Assembly (NCBI RefSeq): GCF_040448685.1 | Contig: NZ_CP159290.1 | Coordinates: forward strand, 1,488,001-1,552,000 | Direction: 5' to 3' | Origin: Cellulosimicrobium sp. ES-005 | Lineage (GTDB): Bacteria > Actinomycetota > Actinomycetes > Actinomycetales > Cellulomonadaceae | Length of the DNA stretch: 64,000 bases | Part shown: positions 1 through 64,000 of the stretch, one piece after another | How positions within the stretch are numbered: position 1 is the stretch's first letter | Layout of the letters: each line of letters starts with the position of its first letter | Notes under the pieces: generated by a model | Databases searched by the model: none | Seen by the model: the letters and a program-made list of their open reading frames with translations, nothing else | Told to the model about the DNA's origin: nothing | Position numbers and translations under genes: made by a program

Positions 1-1
1 C

Positions 2-235
2 GTCTACTACGTCGCGCTCGACCAGGGCGTCGACGCGATCACGGCGATCCGGACGAGCTTCTCGCTCGTCGCCAAGAACTTCGGCCAGGTGTTCCTGCTG
101 CTGCTCGCGCTGTTCGGCATCAACATCCTCGGCGCGATCCCGTGCGGCCTCGGCCTGTTCGTCACGATCCCGCTGAGCTACGTGGCCGTGGGCTTCGCCT
201 ACCGTCGCCTCACCGGGGGCGTGCCGGCCGCCTGA
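2..235 (+). CDS. C-terminal end of an integral membrane protein (partial)
   Basis: The reading frame is open at the left edge and ends at the TGA at 233-235, leaving 77 residues. They hold two hydrophobic stretches (around FLLLLALFGINILGAIPCG and LFVTIPLSYVAVGFAYR) and a short basic tail ending GVPAA. The -A-x-x-A-I-R-x-S-x-x-L-V-x-K-N- stretch before the membrane segments recalls the repeat unit of uncharacterised actinobacterial Pro/Gly-rich membrane proteins of the DUF975/DUF4013 kind, but the N-terminus is missing and I cannot name the family. It converges with the minus-strand gene that follows. Confidence 0.6.
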   Translation, partial: VYYVALDQGVDAITAIRTSFSLVAKNFGQVFLLLLALFGINILGAIPCGLGLFVTIPLSYVAVGFAYRRLTGGVPAA

Positions 236-313
236 CGGCCGGTCGTCGTCGTTCACCACGCCCCGGTGCCGCCCGTCGGTGCCGGGGCGCGGCGCGTCCG
301 GACCGGGGCGAGG

Positions 314-1177
314 TCAGGACGCCGTGACGAAGTCGATGAGCTCCTCGACGCGGCCGAGCAGGGACGGCTCAAGGTCCGCGTACGTGCGCACGGTGCCGAG
401 GATGCGCTGCCACGCGCGGCCCACGTCCTCGGCGGTCTCCGCGGGCCAGCCGAGCTCGCGCAGGATGCCGCGCTTCCACTCGGTGCCCCGCTCGATCACC
501 GGCCAGCGCTGCAGGCCGACGCGCGCGGGCTTCACGGCCTGCCACACGTCGACGTACGGGTGCCCGAGCACGAGCACCGTGCCCGCGGGGGAGCGGCGGA
601 CCGCGTCGTCGGCGATGCGGCGCTCCTTGCTCCCGGGCACCAGGTGGTCCACGAGCACGCCGACGCGGCGCTGCGGCGTCGGGCCGAAGTCGGCGAGCGC
701 CGCCGCGAGGTCGTCGACGCCGTGCAGGGGCTCGACGACGACGCCCTCGACCCGGAGGTCGTCGCCCCACACCTTCTCGACGAGCTCGGCGTCGTGCTTG
801 CCCTCGACCCAGATGCGGCTGCCGCGAGCCACGCGCGCCCGCTGCCCGACGACGGCGCGCGAGCCGGACGCGGTCCGCGTCGGCGCGGCGGGGGCGCGGG
901 ACGTGACCGGGGCGGTGAGCTCGACCGGCTTGCCGTCGACCCAGAACCCGGGCCCGAGCGGGAACGTCCGCGTCCGGCCGGCGCGGTCCTCGAGCACGAC
1001 GACGTGCATCCCGCCCGACTTCTCGACCCGCACGACGGCGCCGACCCACCCGGTCTGCACCTCCTCGACGACGAGCCCCCGCTCGGCGGCCTGCGGTCGG
1101 GACACCGGCCGCGCGCGATGATGAACGGGGGCGGGCGTGCCGCCGAGGACGTCGAACCCATAACGATCGAAAGCCAC
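314..1177 (-). CDS. DUF3097 family protein
   Basis: 287 residues from a GTG start at 1177. The N-terminus MAFDRYGFDVL, the internal GGMHVVVLEDRAGRTRTFPL segment and the GVLVDHLVPGSKERR stretch fit the DUF3097 family, an actinobacterial group of about 270-290 residues whose function is not established. The residue pattern (LVDHLVPGSKE and HPYVDVWQAV) suggests an N-terminal beta-rich part followed by a Toprim-like part, which is an inference from motif spacing only. It is soluble, with no signal peptide or membrane segment. The next gene starts 155 bp away and is divergent. Confidence 0.85.
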   Translation of the reverse strand: MAFDRYGFDVLGGTPAPVHHRARPVSRPQAAERGLVVEEVQTGWVGAVVRVEKSGGMHVVVLEDRAGRTRTFPLGPGFWVDGKPVELTAPVTSRAPAAPTRTASGSRAVVGQRARVARGSRIWVEGKHDAELVEKVWGDDLRVEGVVVEPLHGVDDLAAALADFGPTPQRRVGVLVDHLVPGSKERRIADDAVRRSPAGTVLVLGHPYVDVWQAVKPARVGLQRWPVIERGTEWKRGILRELGWPAETAEDVGRAWQRILGTVRTYADLEPSLLGRVEELIDFVTAS

Positions 1178-1332
1178 GCCGTCACCCTAGGGGAGCGCCG
1201 GACGCACCCCGGCGAGATCGGCCCGTGCGTCGCGACATCGACCTCCCGAGGGTCGATCTCGGACGCTCGGGTCGATCTCGGCGCCCGGCGCCCGCCGCGC
1301 GCGGTCCCGGGGAGGGGTGGTACGACGGAGCG

Positions 1333-2796
1333 GTGAGCCCGCAGCGCGCCGAGCCGGACCCGAACCGCTGGCGCGTGCTGCCCGTCTGCCTCGCGGTCGG
1401 CTTCGTCACGACGCTCGACGTGTCGATCGTCAACGTCGCCCTCCCGTCGATCGAGTCGTCGCTCGACGCGGGGCCGACGCAGCTCCAGCTCGTCGTCGCG
1501 GGCTACACGCTCGCGTTCGGGCTCGCGCTCGTGCCCGCCGGCCGGCTCGGCGACGCCGGCGCCCGGCGTGCCCTGTTCATCGCCGGGCTGGTCGGGTTCG
1601 CGCTCATGAGCCTCGCGTGCGGGCTCGCGCCGACGGACGGGTGGCTCGCCGTCGCGCGCCTGCTGCAGGGCGTGAGCGCGGGCGTCCTCAACCCGCAGGT
1701 CGTCGGGCTCATCCAGCAGCAGGTCTCCGGGTTCGAGCGTGGCCGCGCGTTCGGCATGTTCGGCGCGACGATCGGGGTCTCGACGGCGCTGGGCCCGCTG
1801 CTCGGCGGCCTCATCATCGCGGCGGCCGGCTCCGCGGACGGGTGGCGGTGGGTCTTCCTCGTCAACCTCCCCGTCGTCGCGGTCCTATTGCCCTTCGCGT
1901 GGCGCCTCGTGCCCGCGCCACCGCCCGACGCCGCGCGCTCCGCGCGGGGCCCGCGCCGCCTCGACCTCGTCGGGCTGGCGCTGCTCGGTGCGGCGACGCT
2001 CGGCGTCATGATGCCGTTCGTCACGACGACCGGTCGCGGCGACGACGCCTCGCGCTGGTGGTGGCTGGTCGTGGCCGCCGCGGCGGGGACCGCGGCCGTC
2101 GTCTGGGAGCGGCGGTACCAGCGGCGCACCGGCGAGGCGGTGCTCGACCCGCAGGTCGTCGGGCTCGGGTCGTTCCGCAACGGCGCGCTGCTCGGCCTCG
2201 CCTACTTCGCCGGCTTCACGGGCATCTTCCTCGTGGTCACGCTCTACCTCCAGGACGAGCTCGGCTACACGCCGCTCCAGGCGGGGCTCGTGGGGACGCC
2301 GTTCGCCGTCGCGTCCGGGGTGTCCGCGTGGTTCTCGGGGCGCTGGGTCGCGCGCTGGGGCCGGCAGCTCGTCGTCGGCGGGCTGACGCTCGTCCTCGTC
2401 GGGGTCGTCGTGGCCGACGCCGTCGTGCGCCTCCTCGGGGACGAGCCGGGCGCCGTGGGGCCGGCGCTCGCGGGAGCCCTGCTGGTCGCCGGGGCGGGCA
2501 GCGGGACGGTCATCGCGCCGAACCAGACCCTCACGCTGTCCGAGGTTCCCGTGAGCCGCGCGGGGGTCGCGGGGAGCATGCTGCAGCTCGGGCAGCGCAT
2601 CGGGTCGGCGGTCGGCATCTCGATCGTGCTCTCCGTGTACTACGGGGGCCTCGCGGGAGGCGACACGGCGGCGCACGCGACGGGGAGGGCGCTGCTCGTG
2701 ACGATCGTGCTCGTCGCGCTCGCGCTCGTCGTCGGGCTCGCGGACCTGCGTTCGCGGCGAGCGGAGGACCGCGGGACGGGCCGCGCGGACGCGTAG
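1333..2796 (+). CDS. MFS transporter, DHA2 (EmrB/QacA) family
   Basis: 487 residues from the GTG at 1333, chosen because GAGGGG lies about 9 bases upstream and the protein then opens a few residues before the first membrane helix ([21 protein letters not shown]). The D-x-S-I-V-N-V-A-L-P motif in helix 1, the GRLGD loop and the motif C-like LGPLLGGLI in helix 5 are typical of the 14-helix drug:H+ antiporters. The likely role is proton-driven export of a toxic or amphipathic compound across the cytoplasmic membrane; the substrate cannot be told. Its TAG stop overlaps the putative -10 element of hrcA. Confidence 0.85.
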
Positions 2797-2798
2797 GA

Positions 2799-2825
2799 TT
2801 GGCACTCGGAGGTCGAGAGTGCCGA
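2799..2825 (+). promoter_or_regulatory. CIRCE element (HrcA operator)
   Basis: TTGGCACTC, nine spacer bases, GAGTGCCGA: the arms match the CIRCE consensus TTAGCACTC-N9-GAGTGCTAA at 7 of 9 positions on each side and pair perfectly as an inverted repeat except at the outermost pair. It sits directly after TAGGAT (2794-2799, possible -10) and 50 bases before the hrcA start, so HrcA most likely represses its own operon here and releases it on heat shock. The position also rules out the GTG at 2819 as the hrcA start, since that codon lies inside the operator. Confidence 0.92.
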
Positions 2826-2875
2826 CGCCCGCGCGCCCGCCCGGGGCGGCGACGGTGCGGCACACGGAGGTGGAC

Positions 2876-3892
2876 GTGAGCGAGGAGCGCCGGCTCGAGG
2901 TGCTGCGGGCGATCGTCGAGGACTACGTCCTCACGCGCGAGCCCGTGGGGTCGCGCGTGCTCACCGAGCGGCACGGCCTCGGCGTGTCGCCCGCGACGAT
3001 CCGCAACGACATGGCGGCCCTCGAGGACGCCGGGTACATCGCGCAGCCGCACACGTCCGCGGGCCGCATCCCCACGGACAAGGGCTACCGTCTCTTCGTC
3101 GACCGGCTCTCGGGCGTCAAGCCGCTGTCCGCGCCGGAGAAGCGCGCCATCGAGACGTTCCTCTCCGAGGGCGTGGACCTCGACGACGTCATCGCGCGCG
3201 CCGGCCGGCTGCTGGCGCAGCTCACGGGCCAGGTCGCGGTCGTGCAGTACCCGTCGCTGAGCCGGTCCGGGCTGCGGCACCTCGAGCTCGTGCCGGTCGG
3301 GGACTCGCGCCTGCTCGTCGTGATCATCACCGACACCGGGCGCGTCGAGCAGCGCACGCTCGAGGTCGCGAGCGTGCCCGACGAGGGCACGCTCGTGGAG
3401 GTCCGCGCGCGGCTCAACGCCGCCGCGGCCGGCAAGCGCCTCACCGACCTCGCGCCGGGGCTCGCCGCCGTGACGGAGAGCTTCCACCCCGACGACGCCC
3501 CGCTCGTGCGCGCCGTGGGCGACCTCGTCGCCCAGACGCTCGCGGAGGAGAGCGAGGAGCGCCTCGTGCTCGCCGGCACGGCGAACCTCGCCCGCGCGGG
3601 CATGCGGTTCGAGCATGCGCTGCGCCCGGTCCTCGAGGCGCTCGAGGAGCAGGTGGTCCTCCTCGGCCTGCTCACCGAGATGGCCGCGGAGTCCGGCGTG
3701 AGCGTCCGGATCGGGCACGAGACCCAGCTCGAGGGTCTCGTCGAGACCTCCGTCGTGACGACCGGTTACGGTAACGACGGTGACACGGTCGCCCTCGTCG
3801 GCTCGATCGGGCCGACGCGCATGGACTACCCCGGGACCATCGCGGCGGTGCGCGCCGTCGCGCGCTACCTGTCACGGGTGCTCGGCACGTGA
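2876..3892 (+). CDS. hrcA: Heat-inducible transcription repressor HrcA
   Basis: 338 residues, the usual HrcA length (about 340). The start is the GTG at 2876 with GGAGG six bases upstream and behind the CIRCE element. The N-terminal winged helix is clear ([20 protein letters not shown], then [20 protein letters not shown] and [15 protein letters not shown], a family signature). The central and C-terminal parts form the GAF-like dimerisation and regulatory domain. It binds CIRCE and represses chaperone operons, and its folding state is normally monitored by GroEL. dnaJ follows 133 bp downstream, the standard actinobacterial arrangement. Confidence 0.97.
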
Positions 3893-3944
3893 GCCTCGCC
3901 GCGGCCTCCCCGCGCGCGGCAGGCATCCACGACGACCGACCTCG

Positions 3945-4012
3945 TGCCGGTCTCACGACCCGCACCAGACCCTTCACGACCGGCCCCCTGCCGGCCTCAC
4001 GACCCGCACCAG
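3945..4012 (+). repeat. Two 24-bp direct repeats between hrcA and dnaJ
   Basis: The segments 3945-3968 and 3989-4012 both read TGCCGG-Y-CTCACGACCCGCACCAG, differing at one base, with starts 44 bp apart. They fill most of the 133-bp gap between hrcA and dnaJ. No promoter or terminator is evident. They may be a slippage duplication or a regulatory tandem in the 5' region of dnaJ. Confidence 0.7.
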
Positions 4013-4025
4013 CAGAGAGTGACGT

Positions 4026-5147
4026 GTGAGCGACTACTACGAGATCCTGGGCGTGGCGCGCGACGCCAGCCAGGACCAGATCAAGAAGGCGTACCGCAAG
4101 CTCGCGCGCGAGCTGCACCCCGACGTCGCGGGCGAGGAGGCGGGCGACCGCTTCAAGGACGTGGCGCGCGCGTACGAGGTGCTCTCCAACCCGGAGAAGC
4201 GTCAGCAGTACGATCTCGGCGTCGACCCGAGCGCCCCCGGCGGCGGCGCCGGCCCCATGGGCGGCGGGTTCGGCTTCCAGGACATCTTCGAGACGTTCTT
4301 CGGCGGCGGCCAGGCGCAGCAGGGGCCGATCCCGCGCGCCCGGCGCGGCCAGGACGCGCTCGTGCGGCTCGACATCGACCTGTCCGAGGCGACGTTCGGC
4401 GCGCAGCGCGAGCTCCAGGTCGACACGGCGGTCGTGTGCGGGACGTGCGGCGGCTCGTGCTGTCGCCCGGGCACCTCGCCCCGCACGTGCGACGTCTGCC
4501 ACGGCCGCGGCACGGTCCAGCGCGTGGCGCGCTCCTTCCTCGGCCAGGTCATGACGAGCGCCCCGTGCGCCGCGTGCCAGGGCTTCGGCACCGTCATCCC
4601 CGAGCCGTGCGCGGAGTGCTCTGGCGAGGGCCGCGTGCGCAGCCGCCGCAGCATCACGGTGAACGTCCCCGCGGGCGTCGACACGGGCACGCGCATCAAG
4701 CTCACCGCGCAGGGCGAGGTCGGTCCGGCCGGCGGCCCCGCGGGCGACCTGTACGTCGAGATCCGCGAGCGCAACCACGACACGTTCGTGCGCCGCGGCG
4801 ACGACCTGCACTGCACGCTCCAGGTGCCCATGACCGCGGCCGCGCTCGGCACCGTCCTCGAGCTCGAGACGCTCGACGGCGCGCAGGAGATCGACCTGCG
4901 CCCGGGCACGCAGCCGGGCCAGATCGTCACGCTCAAGAACCTCGGCGTGGGGCACCTGCACGGCAGCGGCCGCGGCGACCTCAACGTCCACATCGAGGTC
5001 CAGGTGCCGCGCGAGCTCACCGAGGAGCAGGAGCAGCTCCTGCGCTCGCTCGCCGCGATGCGTGGCGAGGAGCGGCCCGAGCCGCGCCTGTCGGCCGCGC
5101 ACCCCGGCGTGTTCTCGCGCCTGCGCGACAAGCTCTCCGGGCGCTGA
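4026..5147 (+). CDS. dnaJ: Chaperone DnaJ (Hsp40)
   Basis: 373 residues from GTG 4026. The J domain occupies residues 1-70 with HPD at 31-33, followed by a G/F-rich stretch (GGGAGPMGGGFGF), a four-repeat zinc region (residues about 138-203) and two C-terminal substrate-binding domains. It delivers unfolded clients to DnaK and stimulates its ATPase. The first zinc repeat is odd: C-G-T-C-G-G-S-C has cysteine at 145 (and 146) where CxxCxGxG expects glycine; repeats 2-4 (CDVCHGRG, CAACQGFG, CAECSGEG) are standard. Being behind hrcA, it is the HrcA-linked DnaJ of actinobacteria (often called DnaJ2). Confidence 0.97.
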   Translation: MSDYYEILGVARDASQDQIKKAYRKLARELHPDVAGEEAGDRFKDVARAYEVLSNPEKRQQYDLGVDPSAPGGGAGPMGGGFGFQDIFETFFGGGQAQQGPIPRARRGQDALVRLDIDLSEATFGAQRELQVDTAVVCGTCGGSCCRPGTSPRTCDVCHGRGTVQRVARSFLGQVMTSAPCAACQGFGTVIPEPCAECSGEGRVRSRRSITVNVPAGVDTGTRIKLTAQGEVGPAGGPAGDLYVEIRERNHDTFVRRGDDLHCTLQVPMTAAALGTVLELETLDGAQEIDLRPGTQPGQIVTLKNLGVGHLHGSGRGDLNVHIEVQVPRELTEEQEQLLRSLAAMRGEERPEPRLSAAHPGVFSRLRDKLSGR

Positions 5148-5160
5148 GGGGAGCGGTCGC

Positions 5161-5973
5161 GTGAGTGCTCCGGTGTTCCTCGCCGAGACCGGGCTCGACG
5201 CCGTCGCGCCCGGCGACCGCTACGTCCTCGACGGCGCCGAGGGCCGCCACGCGGGCGTCGTCCAGCGCCGCGGGGCGGGCGAGCGGGTCGACGTCGTGGA
5301 CGGCGACGGCCTGCGCCTGCGCTGCGTCGTCGAGCACGCCGACGCGGGCCGCGTGACCCTGCTCGTCCAGGAGGTCGACCGCGAGCCCGCGCCCGCCGTC
5401 GTCGTGACGCTCGTGCAGGCCCTGGCCAAGGGCGACCGCGACGAGATGGCGATCGAGGCGGCGACCGAGATCGGGGTCGACGTCGTGGTGCCCTGGCAGG
5501 CGGAGCGCTCCGTGGTCGTGTGGCGCGGCGAGCGCGCCGCGAAGTCCCGTGCGCGCTGGCTCGCGACGGTCCGCACGGCGACCAAGCAGGCGCGGCGCGC
5601 GCGCCTGCCGCAGGTCGAGGTGGCCGTCGACTCGCGCGGCCTCGCGGCGCGCGTGACCGACGTCGTCGCGGCCGGCGGGCGGGCGATCGTGCTGCACGAG
5701 GAGGCCGTGACGCCGCTCGCCGACGTCGCGCTGCCCGACGGCGCGACCCGACCCGGCGGGGTGGCGCCCGAGGTGCTGGTCGTCGTCGGCCCCGAGGGCG
5801 GGATCTCCGACCGCGAGGTCGCCGACCTCACGGCGGCCGGCGCGGTCGCGGCCCGGCTGGGCCCGCACGTGCTGCGCACGTCGACGGCCGGTCCCGTCGC
5901 CGTCGCCCTCCTCGCCGAGCGGCTCGGCCGCTGGGGCGTGGCGGCCGGGCCTGGACTAGCCTCGGGGTCATGA
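5161..5973 (+). CDS. rsmE: 16S rRNA (uracil(1498)-N(3))-methyltransferase RsmE
   Basis: 270 residues from the GTG at 5161, 13 bases after dnaJ. The N-terminal PUA-like barrel includes the GRHAGVVQRRGAGERVDVVDG stretch (E-G-R-H is the conserved entry). The C-terminal SPOUT knot has VVVGPEGGISDREV and LGPHVLRTSTAGPVAV, the SAM-binding loops of RsmE. It methylates N3 of U1498 in helix 44 of assembled 30S subunits. Its TGA overlaps the ATG of the HIT gene. It is about 20 residues longer than typical because of an extended C-terminus. Confidence 0.95.
   Translation: MSAPVFLAETGLDAVAPGDRYVLDGAEGRHAGVVQRRGAGERVDVVDGDGLRLRCVVEHADAGRVTLLVQEVDREPAPAVVVTLVQALAKGDRDEMAIEAATEIGVDVVVPWQAERSVVVWRGERAAKSRARWLATVRTATKQARRARLPQVEVAVDSRGLAARVTDVVAAGGRAIVLHEEAVTPLADVALPDGATRPGGVAPEVLVVVGPEGGISDREVADLTAAGAVAARLGPHVLRTSTAGPVAVALLAERLGRWGVAAGPGLASGS
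5957..5962 (+). promoter_or_regulatory. Putative -10 element (TAGCCT) for a leaderless HIT transcript
   Basis: TAGCCT lies seven bases before the ATG of the HIT gene, inside the end of rsmE. That spacing puts transcription initiation at or next to the A of the start codon. No Shine-Dalgarno sequence is present, which supports leaderless initiation. Confidence 0.5.
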
Positions 5974-6332
5974 CCAGCACCGACGTACGCACGGACCCGG
6001 ACTGCCTCTTCTGCCGCATCGTCGCGGGCGAGCTACCTGCCGACGTCGTCGCGACGAGCGACCGCGCGATCGCCTTCCGGGACATCGACCCCCAGGCCCC
6101 GGTGCACGTGCTCGTCGTGCCGCGCGACCACCACGGCGACATCGCCCAGCTCGCGGCGGCCGACCCGGGCCTGCTCGCCGACGTCGTCGCGCTCGCCGAC
6201 GAGGTCGCGGGCGACCAGGCCGACGGCCAGTTCCGCCTCATCTTCAACTCCGGCCCGCGCGCCGGGCAGAGCGTGTTCCACGTGCACGGGCACGTCATCG
6301 CGGGCGCGGAGCTCGGCTGGACGCCCGCCTGA
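5970..6332 (+). CDS. HIT family nucleotide hydrolase
   Basis: 120 residues from ATG 5970. It has the N-terminal CLFCRIVAGELPA zinc/entry motif, the HVLVVPRDHHGDI strand and the catalytic histidine triad QSVFHVHGHVIAG near residue 100. Proteins of this class (HinT-like) hydrolyse purine nucleoside phosphoramidates such as AMP-lysine through a histidine nucleophile. They are cytosolic homodimers. It sits between rsmE and phoH as in most Micrococcales and probably has its own leaderless promoter. Confidence 0.95.
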   Translation: MTSTDVRTDPDCLFCRIVAGELPADVVATSDRAIAFRDIDPQAPVHVLVVPRDHHGDIAQLAAADPGLLADVVALADEVAGDQADGQFRLIFNSGPRAGQSVFHVHGHVIAGAELGWTPA

Positions 6333-6453
6333 GCCCTGCGCGAAAGGACGTGTGGCGCCCCGGCGCGCTCGGTACGATGGAGGCGATCTGCGGGGCCGTG
6401 GCGGCCCCGGCCCCACCGTCCGACCGAAGGAGCGCAGCGGCGCAAGCCGGCTC

Positions 6454-7551
6454 ATGACCTCTCTGTCCCGAGAACCCGACCCTCAGCCGCACCGGGTCGA
6501 GCACCGCATCGTCATCCCGACCCACGTGCCGATGGTCGCGCTCCTCGGCAGCCGAGACTCCGTGCTCCGGGCCGTCGAGGAGGGATTCCCCTCGGTCGAC
6601 GTGCACGTGCGCGGCAACGAGATCGCGGTCTCCGGTCCCCCGGGGGACGTCGCGCTCGCCTCCCGCCTGCTCGACGAGCTCGTCGAGGTCGTGGAGGCCG
6701 GCACGCAGCTCACGGCGGACGTCGTCTCGCGCTCCATCTCGATGCTCACGGCCGCGACGGCGTCGCGCCCGGCCGAGGTGCTGACGCTCAACATCCTGTC
6801 GAGCCGCGGTCGCACGATCCGGCCCAAGACGGTCGGGCAGAAGCGCTACGTCGAGGCGATCGACGCCAGCACCATCACGTTCGGCATCGGGCCCGCGGGC
6901 ACGGGCAAGACGTACCTCGCGATGGCCAAGGCCGTGCAGGCGCTCCAGTCCAAGCAGGTCAACCGGATCATCCTCACGCGCCCGGCGGTCGAGGCGGGGG
7001 AGCGGCTCGGGTTCCTGCCCGGCTCGCTCACGGAGAAGATCGACCCGTACCTGCGCCCGCTGTACGACGCGCTGCACGACATGATCGACCCCGACTCGAT
7101 CCCCAAGCTCATCGAGGCGGGCACGATCGAGGTCGCGCCGCTGGCGTTCATGAGGGGTCGCTCGTTGAACGATTCCTTCATCATTCTCGACGAGGCGCAG
7201 AACACGACGACCGAGCAGATGAAGATGTTCCTCACGCGCCTCGGGTTCGGGTCGCGCATGGTCATCACGGGCGACGCGACGCAGGTGGACCTGCCCGGCG
7301 GCACCCAGTCCGGGCTGCGCGTGATCGAGGACGTCCTCACGGGCGTGGACGACGTCGAGTTCTGCCGCCTCACGTCGTCGGACGTGGTGCGCCACCGGCT
7401 CGTGAGCGAGATCATCGACGCGTACGCGCGGTGGGACCTCGCGTCCGGCACCGGGGCGCGACAGGGGACGGGCGGCGCACCGCGCCGCCGGGACGACGAG
7501 CGCCGCGGACGCCCCGCGGGCAGGGACCGACGGACGAGGGACGACGCGTGA
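6454..7551 (+). CDS. phoH: PhoH-like P-loop ATPase (PhoH/YbeZ)
   Basis: 365 residues from the ATG at 6454; upstream TACGAT at 6373-6378 is a plausible -10, so GTG 6352 is probably not used. The N-terminal KH-like part precedes the PhoH domain with Walker A GPAGTGKT (residues about 146-153) and Walker [10 protein letters not shown] (near 240-248). YbeZ-type proteins are RNA-linked ATPases/helicases working with YbeY in rRNA maturation, and ybeY follows here with a GTGA overlap. The last 35 residues are basic and disordered (Arg/Gly/Asp-rich), as in actinobacterial members. Confidence 0.95.
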
Positions 7552-8000
7552 GCATCGAGGTCAACAACGAGACCGAGGCCGAGGTCGACGAGGCCGAGTT
7601 CGCGGCGCTCGCGCGCTACGTGCTCGACGCGATGCGCGTGCACCCGCAGAGCGAGCTGTCGATCCTCTTCGTCGACACCGACGTCATGACCGAGCTGCAC
7701 GTGCGCTGGATGGACGAGCCGGGACCGACGGACGTGCTCTCGTTCCCCATGGACGAGCTGCGTCCCGGTCGCGACGGCGAGGTGTCCGGCCCCGGCCAGC
7801 TCGGCGACGTCGTGCTGTGCCCGGAGGTCGCCGCGCAGCAGGCGGTGACCGCGGGGCACTCGACCGCGGAGGAGATGCTGCTGCTCACGACGCACGGCAT
7901 CCTGCACCTGCTCGGCTACGACCACGCCGAGCCGGAGGAGGAGAAGGAGATGTTCGCGCTGCAGCGCAAGCTGCTCCTGACCTTCCTCGCCGGCCGGTGA
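7548..8000 (+). CDS. ybeY: Endoribonuclease YbeY (rRNA maturation factor)
   Basis: 150 residues, GTG start overlapping the phoH stop by four bases. The zinc site [11 protein letters not shown] (residues 116-126) is the family's H-G-x-L-H-L-x-G-Y-D-H motif, and the [11 protein letters not shown] stretch is the other signature. It is a single-strand endoribonuclease needed for 16S rRNA 3' maturation and ribosome quality control. Overlaps with phoH upstream and the CBS protein downstream indicate translational coupling. Confidence 0.97.
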
Positions 8001-9328
8001 GCGGCGAACCCGTCGCGCTCCTGGCGGTCCTGACCGTCCTCACGGTCGTGCTCGCCGCGGCGCTGAGCGCCGGCGAGGCGGCGGTCCTGCGCGTGACGCG
8101 CGCGGCGGTGAGCGAGGCCGCGCTCGGCGACGACCTGACGACCCCGCCGCGGCCGTCCGGGCGTCGCGCGCTGGCGCTGCTCGCGGACCCGGCCGCGACG
8201 GCCCGTTCCGTCGGGTTCGTGCGCGTCGTCGCCGAGGTCGCCGCGATCACGTGCCTCACGCTGCTCGTCGCGGCATGGCTGGAGCCGTGGTGGCAGGTCC
8301 TGCTCGTCGCGCTGGCGGTGAGCGTCGTCGTCGGCCTCCTCGTCGTGCGGGTCAGCCCGCGGTCGCTGGGCCGCCGGCACGCCGTCCGCGTCCTGCTCGC
8401 GCTCTCGGGGCTCCTCACGGGGATCGTCGCCGCGACCCGCTGGCTCACGCGCCTCGCGCCCGCCCCCGACTCGGGGGCGCACGAGCGCGAGCTCCAGGAC
8501 ATGGTGGACCGCGTGAACGAGTCCGACGTCATCGAGGAGGAGGAGCGCGAGCTCATCCGCTCCGTCTTCGAGCTGGGCAGCACCCTCACGCGCGAGGTCA
8601 TGGTCCCGCGGACGGACATGGTCACGACCTCGCGGGACACGCCGCTGCGCAAGGCGCTGTCGCTGTTCCTGCGCTCGGGCTTCTCCCGCATCCCCGTGAC
8701 CGGGACGTCCGCGGACGACCTCGTGGGCGTCGCCTACTTCAAGGACGTCGTGCGGGTGCTGCAGGGCGGCCCGGGGGCGGACGCCCGGCCGGTCGGCGAC
8801 GTCGCGCGCGCCGCGATCTTCGTGCCCGAGTCCAAGCCCGTCGACGACCTCCTGCGCGAGATGCAGGCGTCGTCGTCGCACATCGCCATGGTCGTCGACG
8901 AGTACGGCGGCATCGCCGGGCTCGTGACGATCGAGGACGCGCTCGAGGAGATCGTCGGCGAGCTGACCGACGAGCACGACCGCCCCGAGCCCGAGGTCGA
9001 GGACATCGGCGAGGGCGTGCTGCGCGTGCCCGCGCGGCTCGGCGTGGACGAGCTCGGCGAGCTCTTCGGGCTCGACCTGGACGACGACGACGTGGACACC
9101 GTCGGCGGCCTGCTCGCCAAGGCCCTCGGCAAGGTCCCGCTGCCCGGCTCCGTCGCCGACGTGCACGGCCTGCGGATCGAGGCCGACCGGGTCGAGGGCC
9201 GGCGCAAGCAGCTCGCGACCGTCCTCGTGTCCCACGCCGCGGCCCCGACGCCGCCCGCGGCACCCCACGAGCCGGAGACCCCGGCCGACACCCGACCCTC
9301 CCTCCCGACCGTGAAGGACACCCCGTGA
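7997..9328 (+). CDS. CNNM/CBS/CorC-HlyC domain membrane protein
   Basis: 443 residues, GTG start overlapping the ybeY stop. It has an N-terminal membrane domain (about four helices in residues 1-140), then two CBS repeats around residues 195-330 ([46 protein letters not shown]) and a CorC_HlyC transporter-associated domain at about 340-420. Family members are linked to Mg2+/Co2+ transport or its sensing. The tail after residue 420 is Pro/Thr-rich. The TGA overlaps the GTG of era. Confidence 0.93.
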
Positions 9329-10275
9329 GCACGACCACCCCCGAGCACCGCTCCGGATTCGCCTGCCTGGTCGGGCGGCCCAACGCGGGCAAGTCGACCC
9401 TGACGAACGCGCTGGTCGGCCAGAAGGTCGCCATCACGTCCGGGCGGCCGCAGACGACCCGCCACACGATCCGCGGGATCGTGCACCGCCCCGACGCGCA
9501 GCTCGTCCTCGTCGACACCCCGGGCCTGCACCGGCCCCGCACGCTGCTCGGCGAACGCCTCAACGACCTCGTGCGCGAGACGCTGACGGAGGTCGACGTC
9601 ATCGCGTTCTGCCTGCCCGCGGACCAGAAGATCGGGCCGGGCGACCGGTTCATCGCGAACGAGCTCGCCGAGCTCATGCGCGGGCGCCGCGGCACGCCCG
9701 TGGTCGCCGTCGTGACGAAGGCCGACCTCGTGGACCGCGGCACGCTCGCCGCGCACCTGCTCGCCGTGGACCGGCTGGGGGAGACCGCGGGCGGCTGGGC
9801 GGACATCGTGCCGGTCTCGGCGCAGGACGGCTACCAGGTGGACGTCCTCACCGACGTCCTGGTCTCGCACCTCCCCGCGGGGCCGGAGCTCTACCCGGGC
9901 GGCGAGCTCACCGACGAGCCCGAGGCGGTGATGGTCGCGGAGCTCGTGCGCGAGGCCGCGCTCGAGGGCGTGCGCGACGAGCTGCCGCACTCGCTCGCCG
10001 TCCAGGTCGAGGAGATCGTGCCCCGCGAGGGCAGCGGGGACGAGGCCACCGGCCGCCCGCCGCTGCTCGACGTGCGGGTCAACCTCTTCGTCGAGCGCGA
10101 CTCGCAGAAGGCCATCGTCATCGGCCGGGGCGGCTCGCGGCTGCGCGAGGTCGGGACCCGCGCGCGGCACGGCATCGAGGCGCTGCTCGGCGCGCGCGTC
10201 TACCTCGACCTGCACGTGAAGGTCGCCAAGGACTGGCAGCGCGACCCCAAGCAGCTCCACCGGCTCGGGTTCTGA
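9325..10275 (+). CDS. era: GTPase Era
   Basis: 316 residues, GTG start overlapping the previous stop. The GTPase domain has G1 GRPNAGKS (17-24), G2 region QTTRH, G3 DTPG, G4 TKAD and a G5-like VSAQDG. The C-terminal KH domain follows ([13 protein letters not shown]). Era binds the 3' end of 16S rRNA near the anti-Shine-Dalgarno sequence and checks 30S assembly. It closes the phoH-ybeY-CorC-era operon and is followed by a strong hairpin. Confidence 0.97.
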
Positions 10276-10288
10276 GGCGGGCCGCGCC

Positions 10289-10312
10289 CGGACGGGGGAG
10301 AGCCCCCGTCCG
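10289..10312 (+). terminator. Stem-loop after era
   Basis: Perfect 10-bp stem CGGACGGGGG / CCCCCGTCCG with an AGAG loop, 13 bases after the era stop. There is no T-run, as is common in high-GC actinobacteria, so termination is likely but not certain. Confidence 0.7.
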
Positions 10313-10354
10313 CGCGTCGGGGCGGCACCAGGGACCGGCGTCGTGGGTGCGACG

Positions 10355-10360
10355 TACGAT
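10355..10360 (+). promoter_or_regulatory. Putative -10 element (TACGAT)
   Basis: TACGAT ends six bases before GTG 10367. This spacing fits a leaderless transcript starting at that GTG and is the reason for preferring it over GTG 10343, which would lie upstream of the promoter element. Confidence 0.5.
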
Positions 10361-10366
10361 TCCCCG

Positions 10367-11962
10367 GTGATCTTCCGGACCGCCGCGACCACCGCCGCGC
10401 TCGCGATCGTCCTCGCGATCGTCGGCGCGGTCACGGGACCGCAGTGGGACCCGGTGCCCGTGACCGAGCACCTGGAGCCCACGACGCCCGACACGACGAT
10501 CGGGGGCCAGCCTCCCGGCGGCGCCGACCCCGTCGGCACGTACGACGTGCGCGAGACGGACGTGACGATCCGGCTCGACGGCGCGACGGTCGGGGGCATC
10601 CTGCGCGAGCCCGTCGACGCGGGCGACGACCTCCCGGGCGTGGTGTTCGTGCACGGCGCGGGCACGGGCCTGGCGACGGAGGCCTTCGTGGACGTCGCGG
10701 CCGACCTCGCGAGCGCCGGTGTCGTCACCCTCGTGCCGGACAAGCGCCTCGACACGTACACGACGCGTCACCGCGACTACGAGGCGATGGCGCGCGACTA
10801 CGAGCGCTCCGTGGACCTGCTCCGGACGCGACCCGGGGTCGACCCGGACCAGGTCGGGCTGTACGGGGAGTCGGAGGGCACGTGGATCGTGCCCGTGATG
10901 GCCGTCGAGGACCCGACGATCGCGTTCTCCGTGCTCGTGTCCGCCCCGGTCGTGCCGCCGCGCCAGCAGGCCGCGTTCGCGGTCGACAGCTACCTGCGCA
11001 ACACGGACGTCCCGCACGGGGTGTTCCGGGCGATCCCGCGCGCGGTCGGCATGGCGATCCCCGGGGGCGGCTTCGAGTACGCCGACTTCGACGTCGAGCC
11101 GTTCCTCGAGCGGCTCACCCAGCCCGTCCTCGTGGTCTACGGCACCGCGGACCCGTCGATGCCGGTCGAGCAGGGGGCGCGGCAGATCCTCGACGCGACG
11201 GGGCCGTCGTCGGCGTCGGGCGGCGCCGACGTGACCGTGCGGTTCTACGAGGACGCGAACCACGGGATCAAGATCGACGACGTGCTCGTCCCCGACTTCC
11301 CGCGCGACCTCGGCGCCTGGATCACGTCCCTCCCCGACAGCGCGACCGCGCAGCCCCAGGTCGCCGGGGCCGAGCCGAACCAGCAGTACCTCGCCGGTCC
11401 CGTCCCCACCCCGCGGTGGCTCGGCAACGGCGACCTCCTCGTCGGGCTCGTGCTCGGCGCGGTGGGTCTCCTCGTGCTCGGGCCGCTCGTCGGGCTCGTC
11501 GGAGGGCTCGTGCGCCGTCTGCGCCGCGTCGCCGGGCGCCCGAGCGCGCCCGCCGGTCTCGCGCCCGGCTTCCGCGCGCCGCTCGCCGGGCTCGGCGCGG
11601 GCGCCCTCGGGACGACGGTGGCCCTCGTGGTCTACCTCGTCGCCGTCGCCCGGCTCGCCCTCGACTACGAGAAGGACGCCTGGGTCGTGCAGGGCGGGTG
11701 GATCGGGGTGCGGCTCGTCGGGCTCGCGACGCTCGTCGCCGCGGCCCTCCTGATCAACCGCTCCGCCGAGGTCCGGACGGCCCGGCGCGCCGCGGCGGAC
11801 CTCGCCGACGCGGCCGGCACGGGCGTCGAGGAGGGCCGGGCCGGGGCGCTGCGGGTCGCGCGGGGCCTGACGACGCACGTCATGCTGTGGTGCGTCGTCG
11901 CGGGTGCGGCGATCCTCCTCGTGATCCTCGCGTACTGGGGCGTGTACCAGCTCGGCATCTGA
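10367..11962 (+). CDS. Alpha/beta-hydrolase with C-terminal membrane domain
   Basis: 531 residues from GTG 10367. A signal-anchor helix ([18 protein letters not shown]) is followed by an extracytoplasmic alpha/beta-hydrolase domain. [11 protein letters not shown] is the oxyanion region, [14 protein letters not shown] holds the G-x-S-x-G-type nucleophile elbow (G-E-S-E-G, serine near residue 170), and H in EDANHGIK is the likely catalytic histidine. After about residue 350 come roughly four more membrane helices ([20 protein letters not shown] onward). This dipeptidyl-peptidase-like hydrolase fused to a membrane tail is uncommon. Substrate unknown; a role at the cell surface is inferred. Confidence 0.75.
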
Positions 11963-11995
11963 CCGCCCGCCCGGGCGCGGGCGCCTCCGCGTGCG

Positions 11996-12001
11996 TATCG
12001 T
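11996..12001 (+). promoter_or_regulatory. Putative -10 element (TATCGT)
   Basis: TATCGT ends six bases before the GTG at 12008, with no Shine-Dalgarno sequence between them, which suggests a leaderless transcript. Confidence 0.5.
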
Positions 12002-12007
12002 GGACAG

Positions 12008-13606
12008 GTGAGGCGCCGTCGGCTCGCGCAGGACCGGGCGGCTCGTGCCGGGCACGTCACCCACGAGCCGACGACGGACGGTGCCAGCGCGTCGGCGGGT
12101 GCCGTCAGCTTCGAGCTCCTGCCCCCCGAGCTGCGCACGGACGACCGCTTCGACGCCGTGTTCGACGGCGAGCCGGAGGCCGCGAGCGACGGCGACCGGT
12201 CGGGGCGCACGGCCCCGGGCACCTCCAGCGACGGGCGCCGTGGCCCGCACGCCCGGAGCGCCGGGACCGCGTCGCGACCCGCGACGGCCGCGGCAGGATC
12301 CGCCCGGACCGCGCGCGAGCGCGGACGGTCCCGGCGCAGCGACGGCACGGACGCACCGCGGCGCGCCTGGTACGCGCACCCCGTCCCGTGGGTCGCCGTC
12401 GCGGTCGCCGCCGCGTTCGCGGGCTCGGTCGCCTTCACCGCCTCGATGGAGGACGCGCGGCCCGTCGACGTCACCGCGCTCGCGGGCGGGCTGCGCCCCC
12501 TCGACGCACCGCCCGAGCCGCGGTGGTCCGTGCCGGTCGCGCCGGGCTCCGAGGTCGTCCCGGCAGTGGGCGCCGTCGTCACGGTCGACGGCGCGCTCAC
12601 GGCGCACTCGGTCGAGGACGGCTCGGTCCTCTGGCGGTCCGAGCGGCTCGGCGACCGGGCCACGTGCCTGCCGGCCCAGGGCGAGCCGGCCCGGGAGGTG
12701 GTGGTGTGCGCCGTGCCGTCGGGGTGGCGCGAGCAGGTCGTCCGGCTGGTCACCGTCCGGTCCGCGACGGGGGAGGTCGTCGGCGACCGGACCGTCGAGA
12801 CCGCGGGCCGCCTGTCGGTCGTGCCCGTCGGCGCCGGCGACGTCGTGCGCGCGTGGTGGCGGGGCGGCGAGGTCGCGCTCGTGCGCGAGGACGCGGCGAC
12901 CGGAGAGGTCCGCTGGGACCGGTCGCTCCCGCACGACGGGCTCGGGCGCGGGGGCGACGTCGTGCTCGACGTCCGCCGCGGGGTGGTCGACGTCCTGGCG
13001 CCGGGCGTCGCCGCGGCGCTCACGGAGGACGGCCGCTCGCTCGTCGAGGACGACGTGTGGACGATCGTGCGGCTCCAGGACGGCCGCTACGTCGGGAACG
13101 AGTACGGGCGCGGCACGGCGACCGTCTTCACGGCCGCGGGCGAGCCGGACTTCCGGATCAAGGGCCGCGTCCTCGAGGCACCCCTCTCGGACGGTTCCGC
13201 GCCCGGCGTGATCGTCACCAACACGTTCGGGAGCATCGTGGGGGTCGACGCGGCGACCGGCTCGGAGCTCTGGTCCCTCCCGGGCACCGGCCTGCGAGCC
13301 GTCGCGCGCGTCGACGGGCGCGTCGTCGTCCAGACGGACTCGGCGTACCGCAGCGTCGACGCGCGCACCGGGGAGGAGGCCTGGGCCGTGACCGTCGACG
13401 ACAGCGGGCCCTGGCCGGTGCTCACGGACGGACGGTCGCTCTTCGTGACCGAGCGCGGCCGCGAGGGTCAGGGGCTCGTGTCGCTCGCGCTCGACGACGG
13501 GGCCGTCGAGTGGCGCTGGGCCCTGCCCGAGAACACGTACCACGTGGTCGCGGTCGAGGGCCGCCTCTTCCTGCTCGGCGCGGACCGGCTGACGGCCGTG
13601 TCCTGA
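12008..13606 (+). CDS. Membrane-anchored PQQ-like beta-propeller protein
   Basis: 532 residues from GTG 12008. A long charged and disordered cytoplasmic N-terminus (about 115 residues, Arg/Ala/Thr-rich) leads into one membrane helix (PVPWVAVAVAAAFAGSVAFTA). An outer domain follows with repeated blades of the form W-x-x-P/V, D-x-x-T/D-G-x-x-L/W (VDGALTAHSVEDGSVLWRSE, DAATGSELWSLPG, DARTGEEAWAVTV). These are PQQ-type propeller repeats, most likely without cofactor and acting as a protein or polysaccharide binding scaffold. No enzymatic motif is visible. Confidence 0.75.
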   Translation: MRRRRLAQDRAARAGHVTHEPTTDGASASAGAVSFELLPPELRTDDRFDAVFDGEPEAASDGDRSGRTAPGTSSDGRRGPHARSAGTASRPATAAAGSARTARERGRSRRSDGTDAPRRAWYAHPVPWVAVAVAAAFAGSVAFTASMEDARPVDVTALAGGLRPLDAPPEPRWSVPVAPGSEVVPAVGAVVTVDGALTAHSVEDGSVLWRSERLGDRATCLPAQGEPAREVVVCAVPSGWREQVVRLVTVRSATGEVVGDRTVETAGRLSVVPVGAGDVVRAWWRGGEVALVREDAATGEVRWDRSLPHDGLGRGGDVVLDVRRGVVDVLAPGVAAALTEDGRSLVEDDVWTIVRLQDGRYVGNEYGRGTATVFTAAGEPDFRIKGRVLEAPLSDGSAPGVIVTNTFGSIVGVDAATGSELWSLPGTGLRAVARVDGRVVVQTDSAYRSVDARTGEEAWAVTVDDSGPWPVLTDGRSLFVTERGREGQGLVSLALDDGAVEWRWALPENTYHVVAVEGRLFLLGADRLTAVS

Positions 13607-13740
13607 GCCGTCCCGTCGTATCGGGGGTCCGCGCCGCGTGGGCGCTTGAAGACGCACGTGATGAACCGGTAGAAACGGTCGGGGCCCGTCGGGCCGGCGT
13701 GCGTGCGTACGGCACGGCGCGACAGCGTAGGGAGTGCACG

Positions 13741-17965
<4,225 letters not shown>

Positions 17966-17970
17966 GACGC

Positions 17971-18010
17971 AACGCAGCCCCCGCCCGACCCGTCGGGCGG
18001 GGGCTGCGTT
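17971..18010 (+). terminator. leuA terminator
   Basis: A perfect inverted repeat: 19-base arms 17971-17989 and 17992-18010 (AACGCAGCC... and ...GGCTGCGTT) with a two-base nominal loop, five bases after the leuA stop. The flanking AAC/GTT bases give a short U-tract on either strand. Confidence 0.9.
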
Positions 18011-18023
18011 GTGCTGACGAAAA

Positions 18024-18069
18024 GCGAGAAGTCGCCCCCGCCGGCAGCCTGGGAGGGGCACCTTCTCGC
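18024..18069 (+). promoter_or_regulatory. Inverted repeat upstream of recO
   Basis: GCGAGAAG (18024-18031) and CTTCTCGC (18062-18069) are exact inverted repeats around a GC-rich interior that can extend the pairing imperfectly (TCGCCCC against GGGGCA). It lies just after the leuA terminator and 55 bases before the likely recO transcription start. A second terminator or an operator are both possible. Confidence 0.4.
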
Positions 18070-18123
18070 ATCTCACGACCGGGGGCCCGGTGTGGGTCGG
18101 CACGGGGCGTGGGTGGGATGGCG

Positions 18124-18129
18124 GACAAT
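18124..18129 (+). promoter_or_regulatory. Putative -10 element (GACAAT) of recO
   Basis: GACAAT ends six bases before the GTG at 18136. The same hexamer precedes dusB by seven bases, so this near-consensus form seems usable in this genome. Confidence 0.35.
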
Positions 18130-18135
18130 AGGGGC

Positions 18136-18948
18136 GTGGTGCTGTACCGAGACGACGCGATCGTGCTGCGCGCCCAGAAGCTGGGCGAGGCGGACCGCAT
18201 CGTCACCCTCCTGACGCGCGAGCACGGGAAGGTGCGCGCCGTCGGCAAGGGCGTGCGTCGCACGTCGTCCCGGTTCGGGGCGCGGCTGGAGCCGTTCATG
18301 GTCGTCGACGTCCAGCTCTACGCGGGGCGGTCCCTGGACACGGTGACGCAGGCGGAGACGATCGGCCCGTACGCGCGGCGGATCTGCGAGGACTACGGTC
18401 TGTACACGGCGGGCGCCGTGATGCTCGAGACCGCGGAGCGGCTCGTCGCCGACGAGAGAGAACCCGCCGTGCAGCAGTACTGGCTGCTCGCGGGGGCGCT
18501 CCGGGCGCTGTCCGAGCAGGCGCACGCCCCCGGCCTGGTGCTGGACTCCTACCTCCTGCGCGCGCTCGCCGTCGCCGGCTGGGCGCCGTCGTTCGAGGAC
18601 TGCGCACGGTGCGGCGAGCCGGGCCCCCACCACGCGTTCGCCGTCGCGCAGGGGGGCGCGGTGTGCTCGCGCTGTCGTCCGCCCGGGTCGACGGCACCCG
18701 CCCCCCAGACCTTCGCCCTCCTCGCCGCGCTGCTCGCGGGGGAGTGGGAGACTGCCGACGCCTCGGACGCGCGGCACCGCAAGGAAGCGAGCGGCCTCGT
18801 GGCCGCCTACAGCCAATACCACCTGGAGAGAACGTTGCGATCACTGCGCATGGTCGAGCGGGACGCGCCCGCCGCCCCGTCTGCCGCCTCGCCCGCGGGG
18901 CCGGTCGGCGTCGTCGCCGACCGCCGGGGTGCGGGGGCGGACGCCTGA
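18136..18948 (+). CDS. recO: DNA repair protein RecO
   Basis: 270 residues from GTG 18136 ([20 protein letters not shown], the usual RecO opening; ATG 18118 is possible but lies upstream of the -10-like element). It has an N-terminal OB fold, a central helical part, and a C-terminal zinc site CARCG ... CSRC (residues about 157-160 and 178-181). RecO loads RecA with RecR and anneals SSB-coated strands. It is followed by uppS with a TGATG overlap, the typical actinobacterial pair. Confidence 0.96.
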
Positions 18949-19739
18949 TGGCGAAGCGGACCTACGCGGCGCCGTTCCCGCACCCGAGCGGTGCGCGGCC
19001 CCCGGCGATCCCGGCGCAGTTCGTGCCGAACCACGTGGCCGTCGTCATGGACGGCAACGGCCGCTGGGCCAACGCGCGCGGGCTGCCCCGCACCGCGGGC
19101 CACGAGGCCGGCGAGGCGGCGCTGCTGGACGTCGTCGCGGGGGCGATCGAGATCGGCGTCAAGCACGTGTCGGCGTACGCGTTCTCGACGGAGAACTGGA
19201 AGCGCTCGCCCGACGAGGTGCGGTTCCTCATGGGCTTCAACCGCGACGTCATCCGGCGACGTCGTGACGAGATGGACTCGTGGGGAGTCCGCGTGCGCTG
19301 GGCAGGGCGTCGTCCTCGCCTCTGGGCGTCGGTGATCAAGGAGCTCGAGGTCGCGGAGGAGCAGACGAAGGAGAACGACGTCTGCACCCTGACGATGTGC
19401 GTCAACTACGGCGGGCGCGCGGAGATCGCCGACGCCGCGGCCGCTATCGCGCGCGAGGTCGCCGCGGGGCGGCTCGACCCCGGCAAGGTCACCGAGCGGA
19501 CGATCCAGCAGCACCTCGACGAGCCCGACCTGCCGGACGTCGACCTCTTCCTGCGCAGCTCGGGCGAGCAGCGCACGTCCAACTTCATGATCTGGCAGGC
19601 CGCCTACGCGGAGCTCGTGTTCCTCCCCGAGCCGTGGCCCGACGTCGACCGCCGGTCGCTGTGGCGCGCGGTCGAGGAGTACGCGCGGCGCGACCGTCGC
19701 TACGGCGGCGCGGTGGACGCGGTGGGCGGCACGGTCTGA
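18948..19739 (+). CDS. uppS: Isoprenyl transferase (undecaprenyl or decaprenyl diphosphate synthase family)
   Basis: 263 residues, ATG overlapping the recO stop. It has [13 protein letters not shown] with the catalytic Asp near residue 35, [13 protein letters not shown], the [10 protein letters not shown] motif, and the C-terminal [18 protein letters not shown] signature of cis-prenyltransferases. It extends farnesyl-PP with isopentenyl-PP to make the lipid carrier for peptidoglycan. The exact chain length cannot be read from sequence. A recO-uppS operon is usual in this group. Confidence 0.95.
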
Positions 19740-19801
19740 CGTCGTGCGCTCGCCGTGCGGGGCGCGCCGGTCGTCGTCGGGACGCCGTGGGCGCCGGCCG
19801 G

Positions 19802-19807
19802 TAGCGT
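19802..19807 (+). promoter_or_regulatory. Putative -10 element (TAGCGT)
   Basis: TAGCGT ends seven bases before ATG 19815, giving a leaderless start for the VOC gene and arguing against the upstream GTG at 19755. Confidence 0.5.
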
Positions 19808-19814
19808 GCGCGGC

Positions 19815-20192
19815 ATGGCTCTGAGCATCGGCATGGTGACCGTCGACTCCACCGACCCGCGACCGCTCGCGCACTGGTGGGCGCGCCAGCTCGGCGGGCG
19901 GGTCGTCGACGAGTCGGACGGATGGTTCCTCGAGGTCGTGCCCGCCGAGGGGGTGACCGCACCCGTCCTCGGCTTCCAGCGCGTCGAGGACCCGACCCCC
20001 GGCAAGAACCGCCTGCACCTCGACCTCGGCGCGTCCGACCGCGAGGCGGACGTCGCCGCGCTCGTGGCGGACGGCGCGACGTTCGTCGCGGAGCACACGG
20101 TCCCGGGCTACCGCTGGGCCGTGCTCGCGGACCCGCAGGGCAACCAGTTCTGCGTCGGCGCGGCCGACGGCTCCGCGACGACGGTCGGCTGA
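19815..20192 (+). CDS. VOC (glyoxalase-like) family protein
   Basis: 125 residues from ATG 19815. It shows the beta-alpha-beta-beta-beta repeat of the vicinal-oxygen-chelate fold: MVTVDSTDPRPLAHWWARQL at the start, NRLHLDLGASDREADVAALV in the middle, RWAVLADPQGNQFCVGAAD at the end. Single-domain actinobacterial proteins of this type (glyoxalase_6 kind) have no assigned substrate. It appears to be a stand-alone gene. Confidence 0.85.
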   Translation: MALSIGMVTVDSTDPRPLAHWWARQLGGRVVDESDGWFLEVVPAEGVTAPVLGFQRVEDPTPGKNRLHLDLGASDREADVAALVADGATFVAEHTVPGYRWAVLADPQGNQFCVGAADGSATTVG

Positions 20193-20215
20193 GGCGCCGG
20201 GGGACGTCCGGTCCG

Positions 20216-20893
20216 TCAGCCGGCGAGCACGTCGAGCCGGGCGGCGAGCTCGACCGGTCGGCTGAGCGCCACGAGGTGCCCGCCGGGCAGCGTCTCGACG
20301 TCGGCGCCCAGGCGCTCGCGCGCGACGGCGCGCTGGAAGGCCACGGGGAAGAGGCGGTCGTCGTCACCCTGGAGCACGACCGTGGGCGCTGTCGGCCAGG
20401 CGCGGGCCGGCCAGGGCTCGGCGAACGAGCGTTCGGACGGCTGCCGGTCGCTGCGCTGCACGGCGGCCGCGACCGCCTCGGGCACGTCGTGGAGGAAGTC
20501 GTCCACGGGGTCGAACGGCCCGAGGCCCGTCGCGGCACGGCGCGCTGCGTGGTCCGTCGCGCGCCACCAGTCGGCGCCCGACTCGCCCGGCAGCGGGATC
20601 ATCGGGTTGAGCAGCACGAGCAGGCGGACCGGATCGCGCTCGCACACGAGCGGGCCCACGTACGCGCCCATGGACTGGGCCACGACGACGAGGTCGTCCC
20701 GCTCGGCGAGTCCGGCCGCGCGGTGCAGGGTCTCGACGGCGACGTCGGTGAGGTCGGCCCAGCCGTAGGCCTCGTCGTGCTGGGGCAGGTCGACGGGGAC
20801 CGGGAGGTGACCGAGCCGGGCGAGCTCGGGCGCGAGCAGGTCCCAGTACGCGGGGTCGCCGCCGGCGCCGGGCAGCAGGAGGAACGTGGTCAT
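20216..20893 (-). CDS. Alpha/beta-hydrolase
   Basis: 225 residues from ATG 20893. It opens with the oxyanion strand MTTFLLLPGAGGDPAYW. The nucleophile elbow is VVVAQSMGAYVGP (Q-S-M-G-A, serine near residue 93), the acid lies in VLQGDDDRLFP, and the histidine in LPGGHLVALSRP completes a Ser-Asp-His triad. It resembles small salicylate-esterase/EstA-like hydrolases. Substrate unknown. Confidence 0.85.
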   Translation of the reverse strand: MTTFLLLPGAGGDPAYWDLLAPELARLGHLPVPVDLPQHDEAYGWADLTDVAVETLHRAAGLAERDDLVVVAQSMGAYVGPLVCERDPVRLLVLLNPMIPLPGESGADWWRATDHAARRAATGLGPFDPVDDFLHDVPEAVAAAVQRSDRQPSERSFAEPWPARAWPTAPTVVLQGDDDRLFPVAFQRAVARERLGADVETLPGGHLVALSRPVELAARLDVLAG

Positions 20894-20923
20894 GCCCGTT
20901 CGGACGGTCGGGCGCGCGTCATC

Positions 20924-21523
20924 TCATCGGTCGAGGCGCGGCGCGTCCTGCGTGTCCTGGACGCGGGGGTCGAGGACGAGACCGTCTCCCTCGAGGGCGG
21001 CGATCGCACCCGCCGGAGCGACGGTCTCCCGGGCGGCGCGGCGTCGAACCATGACGACCACCCCGACGGCCACGCCGACGACCAGCAGGACCAGGGCCGC
21101 GACGCCCCACGGCGACCCGGTCGCCGCGGCGAAGGCGGCCGTCCACACGGCCCAGCCGACGGTCGCGTAGATGGTCGCGTGGACCGCGCACCCGAGCGTC
21201 ATCGCGGCGAGGTAGCGGCCGAACGGCATCCGGACGACCCCCGCGGCGGCGTTCACGACGGTCTTGGTCCCGGTCGCGAGGAAGGACACGGGGACGGCGA
21301 GGACGCCCCAGCGGCGGACGGTCTCGATCCCGCGCGCCGCCGAGCGTCCGGACAGCCAGGCGTGGACGCGCGCGACCCACGGCTTCACGGGCCGCGTGCG
21401 GTCGAGCGTCCACGTCGTGACGAGTCGCGCGATCCAGTACGTCGCCTGCGTCCGCACGAACGCGATCGCGAAGAAGAACGCGAAGAGCGCGGCGAACGGG
21501 GCGCCGTCCAGCGCGTCGGGCAC
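20924..21523 (-). CDS. VTT (DedA-like) domain membrane protein
   Basis: 199 residues from GTG 21523, three bases after the zur stop codon and so probably the last gene of the zinc operon. It has four to five hydrophobic segments. The middle region SFLATGTKTVVNAAAGVVRM-PFGRYL resembles the DedA re-entrant loop (R-F-x-P-G-x-R ... A-G-x-x-x-M-x-x-x-x-F). VTT proteins act as lipid scramblases or in undecaprenyl phosphate recycling; why one is attached to zinc genes is not clear. Confidence 0.7.
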   Translation of the reverse strand: MPDALDGAPFAALFAFFFAIAFVRTQATYWIARLVTTWTLDRTRPVKPWVARVHAWLSGRSAARGIETVRRWGVLAVPVSFLATGTKTVVNAAAGVVRMPFGRYLAAMTLGCAVHATIYATVGWAVWTAAFAAATGSPWGVAALVLLVVGVAVGVVVMVRRRAARETVAPAGAIAALEGDGLVLDPRVQDTQDAPRLDR

Positions 21524-21526
21524 GGC

Positions 21527-21925
21527 TCAGTCCCGCGCGGAGGCGCGTGCGCACCCCGCGCACGTGCCGAACAGCTCGATCGTGTGCTGGATGTCGACGA
21601 ACCCGTGCGACGTGCCCACCTGGTTGGCCCACGTCTCGACGGTCGGGCCGTCGATCTCGACCGTGCGGCCGCACGTGCGGCACACGAGGTGGTGGTGGTG
21701 CTCGCGGCGCTCGCACCGGCGGTAGAGGTTCTCCCCCTCCTCGGTGCGCAGCACGTCGACGTCGCCGCCGTCCGCGAGGCTCTGGAGCGTGCGGTAGACG
21801 GTCGCGAGCCCCACGTTGTCCCCGCGGGTGCGCAGGATCTCGTGGAGCTGCTGGGCGCTGCGGAAGTCGTCGAGGTCCTCGAGAGCGTCCGAGACGGCGG
21901 CGCGCTGCCGGGTCATGCGCTGCAC
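21527..21925 (-). CDS. zur: Zinc uptake regulator Zur (Fur family)
   Basis: 132 residues from GTG 21925, chosen because GGAGGTGA lies five bases upstream; it overlaps the znuB end by 13 bases. The winged helix holds FRSAQQLHEILRTRGDNVGLATVYRTLQSL, the dimerisation part has the CERREHHHHLVCRTCGRTVEID zinc/histidine cluster, and CAGCA near the end is the structural zinc CxxC pair. The linkage to znuABC identifies it as Zur rather than Fur. It should repress the operon with Zn2+ bound at the box upstream of znuA, forming a feedback loop. Confidence 0.9.
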   Translation of the reverse strand: MQRMTRQRAAVSDALEDLDDFRSAQQLHEILRTRGDNVGLATVYRTLQSLADGGDVDVLRTEEGENLYRRCERREHHHHLVCRTCGRTVEIDGPTVETWANQVGTSHGFVDIQHTIELFGTCAGCARASARD

Positions 21926-22881
21926 GTGTCACCTCCGGGTGTGCGGTTCGACGCCCCCGAGGGTACGAGGTCGAGCTCGACGTCGTCGGGGATGTCCGGG
22001 TGCGGGTCGCGCGCCACGCGCGGGCGTCGGCGGACCCACAGCGGCCGCAGGACGGCGACGAGCAGGTAGGTCGCGATCGCGAGGACCACGATGGTCGCAC
22101 CCGGCGAGACGTTGTTCCAGTAGGTGAAGGACAGCCCCACGACGCACACGACCACGCCGACGACCGACGCGACGAGCATCGTCCGGCGGAACGAGCGCGT
22201 GACGAGCTGCGCGACCGCGACGGGCACGATCATCAGCGCGCTCACCAGCAGCAGCCCGACGACCCGCATCGACACCGTCACGGTGAGCGCGGCGACGACG
22301 GCGACGGCGATGTTGAGCGTGCGCACGGGCAGGCCCGACGCGCGCGCGAACTCCTCGTCGTGGCTCACGGAGAACAGCGCGGCGCGCAACCCGACCCCGA
22401 CGAGCAGGATCACCGCGCTGAGCACGACGGTGAGGACGAGGTCCGACGACGTGACGGTCGAGATGGAGCCGAAGAGGTACTGCATGAGGCTCCCGGACGA
22501 GCCGCCCGCGAGGCCGATGAGCAGGACGCCGCCCGCGATGCCGCCGTAGAAGAGCAGCGCGAGCGCGAGGTCGCCGCTCGTGCGGCCGCGCTCGCGCACG
22601 ACCTCGATGGCGACCGCACCGAGCACGGCGGCGACCACCGCGCCGGGGATCGCGAGCGCGTCGTTCGGGACGACGCCCATCGCGGCCCCGACGAGCCACC
22701 CGAGCGCGACGCCGGTGAGGGCGACGTGCCCGATGCCGTCGCCGAGGAGCGAGAGCTTGCGCTGCACGAGGTACGTGCCCACCACGGGCGCGCTGACGCC
22801 GACCAGGAGCGCGGCGAGGAGGGCGCGCTGCATGAGCGGGTCGGTGAGCATGAGGGAGATCTCGGAGAACAGCGTGGTCAT
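21913..22881 (-). CDS. znuB: Zinc ABC transporter permease ZnuB
   Basis: 322 residues, ATG 22881 overlapping the znuC stop (ATGA). It has eight or so membrane helices and the ABC-3 family signature (RKLSLLGDGIGHVALTGVAL near residue 40, FYGGIAGGVLLIGL, EEFARASGLPVRTLNI). It is the membrane channel of a metal uptake system. The last 30 residues are polar. Assignment to zinc rests on Zur and the histidine-rich ZnuA. Confidence 0.93.
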   Translation of the reverse strand: MTTLFSEISLMLTDPLMQRALLAALLVGVSAPVVGTYLVQRKLSLLGDGIGHVALTGVALGWLVGAAMGVVPNDALAIPGAVVAAVLGAVAIEVVRERGRTSGDLALALLFYGGIAGGVLLIGLAGGSSGSLMQYLFGSISTVTSSDLVLTVVLSAVILLVGVGLRAALFSVSHDEEFARASGLPVRTLNIAVAVVAALTVTVSMRVVGLLLVSALMIVPVAVAQLVTRSFRRTMLVASVVGVVVCVVGLSFTYWNNVSPGATIVVLAIATYLLVAVLRPLWVRRRPRVARDPHPDIPDDVELDLVPSGASNRTPGGDTCSA

Positions 22882-23708
22882 GAGGCCGTCCTGGGTGCGT
22901 GACCCGCGGCGAGGTCGGGGTTCAGGGTGTCGGTGAGGCCCGTCTCCGGACCGGCGGTGCGGTTGTCGGTGTCCGCGGGCTCGTGCGGGTGGAGGTGCTG
23001 GTGCGTGGCGCCCGCGTGGGTCGACGACGCGCGGGGCGGGGCGCCGTCGTGCACGACGCGGCCGTGCCGCAGCACGACGGCGCGCTCGATGAGCGGGGCG
23101 AGCGCGCCGAGCTCGTGGAGGACGACGAGCACCGTGAGCCCGTCGCCGACGAGCCGCGTCATGGTCGCGGCGAACGCCTCCTGGCTGGGCTTGTCCACGC
23201 CGGCGACGGGCTCGTCGAGGACGAGGAGGTCGGGCCGGCGGACCAGGGCGCGCGCGATGAGCACGCGCTGCTGCTGGCCGCCCGACAGCTCGGCGGTGGA
23301 GTCGTCCGCGCGGTCGGCGAGCCCGACGAGGTCGAGCGCCTCGACCGTGCGCGCACGCCAGCCGCGGGGGAGCCGGAGGCGGCCGCCGCCGAGGAGCCCG
23401 GAGGCGACGACCTCGGACGCCGTGGACGGCATGCCCGACGGCGCGGCGACGCGCTGCGGCACGTAGCCCAGACGTCGCCAGGGCAGGCGAGGACCGAGCG
23501 GTGCGCCGAACAGGTCGACGGAGCCGCGGGACAGCGGGACGATCCCGACGAGCGCCCGCACGAGCGTCGACTTGCCCGACCCGTTGGCACCGAGGACCGC
23601 GACGACCTCGCCGGCGCCGACGGTCAGGTCGATCCCGCGCAGGATCTCGCTGCCGCCGAGGGTCACGTGGACGTCGCGCGCGGCGACGAGCTCTGCCGCG
23701 CCCGTCAT
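22878..23708 (-). CDS. znuC: Zinc ABC transporter ATP-binding protein ZnuC
   Basis: 276 residues from ATG 23708, overlapping the znuA stop. It has Walker A LGANGSGKST, Q-loop VPQRV, signature LSGGQQQRVLIARAL, Walker B LLVLDEPVAGVD, and switch histidine in VVLHELG. An extra C-terminal tail (residues about 225-276) is rich in histidine (THAGATHQHLHPHEP) and may bind metal, an unusual feature for this subunit. Confidence 0.94.
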   Translation of the reverse strand: MTGAAELVAARDVHVTLGGSEILRGIDLTVGAGEVVAVLGANGSGKSTLVRALVGIVPLSRGSVDLFGAPLGPRLPWRRLGYVPQRVAAPSGMPSTASEVVASGLLGGGRLRLPRGWRARTVEALDLVGLADRADDSTAELSGGQQQRVLIARALVRRPDLLVLDEPVAGVDKPSQEAFAATMTRLVGDGLTVLVVLHELGALAPLIERAVVLRHGRVVHDGAPPRASSTHAGATHQHLHPHEPADTDNRTAGPETGLTDTLNPDLAAGHAPRTAS

Positions 23709-24694
23709 GAGCAGGCGAGGCCGGAGGTGAGCGCCTCGAGGTTGGACTCCATGACCTCACGGTAGTCCGTCGCACCCTCCGCGAGGCTCTCGATCGGGTC
23801 GAGGAGGGCGGTCTGCACGCCGAGGTCGTCGGCGAGCGTCTGGGTCACCTTGGGGCTCACGAGCGTCTCGAAGAAGATCGTGGTCACGCCGTTCTCGCGG
23901 ACGATCTCGCCGACCGCGCGCAGGCGCGCGGGCGACGGCTCGGCCTCGGGGTCGATGCCCGAGACGCCCACCTGGTGCAGGTCGTAGCGCTCCGCCAGGT
24001 ACCCGAACGCCTCGTGCGACGTCACGAGCGTCGCCCCCGAGCACGGCGCGAGCGCCTCGGCGAGCTCGGTGTCGAGGTCGTCGAGGTCGGCGGTGAGAGC
24101 GGCGGCTCCGGCGGCGTAGTCGTCCGCGTGGTCGGGGTCGATCGCGGAGAGCTCGTCGGCGACGGCGTCGCCGACGGCGGCGAGGCGCGTCGGGTCGAGC
24201 CAGAAGTGCGGGTCGGTCGCGCCGTGGTCGTGGCCGTCGCCGGACTCGTCCGTGTGCTCGGCGTGCTCCTCCGCGGTCTCGTCGGCGTGCTCGCCCTCGC
24301 CGCCGGGGTGCTCCTCGAGCCCCGCCGACTCGGCGGCGTCGACGACGTGCTCCGGGGCGCGCTGCTCGATCCCCTCGTCGACGGCGGGCTGGAAGCCGGA
24401 GAGGTAGACGACGAGGTCGGCGTCGCCGATCGCACGCACCTGGGCGGGCGCGAGCTCGAGGTCGTGCGGCTCGGCCGCGGGCGGGGTGAGGTTGGAGACG
24501 TCGACGTGCTCGCCGCCGATCTGCTCGACGACGTACTGGAGCGGGTAGAACGACGCGAGCACCTGGAGGCGCCCGTCGTCGCTGCCGCCGGCGCCGGGGG
24601 AGTCGCCGGGGGAGCACGCCGCGACGAGCGCGGCCGTGGCGAGGGCGGCGGTGGTGGCGAGGGCGCGACGGCGCCGAGCGGGGGAGCGGTGCAT
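23705..24694 (-). CDS. znuA: Zinc-binding lipoprotein ZnuA (ABC substrate-binding protein)
   Basis: 329 residues from the ATG at 24694, seven bases after GACACT, consistent with a leaderless transcript; GTG 24700 is the alternative. It carries a twin-basic N-terminus, a hydrophobic core and the lipobox LVAAC. It is a cluster A-I (TroA-like) protein: EPHDLELAPAQVRAI gives one metal His, DPHFWLDPTRL and SHEAFGYLAERY others. The loop around residues 128-160 is rich in His, Asp and Glu (EHADETAEEHAEH, DGHDHG), typical of zinc-specific binders. It captures Zn2+ outside the membrane for ZnuBC. Confidence 0.94.
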   Translation of the reverse strand: MHRSPARRRRALATTAALATAALVAACSPGDSPGAGGSDDGRLQVLASFYPLQYVVEQIGGEHVDVSNLTPPAAEPHDLELAPAQVRAIGDADLVVYLSGFQPAVDEGIEQRAPEHVVDAAESAGLEEHPGGEGEHADETAEEHAEHTDESGDGHDHGATDPHFWLDPTRLAAVGDAVADELSAIDPDHADDYAAGAAALTADLDDLDTELAEALAPCSGATLVTSHEAFGYLAERYDLHQVGVSGIDPEAEPSPARLRAVGEIVRENGVTTIFFETLVSPKVTQTLADDLGVQTALLDPIESLAEGATDYREVMESNLEALTSGLACS

Positions 24695-24715
24695 GACCAC
24701 CAGTGTCCGCCTTCT

Positions 24716-24730
24716 TGAGAATGAATGTCA
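24716..24730 (-). promoter_or_regulatory. Zur box overlapping the znuA -35 element
   Basis: TGAGAATGAATGTCA (plus-strand reading) fits the Zur-type palindrome TGAnAATGATTnTCA with one mismatch. On the minus strand TTGACA at 24731-24726 is a consensus -35, with GACACT 18 bases on as -10, so bound Zur would block RNA polymerase. Confidence 0.8.
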
Positions 24731-24764
24731 AAACCGATCCCGGTGAGGCCGGTCACGGGCCGGG

Positions 24765-24770
24765 TACGCT
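24765..24770 (+). promoter_or_regulatory. Putative -10 element (TACGCT) of glyS
   Basis: TACGCT would start transcription near 24777, leaving an 80-base leader with a GGCGCCC/GGGCGCC hairpin before glyS. No T-box features are seen. Confidence 0.4.
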
Positions 24771-24856
24771 GGTCGGTCGGCGCCCGTGCGGGCGCCGCCC
24801 ACCCGTCCAGCCCCCACGAGCCACGTGCGGGGCCGTGAGCACCAGGAGTGATGTCC

Positions 24857-26254
24857 GTGGCCGCAGCGCCCTCACCCACCGCCCGTCTCGACGCCGTCGT
24901 CTCCCTCGCCAAGCGGCGTGGGTTCGTCTTCCCCTCGGGCGAGATCTACGGCGGTACCCGCTCCGCCTGGGACTACGGGCCGCTCGGCACCGAGCTCAAG
25001 GAGAACATCAAGAAGCAGTGGTGGCGCGCCATGGTCACCAGCCGCGACGACGTCGTCGGCCTCGACTCGTCCGTCATCCTCCCGCGCCAGGTGTGGGTGG
25101 CCTCGGGCCACGTCGGCGTCTTCACCGACCCGCTCACGGAGTGCCTGCACTGCCACAAGCGGTTCCGTGAGGACCAGATGATCGAGGAGTTCGAGGAGAA
25201 GAAGGGCCGCGCGCCCGAGGGCGGCCTCGCCGAGATCGTGTGCCCCAACTGCGGCACGCGCGGCCAGTGGACCGAGCCGCGCGACTTCAACATGATGCTC
25301 AAGACCTACCTCGGCCCCGTCGAGGACGAGTCCGGTCTGCACTACCTGCGTCCCGAGACGGCGCAGGGCATCTTCGTGAACTTCGCCAACGTCATGGGCG
25401 CGAGCCGCAAGAAGCCCCCGTTCGGCATCGGCCAGATCGGCAAGTCGTTCCGCAACGAGATCACGCCGGGAAACTTCATCTTCCGCACGCGCGAGTTCGA
25501 GCAGATGGAGATGGAGTTCTTCGTCGAGCCCGGCACGGACGCCGAGTGGCACCAGTACTGGATCGACACGCGCACCGACTGGTACGTCGACCTCGGCATC
25601 GCGCGCGACAACCTGCGCCTGTACGAGCACCCGCAGGAGAAGCTCTCGCACTACTCGACCCGCACGGTCGACATCGAGTACCGGTTCGGCTTCTCCGGCT
25701 CGGAGTGGGGCGAGCTCGAGGGCATCGCGAACCGCACGGACTTCGACCTCAAGACCCACGCCGAGCACTCGGGCAAGGACCTGTCGTACTTCGACCAGAC
25801 GAAGAACGAGCGCTGGGTCCCCTACGTCATCGAGCCGGCGGCGGGTCTCACCCGCTCGCTCATGGCGTTCCTCGTCGAGGCGTACACCGAGGACGAGGCG
25901 CCGAACGCGAAGGGCGGCGTGGACACGCGCACCGTCCTGCGCCTCGACCACCGCCTCGCGCCGGTCAAGGCCGCCGTGCTCCCGCTGAGCCGCAACGAGC
26001 AGCTCTCGCCCAAGGCGAAGGATCTCGCGACGGAGCTCCGCAAGTACTGGAACGTCGACTTCGACGACGCCGGCGCCATCGGCCGCCGGTACCGCCGTCA
26101 GGACGAGATCGGCACGCCGTTCTGCATCACCGTCGACTTCGACACGCTCGACGACCAGGCCGTGACGATCCGGCACCGCGACTCGATGGCCCAGGAGCGC
26201 GTGGCGCTCGACAAGGTCACCGAGTACCTCGCCGGGCACCTGCTCGGCGCCTGA
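24857..26254 (+). CDS. glyS: Glycyl-tRNA synthetase (class II, dimeric type)
   Basis: 465 residues from GTG 24857, because AGGAG (24844-24848) is eight bases away; ATG 24851 is too close to it. Class II motifs are present: the entry [20 protein letters not shown], motif 2 [20 protein letters not shown], and motif 3 in [14 protein letters not shown] zinc-ribbon insertion has CLHC (residues about 97-100) and CPNC (about 130-133). The C-terminal anticodon-binding domain begins near 355. It charges tRNA-Gly. Confidence 0.98.
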
Positions 26255-26297
26255 CCGTCCGACCGGCCGCGCGGGGAGTCCGCGCGCCGGGCACGCA

Positions 26298-26329
26298 GGA
26301 GGGGCGGGACCTTGCGGTCCCGCCCCTCC
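26298..26329 (+). terminator. glyS terminator (probably bidirectional)
   Basis: Perfect 13-bp stem GGAGGGGCGGGAC / GTCCCGCCCCTCC with a six-base loop, 44 bases after glyS and 41 bases from the end of the convergent small membrane gene. Confidence 0.85.
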
Positions 26330-26369
26330 GTCGCGTCGTCCGGGACGCGTCGCCCCCTGCGGCCTCGCG

Positions 26370-26528
26370 CTAGCGGGCCGCCCCCTTCGCCCGGTTGAGC
26401 AGGCCGACCACGAGGCTCACGACCAGCACGATGATGCCGATCCAGATGAGGATCCATGCGGCCTTGATAGCGACACCGAGGATGAGCAGCACGGCGCCGA
26501 CGATGACCAGGATGAGCCAGAGAGGCAT
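26370..26528 (-). CDS. Small two-helix membrane protein
   Basis: 52 residues from ATG 26528 with an AAAGGGA ribosome-binding site. Nearly the whole protein is two hydrophobic helices (PLWLILVIVGAVLLILGVA and AAWILIWIGIIVLVVSLVV) ending in a basic NRAKGAAR tail. Such proteins are common in actinobacteria and often carried by small stress-induced genes; no function is assigned. Confidence 0.75.
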   Translation of the reverse strand: MPLWLILVIVGAVLLILGVAIKAAWILIWIGIIVLVVSLVVGLLNRAKGAAR

Positions 26529-26639
26529 GTCGTCCCTTTCGTCCGGGTCCGGCCTGGATCGCCGGACCTTCCCACCGTCACACGGGTCGCGACCACTCGC
26601 GCGTTCAGAGACCCTCGCGGGGGAGCGTCGACCGGATGG

Positions 26640-26645
26640 GACAAT
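26640..26645 (+). promoter_or_regulatory. Putative -10 element (GACAAT) of dusB
   Basis: GACAAT ends seven bases before GTG 26653; same hexamer and geometry as upstream of recO. Confidence 0.35.
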
Positions 26646-26652
26646 GGAGCGC

Positions 26653-27891
26653 GTGACTGCTCCCGCCCCCGCACTCAGCACCACGCCCGACACGGTCGCC
26701 GGCACTGCTCCCGCCGGTGCCGGGCGGCTGCTCGCACCCCTGCGGATCGGTCCGATCGTCGTCGACACCCCGGTTGTGCTCGCCCCGATGGCGGGCGTCA
26801 CGAACCGCGCCTTCCGCACGCTGTGCCGCGAGGCCGGCGCGAGCGGCGGCGACGACCCCGGTCTCTACGTGGCCGAGATGGTGACGAGCCGTGCGCTCGT
26901 CGAGCGCAACACCGAGGCGCTGCGCATCGTGACGTTCGGTGCGGACGAGACGCCGCGCTCCGCGCAGGTGTACGGCGTCGACCCGGCGACCGTGCGCGAG
27001 GCGGTGCGCATCATCGTCGCCGAGGACCGCGCCGACCACGTCGACCTCAACTTCGGCTGCCCCGTGCCCAAGGTGACGCGCAAGGGCGGGGGAGCGGCCC
27101 TGCCCTGGAAGCGGGACCTGTTCACGGCGATCGTGCGAGGCGCCGTCGAGGCGGCGCGCCCCTACGGCGTGCCGGTGACCGTGAAGATGCGCAAGGGCAT
27201 CGACGACGACCACCTCACCTACCTCGAGGCCGGCCGGATCGCCGAGGGCCTGGGCGTCGCGGCCGTCGCGCTGCACGCCCGCACCGCCGCCGAGCACTAC
27301 TCCGGCACCGCGGACTGGACCGCGATCGCCCGCCTCAAGGAGGCCGTGACGAGCGTGCCGGTGCTCGGCAACGGCGACATCTGGTCCGCCGAGGACGCGG
27401 TCCGCATGGTGCAGGAGACGGGCTGCGACGGGGTCGTCGTCGGCCGCGGCTGCCAGGGTCGTCCCTGGCTGTTCGCCGACCTCGCCGCCGCGTTCGCGGG
27501 CCGTCCCGAGCGCGTGCGCCCCGGGCTGCGCGAGGTGGCCGACACGATCTACCGTCACGGCGAGCTCATGATCGACTACTTCGACGGCGACGAGGGCAAG
27601 GGCATGCGCGACCTGCGCAAGCACATGGCCTGGTATCTCAAGGGCTACGCCGTGGGCGGCGACGCGCGCCGCGCGCTCGCGATGGTCTCGACGCTCGCCG
27701 AGCTGCGCGCTCTCCTCGACGACCTCGACCAGGACGCGCCCTACCCCGGCGAGGCCGCCGAGGGGCAGCGCGGTCGCGCCGGGTCGCCCAAGACGCCGCA
27801 CCTGCCCTACGGCTGGCTCGACTCGCGCGAGCTCGACGCGGAGCACGAGGAGCGCCTGCGCGAGGCCGAGCTGAGCGTCTCCGGCGGCTGA
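26653..27891 (+). CDS. dusB: tRNA-dihydrouridine synthase (DusB family)
   Basis: 412 residues from GTG 26653 (an ATG at 26644 is in frame). The FMN TIM barrel has VVLAPMAGVTNRAFR, the catalytic cysteine in NFGCPVPKVTRKGGG (residue 136), and GNGDIWSAEDAVRM with VVVGRGCQGRPWLF as flavin phosphate sites. A helical tRNA-binding C-terminal domain follows. It reduces specific uridines in the tRNA D-loop with NADPH. The length is larger than E. coli DusB but normal for actinobacteria. Confidence 0.95.
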   Translation: MTAPAPALSTTPDTVAGTAPAGAGRLLAPLRIGPIVVDTPVVLAPMAGVTNRAFRTLCREAGASGGDDPGLYVAEMVTSRALVERNTEALRIVTFGADETPRSAQVYGVDPATVREAVRIIVAEDRADHVDLNFGCPVPKVTRKGGGAALPWKRDLFTAIVRGAVEAARPYGVPVTVKMRKGIDDDHLTYLEAGRIAEGLGVAAVALHARTAAEHYSGTADWTAIARLKEAVTSVPVLGNGDIWSAEDAVRMVQETGCDGVVVGRGCQGRPWLFADLAAAFAGRPERVRPGLREVADTIYRHGELMIDYFDGDEGKGMRDLRKHMAWYLKGYAVGGDARRALAMVSTLAELRALLDDLDQDAPYPGEAAEGQRGRAGSPKTPHLPYGWLDSRELDAEHEERLREAELSVSGG

Positions 27892-27924
27892 CGCCGGTCG
27901 GGCGACGCGAACGAGGGGACCACG

Positions 27925-28596
27925 GTGCGGTTCGAGGGGCGGCCGTCGTGGCGACTGTCGGTGTCGGACGACGGAGACCTCGGCCTGCTGCTCTGGGTCC
28001 GCGACGCGCTCGCGCTCGCCGTCTCGGCCGACGACGCGCCGCCGCGCAGCGAGCCGGGACCGCCCGACCGGTCGGCACTGGTTCCCGCGGACGAGCGCGA
28101 CGCCGCGGCGTCGCGGTGGATCGCCTGGTGGCGCGCCGCCCTCGCGTTCGAGGCCGTCGGCCGGACGCAGGAGCCGCCGGCGGGGGAGGACGCGTTCCTC
28201 GGCTGGGTCCGCGCGCGGTCCGTGGCGCGGGACGCCGTCGGTTCACCGCCCGCGTTCGCGGCGCTGGACGACGTGCCCGCGCTGCGTGACGCCGTCGCGC
28301 ACCTGTTCCCCGAGGCGCACCGCGCCCTCGCGGCGCGCGAGGCGGACCGCGCCAGGGCGCTGCACCGACGAACGGCGGCGGACGACCGTCGAGCGCTCGC
28401 TGCGGACGTGGCCCGCACGCACGGCGTCGGGATCGGTGAGGTGCGCGGCGCCGTGCTCCTGGTCCCGGTCGCCGGACCATGGTGGCGCGTCGCCGCCCCG
28501 GGGGCGGTCGTGTGCTCCGCGTCCGCCTACGTCGACGACGCGGCGTTCGCGGCCGAGGTGGTCCGTGTCGCGTTCGAGTCCGGGCTGCGGGCATGA
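27925..28596 (+). CDS. Hypothetical actinobacterial protein
   Basis: 223 residues from GTG 27925 with GAGGGG seven bases upstream, 33 bases after dusB and probably cotranscribed. It is Ala/Arg/Asp-rich with two Trp-rich patches (SRWIAWWRAALAF; AGPWWRVAAPG), no membrane helix and no known motif. Codon use is like that of its neighbours. I do not recognise it. Confidence 0.6.
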   Translation: MRFEGRPSWRLSVSDDGDLGLLLWVRDALALAVSADDAPPRSEPGPPDRSALVPADERDAAASRWIAWWRAALAFEAVGRTQEPPAGEDAFLGWVRARSVARDAVGSPPAFAALDDVPALRDAVAHLFPEAHRALAAREADRARALHRRTAADDRRALAADVARTHGVGIGEVRGAVLLVPVAGPWWRVAAPGAVVCSASAYVDDAAFAAEVVRVAFESGLRA

Positions 28597-28598
28597 GG

Positions 28599-28628
28599 AC
28601 GGCCGGGGCCCTCGCGGACCCCGGCCGT
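28599..28628 (+). terminator. Bidirectional terminator between convergent genes
   Basis: 10-bp perfect stem ACGGCCGGGG / CCCCGGCCGT with a 10-base loop, directly after the plus-strand stop and 15 bases before the end of the minus-strand glucosidase gene. Confidence 0.8.
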
Positions 28629-28643
28629 GCTCGGCTCAGCCGC

Positions 28644-30467
<1,824 letters not shown>

Positions 30468-30557
30468 CGAGCTGTCGGTCCTCACGTGCGTGGTGTCGGG
30501 GTTCTCGGGGGGATTCGCTCGGCAGGCGGAGCGGGGGTGACGCGACCCGCTGTCGAG

Positions 30558-30571
30558 TGTAAGCGCTTGCG
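30558..30571 (-). promoter_or_regulatory. LacI-type operator upstream of the alpha-glucosidase
   Basis: TGTAAGCGCTTGCG fits the LacI-family consensus TGnAAnCGnTTnCA at all but the last position. On the minus strand TACACT, a good -10, overlaps its end, about 90 bases before the glucosidase start. It is the obvious target for the LacI-type regulator encoded next door. Confidence 0.75.
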
Positions 30572-30650
30572 GTGACGAGTCGCGGCGTGCGGCCCGGGCC
30601 GGCGTCGCGACGTCCGTCGGCGCCGGGCGTGCAGCCGCGGCGCGTCGCCG

Positions 30651-31688
30651 TCAGGCGGTGGGCGAGCCCGTCGTCGGGGCGGCGCCCGTGGAGTCGCGGA
30701 CGATGAGCTCGGGCTGGAACAGCAGCTCGGACCGCGGCGCCCGCTCGCCCGCGATCTCGGTGAGCAGCGCGCTCACCGCGGCGTGCGCCATCGCGTTCAC
30801 GGGCTGGCGCACCGTGGTCAGGGGCGGGTCGGTGAAGGCGATGAGCGGCGAGTCGTCGTAGCCCACGACCGAGACGTCCTGGGGCACGCGCAGGCCGCGC
30901 GAGCGGGCCGCGCGGATCGCGCCGAGGGCCATGAGGTCGGAGCCGCAGACGATCGCGGTGTGGCCGGAGTCGATGAGCTCCCCGGCGGCCGCCTGGCCGC
31001 CCTCGACGGTGTAGAGCGTGACGACGACGTGCTGCGCCGCCTCGGACTCGTCGGCCACGAGGCCGTGGCGCACGAGCGAGTCGGCGAAGCTCGCGAGCTT
31101 GCGCTGGGCCGGGACGAAGCGGTCGGGCCCGATCGCGAGCCCGACGCTGCGGTGCCCGAGCGAGACTAGGTGGCGCACCGACAGCTCGACGCTCGCGACG
31201 TCGTCGGGCGAGACGAACGGCGCGTCGATGCCCTCGGCGAACCCGTTGACCAGCACGATCGGGATGCCCCGGCTGCGCAGCCGCTCGTAGCGCTCGTGGC
31301 TCGCCTGGGTGTCGGCGTGCAGGCCGGAGACGAAGACGATGCCGTCGACCGCGTGGTCCATGAGCATGTCGACGTAGTCGTCCTCGGTGGTCCCGCCGGG
31401 CGACTGCGTGCACAGGAGCGGGGTGTACCCGTGCTCCGACAGCAGCGACTCGATGGTCTGGGCGAACGCGGGGAAGACGGGGTTCGTCAGCTCGGGGACG
31501 ACGAGGCCGACGAGGCCGGCCGAGCGGGTGCGCAGCGTCGAGGGGCGTTCGTAGCCCAGCACGTCGAGCGCGGCGAGGACCGCCTGGCGGGTCTCGCTCG
31601 CGACGCCGGGCTTCCCGTTGAGGACGCGCGAGACCGTCGCGGTGGAGACGCCGGCCTGGGCGGCGAGATCGCTGAGACGGGTGCGCAC
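30651..31688 (-). CDS. LacI family maltose-type transcriptional regulator
   Basis: 345 residues from GTG 31688, which lies seven bases after TACGCT and gives the standard LacI N-terminus (VRTRLSDLAAQAGVSTATVS-RVLNGKPGVA); longer readings begin in noncoding DNA. It has a helix-turn-helix plus hinge at residues 1-60, then a periplasmic-binding-protein-like effector domain (GLVGLVVPELTNPVFPAFAQ; VSVVGYDDSPLIAFTDPPLT; RQPVNAMAHAAV). It lies between the glucosidase and the divergent malE, with operators on both sides, so it very likely represses both units and responds to maltose or a maltodextrin. Confidence 0.92.
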   Translation of the reverse strand: MRTRLSDLAAQAGVSTATVSRVLNGKPGVASETRQAVLAALDVLGYERPSTLRTRSAGLVGLVVPELTNPVFPAFAQTIESLLSEHGYTPLLCTQSPGGTTEDDYVDMLMDHAVDGIVFVSGLHADTQASHERYERLRSRGIPIVLVNGFAEGIDAPFVSPDDVASVELSVRHLVSLGHRSVGLAIGPDRFVPAQRKLASFADSLVRHGLVADESEAAQHVVVTLYTVEGGQAAAGELIDSGHTAIVCGSDLMALGAIRAARSRGLRVPQDVSVVGYDDSPLIAFTDPPLTTVRQPVNAMAHAAVSALLTEIAGERAPRSELLFQPELIVRDSTGAAPTTGSPTA

Positions 31689-31695
31689 ATGGGGA

Positions 31696-31701
31696 AGCGT
31701 A
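31696..31701 (-). promoter_or_regulatory. Putative -10 element of the lacI-type gene
   Basis: TACGCT on the minus strand ends seven bases before GTG 31688, giving a leaderless transcript. Confidence 0.5.
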
Positions 31702-31814
31702 GGGGACACCGGACCTCCTCGTCCTGGTCGTCCGGTCGGTGGGCCGCGAGCCTCCGTGCGGAGGCGCGCCGACCCGTCGGCCGGGGGAGGCGGGGCGGAC
31801 GCCGGACGGCGCCC

Positions 31815-31877
31815 TGTAAAGCGTTCCATGAAAGTTACCGCAACGACTTGCATCGGTGCCACCTCGCGCTCTACCGT
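31815..31877 (+). promoter_or_regulatory. malE promoter with two LacI-type operator-like sites
   Basis: TGTAAAGCGTTCCA (31815-31828) and, on the other strand, TGCAAGTCGTTGCG (31839-31852) both fit the symmetric TGnAAnnnnTTnC form shared with the site at 30558. Their centres are 24 bp apart. The second overlaps a possible -35 TTGCAT (31848-31853), with TACCGT (31872-31877) as -10 after an 18-base spacer. A repressor here would block malE transcription; the paired sites could bind two dimers on one DNA face. Confidence 0.6.
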
Positions 31878-31954
31878 CGTCGCATCAGGGCCACGGTCGG
31901 TGCGAAACCGACGTCGGCCGCCACCGCACTGCAACATGCTGGGAGTGACCACTG

Positions 31955-33187
31955 ATGCGACGGAGCATCCTTCTTGCCGCCGCGCTGACCACGACGTTGG
32001 CGCTGGCCGCCTGCTCGTCCGGCGGCTCGGGAGACGAGAGCACCGACGAGCCGAGCGCCGAGGACACCTCCGCCGGCGGCACGCTCACCGTCTGGGTCGA
32101 CGAGACCCGCCAGGACGCCGTGACCGCGGCGGCCGAGTCGTTCGAGGCCGAGACGGGGACGACCGTCGAGGTCGTCCTCAAGAACTTCGAGGACATCCGA
32201 GCGGACTTCCTCGCGCAGGTCCCGACCGGCGAGGGTCCCGACATCACGGTCGGCGCGCACGACTGGCTCGGCGAGCTCACGACGAACGGCGTCGTGGCGC
32301 CGCTCGAGCTCGGCGACAAGGCGGCCGACTTCGAGGACGTCTCGATCGAGGCGTTCACGCAGGACGGCCAGGTCTACGGCCTGCCCTACGCGATCGAGAA
32401 CATCGCCCTGATCCGCAACACCGCTCTCGCGCCGACCGCTCCGGCGACGTGGGACGAGGCCGTCGCCGCCGGCCAGGCCGCGGGGACGCAGTTCCCGATC
32501 CTGGTCCAGTCGGACGGCGACAAGGGTGACCCGTACACCCACTACCCGTTCCAGACGTCGTTCGGTGCCCCGGTCTTCACGCAGAACGAGGACGGCAGCT
32601 ACACGTCCGAGCTCGCGATGGGCGGCCCCGAGGGCCAGGCGTACGCGCAGTGGCTCGGCGCCCAGGGCGCCGCGGGCGTGCTCAGCCAGGACACCACGTA
32701 CGACATCGCGGTCGAGGCGTTCAAGAACGGCCAGTCCCCGTTCATCGTCGGCGGCCCGTGGATGATCGACTCGTTCGAGGGCATGGACCTGTCGATCGAC
32801 CCGATCCCGACCGCCGGCGGCCAGCCCGCCCAGCCGTTCGTCGGGGTGCAGGGCTTCTACCTCAGCGCCGAGAGCAAGAACGCGATCGTCGCGAACGACT
32901 TCCTCGTGAACTTCCTGTCCACGGAGGAGGCGCAGCTCGCCCTCTACCAGGCAGGCAACCGTCCGCCGGCGCTGACGGTCGCGGCCGACTCCGCCTCGGC
33001 GGGCGACCCGATCGTCGCGGGCTTCCGGGCCGTCGGTGCCGAGGCCGTGCCGATGCCCTCGATCCCCGAGATGGCGTCCGTCTGGAGCTTCTGGGGCGTC
33101 ACGGAGGCCGCGATCGTCAGCGGTGCCGACCCCGTCCCGACGTGGGACAAGATGATCGCCGACATCCAGGGCGCGATCGACTCCTGA
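31955..33187 (+). CDS. malE: Maltose/maltodextrin-binding lipoprotein (ABC transporter)
   Basis: 410 residues from ATG 31955 with GGGAG 10 bases upstream. The signal peptide MRRSILLAAALTTTLALAAC ends in a lipobox cysteine at 20, followed by a Ser/Gly/Glu linker. It is a cluster D (MalE-like) binding fold: GTLTVWVDETRQDAVTAAAE at the start, GPDITVGAHDWLGEL, YGLPYAIENIALI and SPFIVGGPWMIDSF are characteristic. It captures maltodextrins outside the membrane. A strong intercistronic hairpin follows, which could favour its expression over the permeases. Confidence 0.93.
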   Translation: MRRSILLAAALTTTLALAACSSGGSGDESTDEPSAEDTSAGGTLTVWVDETRQDAVTAAAESFEAETGTTVEVVLKNFEDIRADFLAQVPTGEGPDITVGAHDWLGELTTNGVVAPLELGDKAADFEDVSIEAFTQDGQVYGLPYAIENIALIRNTALAPTAPATWDEAVAAGQAAGTQFPILVQSDGDKGDPYTHYPFQTSFGAPVFTQNEDGSYTSELAMGGPEGQAYAQWLGAQGAAGVLSQDTTYDIAVEAFKNGQSPFIVGGPWMIDSFEGMDLSIDPIPTAGGQPAQPFVGVQGFYLSAESKNAIVANDFLVNFLSTEEAQLALYQAGNRPPALTVAADSASAGDPIVAGFRAVGAEAVPMPSIPEMASVWSFWGVTEAAIVSGADPVPTWDKMIADIQGAIDS

Positions 33188-33203
33188 CCCGGCTCGGACC
33201 GGA

Positions 33204-33247
33204 ACGCCGTCGCGGTGCGCAGGGTCACCTGCGCGCCGCGACGGCGT
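33204..33247 (+). terminator. Intercistronic hairpin between malE and malF
   Basis: Outer arms ACGCCGTCGCGG (33204-33215) and CCGCGACGGCGT (33236-33247) pair perfectly, and TGCGCAGG / CCTGCGCG continues the stem around a GTCA loop. No U-tract. It lies 17 bases after malE, where other sugar operons have stem-loops that stabilise the upstream message or partly terminate transcription. Confidence 0.65.
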
Positions 33248-33336
33248 CACCGCCGGTCCGGCACCGGCCGCGACGCGGCACGACGACACTCGGGACGACG
33301 CGGGACGAATCGCGTCACGACCTCGGAGGCACCAGG

Positions 33337-34980
33337 ATGTCCGCCCCACAGACCACGACCGACGCAGAAGTCGGCCCTCTCGGAACCGACGGGCCGCCGC
33401 CGCGGCACACCCCTGGGTTGCGCGCGGCGGACGCCTCGCACGCACGGGACTACAGCCCCGGGTTCTTCGTCAAGCTCGCGCTCATGGCCGTCGTCGACGC
33501 GCTCGGCGTGTACGTGGTCTGGTCCGCGTGGACCGCGGGCTCGTACGGGATCCTCGCGGCGTCCCTGGCGATGCTCGTCGTCGCGAACTGGGTGTACTTC
33601 TCGAGGCGCGCGCTGCCGCTCAAGTACATCCTTCCCGGGCTGCTCTTCCTCCTCGTCTACCAGATCTTCGTGGTCGGCTACACCGGGTACGTCGCGTTCA
33701 CCAACTACGGCACCGGGCACAACGCGACCAAGGAGCAGGCGGTCTCCGCGCTGCTCATCCAGAACGAGCGCCGCGTCGAGGGCTCTCCGTCGTCGGCCCT
33801 GACCGTGGTCGAGGACGGCGACGCGCTCGGCTTCGCGGTCGTCACCGAGGACGGAGAGGTCGAGGCCGGGACGGCGGACCGGCCGCTCGCCGTCGTGGAC
33901 GGCGCGACCATCGAGGACGGGCGCGCGACCGACGTCCCCGGGTTCACCGTGCTGCCCCGCGACCAGGTGCTCCAGCGGCAGGCCGACGTGACGGAGCTCC
34001 GCGTGCCGGTCTCGGACGACCCCGCGGACGGCTCGATCCGCACGACGGACGCGCGGACCGGCTACGTCTACACCTCGGCGCTCGAGTGGGACCCCGCGGC
34101 GGACACCATGACCGACACGACGACCGGGACGGTCTACACTCCGAACGACGAGGGCCAGTTCCAGGCCCCCGACGGCTCGACCCTCGCGGTCGGGTGGCGC
34201 GTGCCGGTCGGCTTCGACAACTTCGTCACCGCGTTCTCCGACGCCCGCTACGCGCAGCCGTTCGTCAAGATCCTCGTGTGGACGTTCGTCTTCGCGATCG
34301 GCTCGGTCGTCACGACGTTCCTGCTCGGCCTGTTCCTCGCGATCGTGTTCAACGACACGCGGATGCGCGGGCGCAAGGTCTACCGGACGCTCATGATCCT
34401 GCCGTACGCGATCCCGGGGTTCCTCGCCGCGCTGCTGTGGTCCGGGCTGCTCAACACGCGGTTCGGGTTCATCAACGAGGTGATCCTCGGCGGCGCGCAC
34501 ATCCCGTGGCTCACGGACCCGTGGCTCGCGAAGCTCTCGGTGCTCGGCGTGAACCTGTGGCTGGGCTTCCCCTACATGTTCCTCATCTGCACGGGCGCGC
34601 TGCAGTCGCTGCCGGGCGACGTCATGGAGGCGGCCAAGATCGACGGCGCCGGGCGCTGGCGGACGTGGCGGGCGATCACGCTCCCGCTCCTGCTCATCGC
34701 GACCGCGCCGCTGCTCATCTCGTCGTTCGCCTTCAACTTCAACAACTTCACGCTCATCTACATGCTCACCGGCGGCGGTCCACGGTTCGCCGACGCGTCC
34801 GTCCCGCTCGGCCACACCGACATCCTCATCTCGATGGTCTACTCGATCTCGGGTGTCGACGGGTCCGCCCAGAAGGACTTCGGTCTCGCGAGCGCGCTGT
34901 CGATCGTCATCTTCGTCATCGTGGGGACGATCTCGGCCATCGCCTTCCGCAGCACGCGCAAGTTCGAGGAGATCAGCTGA
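33337..34980 (+). CDS. malF: Maltose/maltodextrin ABC transporter permease MalF
   Basis: 547 residues from ATG 33337 with GGAGG seven bases upstream. There are three N-terminal helices, a large extracytoplasmic domain (about residues 130-290, the P2-type loop of MalF), then the ABC permease core with the EAA motif EAAKIDGAGRWRTWRAITLP. The large loop contacts MalE. Its length and architecture fit MalF of the CUT1 family. malG starts one base after its stop. Confidence 0.93.
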   Translation: MSAPQTTTDAEVGPLGTDGPPPRHTPGLRAADASHARDYSPGFFVKLALMAVVDALGVYVVWSAWTAGSYGILAASLAMLVVANWVYFSRRALPLKYILPGLLFLLVYQIFVVGYTGYVAFTNYGTGHNATKEQAVSALLIQNERRVEGSPSSALTVVEDGDALGFAVVTEDGEVEAGTADRPLAVVDGATIEDGRATDVPGFTVLPRDQVLQRQADVTELRVPVSDDPADGSIRTTDARTGYVYTSALEWDPAADTMTDTTTGTVYTPNDEGQFQAPDGSTLAVGWRVPVGFDNFVTAFSDARYAQPFVKILVWTFVFAIGSVVTTFLLGLFLAIVFNDTRMRGRKVYRTLMILPYAIPGFLAALLWSGLLNTRFGFINEVILGGAHIPWLTDPWLAKLSVLGVNLWLGFPYMFLICTGALQSLPGDVMEAAKIDGAGRWRTWRAITLPLLLIATAPLLISSFAFNFNNFTLIYMLTGGGPRFADASVPLGHTDILISMVYSISGVDGSAQKDFGLASALSIVIFVIVGTISAIAFRSTRKFEEIS

Positions 34981-34981
34981 C

Positions 34982-35899
34982 ATGGCGACCACCCAGGCAC
35001 CCCCCGTCGTCGGCGGTCGTCCCGCCCCGTCCGTGGCCTCGCGGAACCGGATGAAGCCGGGCCGCTGGTTCTCCGAGCTCGGCTGGCGGCACGTCGTCGG
35101 CGTGATCGCCGTCGTCTACGCCGCGTTCCCGCTCGTGTACGTCCTCTCGGCGTCCTTGTCGGAGAACGGGACGCTCACCGGCTCCAACACGCTCTTCTCC
35201 GACGTGAGCGGCGCGAACTACGCCCAGCTCGGCAGCACGATGTTCTGGACGTGGATGGGCAACACCCTCGTCATCGCGGTCGCGACGTCCGTCGGCACGG
35301 TCCTCATGGGCGCGGCCGCCGCCTACGCCTTCTCGCGCTTCCGGTTCGCCGGGCGCCGCATGGGCCTCACGTCGCTGCTCATCGTCCAGATGTTCCCGCA
35401 GATGCTCGCGTTCGTGGCGATCTTCCTGCTGCTCATCGGCCTCGGGAACGTCGTCCCGATCCTCGGCCTGAACAGCAAGATCGCGCTCATCGCCGTGTAC
35501 CTCGGCGGCGCGCTCGGCGTGAACACGTTCCTCATGTACGGGTTCTTCAACACGGTCCCGCGCGAGCTCGACGAGGCCGCCAAGATCGACGGCGCCACGC
35601 ACTCGCAGATCTACTGGACGATCATCCTGCGCCTGGTGGCGCCGATCCTCGCGGTCGTCGCGCTGCTGTCGTTCATCAGCACGTTCGGCGAGTTCATCAT
35701 CGCGCGCATCGTCCTCACGTCCGAGCGCAACTGGACGCTCGCCGTCGGGCTCTACGGCTGGGTGTCGTCGCTCAAGGAGGCGAACTGGGGCCTGTTCACG
35801 GCCGGCGCCGTGATCTCCGCGCTGCCCGTGCTCGCGCTGTTCCTCTACCTGCAGAAGTACATCGTCGGCGGGCTCACCGCCGGGTCCGTGAAGGGCTGA
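34982..35899 (+). CDS. malG: Maltose/maltodextrin ABC transporter permease MalG
   Basis: 305 residues from ATG 34982. Six membrane helices, with the EAA loop EAAKIDGATHSQIYWTIILR near residue 200 that docks on the ATPase. It pairs with MalF to form the channel. No malK follows; the ATPase must be supplied from elsewhere, as with the shared MsiK-type ATPase of actinobacteria. Confidence 0.94.
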   Translation: MATTQAPPVVGGRPAPSVASRNRMKPGRWFSELGWRHVVGVIAVVYAAFPLVYVLSASLSENGTLTGSNTLFSDVSGANYAQLGSTMFWTWMGNTLVIAVATSVGTVLMGAAAAYAFSRFRFAGRRMGLTSLLIVQMFPQMLAFVAIFLLLIGLGNVVPILGLNSKIALIAVYLGGALGVNTFLMYGFFNTVPRELDEAAKIDGATHSQIYWTIILRLVAPILAVVALLSFISTFGEFIIARIVLTSERNWTLAVGLYGWVSSLKEANWGLFTAGAVISALPVLALFLYLQKYIVGGLTAGSVKG

Positions 35900-35903
35900 C
35901 AGC

Positions 35904-37745
35904 GTGCGCGACGTCGTCACCCCCGTCCCGCACCACGACGGCTCGGCGCTGTACGTCCCCGAGGGCGTCCCCGCCCTCGGGGACACGGTCCCCGTCCGCG
36001 TGCGCGTGCCCCGGTCCGCGGGCGTGCGCGACGTGTGGCTGCGCACCGTGCGCGACGGCGAGCCGCGCCTCACCCCGGCGCGCCTCGACCGCTCGGACGA
36101 GCACGAGGACTGGTACGTCGCCGAGGTGCTCGTGCACAACCCGGAGACGGGGTACCGGTTCTTCCTCGACGAGGGCGAGCATGGCTACCGCTGGCTCAAC
36201 GGCCGCGGGGTGTGGGACCGCGACGTGCCCGACGCCGCGGACTTCCGCCTCACCGTCCACGAGGGCGCGCCCGCGTGGATGCGCGACGGCGTCGTCTACC
36301 AGGTCTTCCCGGACCGGTTCGCGCGCTCCGCCGCGGCCGACGGGCGCCCGCTCCCGGAGTGGGCCGTCCCTGCGGCCTGGGACGACGAGCCGCACGGCGC
36401 GGGGCCCGACGTCGGCACGCAGTACTACGGGGGCGACCTCGCCGGGGTCGAGGAGCGGCTCGACCACCTCGTCGCGCTCGGCGTCACGACGCTGTACACG
36501 ACGCCCGTCTTCCCGGGGCGCTCCAACCACCGCTACGACGCGAGCACGTTCGACCACGTCGACCCGCTGCTCGGCGGCGACGCGGCGTACGCGTCGCTGA
36601 TCCGCGCCGCGCACGCGCGCGGGCTGCGCGTCATGGGCGACCTCACGACCAACCACACGGGCGCCGGTCACGAGTGGTTCGCGCGGGCGCTCGCGGACCC
36701 CGCCGCGCCGGAGCGCGACTTCTACTACTGGACCGACGGCGAGCCCGGGTACGTGGGCTGGCTCGAGCACGCGTCGCTGCCCAAGCTGTCGTACGGGTCG
36801 GCCGAGCTCGGGGCGCGCATGATCGACGGGCCCGGGTCCGTCGTCGGACGCTACCTGGGCGAGCCGTTCGGCCTCGACGGCTGGCGGATCGACGTCGCGA
36901 ACATGACGGGACGCTTCGGTGCGGAGGACCGCACGCTCGAGGTCGCGCGGCGCCTGCGCGCGACCATGCGGGACGCGAACCCCGAGGCCGCGCTCGTCGC
37001 GGAGCACTTCCACGACGCGTCGGGCGACCTCGCGGGCGACGGCTGGCACGCGAACATGAACTACTCGGCGTTCACCCGCCCGGCCTGGACGTGGCTGTCC
37101 CCGGCGGACTCGCCCGTGCCGTACCTGGGGCTGCCGGTGCGCACGCCGCGGCGCGGCGGTCGCGACGTCGTGGCGACCATGCGCGAGTTCGACGCCGTGC
37201 TGCCGTGGCGCGTCACGGCATCGCAGTGGAACATGCTCGGCTCGCACGACACCCCGCGCCTGCGCTCGATCGTCGGCTCGCGCGAGATGGTCGAGGTCGC
37301 GGCGACGCTCCTGCTCACCTATCCCGGCACGCCGGTCGTCTTCGCGGGCGACGAGGTGGGGCTCACGGGCCTCAACGGCGAGCACGGTCGCGCGACGATG
37401 CCGTGGGACGACGCGGGGTCGGGATCCGGGCGCTGGGACGCCGCGACGTTCGACCTGTATCGCGCCCTGATCGCCGTCCGGCGCGGCTCGGACGCGCTGC
37501 GCCACGGCGGCCTGCGCTGGGTGCACGTCGACGACGACGCCCTCGTCTACCTGCGGGAGACGCCCGGCGAGCGCGTGCTCGTCGCGCTCGCCCGCGCACC
37601 CTGGGATGGCGTCACCCTGCACCCCGCGCTCGTGGGGCCGGGCGGGGCGGAGCGGCTGCACGGCACGCTGGGCCTCTCCCGGCACGACGGCGGCGCGCGG
37701 CTCGCCGGCGACGGCCCGGCCGTCGGGGTCTGGCGCCTGGGCTGA
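35904..37745 (+). CDS. GH13 glycosidase (maltodextrin glucosidase / neopullulanase-like)
   Basis: 613 residues from GTG 35904, four bases after malG. An N-terminal beta-sandwich (about 1-115, carbohydrate-binding-like, GYRFFLDEGEHGYRWLNGRG) precedes a GH13 barrel. It has GVVYQVFPDRFARS, TTNHTGAGHEWF (region I), DGWRIDVANM with the nucleophile Asp (II), LVAEHFHDAS with the acid Glu (III), and LGSHDTPRL (IV). No signal peptide: it is a cytosolic enzyme cutting imported maltodextrins, complementing the alpha-glucosidase across the cluster. Last gene of the malEFG operon. Confidence 0.92.
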   Translation: MRDVVTPVPHHDGSALYVPEGVPALGDTVPVRVRVPRSAGVRDVWLRTVRDGEPRLTPARLDRSDEHEDWYVAEVLVHNPETGYRFFLDEGEHGYRWLNGRGVWDRDVPDAADFRLTVHEGAPAWMRDGVVYQVFPDRFARSAAADGRPLPEWAVPAAWDDEPHGAGPDVGTQYYGGDLAGVEERLDHLVALGVTTLYTTPVFPGRSNHRYDASTFDHVDPLLGGDAAYASLIRAAHARGLRVMGDLTTNHTGAGHEWFARALADPAAPERDFYYWTDGEPGYVGWLEHASLPKLSYGSAELGARMIDGPGSVVGRYLGEPFGLDGWRIDVANMTGRFGAEDRTLEVARRLRATMRDANPEAALVAEHFHDASGDLAGDGWHANMNYSAFTRPAWTWLSPADSPVPYLGLPVRTPRRGGRDVVATMREFDAVLPWRVTASQWNMLGSHDTPRLRSIVGSREMVEVAATLLLTYPGTPVVFAGDEVGLTGLNGEHGRATMPWDDAGSGSGRWDAATFDLYRALIAVRRGSDALRHGGLRWVHVDDDALVYLRETPGERVLVALARAPWDGVTLHPALVGPGGAERLHGTLGLSRHDGGARLAGDGPAVGVWRLG

Positions 37746-37790
37746 ACGGCCCGTCCCGGTCGGCCCCACGGGCGTCCGGGGGCCCGAGAC

Positions 37791-38222
37791 TCAGGCGAAG
37801 AGGTGCGCGACCTGGCGCACGGCGTCGTCGTACCGGGCGCGGTCGAACGTGAACGAGCCCAGCGCGGAGTAGTCCCACTCGGGCCGGAACGGCTGGGTGA
37901 GGTCGCGCCAGACGACGGTCGTCGCGTCGGCGTCGACCGTCACCTCGAACGGCCAGCACCCCGCCTCGTGGCAGTCGCACGCGAGCACCCACGCGTGCCC
38001 GCCCGACGGCATCCGTCCGCGGCCGTACCACTGGTGCGCGGCGTCGCCGTAGCGGAAGAACGCCGGGACCAGGCCGCCGTACGCGCCCGCGGGGGAGTAG
38101 CCGCGCGCCGACTCGTGCCGTCCGACGAGCTCGACGAGCGAGCGGCCGTCCACGTACGGGACGACCTCGACCAGGCCGTCGACGGTGACGGCCCGCAGCT
38201 CGAGCGCGTGCGCTGCACCCAT
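37791..38222 (-). CDS. Hypothetical protein
   Basis: 143 residues from ATG 38222, seven bases after TAGCCT (minus strand), so probably leaderless. It has a conserved-looking core: [20 protein letters not shown], then [19 protein letters not shown] with three cysteines (CDC, C) that could bind metal, and [20 protein letters not shown]. Proteins with this H-E-A-G-C-W-P pattern are scattered in actinobacteria without a function. Divergent from dgt. Confidence 0.75.
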
Positions 38223-38229
38223 GTGCGCG

Positions 38230-38235
38230 AGGCTA
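38230..38235 (-). promoter_or_regulatory. Putative -10 element of the hypothetical gene
   Basis: TAGCCT on the minus strand, seven bases before ATG 38222. With the dgt element at 38327 it makes a divergent pair of leaderless promoters. Confidence 0.5.
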
Positions 38236-38326
38236 CGCCCGCGCGGCTCTCCTCGCCGTGCGCCACGGCGGGACGTCGGCGACCGGCGCGCGGCCCTCGG
38301 CGCCGCCACGTCCCGACCCGCGTCGT

Positions 38327-38332
38327 TACGCT
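38327..38332 (+). promoter_or_regulatory. Putative -10 element (TACGCT) of dgt
   Basis: TACGCT ends seven bases before GTG 38340; no Shine-Dalgarno sequence. Confidence 0.5.
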
Positions 38333-38339
38333 GGGGCCC

Positions 38340-39671
38340 GTGCAGACGTTCGAGCAGGAGGCGTTCGACCCCGCGGTGGTGGGGACCGGGCCGCGCCCGG
38401 CGCGCGGCGAGGAGGGCACGGCGTCGTACTCGGACGCCGACACCGAGCGGTGGTTCGTCGAGTCCGCGAAGTCCCGGGCCCGCACGCCGTTCGAGCGCGA
38501 CCGCGCGCGCATCGTGCACTCGTCCGCCCTGCGCCGGCTCGGAGCCAAGACGCAGGTTCTCGGCCCGGGCAGCGACGACTTCGTCCGCACGCGCCTCACG
38601 CACACGCTCGAGGTCGCGCAGGTGGGGCGCGAGATCGGCAAGGCGCTCGGCTGCGACCCGGACATCGTCGACACCGCGTGCCTCGCGCACGACTTGGGAC
38701 ACCCGCCGTTCGGGCACAACGGCGAGCGGGCGCTCGCGGACCTCGCGGTCGACGTCGGCGGGTTCGAGGGCAACGCGCAGACCCTGCGGCTGCTCACGCG
38801 GCTCGACCCCAAGGTCGTCGACGCGGACGGGCGCTCGTACGGGCTCAACCTCACGCGCGCGAGCCTCGACGCGAGCGTGAAGTACCCGTGGGGCGCGGGC
38901 GAGGCGCCGCTGCGCGCGGACGGCCGCCCGACGCACAAGTTCGGCGTCTACGAGGACGACCGACCCGTGTTCGACTGGTTGCGCGCCGGCGCGCCGAGCC
39001 AGGTCAAGTGCCTCGAGGCGCAGGTCATGGACCTCGCGGACGACGTGTCGTACTCCGTGCACGACGTCGAGGACGCGATCGTGGGCGGGCGCATCGAGCT
39101 CGCCGTGCTGGACGACCCCGACGAGCGGGCCCGGGTCGTGCGCGCGGTCCACTCCTGGTACGGCACCGCGTACGACGAGGCGGCGCTCGACGCGGCGATC
39201 ACGCGCCTGCAGGGCACGGGTCACCTGGTCACCGGGTTCGACGGGTCGCGCCGCGCGCTCGCGGCGCTCAAGGACGCGACGAGCCAGCTCATCGGCCGGT
39301 TCACCGGGGCCGCGCAGGACGCGACGCGCGCCGTCTACGGCGACGGCCCGCTCACCCGGTACGCCGCCCGCCTCGTGGTCCCGGACGAGACCGTCGCCGA
39401 GATCCTCGTGCTCAAGGGCGTCGCCGTCGCGTACGTGATGGCCCCGCGCGAGCAGGAGCCGCTCTACCAGCGCCAGCGCGAGGTCATCGCCGACCTCGTC
39501 CACGTCTTCTCCGACCGCGCTCCCGTCGCGCTCGAGCCGTCGTTCGCGGCGGACTGGGAGGCCGCGCCCGACGACGCGGCCCGCCTGCGCGTGGTGATCG
39601 ACCAGGTCGCCTCGCTCACGGACGTCTCGGCGATGCAGTTCCACGCACGCCTCGTGCGCCCGCCGGCCTGA
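38340..39671 (+). CDS. dgt: Deoxyguanosinetriphosphate triphosphohydrolase-like protein
   Basis: 443 residues from GTG 38340. HD-domain phosphohydrolase: [10 protein letters not shown]-type entry ([19 protein letters not shown]), H in [16 protein letters not shown], the HD pair [15 protein letters not shown] and a later Asp in [17 protein letters not shown]. It splits dNTPs to nucleosides plus triphosphate and helps control dNTP pools. It lies two genes upstream of dnaG, the usual actinobacterial neighbourhood. Confidence 0.95.
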
Positions 39672-39708
39672 GGCCGACGGGCGCGACGCGGTCGGGTCGG
39701 AGGGCGGC

Positions 39709-40161
39709 TCAGGCCTGCTCGGTCATCCAGGCGTCGCTGGCGCGCTGCACGTCCGCGGCCGTCACGGAGTCCGCGACGGTCACGAAGAACCAGCGGTGCC
39801 CGAACGGGTCGCGGACCGCGGCCTGCCGGAACCCCTCGAACCAGTCCGCGGGCTCCGCGATGCTCGACCCGCCGGCAGAGATCGCCCGTGCGTAGGCGGC
39901 GTCGGCGTCCTCGACCGGGATCGTGAACGACGCGTGCGTCGGCGCCCCGGCCTCGGGCGCGACGGAGTCGGGCGGGAACGCCTCCGCGACCGTGAACGTG
40001 GACGTCCCGGCGGGGGAGACGAGCCGCAGGTCGGAGTGGATGATCTTCTCGCCCGCCGTGATCGTGTCGACCACCTCGGCGCCGAGCGCGGCCTCGTAGA
40101 ACGCGATGGCCTCGCGCGCGCCGCTCACCGTGACGTTGGGGTGCAGTGCCGACATCTCCAT
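39709..40161 (-). CDS. PhnB/VOC-like family protein
   Basis: 150 residues from ATG 40161 with GGAGGA upstream. It has HPNVTVSGAREAIAFYEAAL at the start, HSDLRL, and DPFGHRWFFVTVADSVT at the end, the pattern of the PhnB/3-demethylubiquinone-type VOC subgroup. The metal site is not obvious, so it may bind rather than catalyse. Divergent from the AraC-type gene, 84 bp away. Confidence 0.85.
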   Translation of the reverse strand: MEMSALHPNVTVSGAREAIAFYEAALGAEVVDTITAGEKIIHSDLRLVSPAGTSTFTVAEAFPPDSVAPEAGAPTHASFTIPVEDADAAYARAISAGGSSIAEPADWFEGFRQAAVRDPFGHRWFFVTVADSVTAADVQRASDAWMTEQA

Positions 40162-40245
40162 GGGGTCCTCCTCGTCGTGGTCGCCCGCGGGGGTGCGGGC
40201 CGTACCCCCATGCTCGTGTCGGCGGGCCGTGCCAGTCTTGGAGGA

Positions 40246-41175
40246 ATGCGACAGGTGTTCGAACCCCGGGTCAGCGCCGACGCGAGGGTGGCCCCTCGGC
40301 ACGGCCCGACGACGTCCCTGCGGGGGCTCGTCGACCCCGCCGCCGCGCGGCGCGGGTTCGAGCTCGTGCGCGTCGACCCGGCGCCGGATCTCGCGGATCT
40401 CGTCGAACGGCACTGGGTCGTGCGCTGGGACCTGCCGCCGGGGGAGTCGTTCACGCAGGTCCTGGTGCCGCACCCGGTCGCCAACGTGGTCGCCGAGGCG
40501 GCGGGGTACGTCGCGCACGGCATCCCGCCGGGCCTGTTCGAGCGCACCTTGACCGGGTCGGGGGCCGTCGTGGGGACCAAGCTGCGGCCGGGCGCGTTCC
40601 GCGTCCTGCTGGGGCACGCGGACGCCGTGCGCCCGGGAGTGCAGGTGCCCGCCGCCGCGTTCCTCGGCCCGACGGCGGAGCGCACCGGCGCCGCCGCGCT
40701 CGCCCTCGCCGTCGCCGGCCGGGACGAGGAGGCCGCATGTGGTGTCGAGCCGCTGCTGCGGGCGCGGGCGGAACGCGTCCGCGACGCGCGGACGGCCCGC
40801 GACCTCGACCGCGTCGCCCGCGCGTTCGCCGCGCTCGTCGCCGGGGAGCTCGGGCCCGGTGCGGGCGTCGCCGACCTCGCCGCCGTCGTCGGGACCTCCG
40901 CCCGCTCGCTCCAGCGGATCTTCGCCGCGTACGTCGGCGTGAGCCCCAAGTGGGCCCTGCAGCGCCACCGCGTGCACCTCGCGGCCGACCTGCTCGCCGC
41001 CGACCCGGACCAGGACCTCGCGGCGCTCGCGAGCGCCGTCGGGTACTACGACCAGGCGCACCTCGGCACCGACTTCGCGCGCGCGACCGGGTCCACGCCG
41101 GGGGCGTACGCACGACGCTGCGCCGCGTCGCGCGACGCGCTCGTCGGGGCGGGCGCGACGGCGCACCCGGGGTGA
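40246..41175 (+). CDS. AraC family transcriptional regulator
   Basis: 309 residues from ATG 40246 with GGAGG four bases upstream. The N-terminal half is a DUF6597-type ligand domain (LADLVERHWVVRWDLPPGES, LVPHPVANVV). The C-terminal double helix-turn-helix contains VADLAAVVGTSARSLQRIFA, then YVGVSPKWALQRHRVH and LASAVGYYDQAHLGTDFARA, the AraC signature. Divergence from the VOC gene suggests it regulates that gene and itself. Confidence 0.92.
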   Translation: MRQVFEPRVSADARVAPRHGPTTSLRGLVDPAAARRGFELVRVDPAPDLADLVERHWVVRWDLPPGESFTQVLVPHPVANVVAEAAGYVAHGIPPGLFERTLTGSGAVVGTKLRPGAFRVLLGHADAVRPGVQVPAAAFLGPTAERTGAAALALAVAGRDEEAACGVEPLLRARAERVRDARTARDLDRVARAFAALVAGELGPGAGVADLAAVVGTSARSLQRIFAAYVGVSPKWALQRHRVHLAADLLAADPDQDLAALASAVGYYDQAHLGTDFARATGSTPGAYARRCAASRDALVGAGATAHPG

Positions 41176-41218
41176 CCGACGACGCCGTCGCGCCACCCCG
41201 AGGCACCGCCCGGGCGCA

Positions 41219-41224
41219 TAGACT
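41219..41224 (+). promoter_or_regulatory. Putative -10 element (TAGACT) of dnaG
   Basis: TAGACT ends six bases before GTG 41231; leaderless geometry. Confidence 0.5.
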
Positions 41225-41230
41225 CGCTCC

Positions 41231-43177
41231 GTGGCCGGCCTGATTCGACGCGAGGACGTGGAAGCCGTCCGCGACCGCGCACGGATCGACGAGATCGTCT
41301 CCGCGCACGTCACCCTCAAGACCGCGGGCGTCGGCTCGCTCAAGGGGTTGTGCCCCTTCCACGACGAGCGCTCGCCGTCCTTCCACGTGCGGCCCGGCGT
41401 GGGGCGCTGGCACTGCTTCGGGTGCGGCGAGGGCGGCGACGTCATCTCGTTCGTCCAGAAGATCGACGGCCTGACGTTCGTCGAGGCCGTCGAGTACCTC
41501 GCCGACCGCGTCGGGATCCAGCTCCGCTACGAGGACTCGGGAGGGCCGCAGCGCCCGCGCGAGGAGCCGGGACGGCGCCAGCGGCTGCTCGAGGCGCACC
41601 GCGTCGCCGCGCAGTACTTCTCCGAGCAGCTCTTCGCGCCCGGCGCTCAGGCGGCCCGCGCGTTCCTCGCCGAGCGCAGCTTCGACCGGGCCGACGCCGA
41701 GCACTTCGGCGTCGGGTACGCGCCCACCGGCTGGGACAACCTGCAGCGCCACCTCCAGGGGCGCGGCTTCACGCAGCCCGAGCTGATCGCGTCCGGACTC
41801 ATGAGCCAGGGCCAGCGCGGCATCTACGACCGGTTCCGCGGTCGGCTCGTGTGGCCCATCCGCGACGTCACGGGCGAGATCGTCGGGTTCGGCGCGCGGC
41901 GCCTCTACGACGAGGACCAGGGGCCCAAGTACCTCAACACCCCCGAGACCTCGCTCTACAAGAAGTCGCACGTGCTCTACGGCATCGACCTCGCCAAGCG
42001 CGAGATCGCCAAGCAGAAGCGCGTCGTCGTCGTCGAGGGGTACACGGACGTCATGGCCGCGCACCTCTCCGGCGTGACGACCGCCGTCGCGACGTGCGGC
42101 ACGGCGTTCGGGTCCGACCACGCGCGCATCGTGCGCCGGCTCCTCGGCGACACGACGGCCGGGGGTGGCATGCAGCTCGCCTCGGGCGCCTCCGTCGGGG
42201 GAGAGGTCGTGTTCACGTTCGACGGCGACGCCGCGGGCCAGAAGGCCGCCGTGCGCGCGTTCGGCGAGGACCAGCGCTTCTACGCCCAGACGTTCGTGGC
42301 CGTCGAGCCGAGCGGCATGGACCCGTGCGAGCTGCGCATGGCGCGCGGCCCCGACGCGGTCCGCGCGCTCGTCGACGGGCGCCAGCCCCTCTTCGAGTTC
42401 GTCATCCGGACGACGCTCGCGACGTTCGACCTCGACACCGCCGAGGGCCGCGTCGGCGCGCTGCGCGCCGCCGCCCCGGTCGTCGCCGGGATCCGCGACG
42501 CCGCGCTGCGCCCCGAGTACGCCCGCATGCTCGCCGGCTGGATCGGCATGGACGCCGAGCGCGTCCGCCGCGAGGTGGCGGCCGCCGCCAAGCGGGGCAG
42601 CGCGCCCGGCCCGGTCCGCACCGCGCGGCCCGACGACGCCCGCCCGGGTGCGGAGGCCCCCGCACCCGAGCCGGAGGTCCCGGCGCTGCCGGCGCCCGAC
42701 CCGCGCGACCCCGTGGCGCGCCGCGAGCGCCTCGCGCTCGTCGCCGTCCTCCAGTACCCCCAGCACGTGCCGCCGGTCTTCGACGACCTCGGCGAGGACG
42801 CCTTCGCCGTCCCGGCCTGGCGCGCCGTGCATGCGGCGATCCGTGCCGCGGGCGGGGTGCGCGCAGGCGCGCCCCTCGGCGCCGGGCACTGGGTCGAGGC
42901 CGTCGTCGAGCAGGCCGCCGAGCCCGTGCGCGGCCTCGTGACCGAGCTCGCCGTCGCGCCGCTGCCGGAGGACCGCGAGAACGTCGTCGGCGGCTACGTC
43001 GCCGGGGTCGTGCGCGGCCTCGTCGACCTCGGCCTCACGCGCCGCGTCGCCGACGCGAAGAGCCGCCTCCAGCGCCTCGACCCCACGGCGGACCTCGCCG
43101 CGTACCAGGAGGCGTTCGCCGCGCTCCTCGCGGTCGAGGCGGAGCGCCGCACGCTGCGCGAGGGCGAGATCGCCTGA
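41231..43177 (+). CDS. dnaG: DNA primase DnaG
   Basis: 648 residues from GTG 41231. The CHC2 zinc finger is at residues 41-65 (CPFHDERSPSF ... WHCFGC; C41, H44, C62, C65). The catalytic core with the Toprim fold has VVVVEGYTDVMAAH and VFTFDGDAAGQKAA. The C-terminal helicase-binding domain follows a Pro/Ala-rich linker near residue 460-490. It synthesises RNA primers for the chromosomal fork with DnaB. Confidence 0.97.
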   Translation: MAGLIRREDVEAVRDRARIDEIVSAHVTLKTAGVGSLKGLCPFHDERSPSFHVRPGVGRWHCFGCGEGGDVISFVQKIDGLTFVEAVEYLADRVGIQLRYEDSGGPQRPREEPGRRQRLLEAHRVAAQYFSEQLFAPGAQAARAFLAERSFDRADAEHFGVGYAPTGWDNLQRHLQGRGFTQPELIASGLMSQGQRGIYDRFRGRLVWPIRDVTGEIVGFGARRLYDEDQGPKYLNTPETSLYKKSHVLYGIDLAKREIAKQKRVVVVEGYTDVMAAHLSGVTTAVATCGTAFGSDHARIVRRLLGDTTAGGGMQLASGASVGGEVVFTFDGDAAGQKAAVRAFGEDQRFYAQTFVAVEPSGMDPCELRMARGPDAVRALVDGRQPLFEFVIRTTLATFDLDTAEGRVGALRAAAPVVAGIRDAALRPEYARMLAGWIGMDAERVRREVAAAAKRGSAPGPVRTARPDDARPGAEAPAPEPEVPALPAPDPRDPVARRERLALVAVLQYPQHVPPVFDDLGEDAFAVPAWRAVHAAIRAAGGVRAGAPLGAGHWVEAVVEQAAEPVRGLVTELAVAPLPEDRENVVGGYVAGVVRGLVDLGLTRRVADAKSRLQRLDPTADLAAYQEAFAALLAVEAERRTLREGEIA

Positions 43178-43190
43178 GCCGTCCGGGAGG

Positions 43191-44654
43191 TCAGGCCCTC
43201 GCGTCCGCGGTCGCGGCGGTCGTTGCGGCCCGGCGGTCGCGCGCCGCCTGCCGGTCCGGCGGCATGAGGGCTGCGAGGACGACGAGGACGGCGGCGCTCG
43301 CGGCGAGCAGGACGAACACGACGTGGATCGCGCTCATGAGGCCGGGGCCCTCCGGCGTGCCGTCGGCACCGAGCGTCGTGCGGGCGTTGACGATCGCGCC
43401 GCAGACCGCGACGCCGACCGCGGAGCCCAGCGACCGCGCGAACATGTTGGTGCCCGTCACGGCGCCGCGCTCCGAGAAGGCGGCCGACGACTGGGCGGCG
43501 ATGAGCGTCGGGACGGCGGTCAGGCCCATCCCGACACCGACGACGAACGTCGTCGCGGCGACCGCGGCGACCGACGACGAGGCGCCCAGCAGCAGCGTGA
43601 GCGAGGTGCCGACGAGGACGAGCGCGGAGCCGATGACGGCGGTCCAGCGGAAGCCGATCCGCAGGTAGAGGCGCCCGGCGTTCGAGGCGGAGATCGGCCA
43701 GCCGACCGTCATCGCGGCGAGCGCGAAGCCCGCGACGAGCGGCCCGACGCCGAGGACGCCCTGGGCGTAGATCGGTACGTACGTGGACAGCGCGAGGACG
43801 ATGACCCCGACGAGGAGCGAGACCGCCGTCGAGACGCCGACGACGCGCCGGCGCAGGATCGCGAGGTCGACCACGGGGTAGCGCGTGCGCCGTGCGTGCA
43901 GCGCGAAGACGCCGAGCAGGAGGACCGCGGCGCCGAGGACCGCGAGCGACGCGGGGGAGGCCCACGCCCACGTGGACCCGCCCTCGAGCAGCCCGAGCAG
44001 CAGCAGCGTGCTGCCGGCGGTGAGGAGCGCGGCGCCGACGTAGTCGATGGGCTCGCGCGCTCCCTCGCGCGGGGACTCGTGGTACCGGCGGTGCAGCATC
44101 CACGCCGCCAGCGCGCACAGCGGCACGTTGACGAAGAAGATCCAGCGCCAGCTCACGAACTCGGAGAAGACGCCGCCGAGCGTCGGGCCGACGACCGACG
44201 AGATCGCCCACACCGACGCGAGGTAGCCCTGCGCCTTCGCGCGCTCCTCGAGCGTGTAGATGTCGGCGGCGATCGTCTGGGAGACGGGCATCACCGCACC
44301 GGCTCCCAGGCCCTGGAGCACGCGGCCCGCGACGAGCGCCGGCATCGACCACGCGAACCCGCACAGCACCGACCCGAGGAAGAACAGGGCGACCCCCGCC
44401 AGCATGAGGCGCTTGCGGCCGAGCACGTCGGACAGCCTGCCGAACACCGGCGTCCCGACCGCCTGCGCGAGCAGATAGCTGGAGAAGAGCCAGGGGAGCT
44501 GCGCGAACCCACCGAGCTCGCGCGCGATCGTGGCCGACGCCGTCGCGATGATCGTCGCGTCGAGCGCGACGAGGGCCGTGGACAGCATGAGCGCGAGGAG
44601 GACGGGGCCGCGCTCGGAGCGCAGACCGATCCCGGCAGGGGACGTCGTGGTCAC
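43191..44654 (-). CDS. MFS transporter, DHA2 (EmrB/QacA) family
   Basis: 487 residues from GTG 44654 (VVTTTSPAGIGLRSERGPVL); longer in-frame readings enter noncoding sequence. It has 14 predicted helices, helix 1 motif ALVALDATIIATASATIARE, GRLSDVLGRKRLM (motif A) and VGPTLGGVFSEF (motif C). It is a drug:H+ antiporter of the same type as the one at 1333, though the two differ throughout. It is the last chromosomal gene before the integrated elements. Confidence 0.88.
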   Translation of the reverse strand: MTTTSPAGIGLRSERGPVLLALMLSTALVALDATIIATASATIARELGGFAQLPWLFSSYLLAQAVGTPVFGRLSDVLGRKRLMLAGVALFFLGSVLCGFAWSMPALVAGRVLQGLGAGAVMPVSQTIAADIYTLEERAKAQGYLASVWAISSVVGPTLGGVFSEFVSWRWIFFVNVPLCALAAWMLHRRYHESPREGAREPIDYVGAALLTAGSTLLLLGLLEGGSTWAWASPASLAVLGAAVLLLGVFALHARRTRYPVVDLAILRRRVVGVSTAVSLLVGVIVLALSTYVPIYAQGVLGVGPLVAGFALAAMTVGWPISASNAGRLYLRIGFRWTAVIGSALVLVGTSLTLLLGASSSVAAVAATTFVVGVGMGLTAVPTLIAAQSSAAFSERGAVTGTNMFARSLGSAVGVAVCGAIVNARTTLGADGTPEGPGLMSAIHVVFVLLAASAAVLVVLAALMPPDRQAARDRRAATTAATADARA

Positions 44655-44741
44655 GACAGACGCAAGCCCCGGGCAACGGTCGAGTATTCCCGAGGCGCAG
44701 ACGTGCGCGGTCCGATCGGTCGACGGGACCGGAGAACAGCG

Positions 44742-44772
44742 CGGCCCCGGACCGCTGAGCGATCCGGGGCCG
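44742..44772 (-). terminator. Terminator downstream of the interrupted tRNA locus
   Basis: CGGCCCCGGA (44742-44751) pairs with TCCGGGGCCG (44763-44772). Read on the minus strand it lies about 10 bases beyond the tRNA 3' end remnant at 44782 and is followed by a T-containing tract, so it is probably the original terminator of the tRNA gene transcribed leftward. Confidence 0.65.
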
Positions 44773-44781
44773 AACCTGTGG

Positions 44782-44802
44782 GCTCCCGCGGTAGGACTTG
44801 AA
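44782..44802. repeat. attL core (left 21-bp direct repeat)
   Basis: Begins GCTCCCGCGG and ends GGACTTGAA; identical to 58460-58480. Reverse-complemented it is the last part of a tRNA (3' T-arm strand and acceptor), but the sequence beyond it (GAATCGCG) breaks the T-arm, so this copy is the truncated one. Confidence 0.88.
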
Positions 44803-44883
44803 GAATCGCGACCTCTGTAGGCCGGGCCCGCGAGAATCTGTAGATTCTGGCCCCATTGCTGGGATTGTCGCCACCGTACCGCG

Positions 44884-44941
44884 TGGCAACACGGGACGCA
44901 ACAGGCCACACGGGTACACTTGGATTGCCAGTAGGTTGCCA
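44884..44941. promoter_or_regulatory. Left arm-type integrase sites and int promoter
   Basis: ATTGCCA (44924-44930) and GTTGCCA (44935-44941) are in the same orientation with starts 11 bp apart, and TGGCAAC (44884-44890) is an inverted copy. The same pair with the same 11-bp step occurs near the right end (58382-58399). TACACT at 44915-44920 is a likely int -10, so integrase binding would overlap its own promoter. Confidence 0.65.
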
Positions 44942-44958
44942 AGCCGGGAGGCCCCGAG

Positions 44959-46152
44959 ATGCCACCGAGGAAGCGTCAGCCCCGCCGCGGGTGGGGACGC
45001 CTGCGCCAGCGCCCGGGAGGGGAGTGGCAGGCCGGGTACATGGGTCCTGACGCTGCTCTGCACTACGCCGCGCACACGTTCGGGACGAAGCTCGACGCCG
45101 AGGCGTGGCTCATCGCCCAGCGACGCCGGATCGACGCCGGCACATGGACCGCCGTGGAGCCCGTGGCCGCGCCCGTGCTGACGCTGGGGGAGTACGCCGA
45201 GACGTGGCTAGAGCGCCGCGACCTGCGTCCCACGACGGCCCGCCAGTACCGGCACTACCTCGACTCCCACATCCTCCCGACGTTTGCCGAGCGTCCCCTG
45301 GCGGACGTCACACCCACCGAGGTAGCGCGCTGGGAGGCGACCTTGCGCCGCGACCTCGCCGCCGCGGCTGCCAAGACCTCGCGCCCGGACCGCACCGGGA
45401 GCACGGCCGTCGCCCACGCCTACGCCCTGCTGCGCACGATCTACCGGGCTGCCGTGCGTGAAGACCTCGTGAGCGTGAGCCCGTGCCGCGTCGAGGGCGC
45501 CGGGCAGGCTAGGCGAGCTGTCGAACCCGTGACGCTCGAGCCCCACGAACTCGCCGCCCTCGCCGCCGCGATCCGGTCGGATCTGTCCGCGCTCGTCCTG
45601 CTGGCAGGCTGGGGCGCACTGCGCCTGGGTGAGCTGCTGGAGCTGCGCCGCGCCGACGTCGACCTCAAGGCCGGGACCGTGCGCGTGGTGCGCCAGGTCC
45701 AGCACCTGCCGCACCACGAGCCCGTTGTCGGGCCACCGAAGACCGACGCCGGACGCCGGACCGTGCACCTGCCCCCGCACGTCGTAGAAGCGCTCCGCGT
45801 CCACCTGGCCAAACATGCCGCACCTGGTCCCCAAGGGCTGCTGTTCCACCGCGACGGAGCGTGGTGGGCGCCCTCGACGCTGCGAGACAAGTTCCGGCCC
45901 GCTGCCGCCGCGATCGGCAAGCCTGCGTTGCGTGTGCACGGGCTACGACACAGCGCCTTGACGCTCGCCGCCCGTACCGGAGCGACGACGGCCGAGCTCA
46001 TGGCCCGTGCTGGGCACACGTCACCGCAGGCCGCGCTGCGCTACCAGCACGCGGCGCAGACCCGAGACGCGGAGATCGCCGCCGCGCTGGCCGTCATGGC
46101 GAGTGCGACCGTGAGCCTCGACGCCGAGCGAATCCGGAGGGCAGAGGGATGA
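44959..46152 (+). CDS. int: Tyrosine recombinase (site-specific integrase)
   Basis: 397 residues from ATG 44959 with CGGGAGG nine bases upstream. There is an N-terminal arm-binding domain (RGWGRLRQRPGGEWQAGYMG, an AP2-like Int fold), a core-binding SAM-like domain (LTLGEYAETWLERRDLRPTT onward) and a catalytic domain with R222 (LRLGELLELR), K261, H327-x-x-R330 (HGLRHS), H353 and nucleophile Y362 (ALRYQH). All catalytic residues are present. It sits 156 bp inside attL, as expected for an element that integrates into a tRNA 3' end. Confidence 0.95.
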   Translation: MPPRKRQPRRGWGRLRQRPGGEWQAGYMGPDAALHYAAHTFGTKLDAEAWLIAQRRRIDAGTWTAVEPVAAPVLTLGEYAETWLERRDLRPTTARQYRHYLDSHILPTFAERPLADVTPTEVARWEATLRRDLAAAAAKTSRPDRTGSTAVAHAYALLRTIYRAAVREDLVSVSPCRVEGAGQARRAVEPVTLEPHELAALAAAIRSDLSALVLLAGWGALRLGELLELRRADVDLKAGTVRVVRQVQHLPHHEPVVGPPKTDAGRRTVHLPPHVVEALRVHLAKHAAPGPQGLLFHRDGAWWAPSTLRDKFRPAAAAIGKPALRVHGLRHSALTLAARTGATTAELMARAGHTSPQAALRYQHAAQTRDAEIAAALAVMASATVSLDAERIRRAEG

Positions 46153-46592
46153 CGCTGCACTTGGACGTGGTGTGCACAGGGAAGGGGCATCACGGCCGCG
46201 GGGAGCACGCCGAGGAACTGCTCGGGAAGATCTACCGCTATGAGTCGCTGGCTGAGCGCTGGGCGCAAGAGGACCCGCTGCCCGACGGGTTCCCCGACCC
46301 GCGCGACGAGCACGATCCGCCCGACTACGTCCACGAGTGGTTCACGACCTACGGCGTGCGCACCGACAACGGCAAGGCGCGGATCCTCGCCCCTGACGCG
46401 GACATGTTCACAACGGGAACCTACGGAACTCCCGGGTGGCATCGGACGCACATCTACAGATGCCGCATCTGCCGCCAGGACCCGCCGCGCATGTTCCGCG
46501 ACGAGACGCTGACGCAGTACGAAGAGATGACGCGCCACACGCCGACGGCCGGGCGGCTCGACGTCTCGCTCAAGCTGCCCAAGATGCGATGA
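46149..46592 (+). CDS. Hypothetical protein with zinc-ribbon-like cysteines
   Basis: 147 residues, ATG overlapping the integrase stop (ATGA). The N-terminal CTGKGHHGRGEH and the later YRCRICRQ give C, H-H and C-x-x-C groups that could form a zinc ribbon with strands either side. The rest is acidic and hydrophilic (PDPRDEHDPPDYVHEWFTTY). Similar small proteins occur in actinophages and integrative elements. Function unknown; coupling to int suggests a role in recombination control or early expression. Confidence 0.75.
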   Translation: MTLHLDVVCTGKGHHGRGEHAEELLGKIYRYESLAERWAQEDPLPDGFPDPRDEHDPPDYVHEWFTTYGVRTDNGKARILAPDADMFTTGTYGTPGWHRTHIYRCRICRQDPPRMFRDETLTQYEEMTRHTPTAGRLDVSLKLPKMR

Positions 46593-46594
46593 CA

Positions 46595-46720
46595 GGGGCG
46601 ACACGCCGAGCGTACGGCTCGCCGGACGTGTCCCCACTCACGTAGCCTGTCCCTAGCGGCCCACCCTGTCCCATTCGGGGAGGTGCCAGGCTCCGGCACT
46701 CCGGGCGGGAACATTCCCGG
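46595..46720 (+). promoter_or_regulatory. Control region before the excisionase-replication operon
   Basis: The 190-bp gap holds an imperfect stem-loop after the previous gene (GACACG at 46600 with CGTGTC at 46627), two direct CCTGTCCC repeats (46646-46653 and 46665-46672, 19 bp apart), GTGCC/GGCAC arms near 46683-46698 and GGGAACATTCCC near 46708. It is the likely promoter and operator of the xis-rep operon. No clear -10 was found. Confidence 0.4.
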
Positions 46721-46783
46721 GGGTTCCTAGGCCCACACTCGCAGCGCGAGGACGGGTCTCTAGGTCAACCCCTGGAGCCCCCG

Positions 46784-46996
46784 TTGAGCACCGCAACCCA
46801 TCCTGAACGGCTCGCCAGCACCGCCGTTGCCGGCGAGCGCTACGACGTCCACGCCCGAACGATCCGCCGATGGATCGCAGAGGGGCGCCTGACCGGCTAC
46901 CGCGTCGGTCCCAAGCTGCTCAAGGTCGACCTCGACGAGCTGGATCGCATCCTGTGCGCTCCGATCCCGACGGCTGGTCGGGGGCACGTCGCGTGA
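46784..46996 (+). CDS. Excisionase-like helix-turn-helix protein
   Basis: 70 residues from a TTG start at 46784 with TGGAG upstream. It has a MerR-like winged helix: ASTAVAGERYDVHARTIRRW followed by IAEGRLTGYRVGPKLLKVDL and DELDRIL, the HTH_17/excisionase pattern. It probably directs excision by bending DNA at the att sites, or acts as an early regulator. The rare TTG start suggests low expression. The stop overlaps the next GTG. Confidence 0.82.
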   Translation: MSTATHPERLASTAVAGERYDVHARTIRRWIAEGRLTGYRVGPKLLKVDLDELDRILCAPIPTAGRGHVA

Positions 46997-47343
46997 TCAC
47001 ACCCCAGACACGAGAACGCCGCCCGGGTGGCGACCAGGCGGCGGCGGTTCTCGAGGTGAACAAGACGAGCGTACCGCTCACCCACGACAAGGTCGCGATC
47101 CTCGACGGCGTGGTGCTCACGCCCTCCGAGCTCGCGCTCTACCAGAGCGGTGTCGAGGCCGGGATCGAGATCGGTCGTCGGCAGGTCGAGGACGAGAACC
47201 GCGAGTCGCACGAGACCGCGGCTCGCGTCGCACGGATGGTCGCCGAGACGGTCCCCTTCGAGGAGCTCTGCCGACGCCGCGGTGAGGAACGCCGGGCTGA
47301 GCACCAGCGCAGGATCCTGCAGGCACGCGGGGTGATCGCATGA
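46993..47343 (+). CDS. Hypothetical protein
   Basis: 116 residues, GTG overlapping the previous stop. The first half is extended (VPLTHDKVAILDGVVLTPSE). The second half is helical and strongly charged (RQVEDENRESHETAARVARM, RRRGEERRAEHQRRILQ), suggesting a coiled coil or nucleic-acid contact. Tightly coupled to the ATPase downstream (ATGA overlap). Not recognised. Confidence 0.7.
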   Translation: MITPQTRERRPGGDQAAAVLEVNKTSVPLTHDKVAILDGVVLTPSELALYQSGVEAGIEIGRRQVEDENRESHETAARVARMVAETVPFEELCRRRGEERRAEHQRRILQARGVIA

Positions 47344-48569
47344 GCATCGACCCCTATATCGAGCTCGTGATTCCCGAGCCGCCCGAGGAGTTCGGGGCGG
47401 TTCCCGGTTCCGCACCCCCTGTGTGGGAACCGGGAACTGCTGCATCGGGCAACGGTTCCCCGGTTCCGGGAACCGACCGGGAACCGGGAACCGCCCTCTA
47501 CGCGGACCTCGCCGCGCTCCTGGACGGGACTCTCCCAGAACCGCCCGAGCCGGAAGTCCTCTCGTGCACGGACGGCGTCGCGCTGTTCTACCGCGCCCAG
47601 GTCAACCACGTCTTCGGGGACCCGGAGTCCGGCAAGACCTTCCTCTGCCAGGCCGCCGTCGCCGAGGCGCTCACGGAACACCGACGTGCCGCGATCATCG
47701 ACATGGACCACAACGGTCCGGCGTCCACCGTCTCGCGCCTGTTCGACCTCGGCGCCCCTGAGGGCGCTCTGCGGGACCTCGACCGCTTCCGGTACGCCGA
47801 GCCCGAGGACGGCGCCCACCTGGTGGCGGTCGTGCGTGACCTCGTCGCATGGAAGCCCTCTGTCGTGGTCCTGGACTCCCTCGGAGAAATCTTGCCTGTC
47901 TTCGGGGGGTCCTCGAACAGTCCGGACGACTTCACCCGCGTGCACTCCCTGGTGATGAAGCCGCTCGCGATGGCCGGCGCATCCGTCCTCGTGATCGACC
48001 ACCTCGCGAAGAGCTCGGAGTCTCGGGCTCAGGGCGCGACGGGGACCGCGGCCAAGAAGCGCGCCGTGGGCGGTGTATCTCTGCGGGTGACGATCGCTGA
48101 GCAGTTCGTCCCCGGCAAGGGCGGTGCAGCACACGTCGCGATCGCGAAGGATCGTCACGGCGGACTGCGCGCACACCGACCCACCGGGGACAAGGAACCC
48201 CTCGCCGGCACGTTCCGGCTCTACCCGTCCGAGGAGGACCGGCGCTGGGCAGTGCACGCGCCTGCCTCCGACGAGCGCAACCCTGCCGAAGCCGCAGACG
48301 CTGCCGACGTCGAGGCGCTGCGCCAACTCGCCCCGCCCCCGCGAAGCGTCGAGGACGCGCGCACCCGGCTCGGATGGCGGAAGGCCCGCGCCGCCGTTGC
48401 GCTACGGACATACCGGGAGCAGATCGGACATACGGAAGCGGTTCCCGGTTCCGGGACCCAGGGTCGGGAACCGGGAACCGCTACGGGAGCCACCTGCCCG
48501 GCGTGCGGAGACCCTGTCGATCCCGTGCTCGTCGCAGCTGGGATCCCTCACTGCGAGGTGGCCTCGTGA
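47340..48569 (+). CDS. P-loop ATPase, RepA/RecA-like (replication module)
   Basis: 409 residues from ATG 47340. A low-complexity N-terminus (residues about 20-52, Pro/Gly/Ser/Thr with PGS and EPGT repeats) precedes a RecA-fold ATPase: Walker A GDPESGKT (93-100), AAIIDMDHN, Walker B VVVLDSLGE near 180, and LVIDHLAKSSES. This resembles RepA-type hexameric helicases and AAA_25 proteins of plasmids and phages. A second low-complexity patch lies at about 367-382, then a CPACGDPVDPVLVAAGIPHC zinc pair near the C-terminus. The inferred role is replication of the excised element. The DNA encoding both low-complexity patches is made of inverted GGTTCC/GGAACC repeats. Confidence 0.82.
   Translation: MSIDPYIELVIPEPPEEFGAVPGSAPPVWEPGTAASGNGSPVPGTDREPGTALYADLAALLDGTLPEPPEPEVLSCTDGVALFYRAQVNHVFGDPESGKTFLCQAAVAEALTEHRRAAIIDMDHNGPASTVSRLFDLGAPEGALRDLDRFRYAEPEDGAHLVAVVRDLVAWKPSVVVLDSLGEILPVFGGSSNSPDDFTRVHSLVMKPLAMAGASVLVIDHLAKSSESRAQGATGTAAKKRAVGGVSLRVTIAEQFVPGKGGAAHVAIAKDRHGGLRAHRPTGDKEPLAGTFRLYPSEEDRRWAVHAPASDERNPAEAADAADVEALRQLAPPPRSVEDARTRLGWRKARAAVALRTYREQIGHTEAVPGSGTQGREPGTATGATCPACGDPVDPVLVAAGIPHCEVAS
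47398..47492. repeat. Cluster of GGTTCC/GGAACC inverted repeats inside the ATPase gene
   Basis: Arm GCGGTTCCCGGTTCC (47398-47412) pairs with 47426-47440 at 14 of 15 bases around a 13-base loop. A second set spans 47454-47492, with GGTTCC copies facing three GGAACC copies starting at 47469, 47480 and 47487. They encode the Pro/Gly-rich N-terminal segment. Confidence 0.85.
48437..48482. repeat. Perfect 16-bp inverted repeat near the end of the ATPase gene
   Basis: AGCGGTTCCCGGTTCC (48437-48452) and its exact complement at 48467-48482, around a 14-base loop that can itself pair (GACC with GGTC). Same GGTTCCCGGTTCC unit as the cluster a kilobase upstream. Confidence 0.88.
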
Positions 48570-48703
48570 ACCGCCTTTGCGTGTGCGGTCACACGCTCCG
48601 GATTCACGGCCGTCCCTGGATCCCCGATGACCACTGCCGCGCCTGGAACCCAATCGACGGCGCCTGCGACTGCACCGACTTCGACGAGGAGACCCGACGA
48701 TGA
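48566..48703 (+). CDS. Small cysteine-rich protein
   Basis: 45 residues, GTG overlapping the ATPase stop and its own stop overlapping the next ATG. C-x-C-G-H at the start (RLCVCGHTLRIHG), then DHCRAWNP and ACDCTDFDE: five cysteines and several histidines suggest a zinc knuckle. Small proteins of this C-x-C-G-H ... C pattern are frequent in actinophages. Function unknown. Confidence 0.65.
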   Translation: MNRLCVCGHTLRIHGRPWIPDDHCRAWNPIDGACDCTDFDEETRR

Positions 48704-48879
48704 GCGTGACCACGAGCCGTCCCGAGACCGTCGACCAGCACGGCACCCGTCACCGGTACGGCTGCCGCATCCCGGGTTGGACCAGCGAGCCATCTCCGCT
48801 GCGCGGATGGCATATCTGCCGATGCTCCGAGTGCGGCGCGGTGCGGCTCGTGAGGGCTGGAGGTGGGGATGGACGGTAA
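48700..48879 (+). CDS. Very small zinc-ribbon-like protein
   Basis: 59 residues from ATG 48700 (ATGA overlap) to TAA 48877. It has a C in RYGCRIPGW, then WHICRCSECGAVRLVRAGGG, which gives a C-x-C-x-x-C knuckle. Its tail overlaps the start of the next gene by 11 bases. Position and overlaps support translation; function unknown. Confidence 0.6.
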   Translation: MSVTTSRPETVDQHGTRHRYGCRIPGWTSEPSPLRGWHICRCSECGAVRLVRAGGGDGR

Positions 48880-49276
48880 TGGGGCGAAGGGATACCTCGT
48901 GGGGGTACACGGGCCTGGCGTCCTAGTCCCCGCGAGGGTAGCCGCCTGGCTCGAGAAGCGAGCCGGCCTGTCCTCGTTGCGCGCGCGGGCGCGTGGTGCC
49001 GACCCCGAGGTGGACGCGGTGCTTCTCGCCCTCCGCGTTGCTGGCCTCGCGTGGCTCACTTCCGCCACCGGAAGTGAGGTCGAGCCTGAGCCGGAAGTGC
49101 GACGAGAGTCGAGTCAGTGGTTGAGCACGGGACAGGCCGCCGAGCTGCTGGGCATGACGGACCGAGGAGTCCGACTCGCGATCAGCGAGGGACGACTCGA
49201 AGCCGAGAAGGTCGCAGACCGGTACCGGATCAGCCGCAGCAACGTCGAGCACTACCGGGCCGCGAGGGCGGCGTGA
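48869..49276 (+). CDS. Helix-turn-helix (HTH_17) DNA-binding protein
   Basis: 135 residues from ATG 48869 (GGAGG five bases upstream; GTG 48863 overlaps that site). The N-terminal half is helical (VLVPARVAAWLEKRAGLSSL). The C-terminal part is a clear excisionase/MerR-type HTH: WLSTGQAAELLGMTDRGVRL followed by AISEGRLEAEKVADRYRIS and RSNVEHYRAAR. It could be the second regulator of the element, or the switch protein for the late cargo genes that follow. Confidence 0.78.
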   Translation: MDGNGAKGYLVGVHGPGVLVPARVAAWLEKRAGLSSLRARARGADPEVDAVLLALRVAGLAWLTSATGSEVEPEPEVRRESSQWLSTGQAAELLGMTDRGVRLAISEGRLEAEKVADRYRISRSNVEHYRAARAA

Positions 49277-49287
49277 CAGGAGGACCG

Positions 49288-49881
49288 ATGGACACGAACC
49301 AGACGATCGCGAAGATCGTCGCAGCGGGCGGAGCGGACGAGCTGCGCACGACCCTCGACAAGCACGCCACCAGCGCGACGCGCGAGTACGACGACATCCG
49401 CAGCCAGGACGACTACACCGAGGACGCCCGGCACCGGCTGCTGTCCGAGGCGTACGACCGGCGCAAGGCCTCGCTCGACAACGACCTGGCCCGGCTCGCG
49501 TCCAGCGCCGGCGAGGTCGACCGTGGTGCGGTCGGACGAGCCTTCGGGACCACGGGACTCCCCGGCGATCCGGCATCACTGACGATCTCGCTGCGAGACG
49601 CGCAGGACCGCGTCGCGAAGGTCCGGGACGAGGAAGAGCTCGAGACGCTCCTCGGTCGCGCGACCCGCAGCGGCGACGAGGTCCTCGCCCGGGCAGTCGC
49701 GGCCCGCGCCGCAGAGATCGGCAAGACGTACGTCGTCGAGGAGTTCGTCAGGGTCCGCCCGGACCTCAAGACGGACGTCGACCGGGCGATGCTCGCCGTC
49801 GGGCGCCCGTCGAGCGCGGGCAAGCTCGAGTGGAACGTGCGCCTCGGCAAGATCCGTCCCTCCGAGCTGAAGAGGCGCTGA
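49288..49881 (+). CDS. Coiled-coil protein upstream of the tape-measure-like gene
   Basis: 197 residues from ATG 49288 with CAGGAGG upstream. It is almost wholly alpha-helical and charged (REYDDIRSQDDYTEDARHRL, RKASLDNDLARLASSAGEVD, DAQDRVAKVRDEEELETLLG). It lies one base before the tape-measure-like gene, where phages have tail assembly chaperones, but no slippery frameshift site or known chaperone motif is visible. A structural or assembly partner of the following protein is possible. Confidence 0.65.
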   Translation: MDTNQTIAKIVAAGGADELRTTLDKHATSATREYDDIRSQDDYTEDARHRLLSEAYDRRKASLDNDLARLASSAGEVDRGAVGRAFGTTGLPGDPASLTISLRDAQDRVAKVRDEEELETLLGRATRSGDEVLARAVAARAAEIGKTYVVEEFVRVRPDLKTDVDRAMLAVGRPSSAGKLEWNVRLGKIRPSELKRR

Positions 49882-49882
49882 C

Positions 49883-51592
49883 ATGGTCACCACCTTCCGG
49901 GTCGCGACCCTCGAGACTGCGTTCACGGCGAATACCGACGATGTCGACGCCGCGGTCAAGCGAGTCAAGGGCGAGGCCGAGTCGGTCACGAAGGCGCCTG
50001 CGGTACTCGAGGTCGGGGCTGACACCGCAGACGCGGACAGGAAGCTCAAGGACGTCCAGGATCTCCTCAAGTCCGTGGGCCGTGAGGACATCGAGCCGCA
50101 GGTCGTCGTCGATGCCCTCGACGCCATGGCGGACCTCGACCGTCTCGCGGACGAGCTCGAGGACGTAGACCGAAAGCGCACCGAGGCCGACATCCAGGCC
50201 GACGCGGACGAGGCACTCGACCGTGCAGCGAAGGTCTACGACGCGCTGCAGGACATCGACGACCTCGACGTCGAGGCCGAGGTTCGCGCGGACACGGACC
50301 GCGCATCCAAGGGCCTGGACGGGTTCAGGGACGAGGCAGGGCAGTCGGGCCGGGAGGCTGCTGCCTCGTTCTCTGGTGGCTTCGACGACGTGACGGACAC
50401 CGTCCAGGAGATCGCTGCCAACGCCTTCGCCGGGTTCGGGCCCATCGGCTCTGCGGCCGGGATCGTTGCCGCCGCCGGTCTGGGCGTGCTCTTCACCAGG
50501 CTGCAGGACTTCGCAGACCTCGTGAACGACGCCAAGGAAGAGTCCGGCGAGCTCGCCTTGGAGTTCAAGGAGGCCGGCGTCGGGTTCGACCGGTCCGGTC
50601 TCATCGAGAAGTTCGACGAGATGCTGACCAAGGTCACCGACGTCCGATCCTCGTGGGAGCTCTGGCAGGACGAGGCCAAGACGAACCTCGACGACATTCA
50701 GGTCGGGCTCGAGGGGACGACCGTCACCCTGGGCGACCTGTACGCCGCGGTGGGGTCCGGCGACTTCTCCAACCTCGAGAAGCACATCGACATCCTGCGC
50801 GAGCAGAACGAGGCCCTCGACGAGCAGTACCGGGCGCTCGACCCCCTTCTCGACGCACCGGTCGCAGACAAGCTGGCTGACGAGTACCAGGCTCGCAGCC
50901 GCACGATCGAGGTACTGCAGTCCCAGGCCAACACGATGCGAGACGCCGAGGAGGTCTCGTACCAGCTCCGCGAGGCCGAGACCGGGCTTACCGAGGAGCA
51001 GCTGCGCCAGGTCGACGCCCTCACGCGAGTGAACGACGCGCTGCGGGACATGAACGACCTGCGACAGTCCACGATCGAGGCGACCCTGAACTTCGAGGAC
51101 GGGATCGCGTCGCTGACGGACAAGCAGGAGGGCTGGAACAACAGCCTGTCCACGGGCGACCAGATGGGGCGCGACAACCAGCGCACCATCCTCGGCCTAA
51201 CTGACGACCTACAGGCCTTGTACGACGCAACGCTCGAGCAGACCGACTCGCAGGAGCAGGCAAACGCAGTGCTGCGAGACGGACGACAGCGCCTCCTCGA
51301 CAGCGCTGCGGCGGCGGGCTACAACGCCGGCGAGGTCGCGGCACTCGTTGACGAAGTCCTCTCGATCCCGCTCTCCCGCGGCACGGACGTGTACGCGAAC
51401 GTCGCGTCAGCGCAAGCGACCTTGCAGCGGTTCGACCGGGAGTGGAACGGGCACCGGGTGTCGATCTACTTCGACGCGAAGACCGGGACGCAGGTCAACG
51501 GCGTCGGGTTCGCTGCACGCGCCTTCGCTGCGGGCGGGCCGATCCCCGGGCCGCCGCACCAGACCGTCCTCACGATAGGAGCCCACGCATGA
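49883..51592 (+). CDS. Phage tail tape-measure-like protein (short form)
   Basis: 569 residues from ATG 49883. The N-terminus (ETAFTANTDDVDAAVKRVKG, VLEVGADTADADRKLKDVQD) has the repeated VxVxADTxxAxxxL units of tape measures. A hydrophobic segment lies near residues 178-204 (FAGFGPIGSAAGIVAAAGLG), and long helices follow. The end carries the RFDREWNGHRVSIYFDAKTG and AFAAGGPIPGPP region, which in full tape measures comes before GxDSVPALLxPGEYV, but here the protein stops shortly after. It is about half the usual length. It stands alone without tail tube or baseplate genes, so a satellite-owned ruler or decoy tape measure is the leading idea. Confidence 0.82.
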   Translation: MVTTFRVATLETAFTANTDDVDAAVKRVKGEAESVTKAPAVLEVGADTADADRKLKDVQDLLKSVGREDIEPQVVVDALDAMADLDRLADELEDVDRKRTEADIQADADEALDRAAKVYDALQDIDDLDVEAEVRADTDRASKGLDGFRDEAGQSGREAAASFSGGFDDVTDTVQEIAANAFAGFGPIGSAAGIVAAAGLGVLFTRLQDFADLVNDAKEESGELALEFKEAGVGFDRSGLIEKFDEMLTKVTDVRSSWELWQDEAKTNLDDIQVGLEGTTVTLGDLYAAVGSGDFSNLEKHIDILREQNEALDEQYRALDPLLDAPVADKLADEYQARSRTIEVLQSQANTMRDAEEVSYQLREAETGLTEEQLRQVDALTRVNDALRDMNDLRQSTIEATLNFEDGIASLTDKQEGWNNSLSTGDQMGRDNQRTILGLTDDLQALYDATLEQTDSQEQANAVLRDGRQRLLDSAAAAGYNAGEVAALVDEVLSIPLSRGTDVYANVASAQATLQRFDREWNGHRVSIYFDAKTGTQVNGVGFAARAFAAGGPIPGPPHQTVLTIGAHA

Positions 51593-52494
51593 GCTTCCTC
51601 GCCCTGACCGCCCATGGCGACCGCGCTGAGCTCTACTCCGACACGTGGTCGTACTCGCGCACCGTGCGCGTTCTCGACACCACCACGAAGATCGAACCGA
51701 TCCTGCACCTGGACATGGCGATCGCGATCCTCGGCGACCACGAAGCCGCCGTCACGTGGAAGCGCATGATCGGCCTGACCAACGCCACGACGATGGACCA
51801 GCTCAACGACGTCACTCCTGAGTACGCCAGGCAGATGTGGGCGAGCCTGCCCGAGCTCGGCGAGCGCGAAGAAGTCACCTTCGTGCACGTCGGCTGGTCC
51901 CACCGCTCAGCCTCCTTCACGGCCACGACCTTCTCGTCGCGGTTCGACTTCGTGCCTCGCCCCGTCGTCGGTCTGTTCGTCTACCCGGCGCCGATCGGCG
52001 TCCGACCCAGCGGCATAGAGCTCGCCGGCATGGCCGAGCGACTCGTCGGCGACACCGGCCAAGACACGCTCGAGCGCTTCGCAGGCTTCCCCGCCATGCT
52101 CCCGCCGGCCACCACCGACGGGTGGGTCGACCTCGCGATGCGCGCCCGCCTCGACCGCGCCTGCGCCTCGCAGGCCACCCAGATGAAGGTGCTCCTCGGC
52201 GGGAAGCTACAGCGCACCGTCCTGCACCGCGGCCGGGTCGAACAGTCCGTGGTGCACACCTTCGACGACCGAGTGAACCGGCCCGAGTTCCAGGCCGTCG
52301 TCGCCGGCACCATGCACCCCCGCGGACAGATCCAAGACTGCACCTGCGGCTCCGGCAAGACCTACCGCGACTGCTGCATCCAGACCTACATCGACGCCCC
52401 GTGCTGGTGCGGCAGCGACAAGTCCATGAGTGACTGCTGCGCGCTACCCCTCGACGACGTGCTCCTCACCGCCCACCGGAAGGACGTGCCGTGA
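51589..52494 (+). CDS. SEC-C double zinc-motif protein
   Basis: 301 residues, ATG overlapping the tape-measure stop (ATGA). The C-terminus has two SEC-C motifs in tandem: CTCGSGKTYRDCC (about 251-263) and CWCGSDKSMSDCC (about 272-284). The N-terminal part (FLALTAHGDRAELYSDTWSY, HLDMAIAILGDHEAAVTWKR) recalls the strand order of proteasome-type Ntn hydrolases, but I see no catalytic nucleophile at residue 2, so this is tentative. SEC-C motifs usually bind zinc and contact proteins such as SecB or nucleic acids. Its coupling to the tape-measure-like gene suggests they act together. Confidence 0.78.
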   Translation: MSFLALTAHGDRAELYSDTWSYSRTVRVLDTTTKIEPILHLDMAIAILGDHEAAVTWKRMIGLTNATTMDQLNDVTPEYARQMWASLPELGEREEVTFVHVGWSHRSASFTATTFSSRFDFVPRPVVGLFVYPAPIGVRPSGIELAGMAERLVGDTGQDTLERFAGFPAMLPPATTDGWVDLAMRARLDRACASQATQMKVLLGGKLQRTVLHRGRVEQSVVHTFDDRVNRPEFQAVVAGTMHPRGQIQDCTCGSGKTYRDCCIQTYIDAPCWCGSDKSMSDCCALPLDDVLLTAHRKDVP

Positions 52495-52676
52495 GCGACG
52501 AGACCCACTCACATCGCTTGAGCGCCGTGCTCGAAGCCATCGCCGACGCCGCCAGGGAGCGACAACGCCGACGTGCCGAGGCCGACGCTGCGACGGGCCT
52601 TGAACGACGCCGTGCCGCCCGGAACCCCGACAAGCAGGCCGCGACCCAAGCACTGCGGCGACACCTCACCCGATGA
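52491..52676 (+). CDS. Small basic helical protein
   Basis: 61 residues, GTG overlapping the SEC-C gene stop. Highly charged (ADAARERQRRRAEADAATGL, ERRRAARNPDKQAATQALRR) and probably one long helix that may bind nucleic acid. Last gene of the overlapping run from 49288; unknown. Confidence 0.55.
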   Translation: MSDETHSHRLSAVLEAIADAARERQRRRAEADAATGLERRRAARNPDKQAATQALRRHLTR

Positions 52677-52785
52677 CCCCCGGGGGGTGGCCCTGGCCAA
52701 GAAGGGGTTCGCAGCCAGGTAGTTAGCGAAATCCCGCGCGGTGACCCAAACGTTGAGCCCCTCGATCACGGCCTAAGGAGGCCCC

Positions 52786-53136
52786 ATGACCACCACGCAG
52801 GCACCACCGCCCCCCGCAGAGCTGCGTGCTCCCGGCGTCGAGCTCTGGGACGCGATCGTCGCTGACTTCGAGCTCGGACCAGCCGAGGCAGCGCAGCTCG
52901 AAGAGGCGTGCCGTACCCGTGACCGCATCCGAGACCTCGATGCCGCCGTGGCGAAGGACGGCATCATGATCCCGAGCAGCCAGGGGATGCGCCTTCACCC
53001 GGCCGTCGCGGAGGCTCGCGCACACCGCCTCGCGATGGCGCGAATCCTCGCCACACTCGGCGTGCCCGGACTCGACGAGGACGCGCCGGCAGCCCGTCCC
53101 GTCCGCGGCGTCTACGCGGGACGGGGTCGACGATGA
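52786..53136 (+). CDS. P27-type phage terminase small subunit-like protein
   Basis: 116 residues from ATG 52786 with AAGGAGG six bases upstream. The core pattern GVELWDAIVADFELGPAEAA, then QLEEACRTRDRIRDLDAAVA, the Gly/Ser turn SSQGMRLHPAVAEARAHRLA and LATLGVPG is that of P27-family small terminases, which recognise the packaging site and bring in the large subunit. No large terminase is next to it. In phage satellites, own small terminases redirect packaging to satellite DNA, which is the likely job here. Confidence 0.8.
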   Translation: MTTTQAPPPPAELRAPGVELWDAIVADFELGPAEAAQLEEACRTRDRIRDLDAAVAKDGIMIPSSQGMRLHPAVAEARAHRLAMARILATLGVPGLDEDAPAARPVRGVYAGRGRR

Positions 53137-53324
53137 GGCGCCGACTGCCCGAGCCTGAGCCCACGATCGAGCCGCCGCCCGAGTTGCTGACGTTCGACCC
53201 GGATCTTTGGCCCGACGTGCCCACGTGGCAGAAGGCGCGCCAAGACTGGCGCCACGAGCACGGCGTCAAGATCCCGCCGGACCCCGACGGCTACTACCGC
53301 ATGTTCCGAGTGGAGTGGATATGA
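53133..53324 (+). CDS. Small acidic proline-rich protein
   Basis: 63 residues, ATG overlapping the terminase stop. Pro/Glu-rich N-terminus (EPEPTIEPPPELLTFDPDLW) and aromatic end (DPDGYYRMFRVEWI). The overlaps on both sides support translation. Unknown; could be a partner of the small terminase. Confidence 0.55.
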   Translation: MRRRLPEPEPTIEPPPELLTFDPDLWPDVPTWQKARQDWRHEHGVKIPPDPDGYYRMFRVEWI

Positions 53325-53536
53325 GACGACGCCACGAGCCCACGGGTACCACGCCGGTGCCGGCCCGGCTGCGCACGTTCCCTGGCCGCACGATCGACGA
53401 CTGGTACCCCTGGCATGTCGAGCGCCACGCCTTCTACCGGGAGAACCCGGACGCGTGGCCGAACATGGTCGACTTTCTCTGCGAGAGCTACGACGCCCGG
53501 GACAGCGTCATGCCGAAGCTGCGGAAGACGAGGTAG
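53321..53536 (+). CDS. Small hypothetical protein
   Basis: 71 residues, ATG overlapping the previous stop (ATGA). Aromatic core TIDDWYPWHVERHAFYREN-P and a basic end MPKLRKTR. Third member of the terminase-led overlapping trio. Not recognised. Confidence 0.55.
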   Translation: MRRRHEPTGTTPVPARLRTFPGRTIDDWYPWHVERHAFYRENPDAWPNMVDFLCESYDARDSVMPKLRKTR

Positions 53537-53662
53537 GGCCGCGCTGGCCCGCGTTGGTGGGTGAATCTCGCATTTCACCCACCCCGGACGAGTAACCCGT
53601 GCGGCTTGGAGTGGGACCGTGAAGCGGAACGCCTGGTACACCAACGATCTCAAGGAACGGCC

Positions 53663-54310
53663 ATGAAGACTCGCTTGCTTGCCTCCGCCGTTGTTCTCGT
53701 CGCGGCCCTCCTCGCCGGGTGCTCGGCACAGATCCCCGCGTCGTCCGAGCCGCCCGAGCCTGCCGGGACTCGCACTCCCAGCGAGGATGCCTCGGAGGAG
53801 CCCAGCGCCGAGGAAGTCGATGTCGAGGAGACGGAGGAGCCGACCGTCGCTGAGCCGGAGACGAACGAGCGCGGGAACATCGTCAAGCAGATCGGTGAGA
53901 CCGGGGGCCTTCAGGACCCGGCGACGAACGAGTGGACTCTCGACTTCAAGGTGACCGAGATCGTGCCGAATTTCCAGTGCACGAGCGAGTACTCGGAGGC
54001 GCCGGTGAACGGGCAGTTCGTCGCGCTGCGGTTCGAGGTGAACACCACTGCGGCGTGGGACTCCTCGACGATGGGTGACTTCATGATGACGTTCCACGAC
54101 TTCCAGGTGTTCGACGCGAACAACATGCGGATCAACGATCCGATCGGCAACGCCTACATGTGCCTGAGCGACGCAGAGCAGTTCCCGCAGACGATGGGAC
54201 CGGCACAGTCCGCCAACGGGACGATCGTCCTCGACGTTCCCGCAGGTACAGGTGTCGTGGCGTACCGACCGGTCTACGTCCAGAGTGGTGGCTGGGAGTG
54301 GAGCTTCTGA
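53663..54310 (+). CDS. Cell-surface lipoprotein with DUF4352-like domain
   Basis: 215 residues from ATG 53663 with AAGGAA upstream. Signal peptide MKTRLLASAVVLVAALLAGC with the lipobox cysteine at 20, an acidic Pro/Glu linker to about residue 75, then a beta-sandwich domain (DFKVTEIVPNFQCTSEYSEA, NGQFVALRFEVNTTAAWDSS, YRPVYVQSGGWEWSF) like DUF4352/TRF2-type immunoprotective domains. Phage and satellite lipoproteins of this kind often block superinfection at the surface. That role is inferred. Confidence 0.75.
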   Translation: MKTRLLASAVVLVAALLAGCSAQIPASSEPPEPAGTRTPSEDASEEPSAEEVDVEETEEPTVAEPETNERGNIVKQIGETGGLQDPATNEWTLDFKVTEIVPNFQCTSEYSEAPVNGQFVALRFEVNTTAAWDSSTMGDFMMTFHDFQVFDANNMRINDPIGNAYMCLSDAEQFPQTMGPAQSANGTIVLDVPAGTGVVAYRPVYVQSGGWEWSF

Positions 54311-54354
54311 CCGGACATGGATCAGCAGCCTTCTCGGTACTCGTCTCGAGCCAC

Positions 54355-54360
54355 TAGGCT
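54355..54360 (+). promoter_or_regulatory. Putative -10 element (TAGGCT)
   Basis: TAGGCT ends six bases before ATG 54367. Leaderless geometry inside the mobile element, supporting an independent promoter for the small ORF and the membrane gene. Confidence 0.5.
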
Positions 54361-54366
54361 CCAGCC

Positions 54367-54531
54367 ATGGTTGAGAACAAGGGTCGAATCAGCGAACCAG
54401 GGAGCGGCAGAGACTCGCTCACGGGGTCTGCTGCCACGGAACGAAAGTCGGTTGACCAGGTGATCGATGCGAAGGGCAAGGGTGGGGGGTCCGGCGACGG
54501 CGCCAAGAAGGATCCCGCCGGCAAAGCATGA
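54367..54531 (+). CDS. Small glycine/lysine-rich protein
   Basis: 54 residues from ATG 54367 to TGA 54529-54531. Hydrophilic, with Gly/Ser/Lys-rich end (KGKGGGSGDGAKKDPAGKA). It lies behind its own -10 and overlaps the next gene by four bases (ATGA), so it is probably translated and couples to the membrane protein. Unknown role; perhaps a small antidote or leader. Confidence 0.6.
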   Translation: MVENKGRISEPGSGRDSLTGSAATERKSVDQVIDAKGKGGGSGDGAKKDPAGKA

Positions 54532-55181
54532 TCGACGGCTGGACAGGCCTCATCATCTTTCTTCTTGCTGCGGCACCTGGGCTCCTCTTCGATCTGAGAG
54601 CCCGCCGTTGGAGAGTCTCACCCCACGAGTCGGCGTTCGCTGAGGTCGGACGAATCGCCCTTGCGTCGATCGTGTTCTCGACGATGGGGGCGCTCATCGC
54701 TATCAGCGCCTGGTCGCTGCACTCTCGGCTGTGGTTTGATTACGTGCGGTTCGCAACGGACGACGTCTATCGCCTTGAGATGGCTCCACGTGCTCTGGTC
54801 CTCGCAGGTGTCGCGACCAGCTTCGCGTGCTTCCTGGCGTTCATGGCGGACCAGCTGTGGAAGATGTGGCGCGCCGGCGACGGCAAGACGCCAAACCTGA
54901 CCCCCGACCCCGAGTGGCTTATCGCCTTCCGCAAGCAGTGCCCCGATGGGCACGAGCCGTTCGTGAGAGTTGCGATGGACGACGGGACGCTCTGGCTGGG
55001 CTGGGTCGGCGCCTACTCGACCGAGGCGGACTCCGAAACTCGTGCCCTCGTGCTGGCTGGCCCGCTAGCTCGCCGCGATCCAGGCAAGAAGAAGGCCGTC
55101 AATCTCGATCCAGCGTATGAGCGCGTAGTGCTAGAGGGCGCCCACATCTCGTCGATCGCGGTTCAGTACCTAGAGCCCTAG
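54528..55181 (+). CDS. Membrane protein, DUF6338-like
   Basis: 217 residues from ATG 54528. Two or three helices (GLIIFLLAAAPGLLFDLRA; IALASIVFSTMGALIAISAW; ALVLAGVATSFACFLAFMAD) precede a soluble C-terminal domain with an SH3-like strand pattern (VRVAMDDGTLWLGWVGAYST). The N-terminal helix with PGLLFDLRARRW resembles DUF6338 proteins. Base composition is visibly lower in GC than the neighbours, suggesting recent acquisition. With the small ORF before it, it looks like an accessory cargo pair, possibly anti-phage; that is a guess. Confidence 0.65.
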   Translation: MIDGWTGLIIFLLAAAPGLLFDLRARRWRVSPHESAFAEVGRIALASIVFSTMGALIAISAWSLHSRLWFDYVRFATDDVYRLEMAPRALVLAGVATSFACFLAFMADQLWKMWRAGDGKTPNLTPDPEWLIAFRKQCPDGHEPFVRVAMDDGTLWLGWVGAYSTEADSETRALVLAGPLARRDPGKKKAVNLDPAYERVVLEGAHISSIAVQYLEP

Positions 55182-55270
55182 TTGTCGAAGATCGAGTAGT
55201 GACGATCGGGACGGCCCCAGCAATGTAGACGGCATCGGCAAAGCCATATGAAGCGATGGGATGCCGAGTA

Positions 55271-55921
55271 CTAGGACACGTCTTGGGCGATGTGCGCGAG
55301 TGTCACGTCGCTCGTGACGAGCAGCGCGCATGACTTGTCGGGATCGCCCGCTCGACCGCCCTTCGCGACGATGCAGCGCATCGTCTCGCCGGCGTCGATG
55401 CGCTTGGCGATCCGTGCCGCGTTCTGCTTGTTGACGTACCCGATCTTGCCGTTCCTGGCGTGGATGGCGACGGCGTTCTTGTCGTGCGCGTTCTCCGGTT
55501 CGCGCACGAGCTCGAGGACTCGGCCAAGCGGGAGAGCGGCAGCCACGAACGTCGCCTCGTGGTAGGCGCGTCCGCGGAGGCCGAACATGTAGATGCCTAT
55601 CTTGTAGAGGGCGCGCGAGCGCGGGTTGATCCAGCCCATGCCGGGTGCTTCGAGGACCAGGCGACCGCGTTCCTTGACGAGGCGCAGGTTCGGAAAGGCA
55701 CCCTCTCGACGGGCCAGCGCCGCCGCTTCTCGCTCGCCCTCGAGGTACTCGTCCCGCCACACCGTCGTGCGCTGAGCGACCGGAGTCGGCGCACTGGGGG
55801 CAGGCCGAGAAGTCTGGGCAACCCGGTGGGAACGTCGGGCCGTGACCCGAGCCGTTGGTGCCGGCGCAGGCTTCGGCGGCGTCTCGTCCCGGCGACCGAA
55901 GAGCTTCTTGAGGAGTCCCAT
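55271..55921 (-). CDS. HIRAN domain protein
   Basis: 216 residues from ATG 55921. A basic disordered N-terminus (LLKKLFGRRDETPPKPAPAP ...) precedes a HIRAN-type fold near residues 100-180: MGWINPRSRALYKIGIYMFG, then VLELVREPENAHDKNAVAIH and NGKIGYVNKQNAARIAKRID. HIRAN domains bind 3' single-stranded DNA ends, in fork-remodelling proteins and some phage proteins. First of the leftward genes by position and last in its transcription direction. Confidence 0.78.
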   Translation of the reverse strand: MGLLKKLFGRRDETPPKPAPAPTARVTARRSHRVAQTSRPAPSAPTPVAQRTTVWRDEYLEGEREAAALARREGAFPNLRLVKERGRLVLEAPGMGWINPRSRALYKIGIYMFGLRGRAYHEATFVAAALPLGRVLELVREPENAHDKNAVAIHARNGKIGYVNKQNAARIAKRIDAGETMRCIVAKGGRAGDPDKSCALLVTSDVTLAHIAQDVS

Positions 55922-55933
55922 GGCAGGTGCGGC

Positions 55934-56440
55934 TCAGCCCCGTGTCAGGTCGCGACGAAGTGCCGGAACGAGTGCGCTGACCCGCCCGTGCTGCTCGCGG
56001 TTCGCGCTGCGCGATTGTGGAAGGGTGAGAGTCAGGTCGTCGGCGTAGGTCAGTCTGAGCGAGACCCGTCCTGGCCAGCTCTCCGCCAGGCCGTTCGCGA
56101 ACGCACTGGTCCCGGTTGTGATCTCGATGGCCGTAAGCGTCGCGCGGTCGCGGACAGAAGTCGTCCGCTCGTCCCGTTCGCGCGCCCTGACGCCGTGAAC
56201 CTGGATGAGGAGGCTGGTCGAGAGGATGGCGATGTCGACCGTGAAGTCGTCGTCCTCGCCCCCGAGTGTCACGCTCACGTCCGCGAACTCGATTCCTTCA
56301 CCGTCCTGCAGTGCCAGCGCGATGTCCGAGAGGGCCAGGCCGTACCATCGCGGCTGCCCGTATCCGAACACGTGGGCGAGTTCGGTTGAGCTCTGAGTGA
56401 TGGCGTCGTTGATGGGTTTGAACACTTCTCTGTGATCCAT
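55934..56440 (-). CDS. Hypothetical protein
   Basis: 168 residues from ATG 56440 (MDHREVFKPINDAITQSSTE). Mixed alpha/beta with an acidic middle (LGGEDDDFTVDIAILSTSLL) and basic end (QSRSANREQHGRVSAL). No motif recognised. It lies 12 bases upstream of the HIRAN gene in its transcription direction and is probably cotranscribed with it. The long upstream region (56441-56891) is noncoding and highly structured. Confidence 0.65.
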   Translation of the reverse strand: MDHREVFKPINDAITQSSTELAHVFGYGQPRWYGLALSDIALALQDGEGIEFADVSVTLGGEDDDFTVDIAILSTSLLIQVHGVRARERDERTTSVRDRATLTAIEITTGTSAFANGLAESWPGRVSLRLTYADDLTLTLPQSRSANREQHGRVSALVPALRRDLTRG

Positions 56441-56891
56441 GCCTGAACACTTCCAGAGCGCCACGATGCGGGGAAGGATGAAAGGCGCGGACGCCCTGCG
56501 GGCGGCTCTCTCCCGGAGCGGACCCCCTCCCCAAGCAACCCCCGATCCAACGCCCGGACTCGGAACCGGCCACGACCAGTAGCCCGCCCCGGTGTCGGGA
56601 GCGAGCTTCGCGTGGACCCTGGCGACGTCGTGCACTACGAGGCGAGGGTGCCGCGGCCGGTTCCGCGGACTGTGCCACCGGACCCCATCGGTTCACGGCT
56701 GAGGGGCAGGAGCGCCGTTGTTTGTCCAGCCTTCTTCCCGGTGTCGGGAAGAAGGCTGAGCGATGGGCTACGCGCCCAGCGCGTACCCCTGTGGGGTACG
56801 TCTGGCGTACCCCCCATCGACCGCTCAGGCCCGCCAAGGGGGTGCAGAGTGTGCACACCCTTGGCGAGGCTCAGAGGTCGAGATCGATCCG
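56441..56891. other. 450-bp noncoding stretch with stacked hairpins
   Basis: No convincing gene on either strand. Three strong structures lie in its right half. First, 13-bp perfect stem AGCCTTCTTCCCG / CGGGAAGAAGGCT (56728-56740, 56745-56757) with a GTGT loop. Second, a branched unit in which GAGCGATGGG (56758-56767) can pair with CCCATCG...CGCTC (56814-56826) around GTACCCC/GGGGTAC inner stems. Third, 56832-56846 pairing with 56852-56866 over 14 of 15 bases. They could be a structured RNA, a leader of the 56440 gene, or terminators of the gene at 56892. Confidence 0.6.
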
Positions 56892-57347
56892 TCAGACGGA
56901 CGGAACTCCTGACGAGAGCTCCGTAGGGATGACATCTGGAATGCGTGCGATGAGCTGCAGGTCCTCGCCGTAGTCGGCGAGCGGACGACAGATCCGTGCG
57001 GAGTAATACGGCTGGCCCGCTGCCATGTTCGGGCGGAAGCGCCAGGCACGATGCGCGAGGTCTGGTGTGTCTGCCATGCGCAGCCGGTAGTTGGCGGCGT
57101 AGGCGATCGCTGTCACGAGCTCATCCCGAGTCGCGTCGCTCCGTAGGAAGAGCGAGAGCCGCTGCCTCGCGACGTTCCAGGTCATCGACCCGATCACGCG
57201 AAACTCTCCCTCTCCGAACTTGTCGCCGAACGAGCGGCAGGGGACGTCGTGATCGACCATGCGGAGCCCGGTGCGAGCGGCGAGAGCGTAGGCCTCCTGC
57301 GTTGAAAGCGATGGCTTGGTCGCTACAAAGTTCCAGACGACGCTCAT
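56892..57347 (-). CDS. Hypothetical protein
   Basis: 151 residues from ATG 57347, overlapping the stop of the gene upstream (ATGA). Opens MSVVWNFVATKPSLSTQEAY, with WNVARQRLSLFLRSDATRDE in the middle and a Cys/Tyr-containing part (PYYSARICRPLADYGED). No motif recognised. Paired with the DUF6907-like gene. Confidence 0.65.
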   Translation of the reverse strand: MSVVWNFVATKPSLSTQEAYALAARTGLRMVDHDVPCRSFGDKFGEGEFRVIGSMTWNVARQRLSLFLRSDATRDELVTAIAYAANYRLRMADTPDLAHRAWRFRPNMAAGQPYYSARICRPLADYGEDLQLIARIPDVIPTELSSGVPSV

Positions 57348-57655
57348 CGCTCGCCCCTGTGGCCGCTGACGATCCCGGCGGCCACCTCGAGCGCGTCCGA
57401 CAGCGTGCGGATTTCCGCGAGGGTGGTCAGGTCGTCGTCGAGGACGTCGATGCGGATGTCCTGCAGCCCGTCATCCTCCCTGCCATAGCGGTACTCGACG
57501 GTGAAGATTGAGACGACGTCGTCGATCCGCGCCTCGTGGTGGCGTGTCCAGCCATGCGGGCCGTCCGGCTCCCAGGTGCAGCTCTCGCCTTCCGCACACC
57601 AGCCAACGGTGCACTCGGCGGGAGGCTTCGGAATGGTGTTCGTCCTGTCAGGCAT
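57344..57655 (-). CDS. DUF6907-like protein
   Basis: 103 residues from ATG 57655, with GAGAGGAG seven bases upstream. CTVGWCAEGESCTWEPDGPH, then TRHHEARIDDVVSIFTVEYR and a C-terminal strand-helix. The C-x-x-x-W-C pattern with a following HH is that of the DUF6907 family, very common in actinobacterial chromosomes and mobile elements and without known function. The upstream 400 bp hold the palindrome array. Confidence 0.7.
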   Translation of the reverse strand: MPDRTNTIPKPPAECTVGWCAEGESCTWEPDGPHGWTRHHEARIDDVVSIFTVEYRYGREDDGLQDIRIDVLDDDLTTLAEIRTLSDALEVAAGIVSGHRGER

Positions 57656-57692
57656 GATGATGCTCCTCTCAGATGGGCTCAGTACTGCTGAG

Positions 57693-58020
57693 GTCATCGG
57701 TGACGTCCGTTCTGCGGACGCCATCGGGATGGGGCCGACTCGATCGAGGGGTCATCGGTGACCTGAGTGGTGTCGAGGTCACCGATGACCTACGCACTGC
57801 GTAGGTCATCCCGCTCCGCGAGTGCTAGGTGCACCTCGCAGGGCTTCTTCGTTGTATTCCCGGATTCGGGAATAGCGCCACGGCTCCTGCCTCGCGGACG
57901 TCCTGGATTCGGGACGAGTGTCTCGAAGGGTCGCGTTTCGAACGCGACCCTTCCGGCGCTCCTCGGGAGTTCCGAAGAGGCGCTGCACAGTTCTCATCGG
58001 CGCTAACCGAGGAATCTCGG
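57693..58020. repeat. Array of palindromes upstream of the DUF6907-like gene
   Basis: In order: GTCATCGGTGAC (57693-57704) with CGTCCG/CGGACG next to it; GTCATCGGTGACC (57751-57763) pairing perfectly with 57777-57789; GATGACCTACGC (57784-57795) pairing perfectly with 57799-57810; ATTCCCG/CGGGAAT (57856-57862, 57867-57873); AAGGGTCGCGTT (57926-57937) pairing perfectly with 57941-57952; CCGAG/CTCGG (58007-58020). The motif GTCATCGGTGAC occurs three times counting the inverted copy. No credible ORF crosses the region. It looks like a compound operator plus terminators. Confidence 0.7.
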
Positions 58021-58027
58021 ATTTGCA

Positions 58028-58049
58028 CTAGTACGGGATCCCGTACTAG
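58028..58049. promoter_or_regulatory. Perfect 22-bp palindrome
   Basis: CTAGTACGGGA followed immediately by its exact complement, with no spacer. A perfect palindrome this long suggests binding by a symmetric dimeric repressor or a recombinase. It sits between two leftward genes, upstream of the palindrome array. Confidence 0.75.
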
Positions 58050-58067
58050 GTGTGGCGATCGCCGCGC

Positions 58068-58292
58068 TCACTGGACTCGCTCCGGATACGTCAGGCGCGT
58101 CGTCACGACGGGCGTGATCCCGGGCGTCCACCGCACGTCGCACCGGGCAGTGCCGAGGGCGTCAGTGCCGCACGACATGCACGACGGCTCGATCACGAGA
58201 CCAAGCGCAGGCGAGCTGAGGATGAGCGTCCCGTCCGCGGGCGCTCCACACGAGCACCGGGGATCGGTAGGGTTGTGCCCCACGGTCTGCAC
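58068..58292 (-). CDS. Small zinc-ribbon-like protein
   Basis: 74 residues from GTG 58292. C-S-C-G near residue 13-16 and C-M-S-C-G near 38-42 (PRCSCGAPADG; EPSCMSCGTDALG) with strands between them, the layout of a zinc ribbon. First gene of the leftward module. No good ribosome-binding site; supported mainly by the spaced cysteines. Confidence 0.5.
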   Translation of the reverse strand: MQTVGHNPTDPRCSCGAPADGTLILSSPALGLVIEPSCMSCGTDALGTARCDVRWTPGITPVVTTRLTYPERVQ

Positions 58293-58381
58293 CTCTCACT
58301 AGGTGCCCGACCGAGGGCCAGGTTCGCGGTTGCCGCCGCTGCCTGGCCCGACCTGCCTGCGGTCGGGCTCTGGGGAGGCCA

Positions 58382-58399
58382 GTTGCCAACACGTTGCCA
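58382..58399. promoter_or_regulatory. Right arm-type integrase sites
   Basis: GTTGCCA at 58382-58388 and 58393-58399, same orientation, starts 11 bp apart, which is the exact spacing of the left pair at 44924/44935. Both lie within 160 bp of the att core, where phage-type integrases bind with their N-terminal domain. Confidence 0.65.
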
Positions 58400-58411
58400 T
58401 GCGCAACGCGA

Positions 58412-58451
58412 AAGGCCCCCGACCCGGGTTACTTCCCAGGTCAGGGGCCTT
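58412..58451. terminator. Terminator at the right end of the element
   Basis: AAGGCCCCCGACC (58412-58424) pairs with GGTCAGGGGCCTT (58439-58451) with one mismatch. Read leftward it comes 10 bases after the tRNA 3' end carried by the element and is followed by a TTTC tract, so the element brings its own tRNA terminator. Confidence 0.7.
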
Positions 58452-58459
58452 CTCTACGT

Positions 58460-58480
58460 GCTCCCGCGGTAGGACTTGAA
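58460..58480. repeat. attR core of the satellite-like element (right 21-bp direct repeat)
   Basis: Identical to 44782-44802. Here the neighbouring bases continue the tRNA: the T-arm is complete. Confidence 0.88.
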
Positions 58481-58498
58481 CCTACGACCGTCCGGTTA
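58461..58498 (-). pseudogene. tRNA 3' fragment (probably tRNA-Asn)
   Basis: On the minus strand it reads from the base after the anticodon to the discriminator: TAACCGGA (end of anticodon loop and stem), CGGTC variable loop, GTAGG-TTCAAGT-CCTAC T-arm, CGCGGGA acceptor strand, G73. An acceptor ending in A72 needs U1, and with G73 this fits tRNA-Asn. Upstream bases do not make an anticodon arm or D-arm, so the 5' half is missing. It is a by-product of integration by the second element. Confidence 0.7.
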
Positions 58499-58555
58499 CA
58501 CGTCGTCGCTGGTCATCGGCCCGTGGTCACTCGGCCGAGACGTGGAGCGTGCCGC

Positions 58556-58726
58556 GTGAGCGCGGAGCGCGCCGTCGCGGCGCGACTGATCGCGGAGACG
58601 CGGGCGGCAGGGTGGCATGGTGCCGACGTGTACTTCCGCGCCGTGAGCTGCGGCGTACGCCAGGGGTGCGACGAGCGGGCCCTCCGCCTGATCGTCGAGC
58701 GCAGCCGCCGGCTCGATGCCGCGTGA
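58556..58726 (+). CDS. Small hypothetical protein before integrase 2
   Basis: 56 residues from GTG 58556 with GGAG eight bases upstream. Helical, with ARLIAETRAAGWHGADVYFR and two cysteines (VSCGVRQGC). It lies 79 bp before the integrase gene in the same direction. It may be a small recombination accessory; evidence is limited to position and start. Confidence 0.4.
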   Translation: MSAERAVAARLIAETRAAGWHGADVYFRAVSCGVRQGCDERALRLIVERSRRLDAA

Positions 58727-58805
58727 CGGACTTCACGGCCGGGTCGGTCACGTTCGCCCGCTACGCGCCGATCGGCGCGCGATCGCACAGCGGTACGACC
58801 GTCCC

Positions 58806-59597
58806 ATGAACGATGCATGGGGGCTGTACGCCAACGAATACCTCACGTCCCTACGCGCGGCCGGTCGTCGGCCGCTGACGGTTCGGCTGCACGCGCACTA
58901 CCTGCGCCTCCTCGCCGACCACACGGGCGACCCGCGCACGATCACGCTGCAGGTCCTAGAGCGCGCGCTGTCGCGCCCGGATTGGGCGCCCGAGACGCGG
59001 AAGTCCGCGCGGTCCGTGTTCGCCGGCTTCTGCCGGTGGATGCACGGCATGGGCTACCTGGAGGCGGACCCGTCGCGGATGTTGCGTCCGGTACGCGTCC
59101 CGCCGGGGCAGGCGCGACCGATCCCCGAGGCGGTGCTGGAGCGGGCGCTGGGGCTCGCCGACGAGCGCGAGCGGCTGATCCTGCTCCTCGGCGCGCACGG
59201 CGGGCTGCGGGCCGGGGAGATCGCGACCGTGCACACGCGCGACCTGGTCGACGACGTCCTGTACGTGACGGGCAAGGGCGGGAAGACGCGCCTGGTTCCG
59301 CTCGTGGACGACGAGCTCGTGCACGCTATCCGACGTGCGCGCGGGTGGCTCTTCCCGGGCCGCACCGACGGGCACTTGTCGGCCGGGCACGTCTCGGTGC
59401 TCATGTCCCGGCTGCTCCCCGATCACTGGACCGCGCACACGCTCCGCCACCGGGCCGGGACGCGCGCCTACGCCGGCACGCGGGACCTGCTCGCCGTCGG
59501 CGCGTTCCTCGGGCACTCGAAGCCGGAGACCACGCAGAGGTACGTGCAGCTTCCCCAGGACGCACTACGTGCCGTTGCGCGGGCCGCGGCCGCGTGA
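58806..59597 (+). CDS. int: Tyrosine recombinase (integrase) of the second element
   Basis: 263 residues from ATG 58806. Compact: a core-binding domain (LYANEYLTSLRAAGRRPLTV onward, to about 95) and a catalytic domain with R135 (GGLRAGEI), K160 (GKGGKTR), H211-x-x-R214 (HTLRHR), H237 (FLGHSK) and Y246 (QRYVQL). It lacks the N-terminal arm-binding domain seen in the first integrase, so the two recombine by different architectures although they use the same tRNA. No Shine-Dalgarno sequence is obvious. Confidence 0.93.
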   Translation: MNDAWGLYANEYLTSLRAAGRRPLTVRLHAHYLRLLADHTGDPRTITLQVLERALSRPDWAPETRKSARSVFAGFCRWMHGMGYLEADPSRMLRPVRVPPGQARPIPEAVLERALGLADERERLILLLGAHGGLRAGEIATVHTRDLVDDVLYVTGKGGKTRLVPLVDDELVHAIRRARGWLFPGRTDGHLSAGHVSVLMSRLLPDHWTAHTLRHRAGTRAYAGTRDLLAVGAFLGHSKPETTQRYVQLPQDALRAVARAAAA

Positions 59598-59667
59598 CGT
59601 GAAATCCACAGCCTGTGCAAAAAGGACCACACGGACACCCTGATTTGTCAGCAAACCAGGCGGTGGT

Positions 59668-59901
59668 TCATCCGATCTTGGAGCCGAGCGACTCGTGGCA
59701 CATGGTCGCCGCGTCCAGGTACGGGTCCATGTCGTCGGGGTCGAGCGGAGGCGCGGAGGCCATGCACGCCTGGAAACGCTCGTCGTACTCGGCCTGGGAT
59801 ACCTCGGCGCGCCACATGATGAACGCGACGAGGACGAGGACGAACGTGAGGACGGACGCGACGGCGGCGACGATGGGTGCGTAGCGGAGCGCTGTGGTCA
59901 T
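59668..59901 (-). CDS. Small membrane protein
   Basis: 77 residues from ATG 59901, seven bases after TACTGT (minus strand), so possibly leaderless and expressed from its own promoter. One membrane helix (RYAPIVAAVASVLTFVLVLV-AFIMW), then a short acidic domain with two cysteines (FQACMASAPPLD; ATMCHESLG). Placed after the late operon terminator, where lysogeny-expressed accessory genes often lie. It could be a superinfection factor; unproven. Confidence 0.6.
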   Translation of the reverse strand: MTTALRYAPIVAAVASVLTFVLVLVAFIMWRAEVSQAEYDERFQACMASAPPLDPDDMDPYLDAATMCHESLGSKIG

Positions 59902-59921
59902 GGCGGTCACAGTAGCGGCGC

Positions 59922-59955
59922 GAGGGCCACGACCGGGTAACCGGTCGTGGCCCTC
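59922..59955. terminator. Late operon terminator
   Basis: Perfect 15-bp stem GAGGGCCACGACCGG / CCGGTCGTGGCCCTC with a four-base loop, eight bases beyond the end of the leftward late operon. On the plus strand it is followed by a T-rich tract. It separates the late genes from the small membrane gene. Confidence 0.85.
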
Positions 59956-59962
59956 GTTCGTT

Positions 59963-60217
59963 CTACCGTTCGCCTCCCCACCGCTCGTAGAGCCGGTCGA
60001 CGCGGCGGTGGACGGTCCCGAGCCCGGCGCTGACGTCGTCGAGCCGGCGTTCGATGCGGTCGATCGCGTCGCGCATGGACGATCCGTGGTTGGGGGTGAC
60101 CTGCTGCTCGGTGCGGGCGCTCGACGCGGCGGCCGCGCGGGTCTTGATCCACACGACGACGATCGTCGCGAGCTGCGCGACGACGACGCCGGCGAATCCC
60201 CACGAGGCGGTGGTCAC
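59963..60217 (-). CDS. Small phage membrane protein, DUF2746-like
   Basis: 84 residues, GTG overlapping the holin stop (GTGA). One N-terminal helix (GFAGVVVAQLATIVVVWIKT), then a coiled-coil segment (MRDAIDRIERRLDDVSAGLG, TVHRRVDRLYERW). This matches DUF2746-type proteins found with holins in actinophage lysis cassettes; it may modulate the holin. Confidence 0.72.
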   Translation of the reverse strand: MTTASWGFAGVVVAQLATIVVVWIKTRAAAASSARTEQQVTPNHGSSMRDAIDRIERRLDDVSAGLGTVHRRVDRLYERWGGER

Positions 60218-60414
60218 TGCCGCGTGGGGTTGTAGCCGAACGCGAGGGCGTTGGCCGCGCCCGATACCGCGGCCGCGACGGCGGCCCACGCGGGTAGGTC
60301 GAACGCGAGGAGTGACGGCGCGGCCGCGAGGCCGGCGACGATCCCGACGACGTACGCGACAGTCCGCACGGTGGGCGGGACGACGGGCGGGGTGGTGGTC
60401 GTCTCCTGGGTCAT
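60214..60414 (-). CDS. Putative holin
   Basis: 66 residues from ATG 60414 with GAAGGAGGG upstream. Two hydrophobic segments (TVRTVAYVVGIVAGLAAAPS; LPAWAAVAAAVSGAANALAF) and a short polar end. Size, two helices and position right after the endolysin fit a class II holin that times lysis. Confidence 0.75.
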   Translation of the reverse strand: MTQETTTTPPVVPPTVRTVAYVVGIVAGLAAAPSLLAFDLPAWAAVAAAVSGAANALAFGYNPTRQ

Positions 60415-60434
60415 GAGGGACGGCCCTCCTTCTC

Positions 60435-61187
60435 TCAGTAGGTGAGCCCGAGGGCTCGGTGGGTGGCGGGTCCGGCGATGCCGTCCACGGCGAGGCCGGC
60501 GCGGAACTGAAACTCGCGCACCGCTGCCTCGGTCTTGGGGCCGTAGTCGCCGTCGACCGCGAGGTGCTTGGCGTACAGCGGGTAGCGCGTCTTGAGCGTG
60601 CGCTGCAGCCGCTCGACACGGGTGCCGGTCGAGCCGCGCTTGAGCGCCGGCGACGTCGGGGCCGGTGCCGGCTTCGCGGGGGCCGGCTTCGCGGGCGCGG
60701 GGGCCGGCTTCGCCGGGGCGGGCGTCGCGACGCCGCGGGCGAGGGAGTCGAGCCGGGCGAGGTCGAACACACCAGGGCAGGCGGTGTTCTTCCAGTGCTT
60801 GTGCGGCACGAGCGGGAGGTCACCGTAGGTGCGGCGCAGGTCGGCGATCACCTCGGCCGCCGTCGCGTAGACGTCGTCGGTCGCGCGCGGGTCGAGCTCC
60901 AGCCCGATGGACGTCGCGTTCCCGGTGCGGGAGCCGGCGTGCCACGCGGCGTCGTCGGGGTCGACGATGCACGCGGCGCGGCCGGCGTCGATCACGTAGT
61001 GCGCGCTGGAGGTGCCGGCGCGCCGGCAGAGGTGGGACACGACGCCGTCGAACGACGGCTTGGTGGCCGGGTCGCCCCACCAGTGAATGGTGATCGACTC
61101 GACGGTGCGGGGCTGCCCGAACCGCGCCCGGCACTTCGCCGCGGGCGTGAAGTTGGGGCTGTCGTGCTCGGTGATGTAGCGGACCAC
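60435..61187 (-). CDS. Endolysin: N-acetylmuramoyl-L-alanine amidase with peptidoglycan-binding domain
   Basis: 250 residues from GTG 61187. Amidase_2 domain at residues 1-150 with zinc ligands in ITIHWWGD (His), PHKHWKNTACPG (His, Cys) and the SAHYVIDAG strand. A KPAPAP linker (about 155-180) follows, then PG_binding_1 (LKRGSTGTRVERLQRTLKTR ... VDGDYGPKTEAAVREFQ) at the end. It cuts the amide between muramic acid and the stem peptide at lysis. The repeat-rich linker is normal for actinophage lysins. Confidence 0.93.
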   Translation of the reverse strand: MVRYITEHDSPNFTPAAKCRARFGQPRTVESITIHWWGDPATKPSFDGVVSHLCRRAGTSSAHYVIDAGRAACIVDPDDAAWHAGSRTGNATSIGLELDPRATDDVYATAAEVIADLRRTYGDLPLVPHKHWKNTACPGVFDLARLDSLARGVATPAPAKPAPAPAKPAPAKPAPAPTSPALKRGSTGTRVERLQRTLKTRYPLYAKHLAVDGDYGPKTEAAVREFQFRAGLAVDGIAGPATHRALGLTY

Positions 61188-61197
61188 GGGGTGTCTC

Positions 61198-62283
61198 CTA
61201 GGTGGGGTTGCGGGTGGCTAGGGTCATGTCGCCGCCCGGGAAGCGGAACGACACGCGGCGCACGAGCCGGGCGTAGGAGCTCTCGCCGGCCGGTGCGATG
61301 GTCACGGTGTCGCCGGGCTTGACCCAGAGGGCAGCCGCGGCCACGAGCTCCTCGGAGCGGCCGTAGGTGATGACGCGACGCAGCACGGCGAGCGCGGCCG
61401 CGTTGCGGGTGCTCTGCGACGGCGACAGGAGCGACCCGCGCTTGATCGCGAGCGTGACGCGCGGCGCGACGGCGACGCGGTACGGGCCGGTGGTCTGCTC
61501 GGCGTACCCCACGGAGTCATCGCCGTAGCCGAGGTAGACGGCGTTGGCGTAGCCGTCGAACGACAGGACAGGGTCGTAGTCGGTGACGGTCCCGCCGGGG
61601 CCGGTGGCGAGCGTGTGCACGGGCGTGCCGGTCGCGGTCGCCCGGGCGGCGATGCGCCACAGCCCGGTCCGGTCGGCGTACCAGATAGCGCCGGCGGCCT
61701 CGGTCGCGGCCGACAGCGGTTCGGCGGGCGGCGCGACGATGGTCGGGTCCATGGACCGCACCGTGAGCGGCGTCGCCGGCGAGACCGTGCCGTAGTCGAT
61801 CGCGCGCAGCGCGGACCAGGCGGACGGGATCACCTCGGGCAGCACGGCGCCCTCCAGGAAGTCGTCCAAGGGCGTCGCCTCGGCGTAGAGCTCGTGGAGC
61901 TGGTGTAGGTGCATGAGCGTGTCGAGCGAGTACGCGGTGATCGCCACGGTGCCGTTCTCGGGGATCGGCGCGAGCTCGTGCACGACCAGGTAGGCATGCC
62001 ACGGGTGGACGTCGAGCACGCCGTCCAAGTACCGGTAGCCGGCCTCCAGGTGGAGGAAGATGCCGGCGCGGGCGTCGAGCGCGCGCACGGCCGCGGTCGA
62101 CGCCACGGTGAGCTCGACCTGAGTACGCGGGGACAGGGACTCGTCCTCGGTGACGGAGGCGGTGAGCACGTCGAGCGTCACGGGCGACCCGGGCGACGCC
62201 CACGGTTGCGCGGTCGCGTCGAGCACGGGCTGGTAGCCGGTCGCGAGGTCCGTGGTCGCGCGGGCGAGGTAGGGGGCGGTCAC
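61198..62283 (-). CDS. Minor tail protein
   Basis: 361 residues, GTG overlapping the stop of the gene upstream. Beta-rich (TLDVLTASVTEDESLSPRTQ, GTVAITAYSLDTLMHLHQL, FDGYANAVYLGYGDDSVGYA). It ends in a jelly-roll-like or Gp37-type pattern common in siphophage tail-tip proteins (VKPGDTVTIAPAGESSYARL). Position between the distal tail gene and lysin supports a tail-tip or receptor-contacting role. Confidence 0.72.
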   Translation of the reverse strand: MTAPYLARATTDLATGYQPVLDATAQPWASPGSPVTLDVLTASVTEDESLSPRTQVELTVASTAAVRALDARAGIFLHLEAGYRYLDGVLDVHPWHAYLVVHELAPIPENGTVAITAYSLDTLMHLHQLHELYAEATPLDDFLEGAVLPEVIPSAWSALRAIDYGTVSPATPLTVRSMDPTIVAPPAEPLSAATEAAGAIWYADRTGLWRIAARATATGTPVHTLATGPGGTVTDYDPVLSFDGYANAVYLGYGDDSVGYAEQTTGPYRVAVAPRVTLAIKRGSLLSPSQSTRNAAALAVLRRVITYGRSEELVAAAALWVKPGDTVTIAPAGESSYARLVRRVSFRFPGGDMTLATRNPT

Positions 62284-63305
62284 GACGGCGCCACCTCGAC
62301 GTACTCGATGGACACGCGCCAGCGTCGGGGCGTGTCGCGCTGGAGGAAGACGACGTCCGGGCCGGGCTCGGGCGAGGTCGTGACGCGGGTCGCGATGTAG
62401 TCCATGCCGACCTCGGGGTACTCGGTGTCGACGAGCCGGACGACGGCGCCCTGGTGCAGTTCGGCGATCGCGTGCGCGGCCGCGGCGTCGAGCGTGAAGA
62501 GGTCGAGCGTGCCGGAGCGCAGACCGCCCGGCCCGAGGACCGGGATCGGGTCGGGCCGGCCGATCACTTCGAGCGTCGTGTGCCGGGTCGAGACCGGGCC
62601 GGCGTACTCCAGCAGGAGCGGAACGTCCTGCTGGCCGGCGTAGACGGGGACGAAGCTCTGCGAGACGGACAGGTCTGGAACGGCCTGCCAGCGGTACGCG
62701 ATGGTCGGCCATGCGGACGGGGTGCCCCCGTCGAAGTACGGGCGGAGCTCCGTCGTGCTCTCCACTAGTAGGCACGCCACGTCGAGTTGCGCGCCGGCCG
62801 ACCCGGCGCCGTCGGTCGGTCGGATCGCGAGGCCGGCGTTCAGGGTCCCGGGGGTCGTGTCCTGGTCGAGCGGCACGGAGACGCGCGTCCAGGTGTTCGC
62901 GGTGAGTGCAACGGCGGTGGTCGGGCCGTCGAACCAGAACGAGTCGAAGCCGTGCTGGGCGAGGACCTGCACGGTACGGGCCACGCTGGATCGGAGGTAC
63001 GCGCTCACGCGGTAGACCGTGGATGGCCCGACGGCGGCAGGCAGCGCGAGCGGCTCGCGATACCGGACGGTGTAGGTCGTGCCCGCAGAGACCGTGGAGC
63101 GGGTGTACCGGGCGAACCCGGCGCGGCCGTCGGGGCCGTTGCCCGAGTTGCGCACTAACGTTCCTGTGCCGCTCCCGTGGTCGGCCGTGAGCCCGGCTGC
63201 GAGGGCCGAGCCCGTGACGGCGCGTGGCGTCGTCGCGAGGTTGGTCCGCACGGTGGGCGCGCCGGGGACGAGCGCGGCCGCGCGGTCGCGCAGGAAGACG
63301 CTCAT
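62280..63305 (-). CDS. Phage tail protein (distal tail / carbohydrate-binding-like)
   Basis: 341 residues from ATG 63305, overlapping the tape-measure stop (ATGA). The middle third ([60 protein letters not shown]) is a CBM4/9-like beta-sandwich, and the end (TTLEVIGRPDPIPVLGPGGL, GTLDLFTLDAAAAHAIAELH) resembles distal tail proteins. It follows the tape measure, as Dit does. The CBM-like insertion suggests contact with cell-wall polysaccharide. Confidence 0.72.
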   Translation of the reverse strand: MSVFLRDRAAALVPGAPTVRTNLATTPRAVTGSALAAGLTADHGSGTGTLVRNSGNGPDGRAGFARYTRSTVSAGTTYTVRYREPLALPAAVGPSTVYRVSAYLRSSVARTVQVLAQHGFDSFWFDGPTTAVALTANTWTRVSVPLDQDTTPGTLNAGLAIRPTDGAGSAGAQLDVACLLVESTTELRPYFDGGTPSAWPTIAYRWQAVPDLSVSQSFVPVYAGQQDVPLLLEYAGPVSTRHTTLEVIGRPDPIPVLGPGGLRSGTLDLFTLDAAAAHAIAELHQGAVVRLVDTEYPEVGMDYIATRVTTSPEPGPDVVFLQRDTPRRWRVSIEYVEVAPS

Positions 63306-64000
63306 ACGGCGATCCTTTGGTAGCTGAAGTTGACGCGGACGGTCGGTGGCCGCACGCTCGCCGCGGCCCGGTCTGCGGCCTGCTGCGCCTGCCAGGAGTC
63401 GGCGGACATGTAGAACGGCACGGTGCGCGAGGTCGCCACGGAGTTGAGGACCTGGTTGGTCCAGTCGGTGTTCGTGGCCTGCGCGCGCACGGAGACGTCC
63501 TTGCCGCGGATGCGGTCGATCTCGGCCTGGGTGAGCTCGACGCCCTCGGCCTCGACGTCGATCACCTTGCCGTCGGGCATCGCGGCCAACGTGCGGGTCG
63601 CGCCGTCGATGGTGACCTCGAACTCCTGCGCCTTCCCGGTGGACTCGGCGAGCGCGCGCGCCTGGTCGGTGAGTCGCTGGTTCGCGATCGCGTCGACCTC
63701 GGCCTTCGCTTCTGCGGCCTCGGTCGCGGCGCCGAGGGCGTCGGTGTTGTTCTCGTACGCCGAGGTGACGTTGCCGATCGCGTCGCCGAGCCCGCGCGCC
63801 TTCTCGCGCCACTCGTCGGCCTTGGCTGCGGTCTCCTCGGTCGCGAGGCCGTAGTCCTGAATCTGCTGGGCTTCGCGGTCCCAGACCTCGACGGCCTCTT
63901 CGGTCGCCGCGGTGTGTGCTTCGGTGACCTCGGTGAGGGCCTTCTGGTCGCCGGCCATGGCGCGCAGCACGGCGCCGCGCTCGACGCCGAGGGCGTTCGC
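63302..64000 (-). CDS. Phage tail tape measure protein, C-terminal part (runs off the edge)
   Basis: The frame is open at 64000 and ends at 63302, leaving 233 residues. They are helical with repeats of A/E/K-rich segments (TEAHTAATEEAVEVWDREAQ, ATEAAEAKAEVDAIANQRLT). Then comes the VTIDGATRTLAAMPDGKVID and VRAQATNTDWTNQVLNSVAT region, whose small beta repeats are typical of tape-measure C-termini. It ends in a SYQRIAV tail. This is the prophage's own tape measure. It shows no obvious sequence match to the short satellite form at 49883. Confidence 0.78.
   Translation of the reverse strand, partial: ANALGVERGAVLRAMAGDQKALTEVTEAHTAATEEAVEVWDREAQQIQDYGLATEETAAKADEWREKARGLGDAIGNVTSAYENNTDALGAATEAAEAKAEVDAIANQRLTDQARALAESTGKAQEFEVTIDGATRTLAAMPDGKVIDVEAEGVELTQAEIDRIRGKDVSVRAQATNTDWTNQVLNSVATSRTVPFYMSADSWQAQQAADRAAASVRPPTVRVNFSYQRIAV

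Follow-up and report, generated by a model that had tools for sequence, protein, structure and literature searches.

The 64-kb window, that is, the whole stretch of DNA analysed here, contains a 13.7-kb element that spans positions 44782-58480 and is bounded by perfect 21-bp direct repeats (GCTCCCGCGGTAGGACTTGAA) at 44782-44802 (attL) and 58460-58480 (attR), which represent the 3' end of tRNA-Asn(gtt). An uninterrupted copy of this tRNA lies at about 74461-74535, beyond the window, and one strain of the same species has an empty tRNA-Asn site; the bounds proposed in the earlier note are correct. In addition, attR is the left att site of a complete ~16-kb siphophage prophage, a tandem insertion that occupies 58460 to ~74461. 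This prophage runs past the window end at 64,000 and could not be recognised in the earlier note.

Integration and replication genes follow attL on the forward strand. The 397-aa tyrosine integrase (44959-46152; Pfam 9e-16, PHROG 5e-57) is 51-56% identical to the integrases of tRNA-Asn elements in two other genomes, G010 and G014, and is coupled to an ORF (46149-46592) that is conserved in the related element of G118 with 98% amino-acid identity and a dN/dS of 0.30. An excisionase/MerR-like HTH protein (46784-46996; phrog_66, 3e-5), 60% identical in G010 and 47% in G139, precedes a small protein (46993-47343; partly conserved in G118) whose gene overlaps that of a RecA/AAA-type replication ATPase (47340-48569; AAA_25 3e-5, below the Pfam cut-off), in place of which G118 carries a different ATPase. 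An HTH DNA-binding protein (48863-49276; phrog_66, 1.5e-4) completes this region.

The small terminase, TerS (52786-53136, forward strand), is of the Terminase_4/P27 type (Terminase_4 above cut-off; phrog_1496, 2e-17) and shares 38% identity with the annotated TerS of mycobacteriophage Bernal13 and 78% with that of the G010 element; none of the other genomes searched in the genus contains its family. Two small coupled ORFs follow (53133-53536; conserved in G118, the second 35% identical in G010), and then, on the same strand, a lipoprotein (53663-54310; phrog_806, 1e-7) and a DUF6338 membrane protein (54528-55181; Pfam 8e-31; 99.5% identical in G118). The reverse strand carries a HIRAN-domain protein (55271-55921; Pfam 3e-10), which resembles the defence candidate PDC-M03B (PADLOC 4e-8) and whose HIRAN domain is also represented in the G139 and G047 elements, an accessory ORF of uncertain start (55934-56440; about 80% identical in G118), two coupled accessory ORFs without a family match (56892-57724) and a further one near attR (58068-58292; 92% identical in G118). 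The lipoprotein, DUF6338 and HIRAN genes are probably accessory or defence cargo.

The tape-measure gene and its neighbours

The tape-measure protein (TMP; 49883-51592, forward strand) has 569 residues and a hydrophobic segment at ~185-206, and its gene shares an operon with that of TerS. Its profile match is weak on its own (phrog_58, E 0.08); its identity comes from phage TMPs. Those annotated in ~15 kb Arthrobacter phages share 26-31% identity with it in alignments that cover up to 77% of its length, and the TMP of a same-genus prophage with head and tail genes shares 37%. In length it equals its nearest prophage counterpart, the TMP of G115 (529 aa), and a search of the IMG/VR viral contigs gave no match to it. 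TMP and TerS are the only virion genes recognised inside the element: Pfam and PHROG profiles revealed no capsid, portal, large terminase, tube, baseplate or lysis gene between the repeats, as the earlier note had claimed, while its list of an integrase, excisionase-like protein, ATPase, small terminase and TMP is upheld by profile and identity matches.

Directly upstream of the TMP lies the conserved gene of a 197-aa protein (49288-49881, forward strand), which is 93% identical in G118 and 34% in G120 (3e-18) and which AF2 models as all-helical (pLDDT 67). We rejected its assignment as a known tail chaperone, there being no family or phage match, and the gene upstream of the TMP in G160 proved not to be homologous. 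On the other side, the start of a 301-aa SEC-C protein (51589-52494, forward strand; SEC-C 2e-7) overlaps the TMP stop, followed by a small coupled protein (52491-52676, forward strand; 70% identical in G118). Homologues of the SEC-C protein follow the TMP in G118, G120, G160 and G212. No match was found among phages or plasmids or in the IMG/VR viral contigs, and a set of 50,697 phage records lacks the TMP neighbour genes. Across an order-wide sample only the SEC-C motif gave matches besides this genome; the alignment of five homologues is too diverged for a collection scan. It is possible that the protein has a proteasome-beta/HslV-like N-terminal domain (Ntn hydrolase fold); outside SEC-C it has no Pfam or PDB match, and its AF2 model (pLDDT 33) is too low for fold reading. 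We set aside the PHROG 13702 label 'terminase large subunit', as no Pfam terminase domain occurs in the protein.

Related elements and the nature of the element

Six other elements within the bacterial family, in G118, G139, G160, G120, G212 and G047, have a TMP but lack a complete set of virion genes. G118 has the same element at tRNA-Asn without any prophage, in a copy whose integrase has lost its N terminus. The remainder comprise a tRNA-Asn element in G139 with a chaperone (phrog_3860, 2e-10) and a TMP (9e-18), a tRNA-Thr element in G160 with a TMP (4e-86) and the SEC-C protein, a contig-cut element of the same gene order in G120, a tRNA-Ser element in G212 with a TMP, a SEC-C-less homologue, a scaffold and a capsid, and a tRNA-Arg element in G047 with a TMP (1e-24) and a large terminase; all but that of G120 are bounded by repeats of 24-40 bp. 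The extra genes beside the TMP thus differ (chaperone, SEC-C protein, capsid or large terminase), and two TMP families have been exchanged beside the same neighbour genes. Capsid and large terminase genes inside the repeats of close relatives, which the earlier note held would refute a satellite, are both missing from the closely related G118 and from G139 and G160, which are more distant; G212 has the capsid gene and G047 the large terminase, and the full set occurs in no element. A 224-aa protein of G010 was dropped as a candidate minor tail protein for want of a phage or family match.

Could the element be what is left of a prophage after loss of the head and tail genes, with TMP and TerS remaining behind? 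Both are phage genes and the G118 integrase is truncated, but all called genes of the element are open, the operon overlaps are intact, and purifying selection acts on the TMP and terminase genes and their neighbours (dN/dS 0.16 for the TMP, 0.08 for TerS and 0.25 for the SEC-C protein). Moreover, partial gene sets of like kind are found repeatedly, at tRNA-Asn, Thr, Ser and Arg genes and between att repeats that are still intact, and the TMP neighbours are not those of recorded phages. Because of this selection we do not regard the element as a decayed prophage, a reading that the earlier note had also thought less likely and to which we attach very little probability. Only slightly better placed, and still improbable, is the proposal that the element and the adjoining prophage form one unit, with the prophage as a helper mobilised from the same att site. 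The two are inserted in tandem in one tRNA-Asn, the element TMP belongs to a broad group including TMPs of small phages like this prophage, and no small terminase was recognised in the latter; yet the att repeat is the sole DNA that they share, their integrases differ, BLASTP finds no match between their TMPs, and G118 has the element alone. Neither shared DNA nor TMP similarity identified a helper in this genome: packaging-like DNA common to the element and the two prophages gave chance-level matches only, and the match to the TMP of the other prophage, at 3.85 Mb, is weak.

Satellite identity, as claimed in the earlier note, is well supported by the precise insertion, the empty site, the intact genes, the purifying selection and an att-bounded family without a complete virion module. 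The element is small and integrative, has its own integration and replication genes and lacks a full virion set, as satellites do in general, and its TMP gene, as in TMP-encoding satellites, is a conserved part of the element on which selection acts. A satellite could also use its TMP as a decoy that pairs with tail parts of helpers or competitors and, for interference or defence, blocks or mis-sizes their tails while staying out of satellite virions. Satellites are known to block tail assembly through Tai (PMC11364771) and Rta (PMC12987554), the element bears other defence-like cargo, and the C-terminal part found in phage TMPs is missing from some of the element TMPs: the G160 protein ends about 98 residues before its phage relative and the G212 protein is about half length. 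C-terminal truncation fits G160, G212 and perhaps G120, but was rejected as a rule, since it does not clearly apply to the present element, whose TMP matches its G115 relative in length. The tail assembly chaperone beside the G139 TMP suits building over blocking, and the length of the present TMP and its shared operon with TerS also speak against a decoy, which we consider unlikely.

The reading we prefer, with a probability of roughly 0.6, is that of a helper-dependent satellite in tRNA-Asn whose TerS redirects packaging and whose own TMP is built into helper tails. Counting against it are the failure of DNA and TMP comparisons to point to a helper in this genome, the lack of the TerS family in the other genomes of the genus that were searched, the weak TMP profile score and the truncated G118 integrase. 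We tentatively envisage that infection or induction by a siphophage helper would lead to excision by Int/Xis and replication by the ATPase, and that the operon for the 197-aa protein, TMP, SEC-C protein and TerS would be expressed. TerS would bring the large terminase of the helper to the DNA of the element, and the satellite TMP would replace that of the helper in tails whose tube and tip proteins come from the helper. The resulting virion would hold satellite DNA in a helper shell with a chimeric tail, its length set by the satellite ruler. By analogy with what TAC and BhuB may do in PLEs, the 197-aa and SEC-C proteins probably aid the entry of their own TMP into the tail, whether by acting as a chaperone or an adaptor or by maturing the TMP; an effect on helper tails is plausible. 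More speculatively, and with rather less than even odds, the conserved helical protein, swappable TMP and satellite-only SEC-C protein may form a cassette in which the TMP is swapped to match helper tails and the two partners are kept to install a foreign TMP. Such a device, dedicated to the reprogramming of tails, would have no known counterpart in phages. As the TMP family varies while the partner genes stay, the related elements form a natural series in which the choice between satellite and helper TMP is directly testable.

Comparison with known satellites

SaPI/PICI satellites of the TerS type are islands of about 14 kb with an integrase, excisionase, replication gene, TerS, att repeats and accessory genes at the end. 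The element resembles them in size, integrase, excisionase, replication gene and end-placed accessory genes, and has its own small terminase in a ~10-15 kb att-bounded island. It differs in its own TMP and in the lack of any recognised capsid-remodelling or capsid-morphogenesis gene, and PICI regulators were not found; among regulator, primase and capsid-redirecting functions only HTH genes and the RecA/AAA ATPase are represented.

To our knowledge, satellites were thought to use helper tails unaltered before the 2026 report on PLEs. The earlier note assumed that tail action by a TMP-owning satellite was unprecedented, and this no longer holds: Vibrio cholerae PLEs build their own TMP into PLE virions and alter tail length, and loss of this TMP lowers transduction by 96-99.9% (PMC12987554, March 2026). 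As in PLEs, an integrative satellite that lacks capsid genes brings along a TMP and neighbouring tail-assembly genes, and the TMP is split into distinct groups (PMC12987554). This likeness is one of organisation; PLEs are defined by PLE gene homology, a Vibrio host and the ICP1 helper, whereas the element lies in a high-GC actinobacterial host and has actinobacterial relatives. PLEs pair their TMP with a contractile-tailed helper and with TAC and baseplate hub genes (PMC12987554), while the element has a siphophage-type TMP, encodes a TerS, sits in a tRNA gene and has a SEC-C protein for which no phage match was found.

Some cf-PICIs likewise combine an integrase with a putative tmp gene (PMC12987554, Extended Data Fig. 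10), but they make their own capsid and packaging proteins (PMC10690885), and of their set of capsid, portal, connector and both terminase subunits, neither capsid, portal nor large terminase was recognised between the element's repeats. The Mulch/Flayer satellites of Streptomyces phages also belong to Actinomycetota but encode full capsid and packaging sets, and a tape measure is not mentioned for them in that report (PMC10690885). The small Arthrobacter siphophages Corgi, Whytu and Yavru have TMPs related to that of the element, and are phages of ~15 kb rather than satellites.

The present family, seven elements in several genera with the TMP as recurrent structural gene, represents an independent, actinobacterial and siphophage-type case. 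The PLE report suggested that tail manipulation by satellites may be general (PMC12987554); relatives of the element in other bacteria carry swapped versions, and the borrowing and re-tuning of phage tails may therefore be a common satellite strategy.

Boundaries and gene content of the tRNA-Asn element

The Cellulosimicrobium sp. ES-005 genome (G000) is a single 4.86-Mb contig, of which the window takes in positions 1488001-1552000. The 21-bp repeat GCTCCCGCGGTAGGACTTGAA, the 3′ end of tRNA-Asn(gtt), occurs at window position 44782 and again at 58460. Within the window ARAGORN calls no tRNA, since the intact tRNA-Asn lies outside it, at L004:17461-17535 (approximately window position 74461). 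The interval 58460-74461 (window 58460-64000 plus L004 1460-17535) is filled by a complete ~16-kb siphophage prophage, and two elements are therefore stacked in one tRNA gene. This small prophage carries a fused-looking, 537-aa capsid protein (phrog_2263, 5e-44), a portal (Phage_portal, 1e-6, below the curated cut-off), a large terminase (phrog_9, 5e-42), its own integrase, an amidase lysin and an HNH gene, with the tape-measure protein (TMP) and tube assigned from gene position and from homologous genes of other small prophages; no small terminase (TerS) was recognised in it. In G117, a genome of the same species with flanks ~99% identical, the left flank joins an intact tRNA-Asn directly, followed by the right flank. 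Both elements are absent there, so the boundaries are exact, and the repeat and empty site confirm the limits of 44782-58480 proposed in an earlier note.

Called ORFs within the element are stop-free and cover ~84% of it, with 4-bp overlaps at several gene joints, including those before the ATPase gene, between the TMP and SEC-C genes and after TerS. Profiles support an integrase, HTH excisionase, RecA/AAA ATPase and small terminase, as the earlier note had called them, together with SEC-C, DUF6338 and HIRAN proteins; TerS is 38% identical to the annotated TerS of mycobacteriophage Bernal13. Although TMP profiles give the 569-aa protein a poor score (phrog_58, E 0.08), it matches annotated Arthrobacter and Microbacterium phage TMPs by tblastn and shares 25-37% identity over most of its length with same-family prophage TMPs, which upholds its description as tape-measure-like. 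Head, connector, large terminase, tube, tip and lysis genes were all unrecognised between the repeats, in agreement with the reported lack of virion and lysis genes.

Close to either end of the replication ATPase gene is a 45-bp imperfect palindromic repeat (GGTTCCCGGTTCC...GGAACCGGGAACC; 47397-47441 and 48438-48482); the two are possible origin or regulator sites. Direct and inverted repeats (GGTCATCGGTGAC), possibly operators, are clustered at 57672-57811, upstream of the minus-strand accessory genes.

Relatives, selection and a proposed TMP cassette

The element is not a decayed prophage. Decay had already been considered less likely, and this is borne out by the open ORFs, by the same element at tRNA-Asn in G118, there alone, and by dN/dS values of 0.08-0.25 between the two copies (TerS 0.08; TMP 0.16, with dS 0.57; 197-aa protein, encoded directly upstream of TMP, 0.17; SEC-C protein 0.25). 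In G118 an unrelated ATPase takes the place of the replication gene, which shows that evolution of the element is modular. The integrase of the G118 copy lacks its N terminus, and this copy may therefore be stuck. G118 (4.4 Mb, L093) is deposited as Sphaerisporangium cinnabarinum ATCC 31213, probably a misnomer, and belongs to the same genus as G000.

Relatives of the element lie between tRNA repeats that are 24-40 bp long; those in G118 measure 17 bp. The G139 element (tRNA-Asn, ~10.5 kb) encodes an excisionase, replication protein, HIRAN protein, integrase, tail assembly chaperone (phrog_3860, 2e-10) and TMP (9e-18). That of G160 (tRNA-Thr, ~10.8 kb) has an integrase, an 831-aa TMP (4e-86) and a SEC-C protein, while that of G120, cut by a contig end, has an 864-aa TMP (2e-90), a SEC-C protein, a lipoprotein and a homologue of the 197-aa protein (34%, 3e-18). 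In G212 (tRNA-Ser, ~8.6 kb) a 374-aa TMP occurs with a scaffold, an HK97-type capsid and a SEC-C protein homologue without the SEC-C motif, and in G047 (tRNA-Arg, ~19 kb) an ATPase, 1012-aa TMP (1e-24) and HIRAN protein occur with a large terminase (Terminase_6C, 3e-13). The G010 element (tRNA-Asn, ~8.8 kb) has a 78% identical TerS, with TMP and capsid unrecognised, and in G014 and G086 a capsid-like gene adjoins a related integrase or excisionase. A complete virion set was recognised in none of these elements. G111, in contrast, has a related integrase in a complete small prophage; integrases thus pass between phages and satellites.

Other partial satellites, related via integrase, excisionase or TMP, are small elements with a capsid gene (L049 12280-13128, L120 6970-8100, L135 4240-5487) in which portal and large terminase were unrecognised. 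HIRAN genes are cargo in three satellites (L046 13755-14693, L137 8627-9385, window 55271-55921), and the window protein resembles PADLOC candidate PDC-M03B. Some 33 kb from its intact TMP/SEC-C element, G120 carries another (L060 ~11000-18500) that is broken, its SEC-C gene interrupted by three stops.

Element TMPs form two main groups. Those of G000, G118, G139 and G212 resemble 687-768-aa TMPs of larger siphophages and some small prophages, and those of G120 and G160 share 43-45% identity with the 894-aa TMP of a G000 siphophage prophage at 3.85 Mb. This larger prophage (L065 7000-20000 and L066) adjoins tRNA-Thr(cgt). G000 and G120 belong to different TMP groups, yet in both the 197-aa gene precedes TMP and the SEC-C gene follows it; the simplest reading is that TMP has been swapped within a conserved cassette. 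Neither flanking protein has a match among 50,697 phage records, nor the SEC-C protein among 72,556 plasmid records. The latter weakly matches phrog_13702, labelled terminase large subunit, an assignment that no Pfam terminase domain supports. Its N terminus has a possible motif resemblance to proteasome-beta/HslV, for which searches gave no confirming match.

Helper and proposed function

No helper was found for the element, and neither resident prophage of G000 shares DNA with it. Among 17 genomes of the genus, the Terminase_4 family occurs only in the two satellites (G000, G118). The predicted helper is a siphophage that carries a P27-type terminase and whose TMP belongs to the group of G000, G118, G139 and G212.

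By analogy, the most likely function of the element TMP, to which we give a probability of about 0.6, is that it would go into chimeric tails. Its main rival, that the TMP is a decoy or interference factor, seems rather unlikely. Tail length follows a ruler rule of ~0.15 nm per TMP residue, from which tails built on this 569-aa TMP would be expected to measure roughly 85 nm. In position, the 197-aa gene corresponds to the tail chaperone genes of phages and the SEC-C gene to their tip protein genes; the roles proposed for the two come from this positional analogy.

TMP-bearing satellites have been in print since March 2026 (PMC12987554), and the element is therefore a variant of them. What is new here is an actinobacterial satellite with a siphophage-type TMP, its own TerS and an uncharacterised partner protein; the literature searched, which covered few subscription journals and preprints, yielded no paper describing a TMP in satellites of actinobacteria. 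In PLE, the capsid-less Vibrio cholerae satellite, the satellite TMP takes the place of the helper's in satellite virions, tails are ~10 nm shorter and deletion of tmp lowers transduction by 96-99.9%; putative tmp genes also occur in PLE-like elements and in cf-PICIs (PMC12987554). The cf-PICIs make their own capsid (PMC10690885). The logic of the element matches that of PLE, to which it adds its own TerS for packaging choice.
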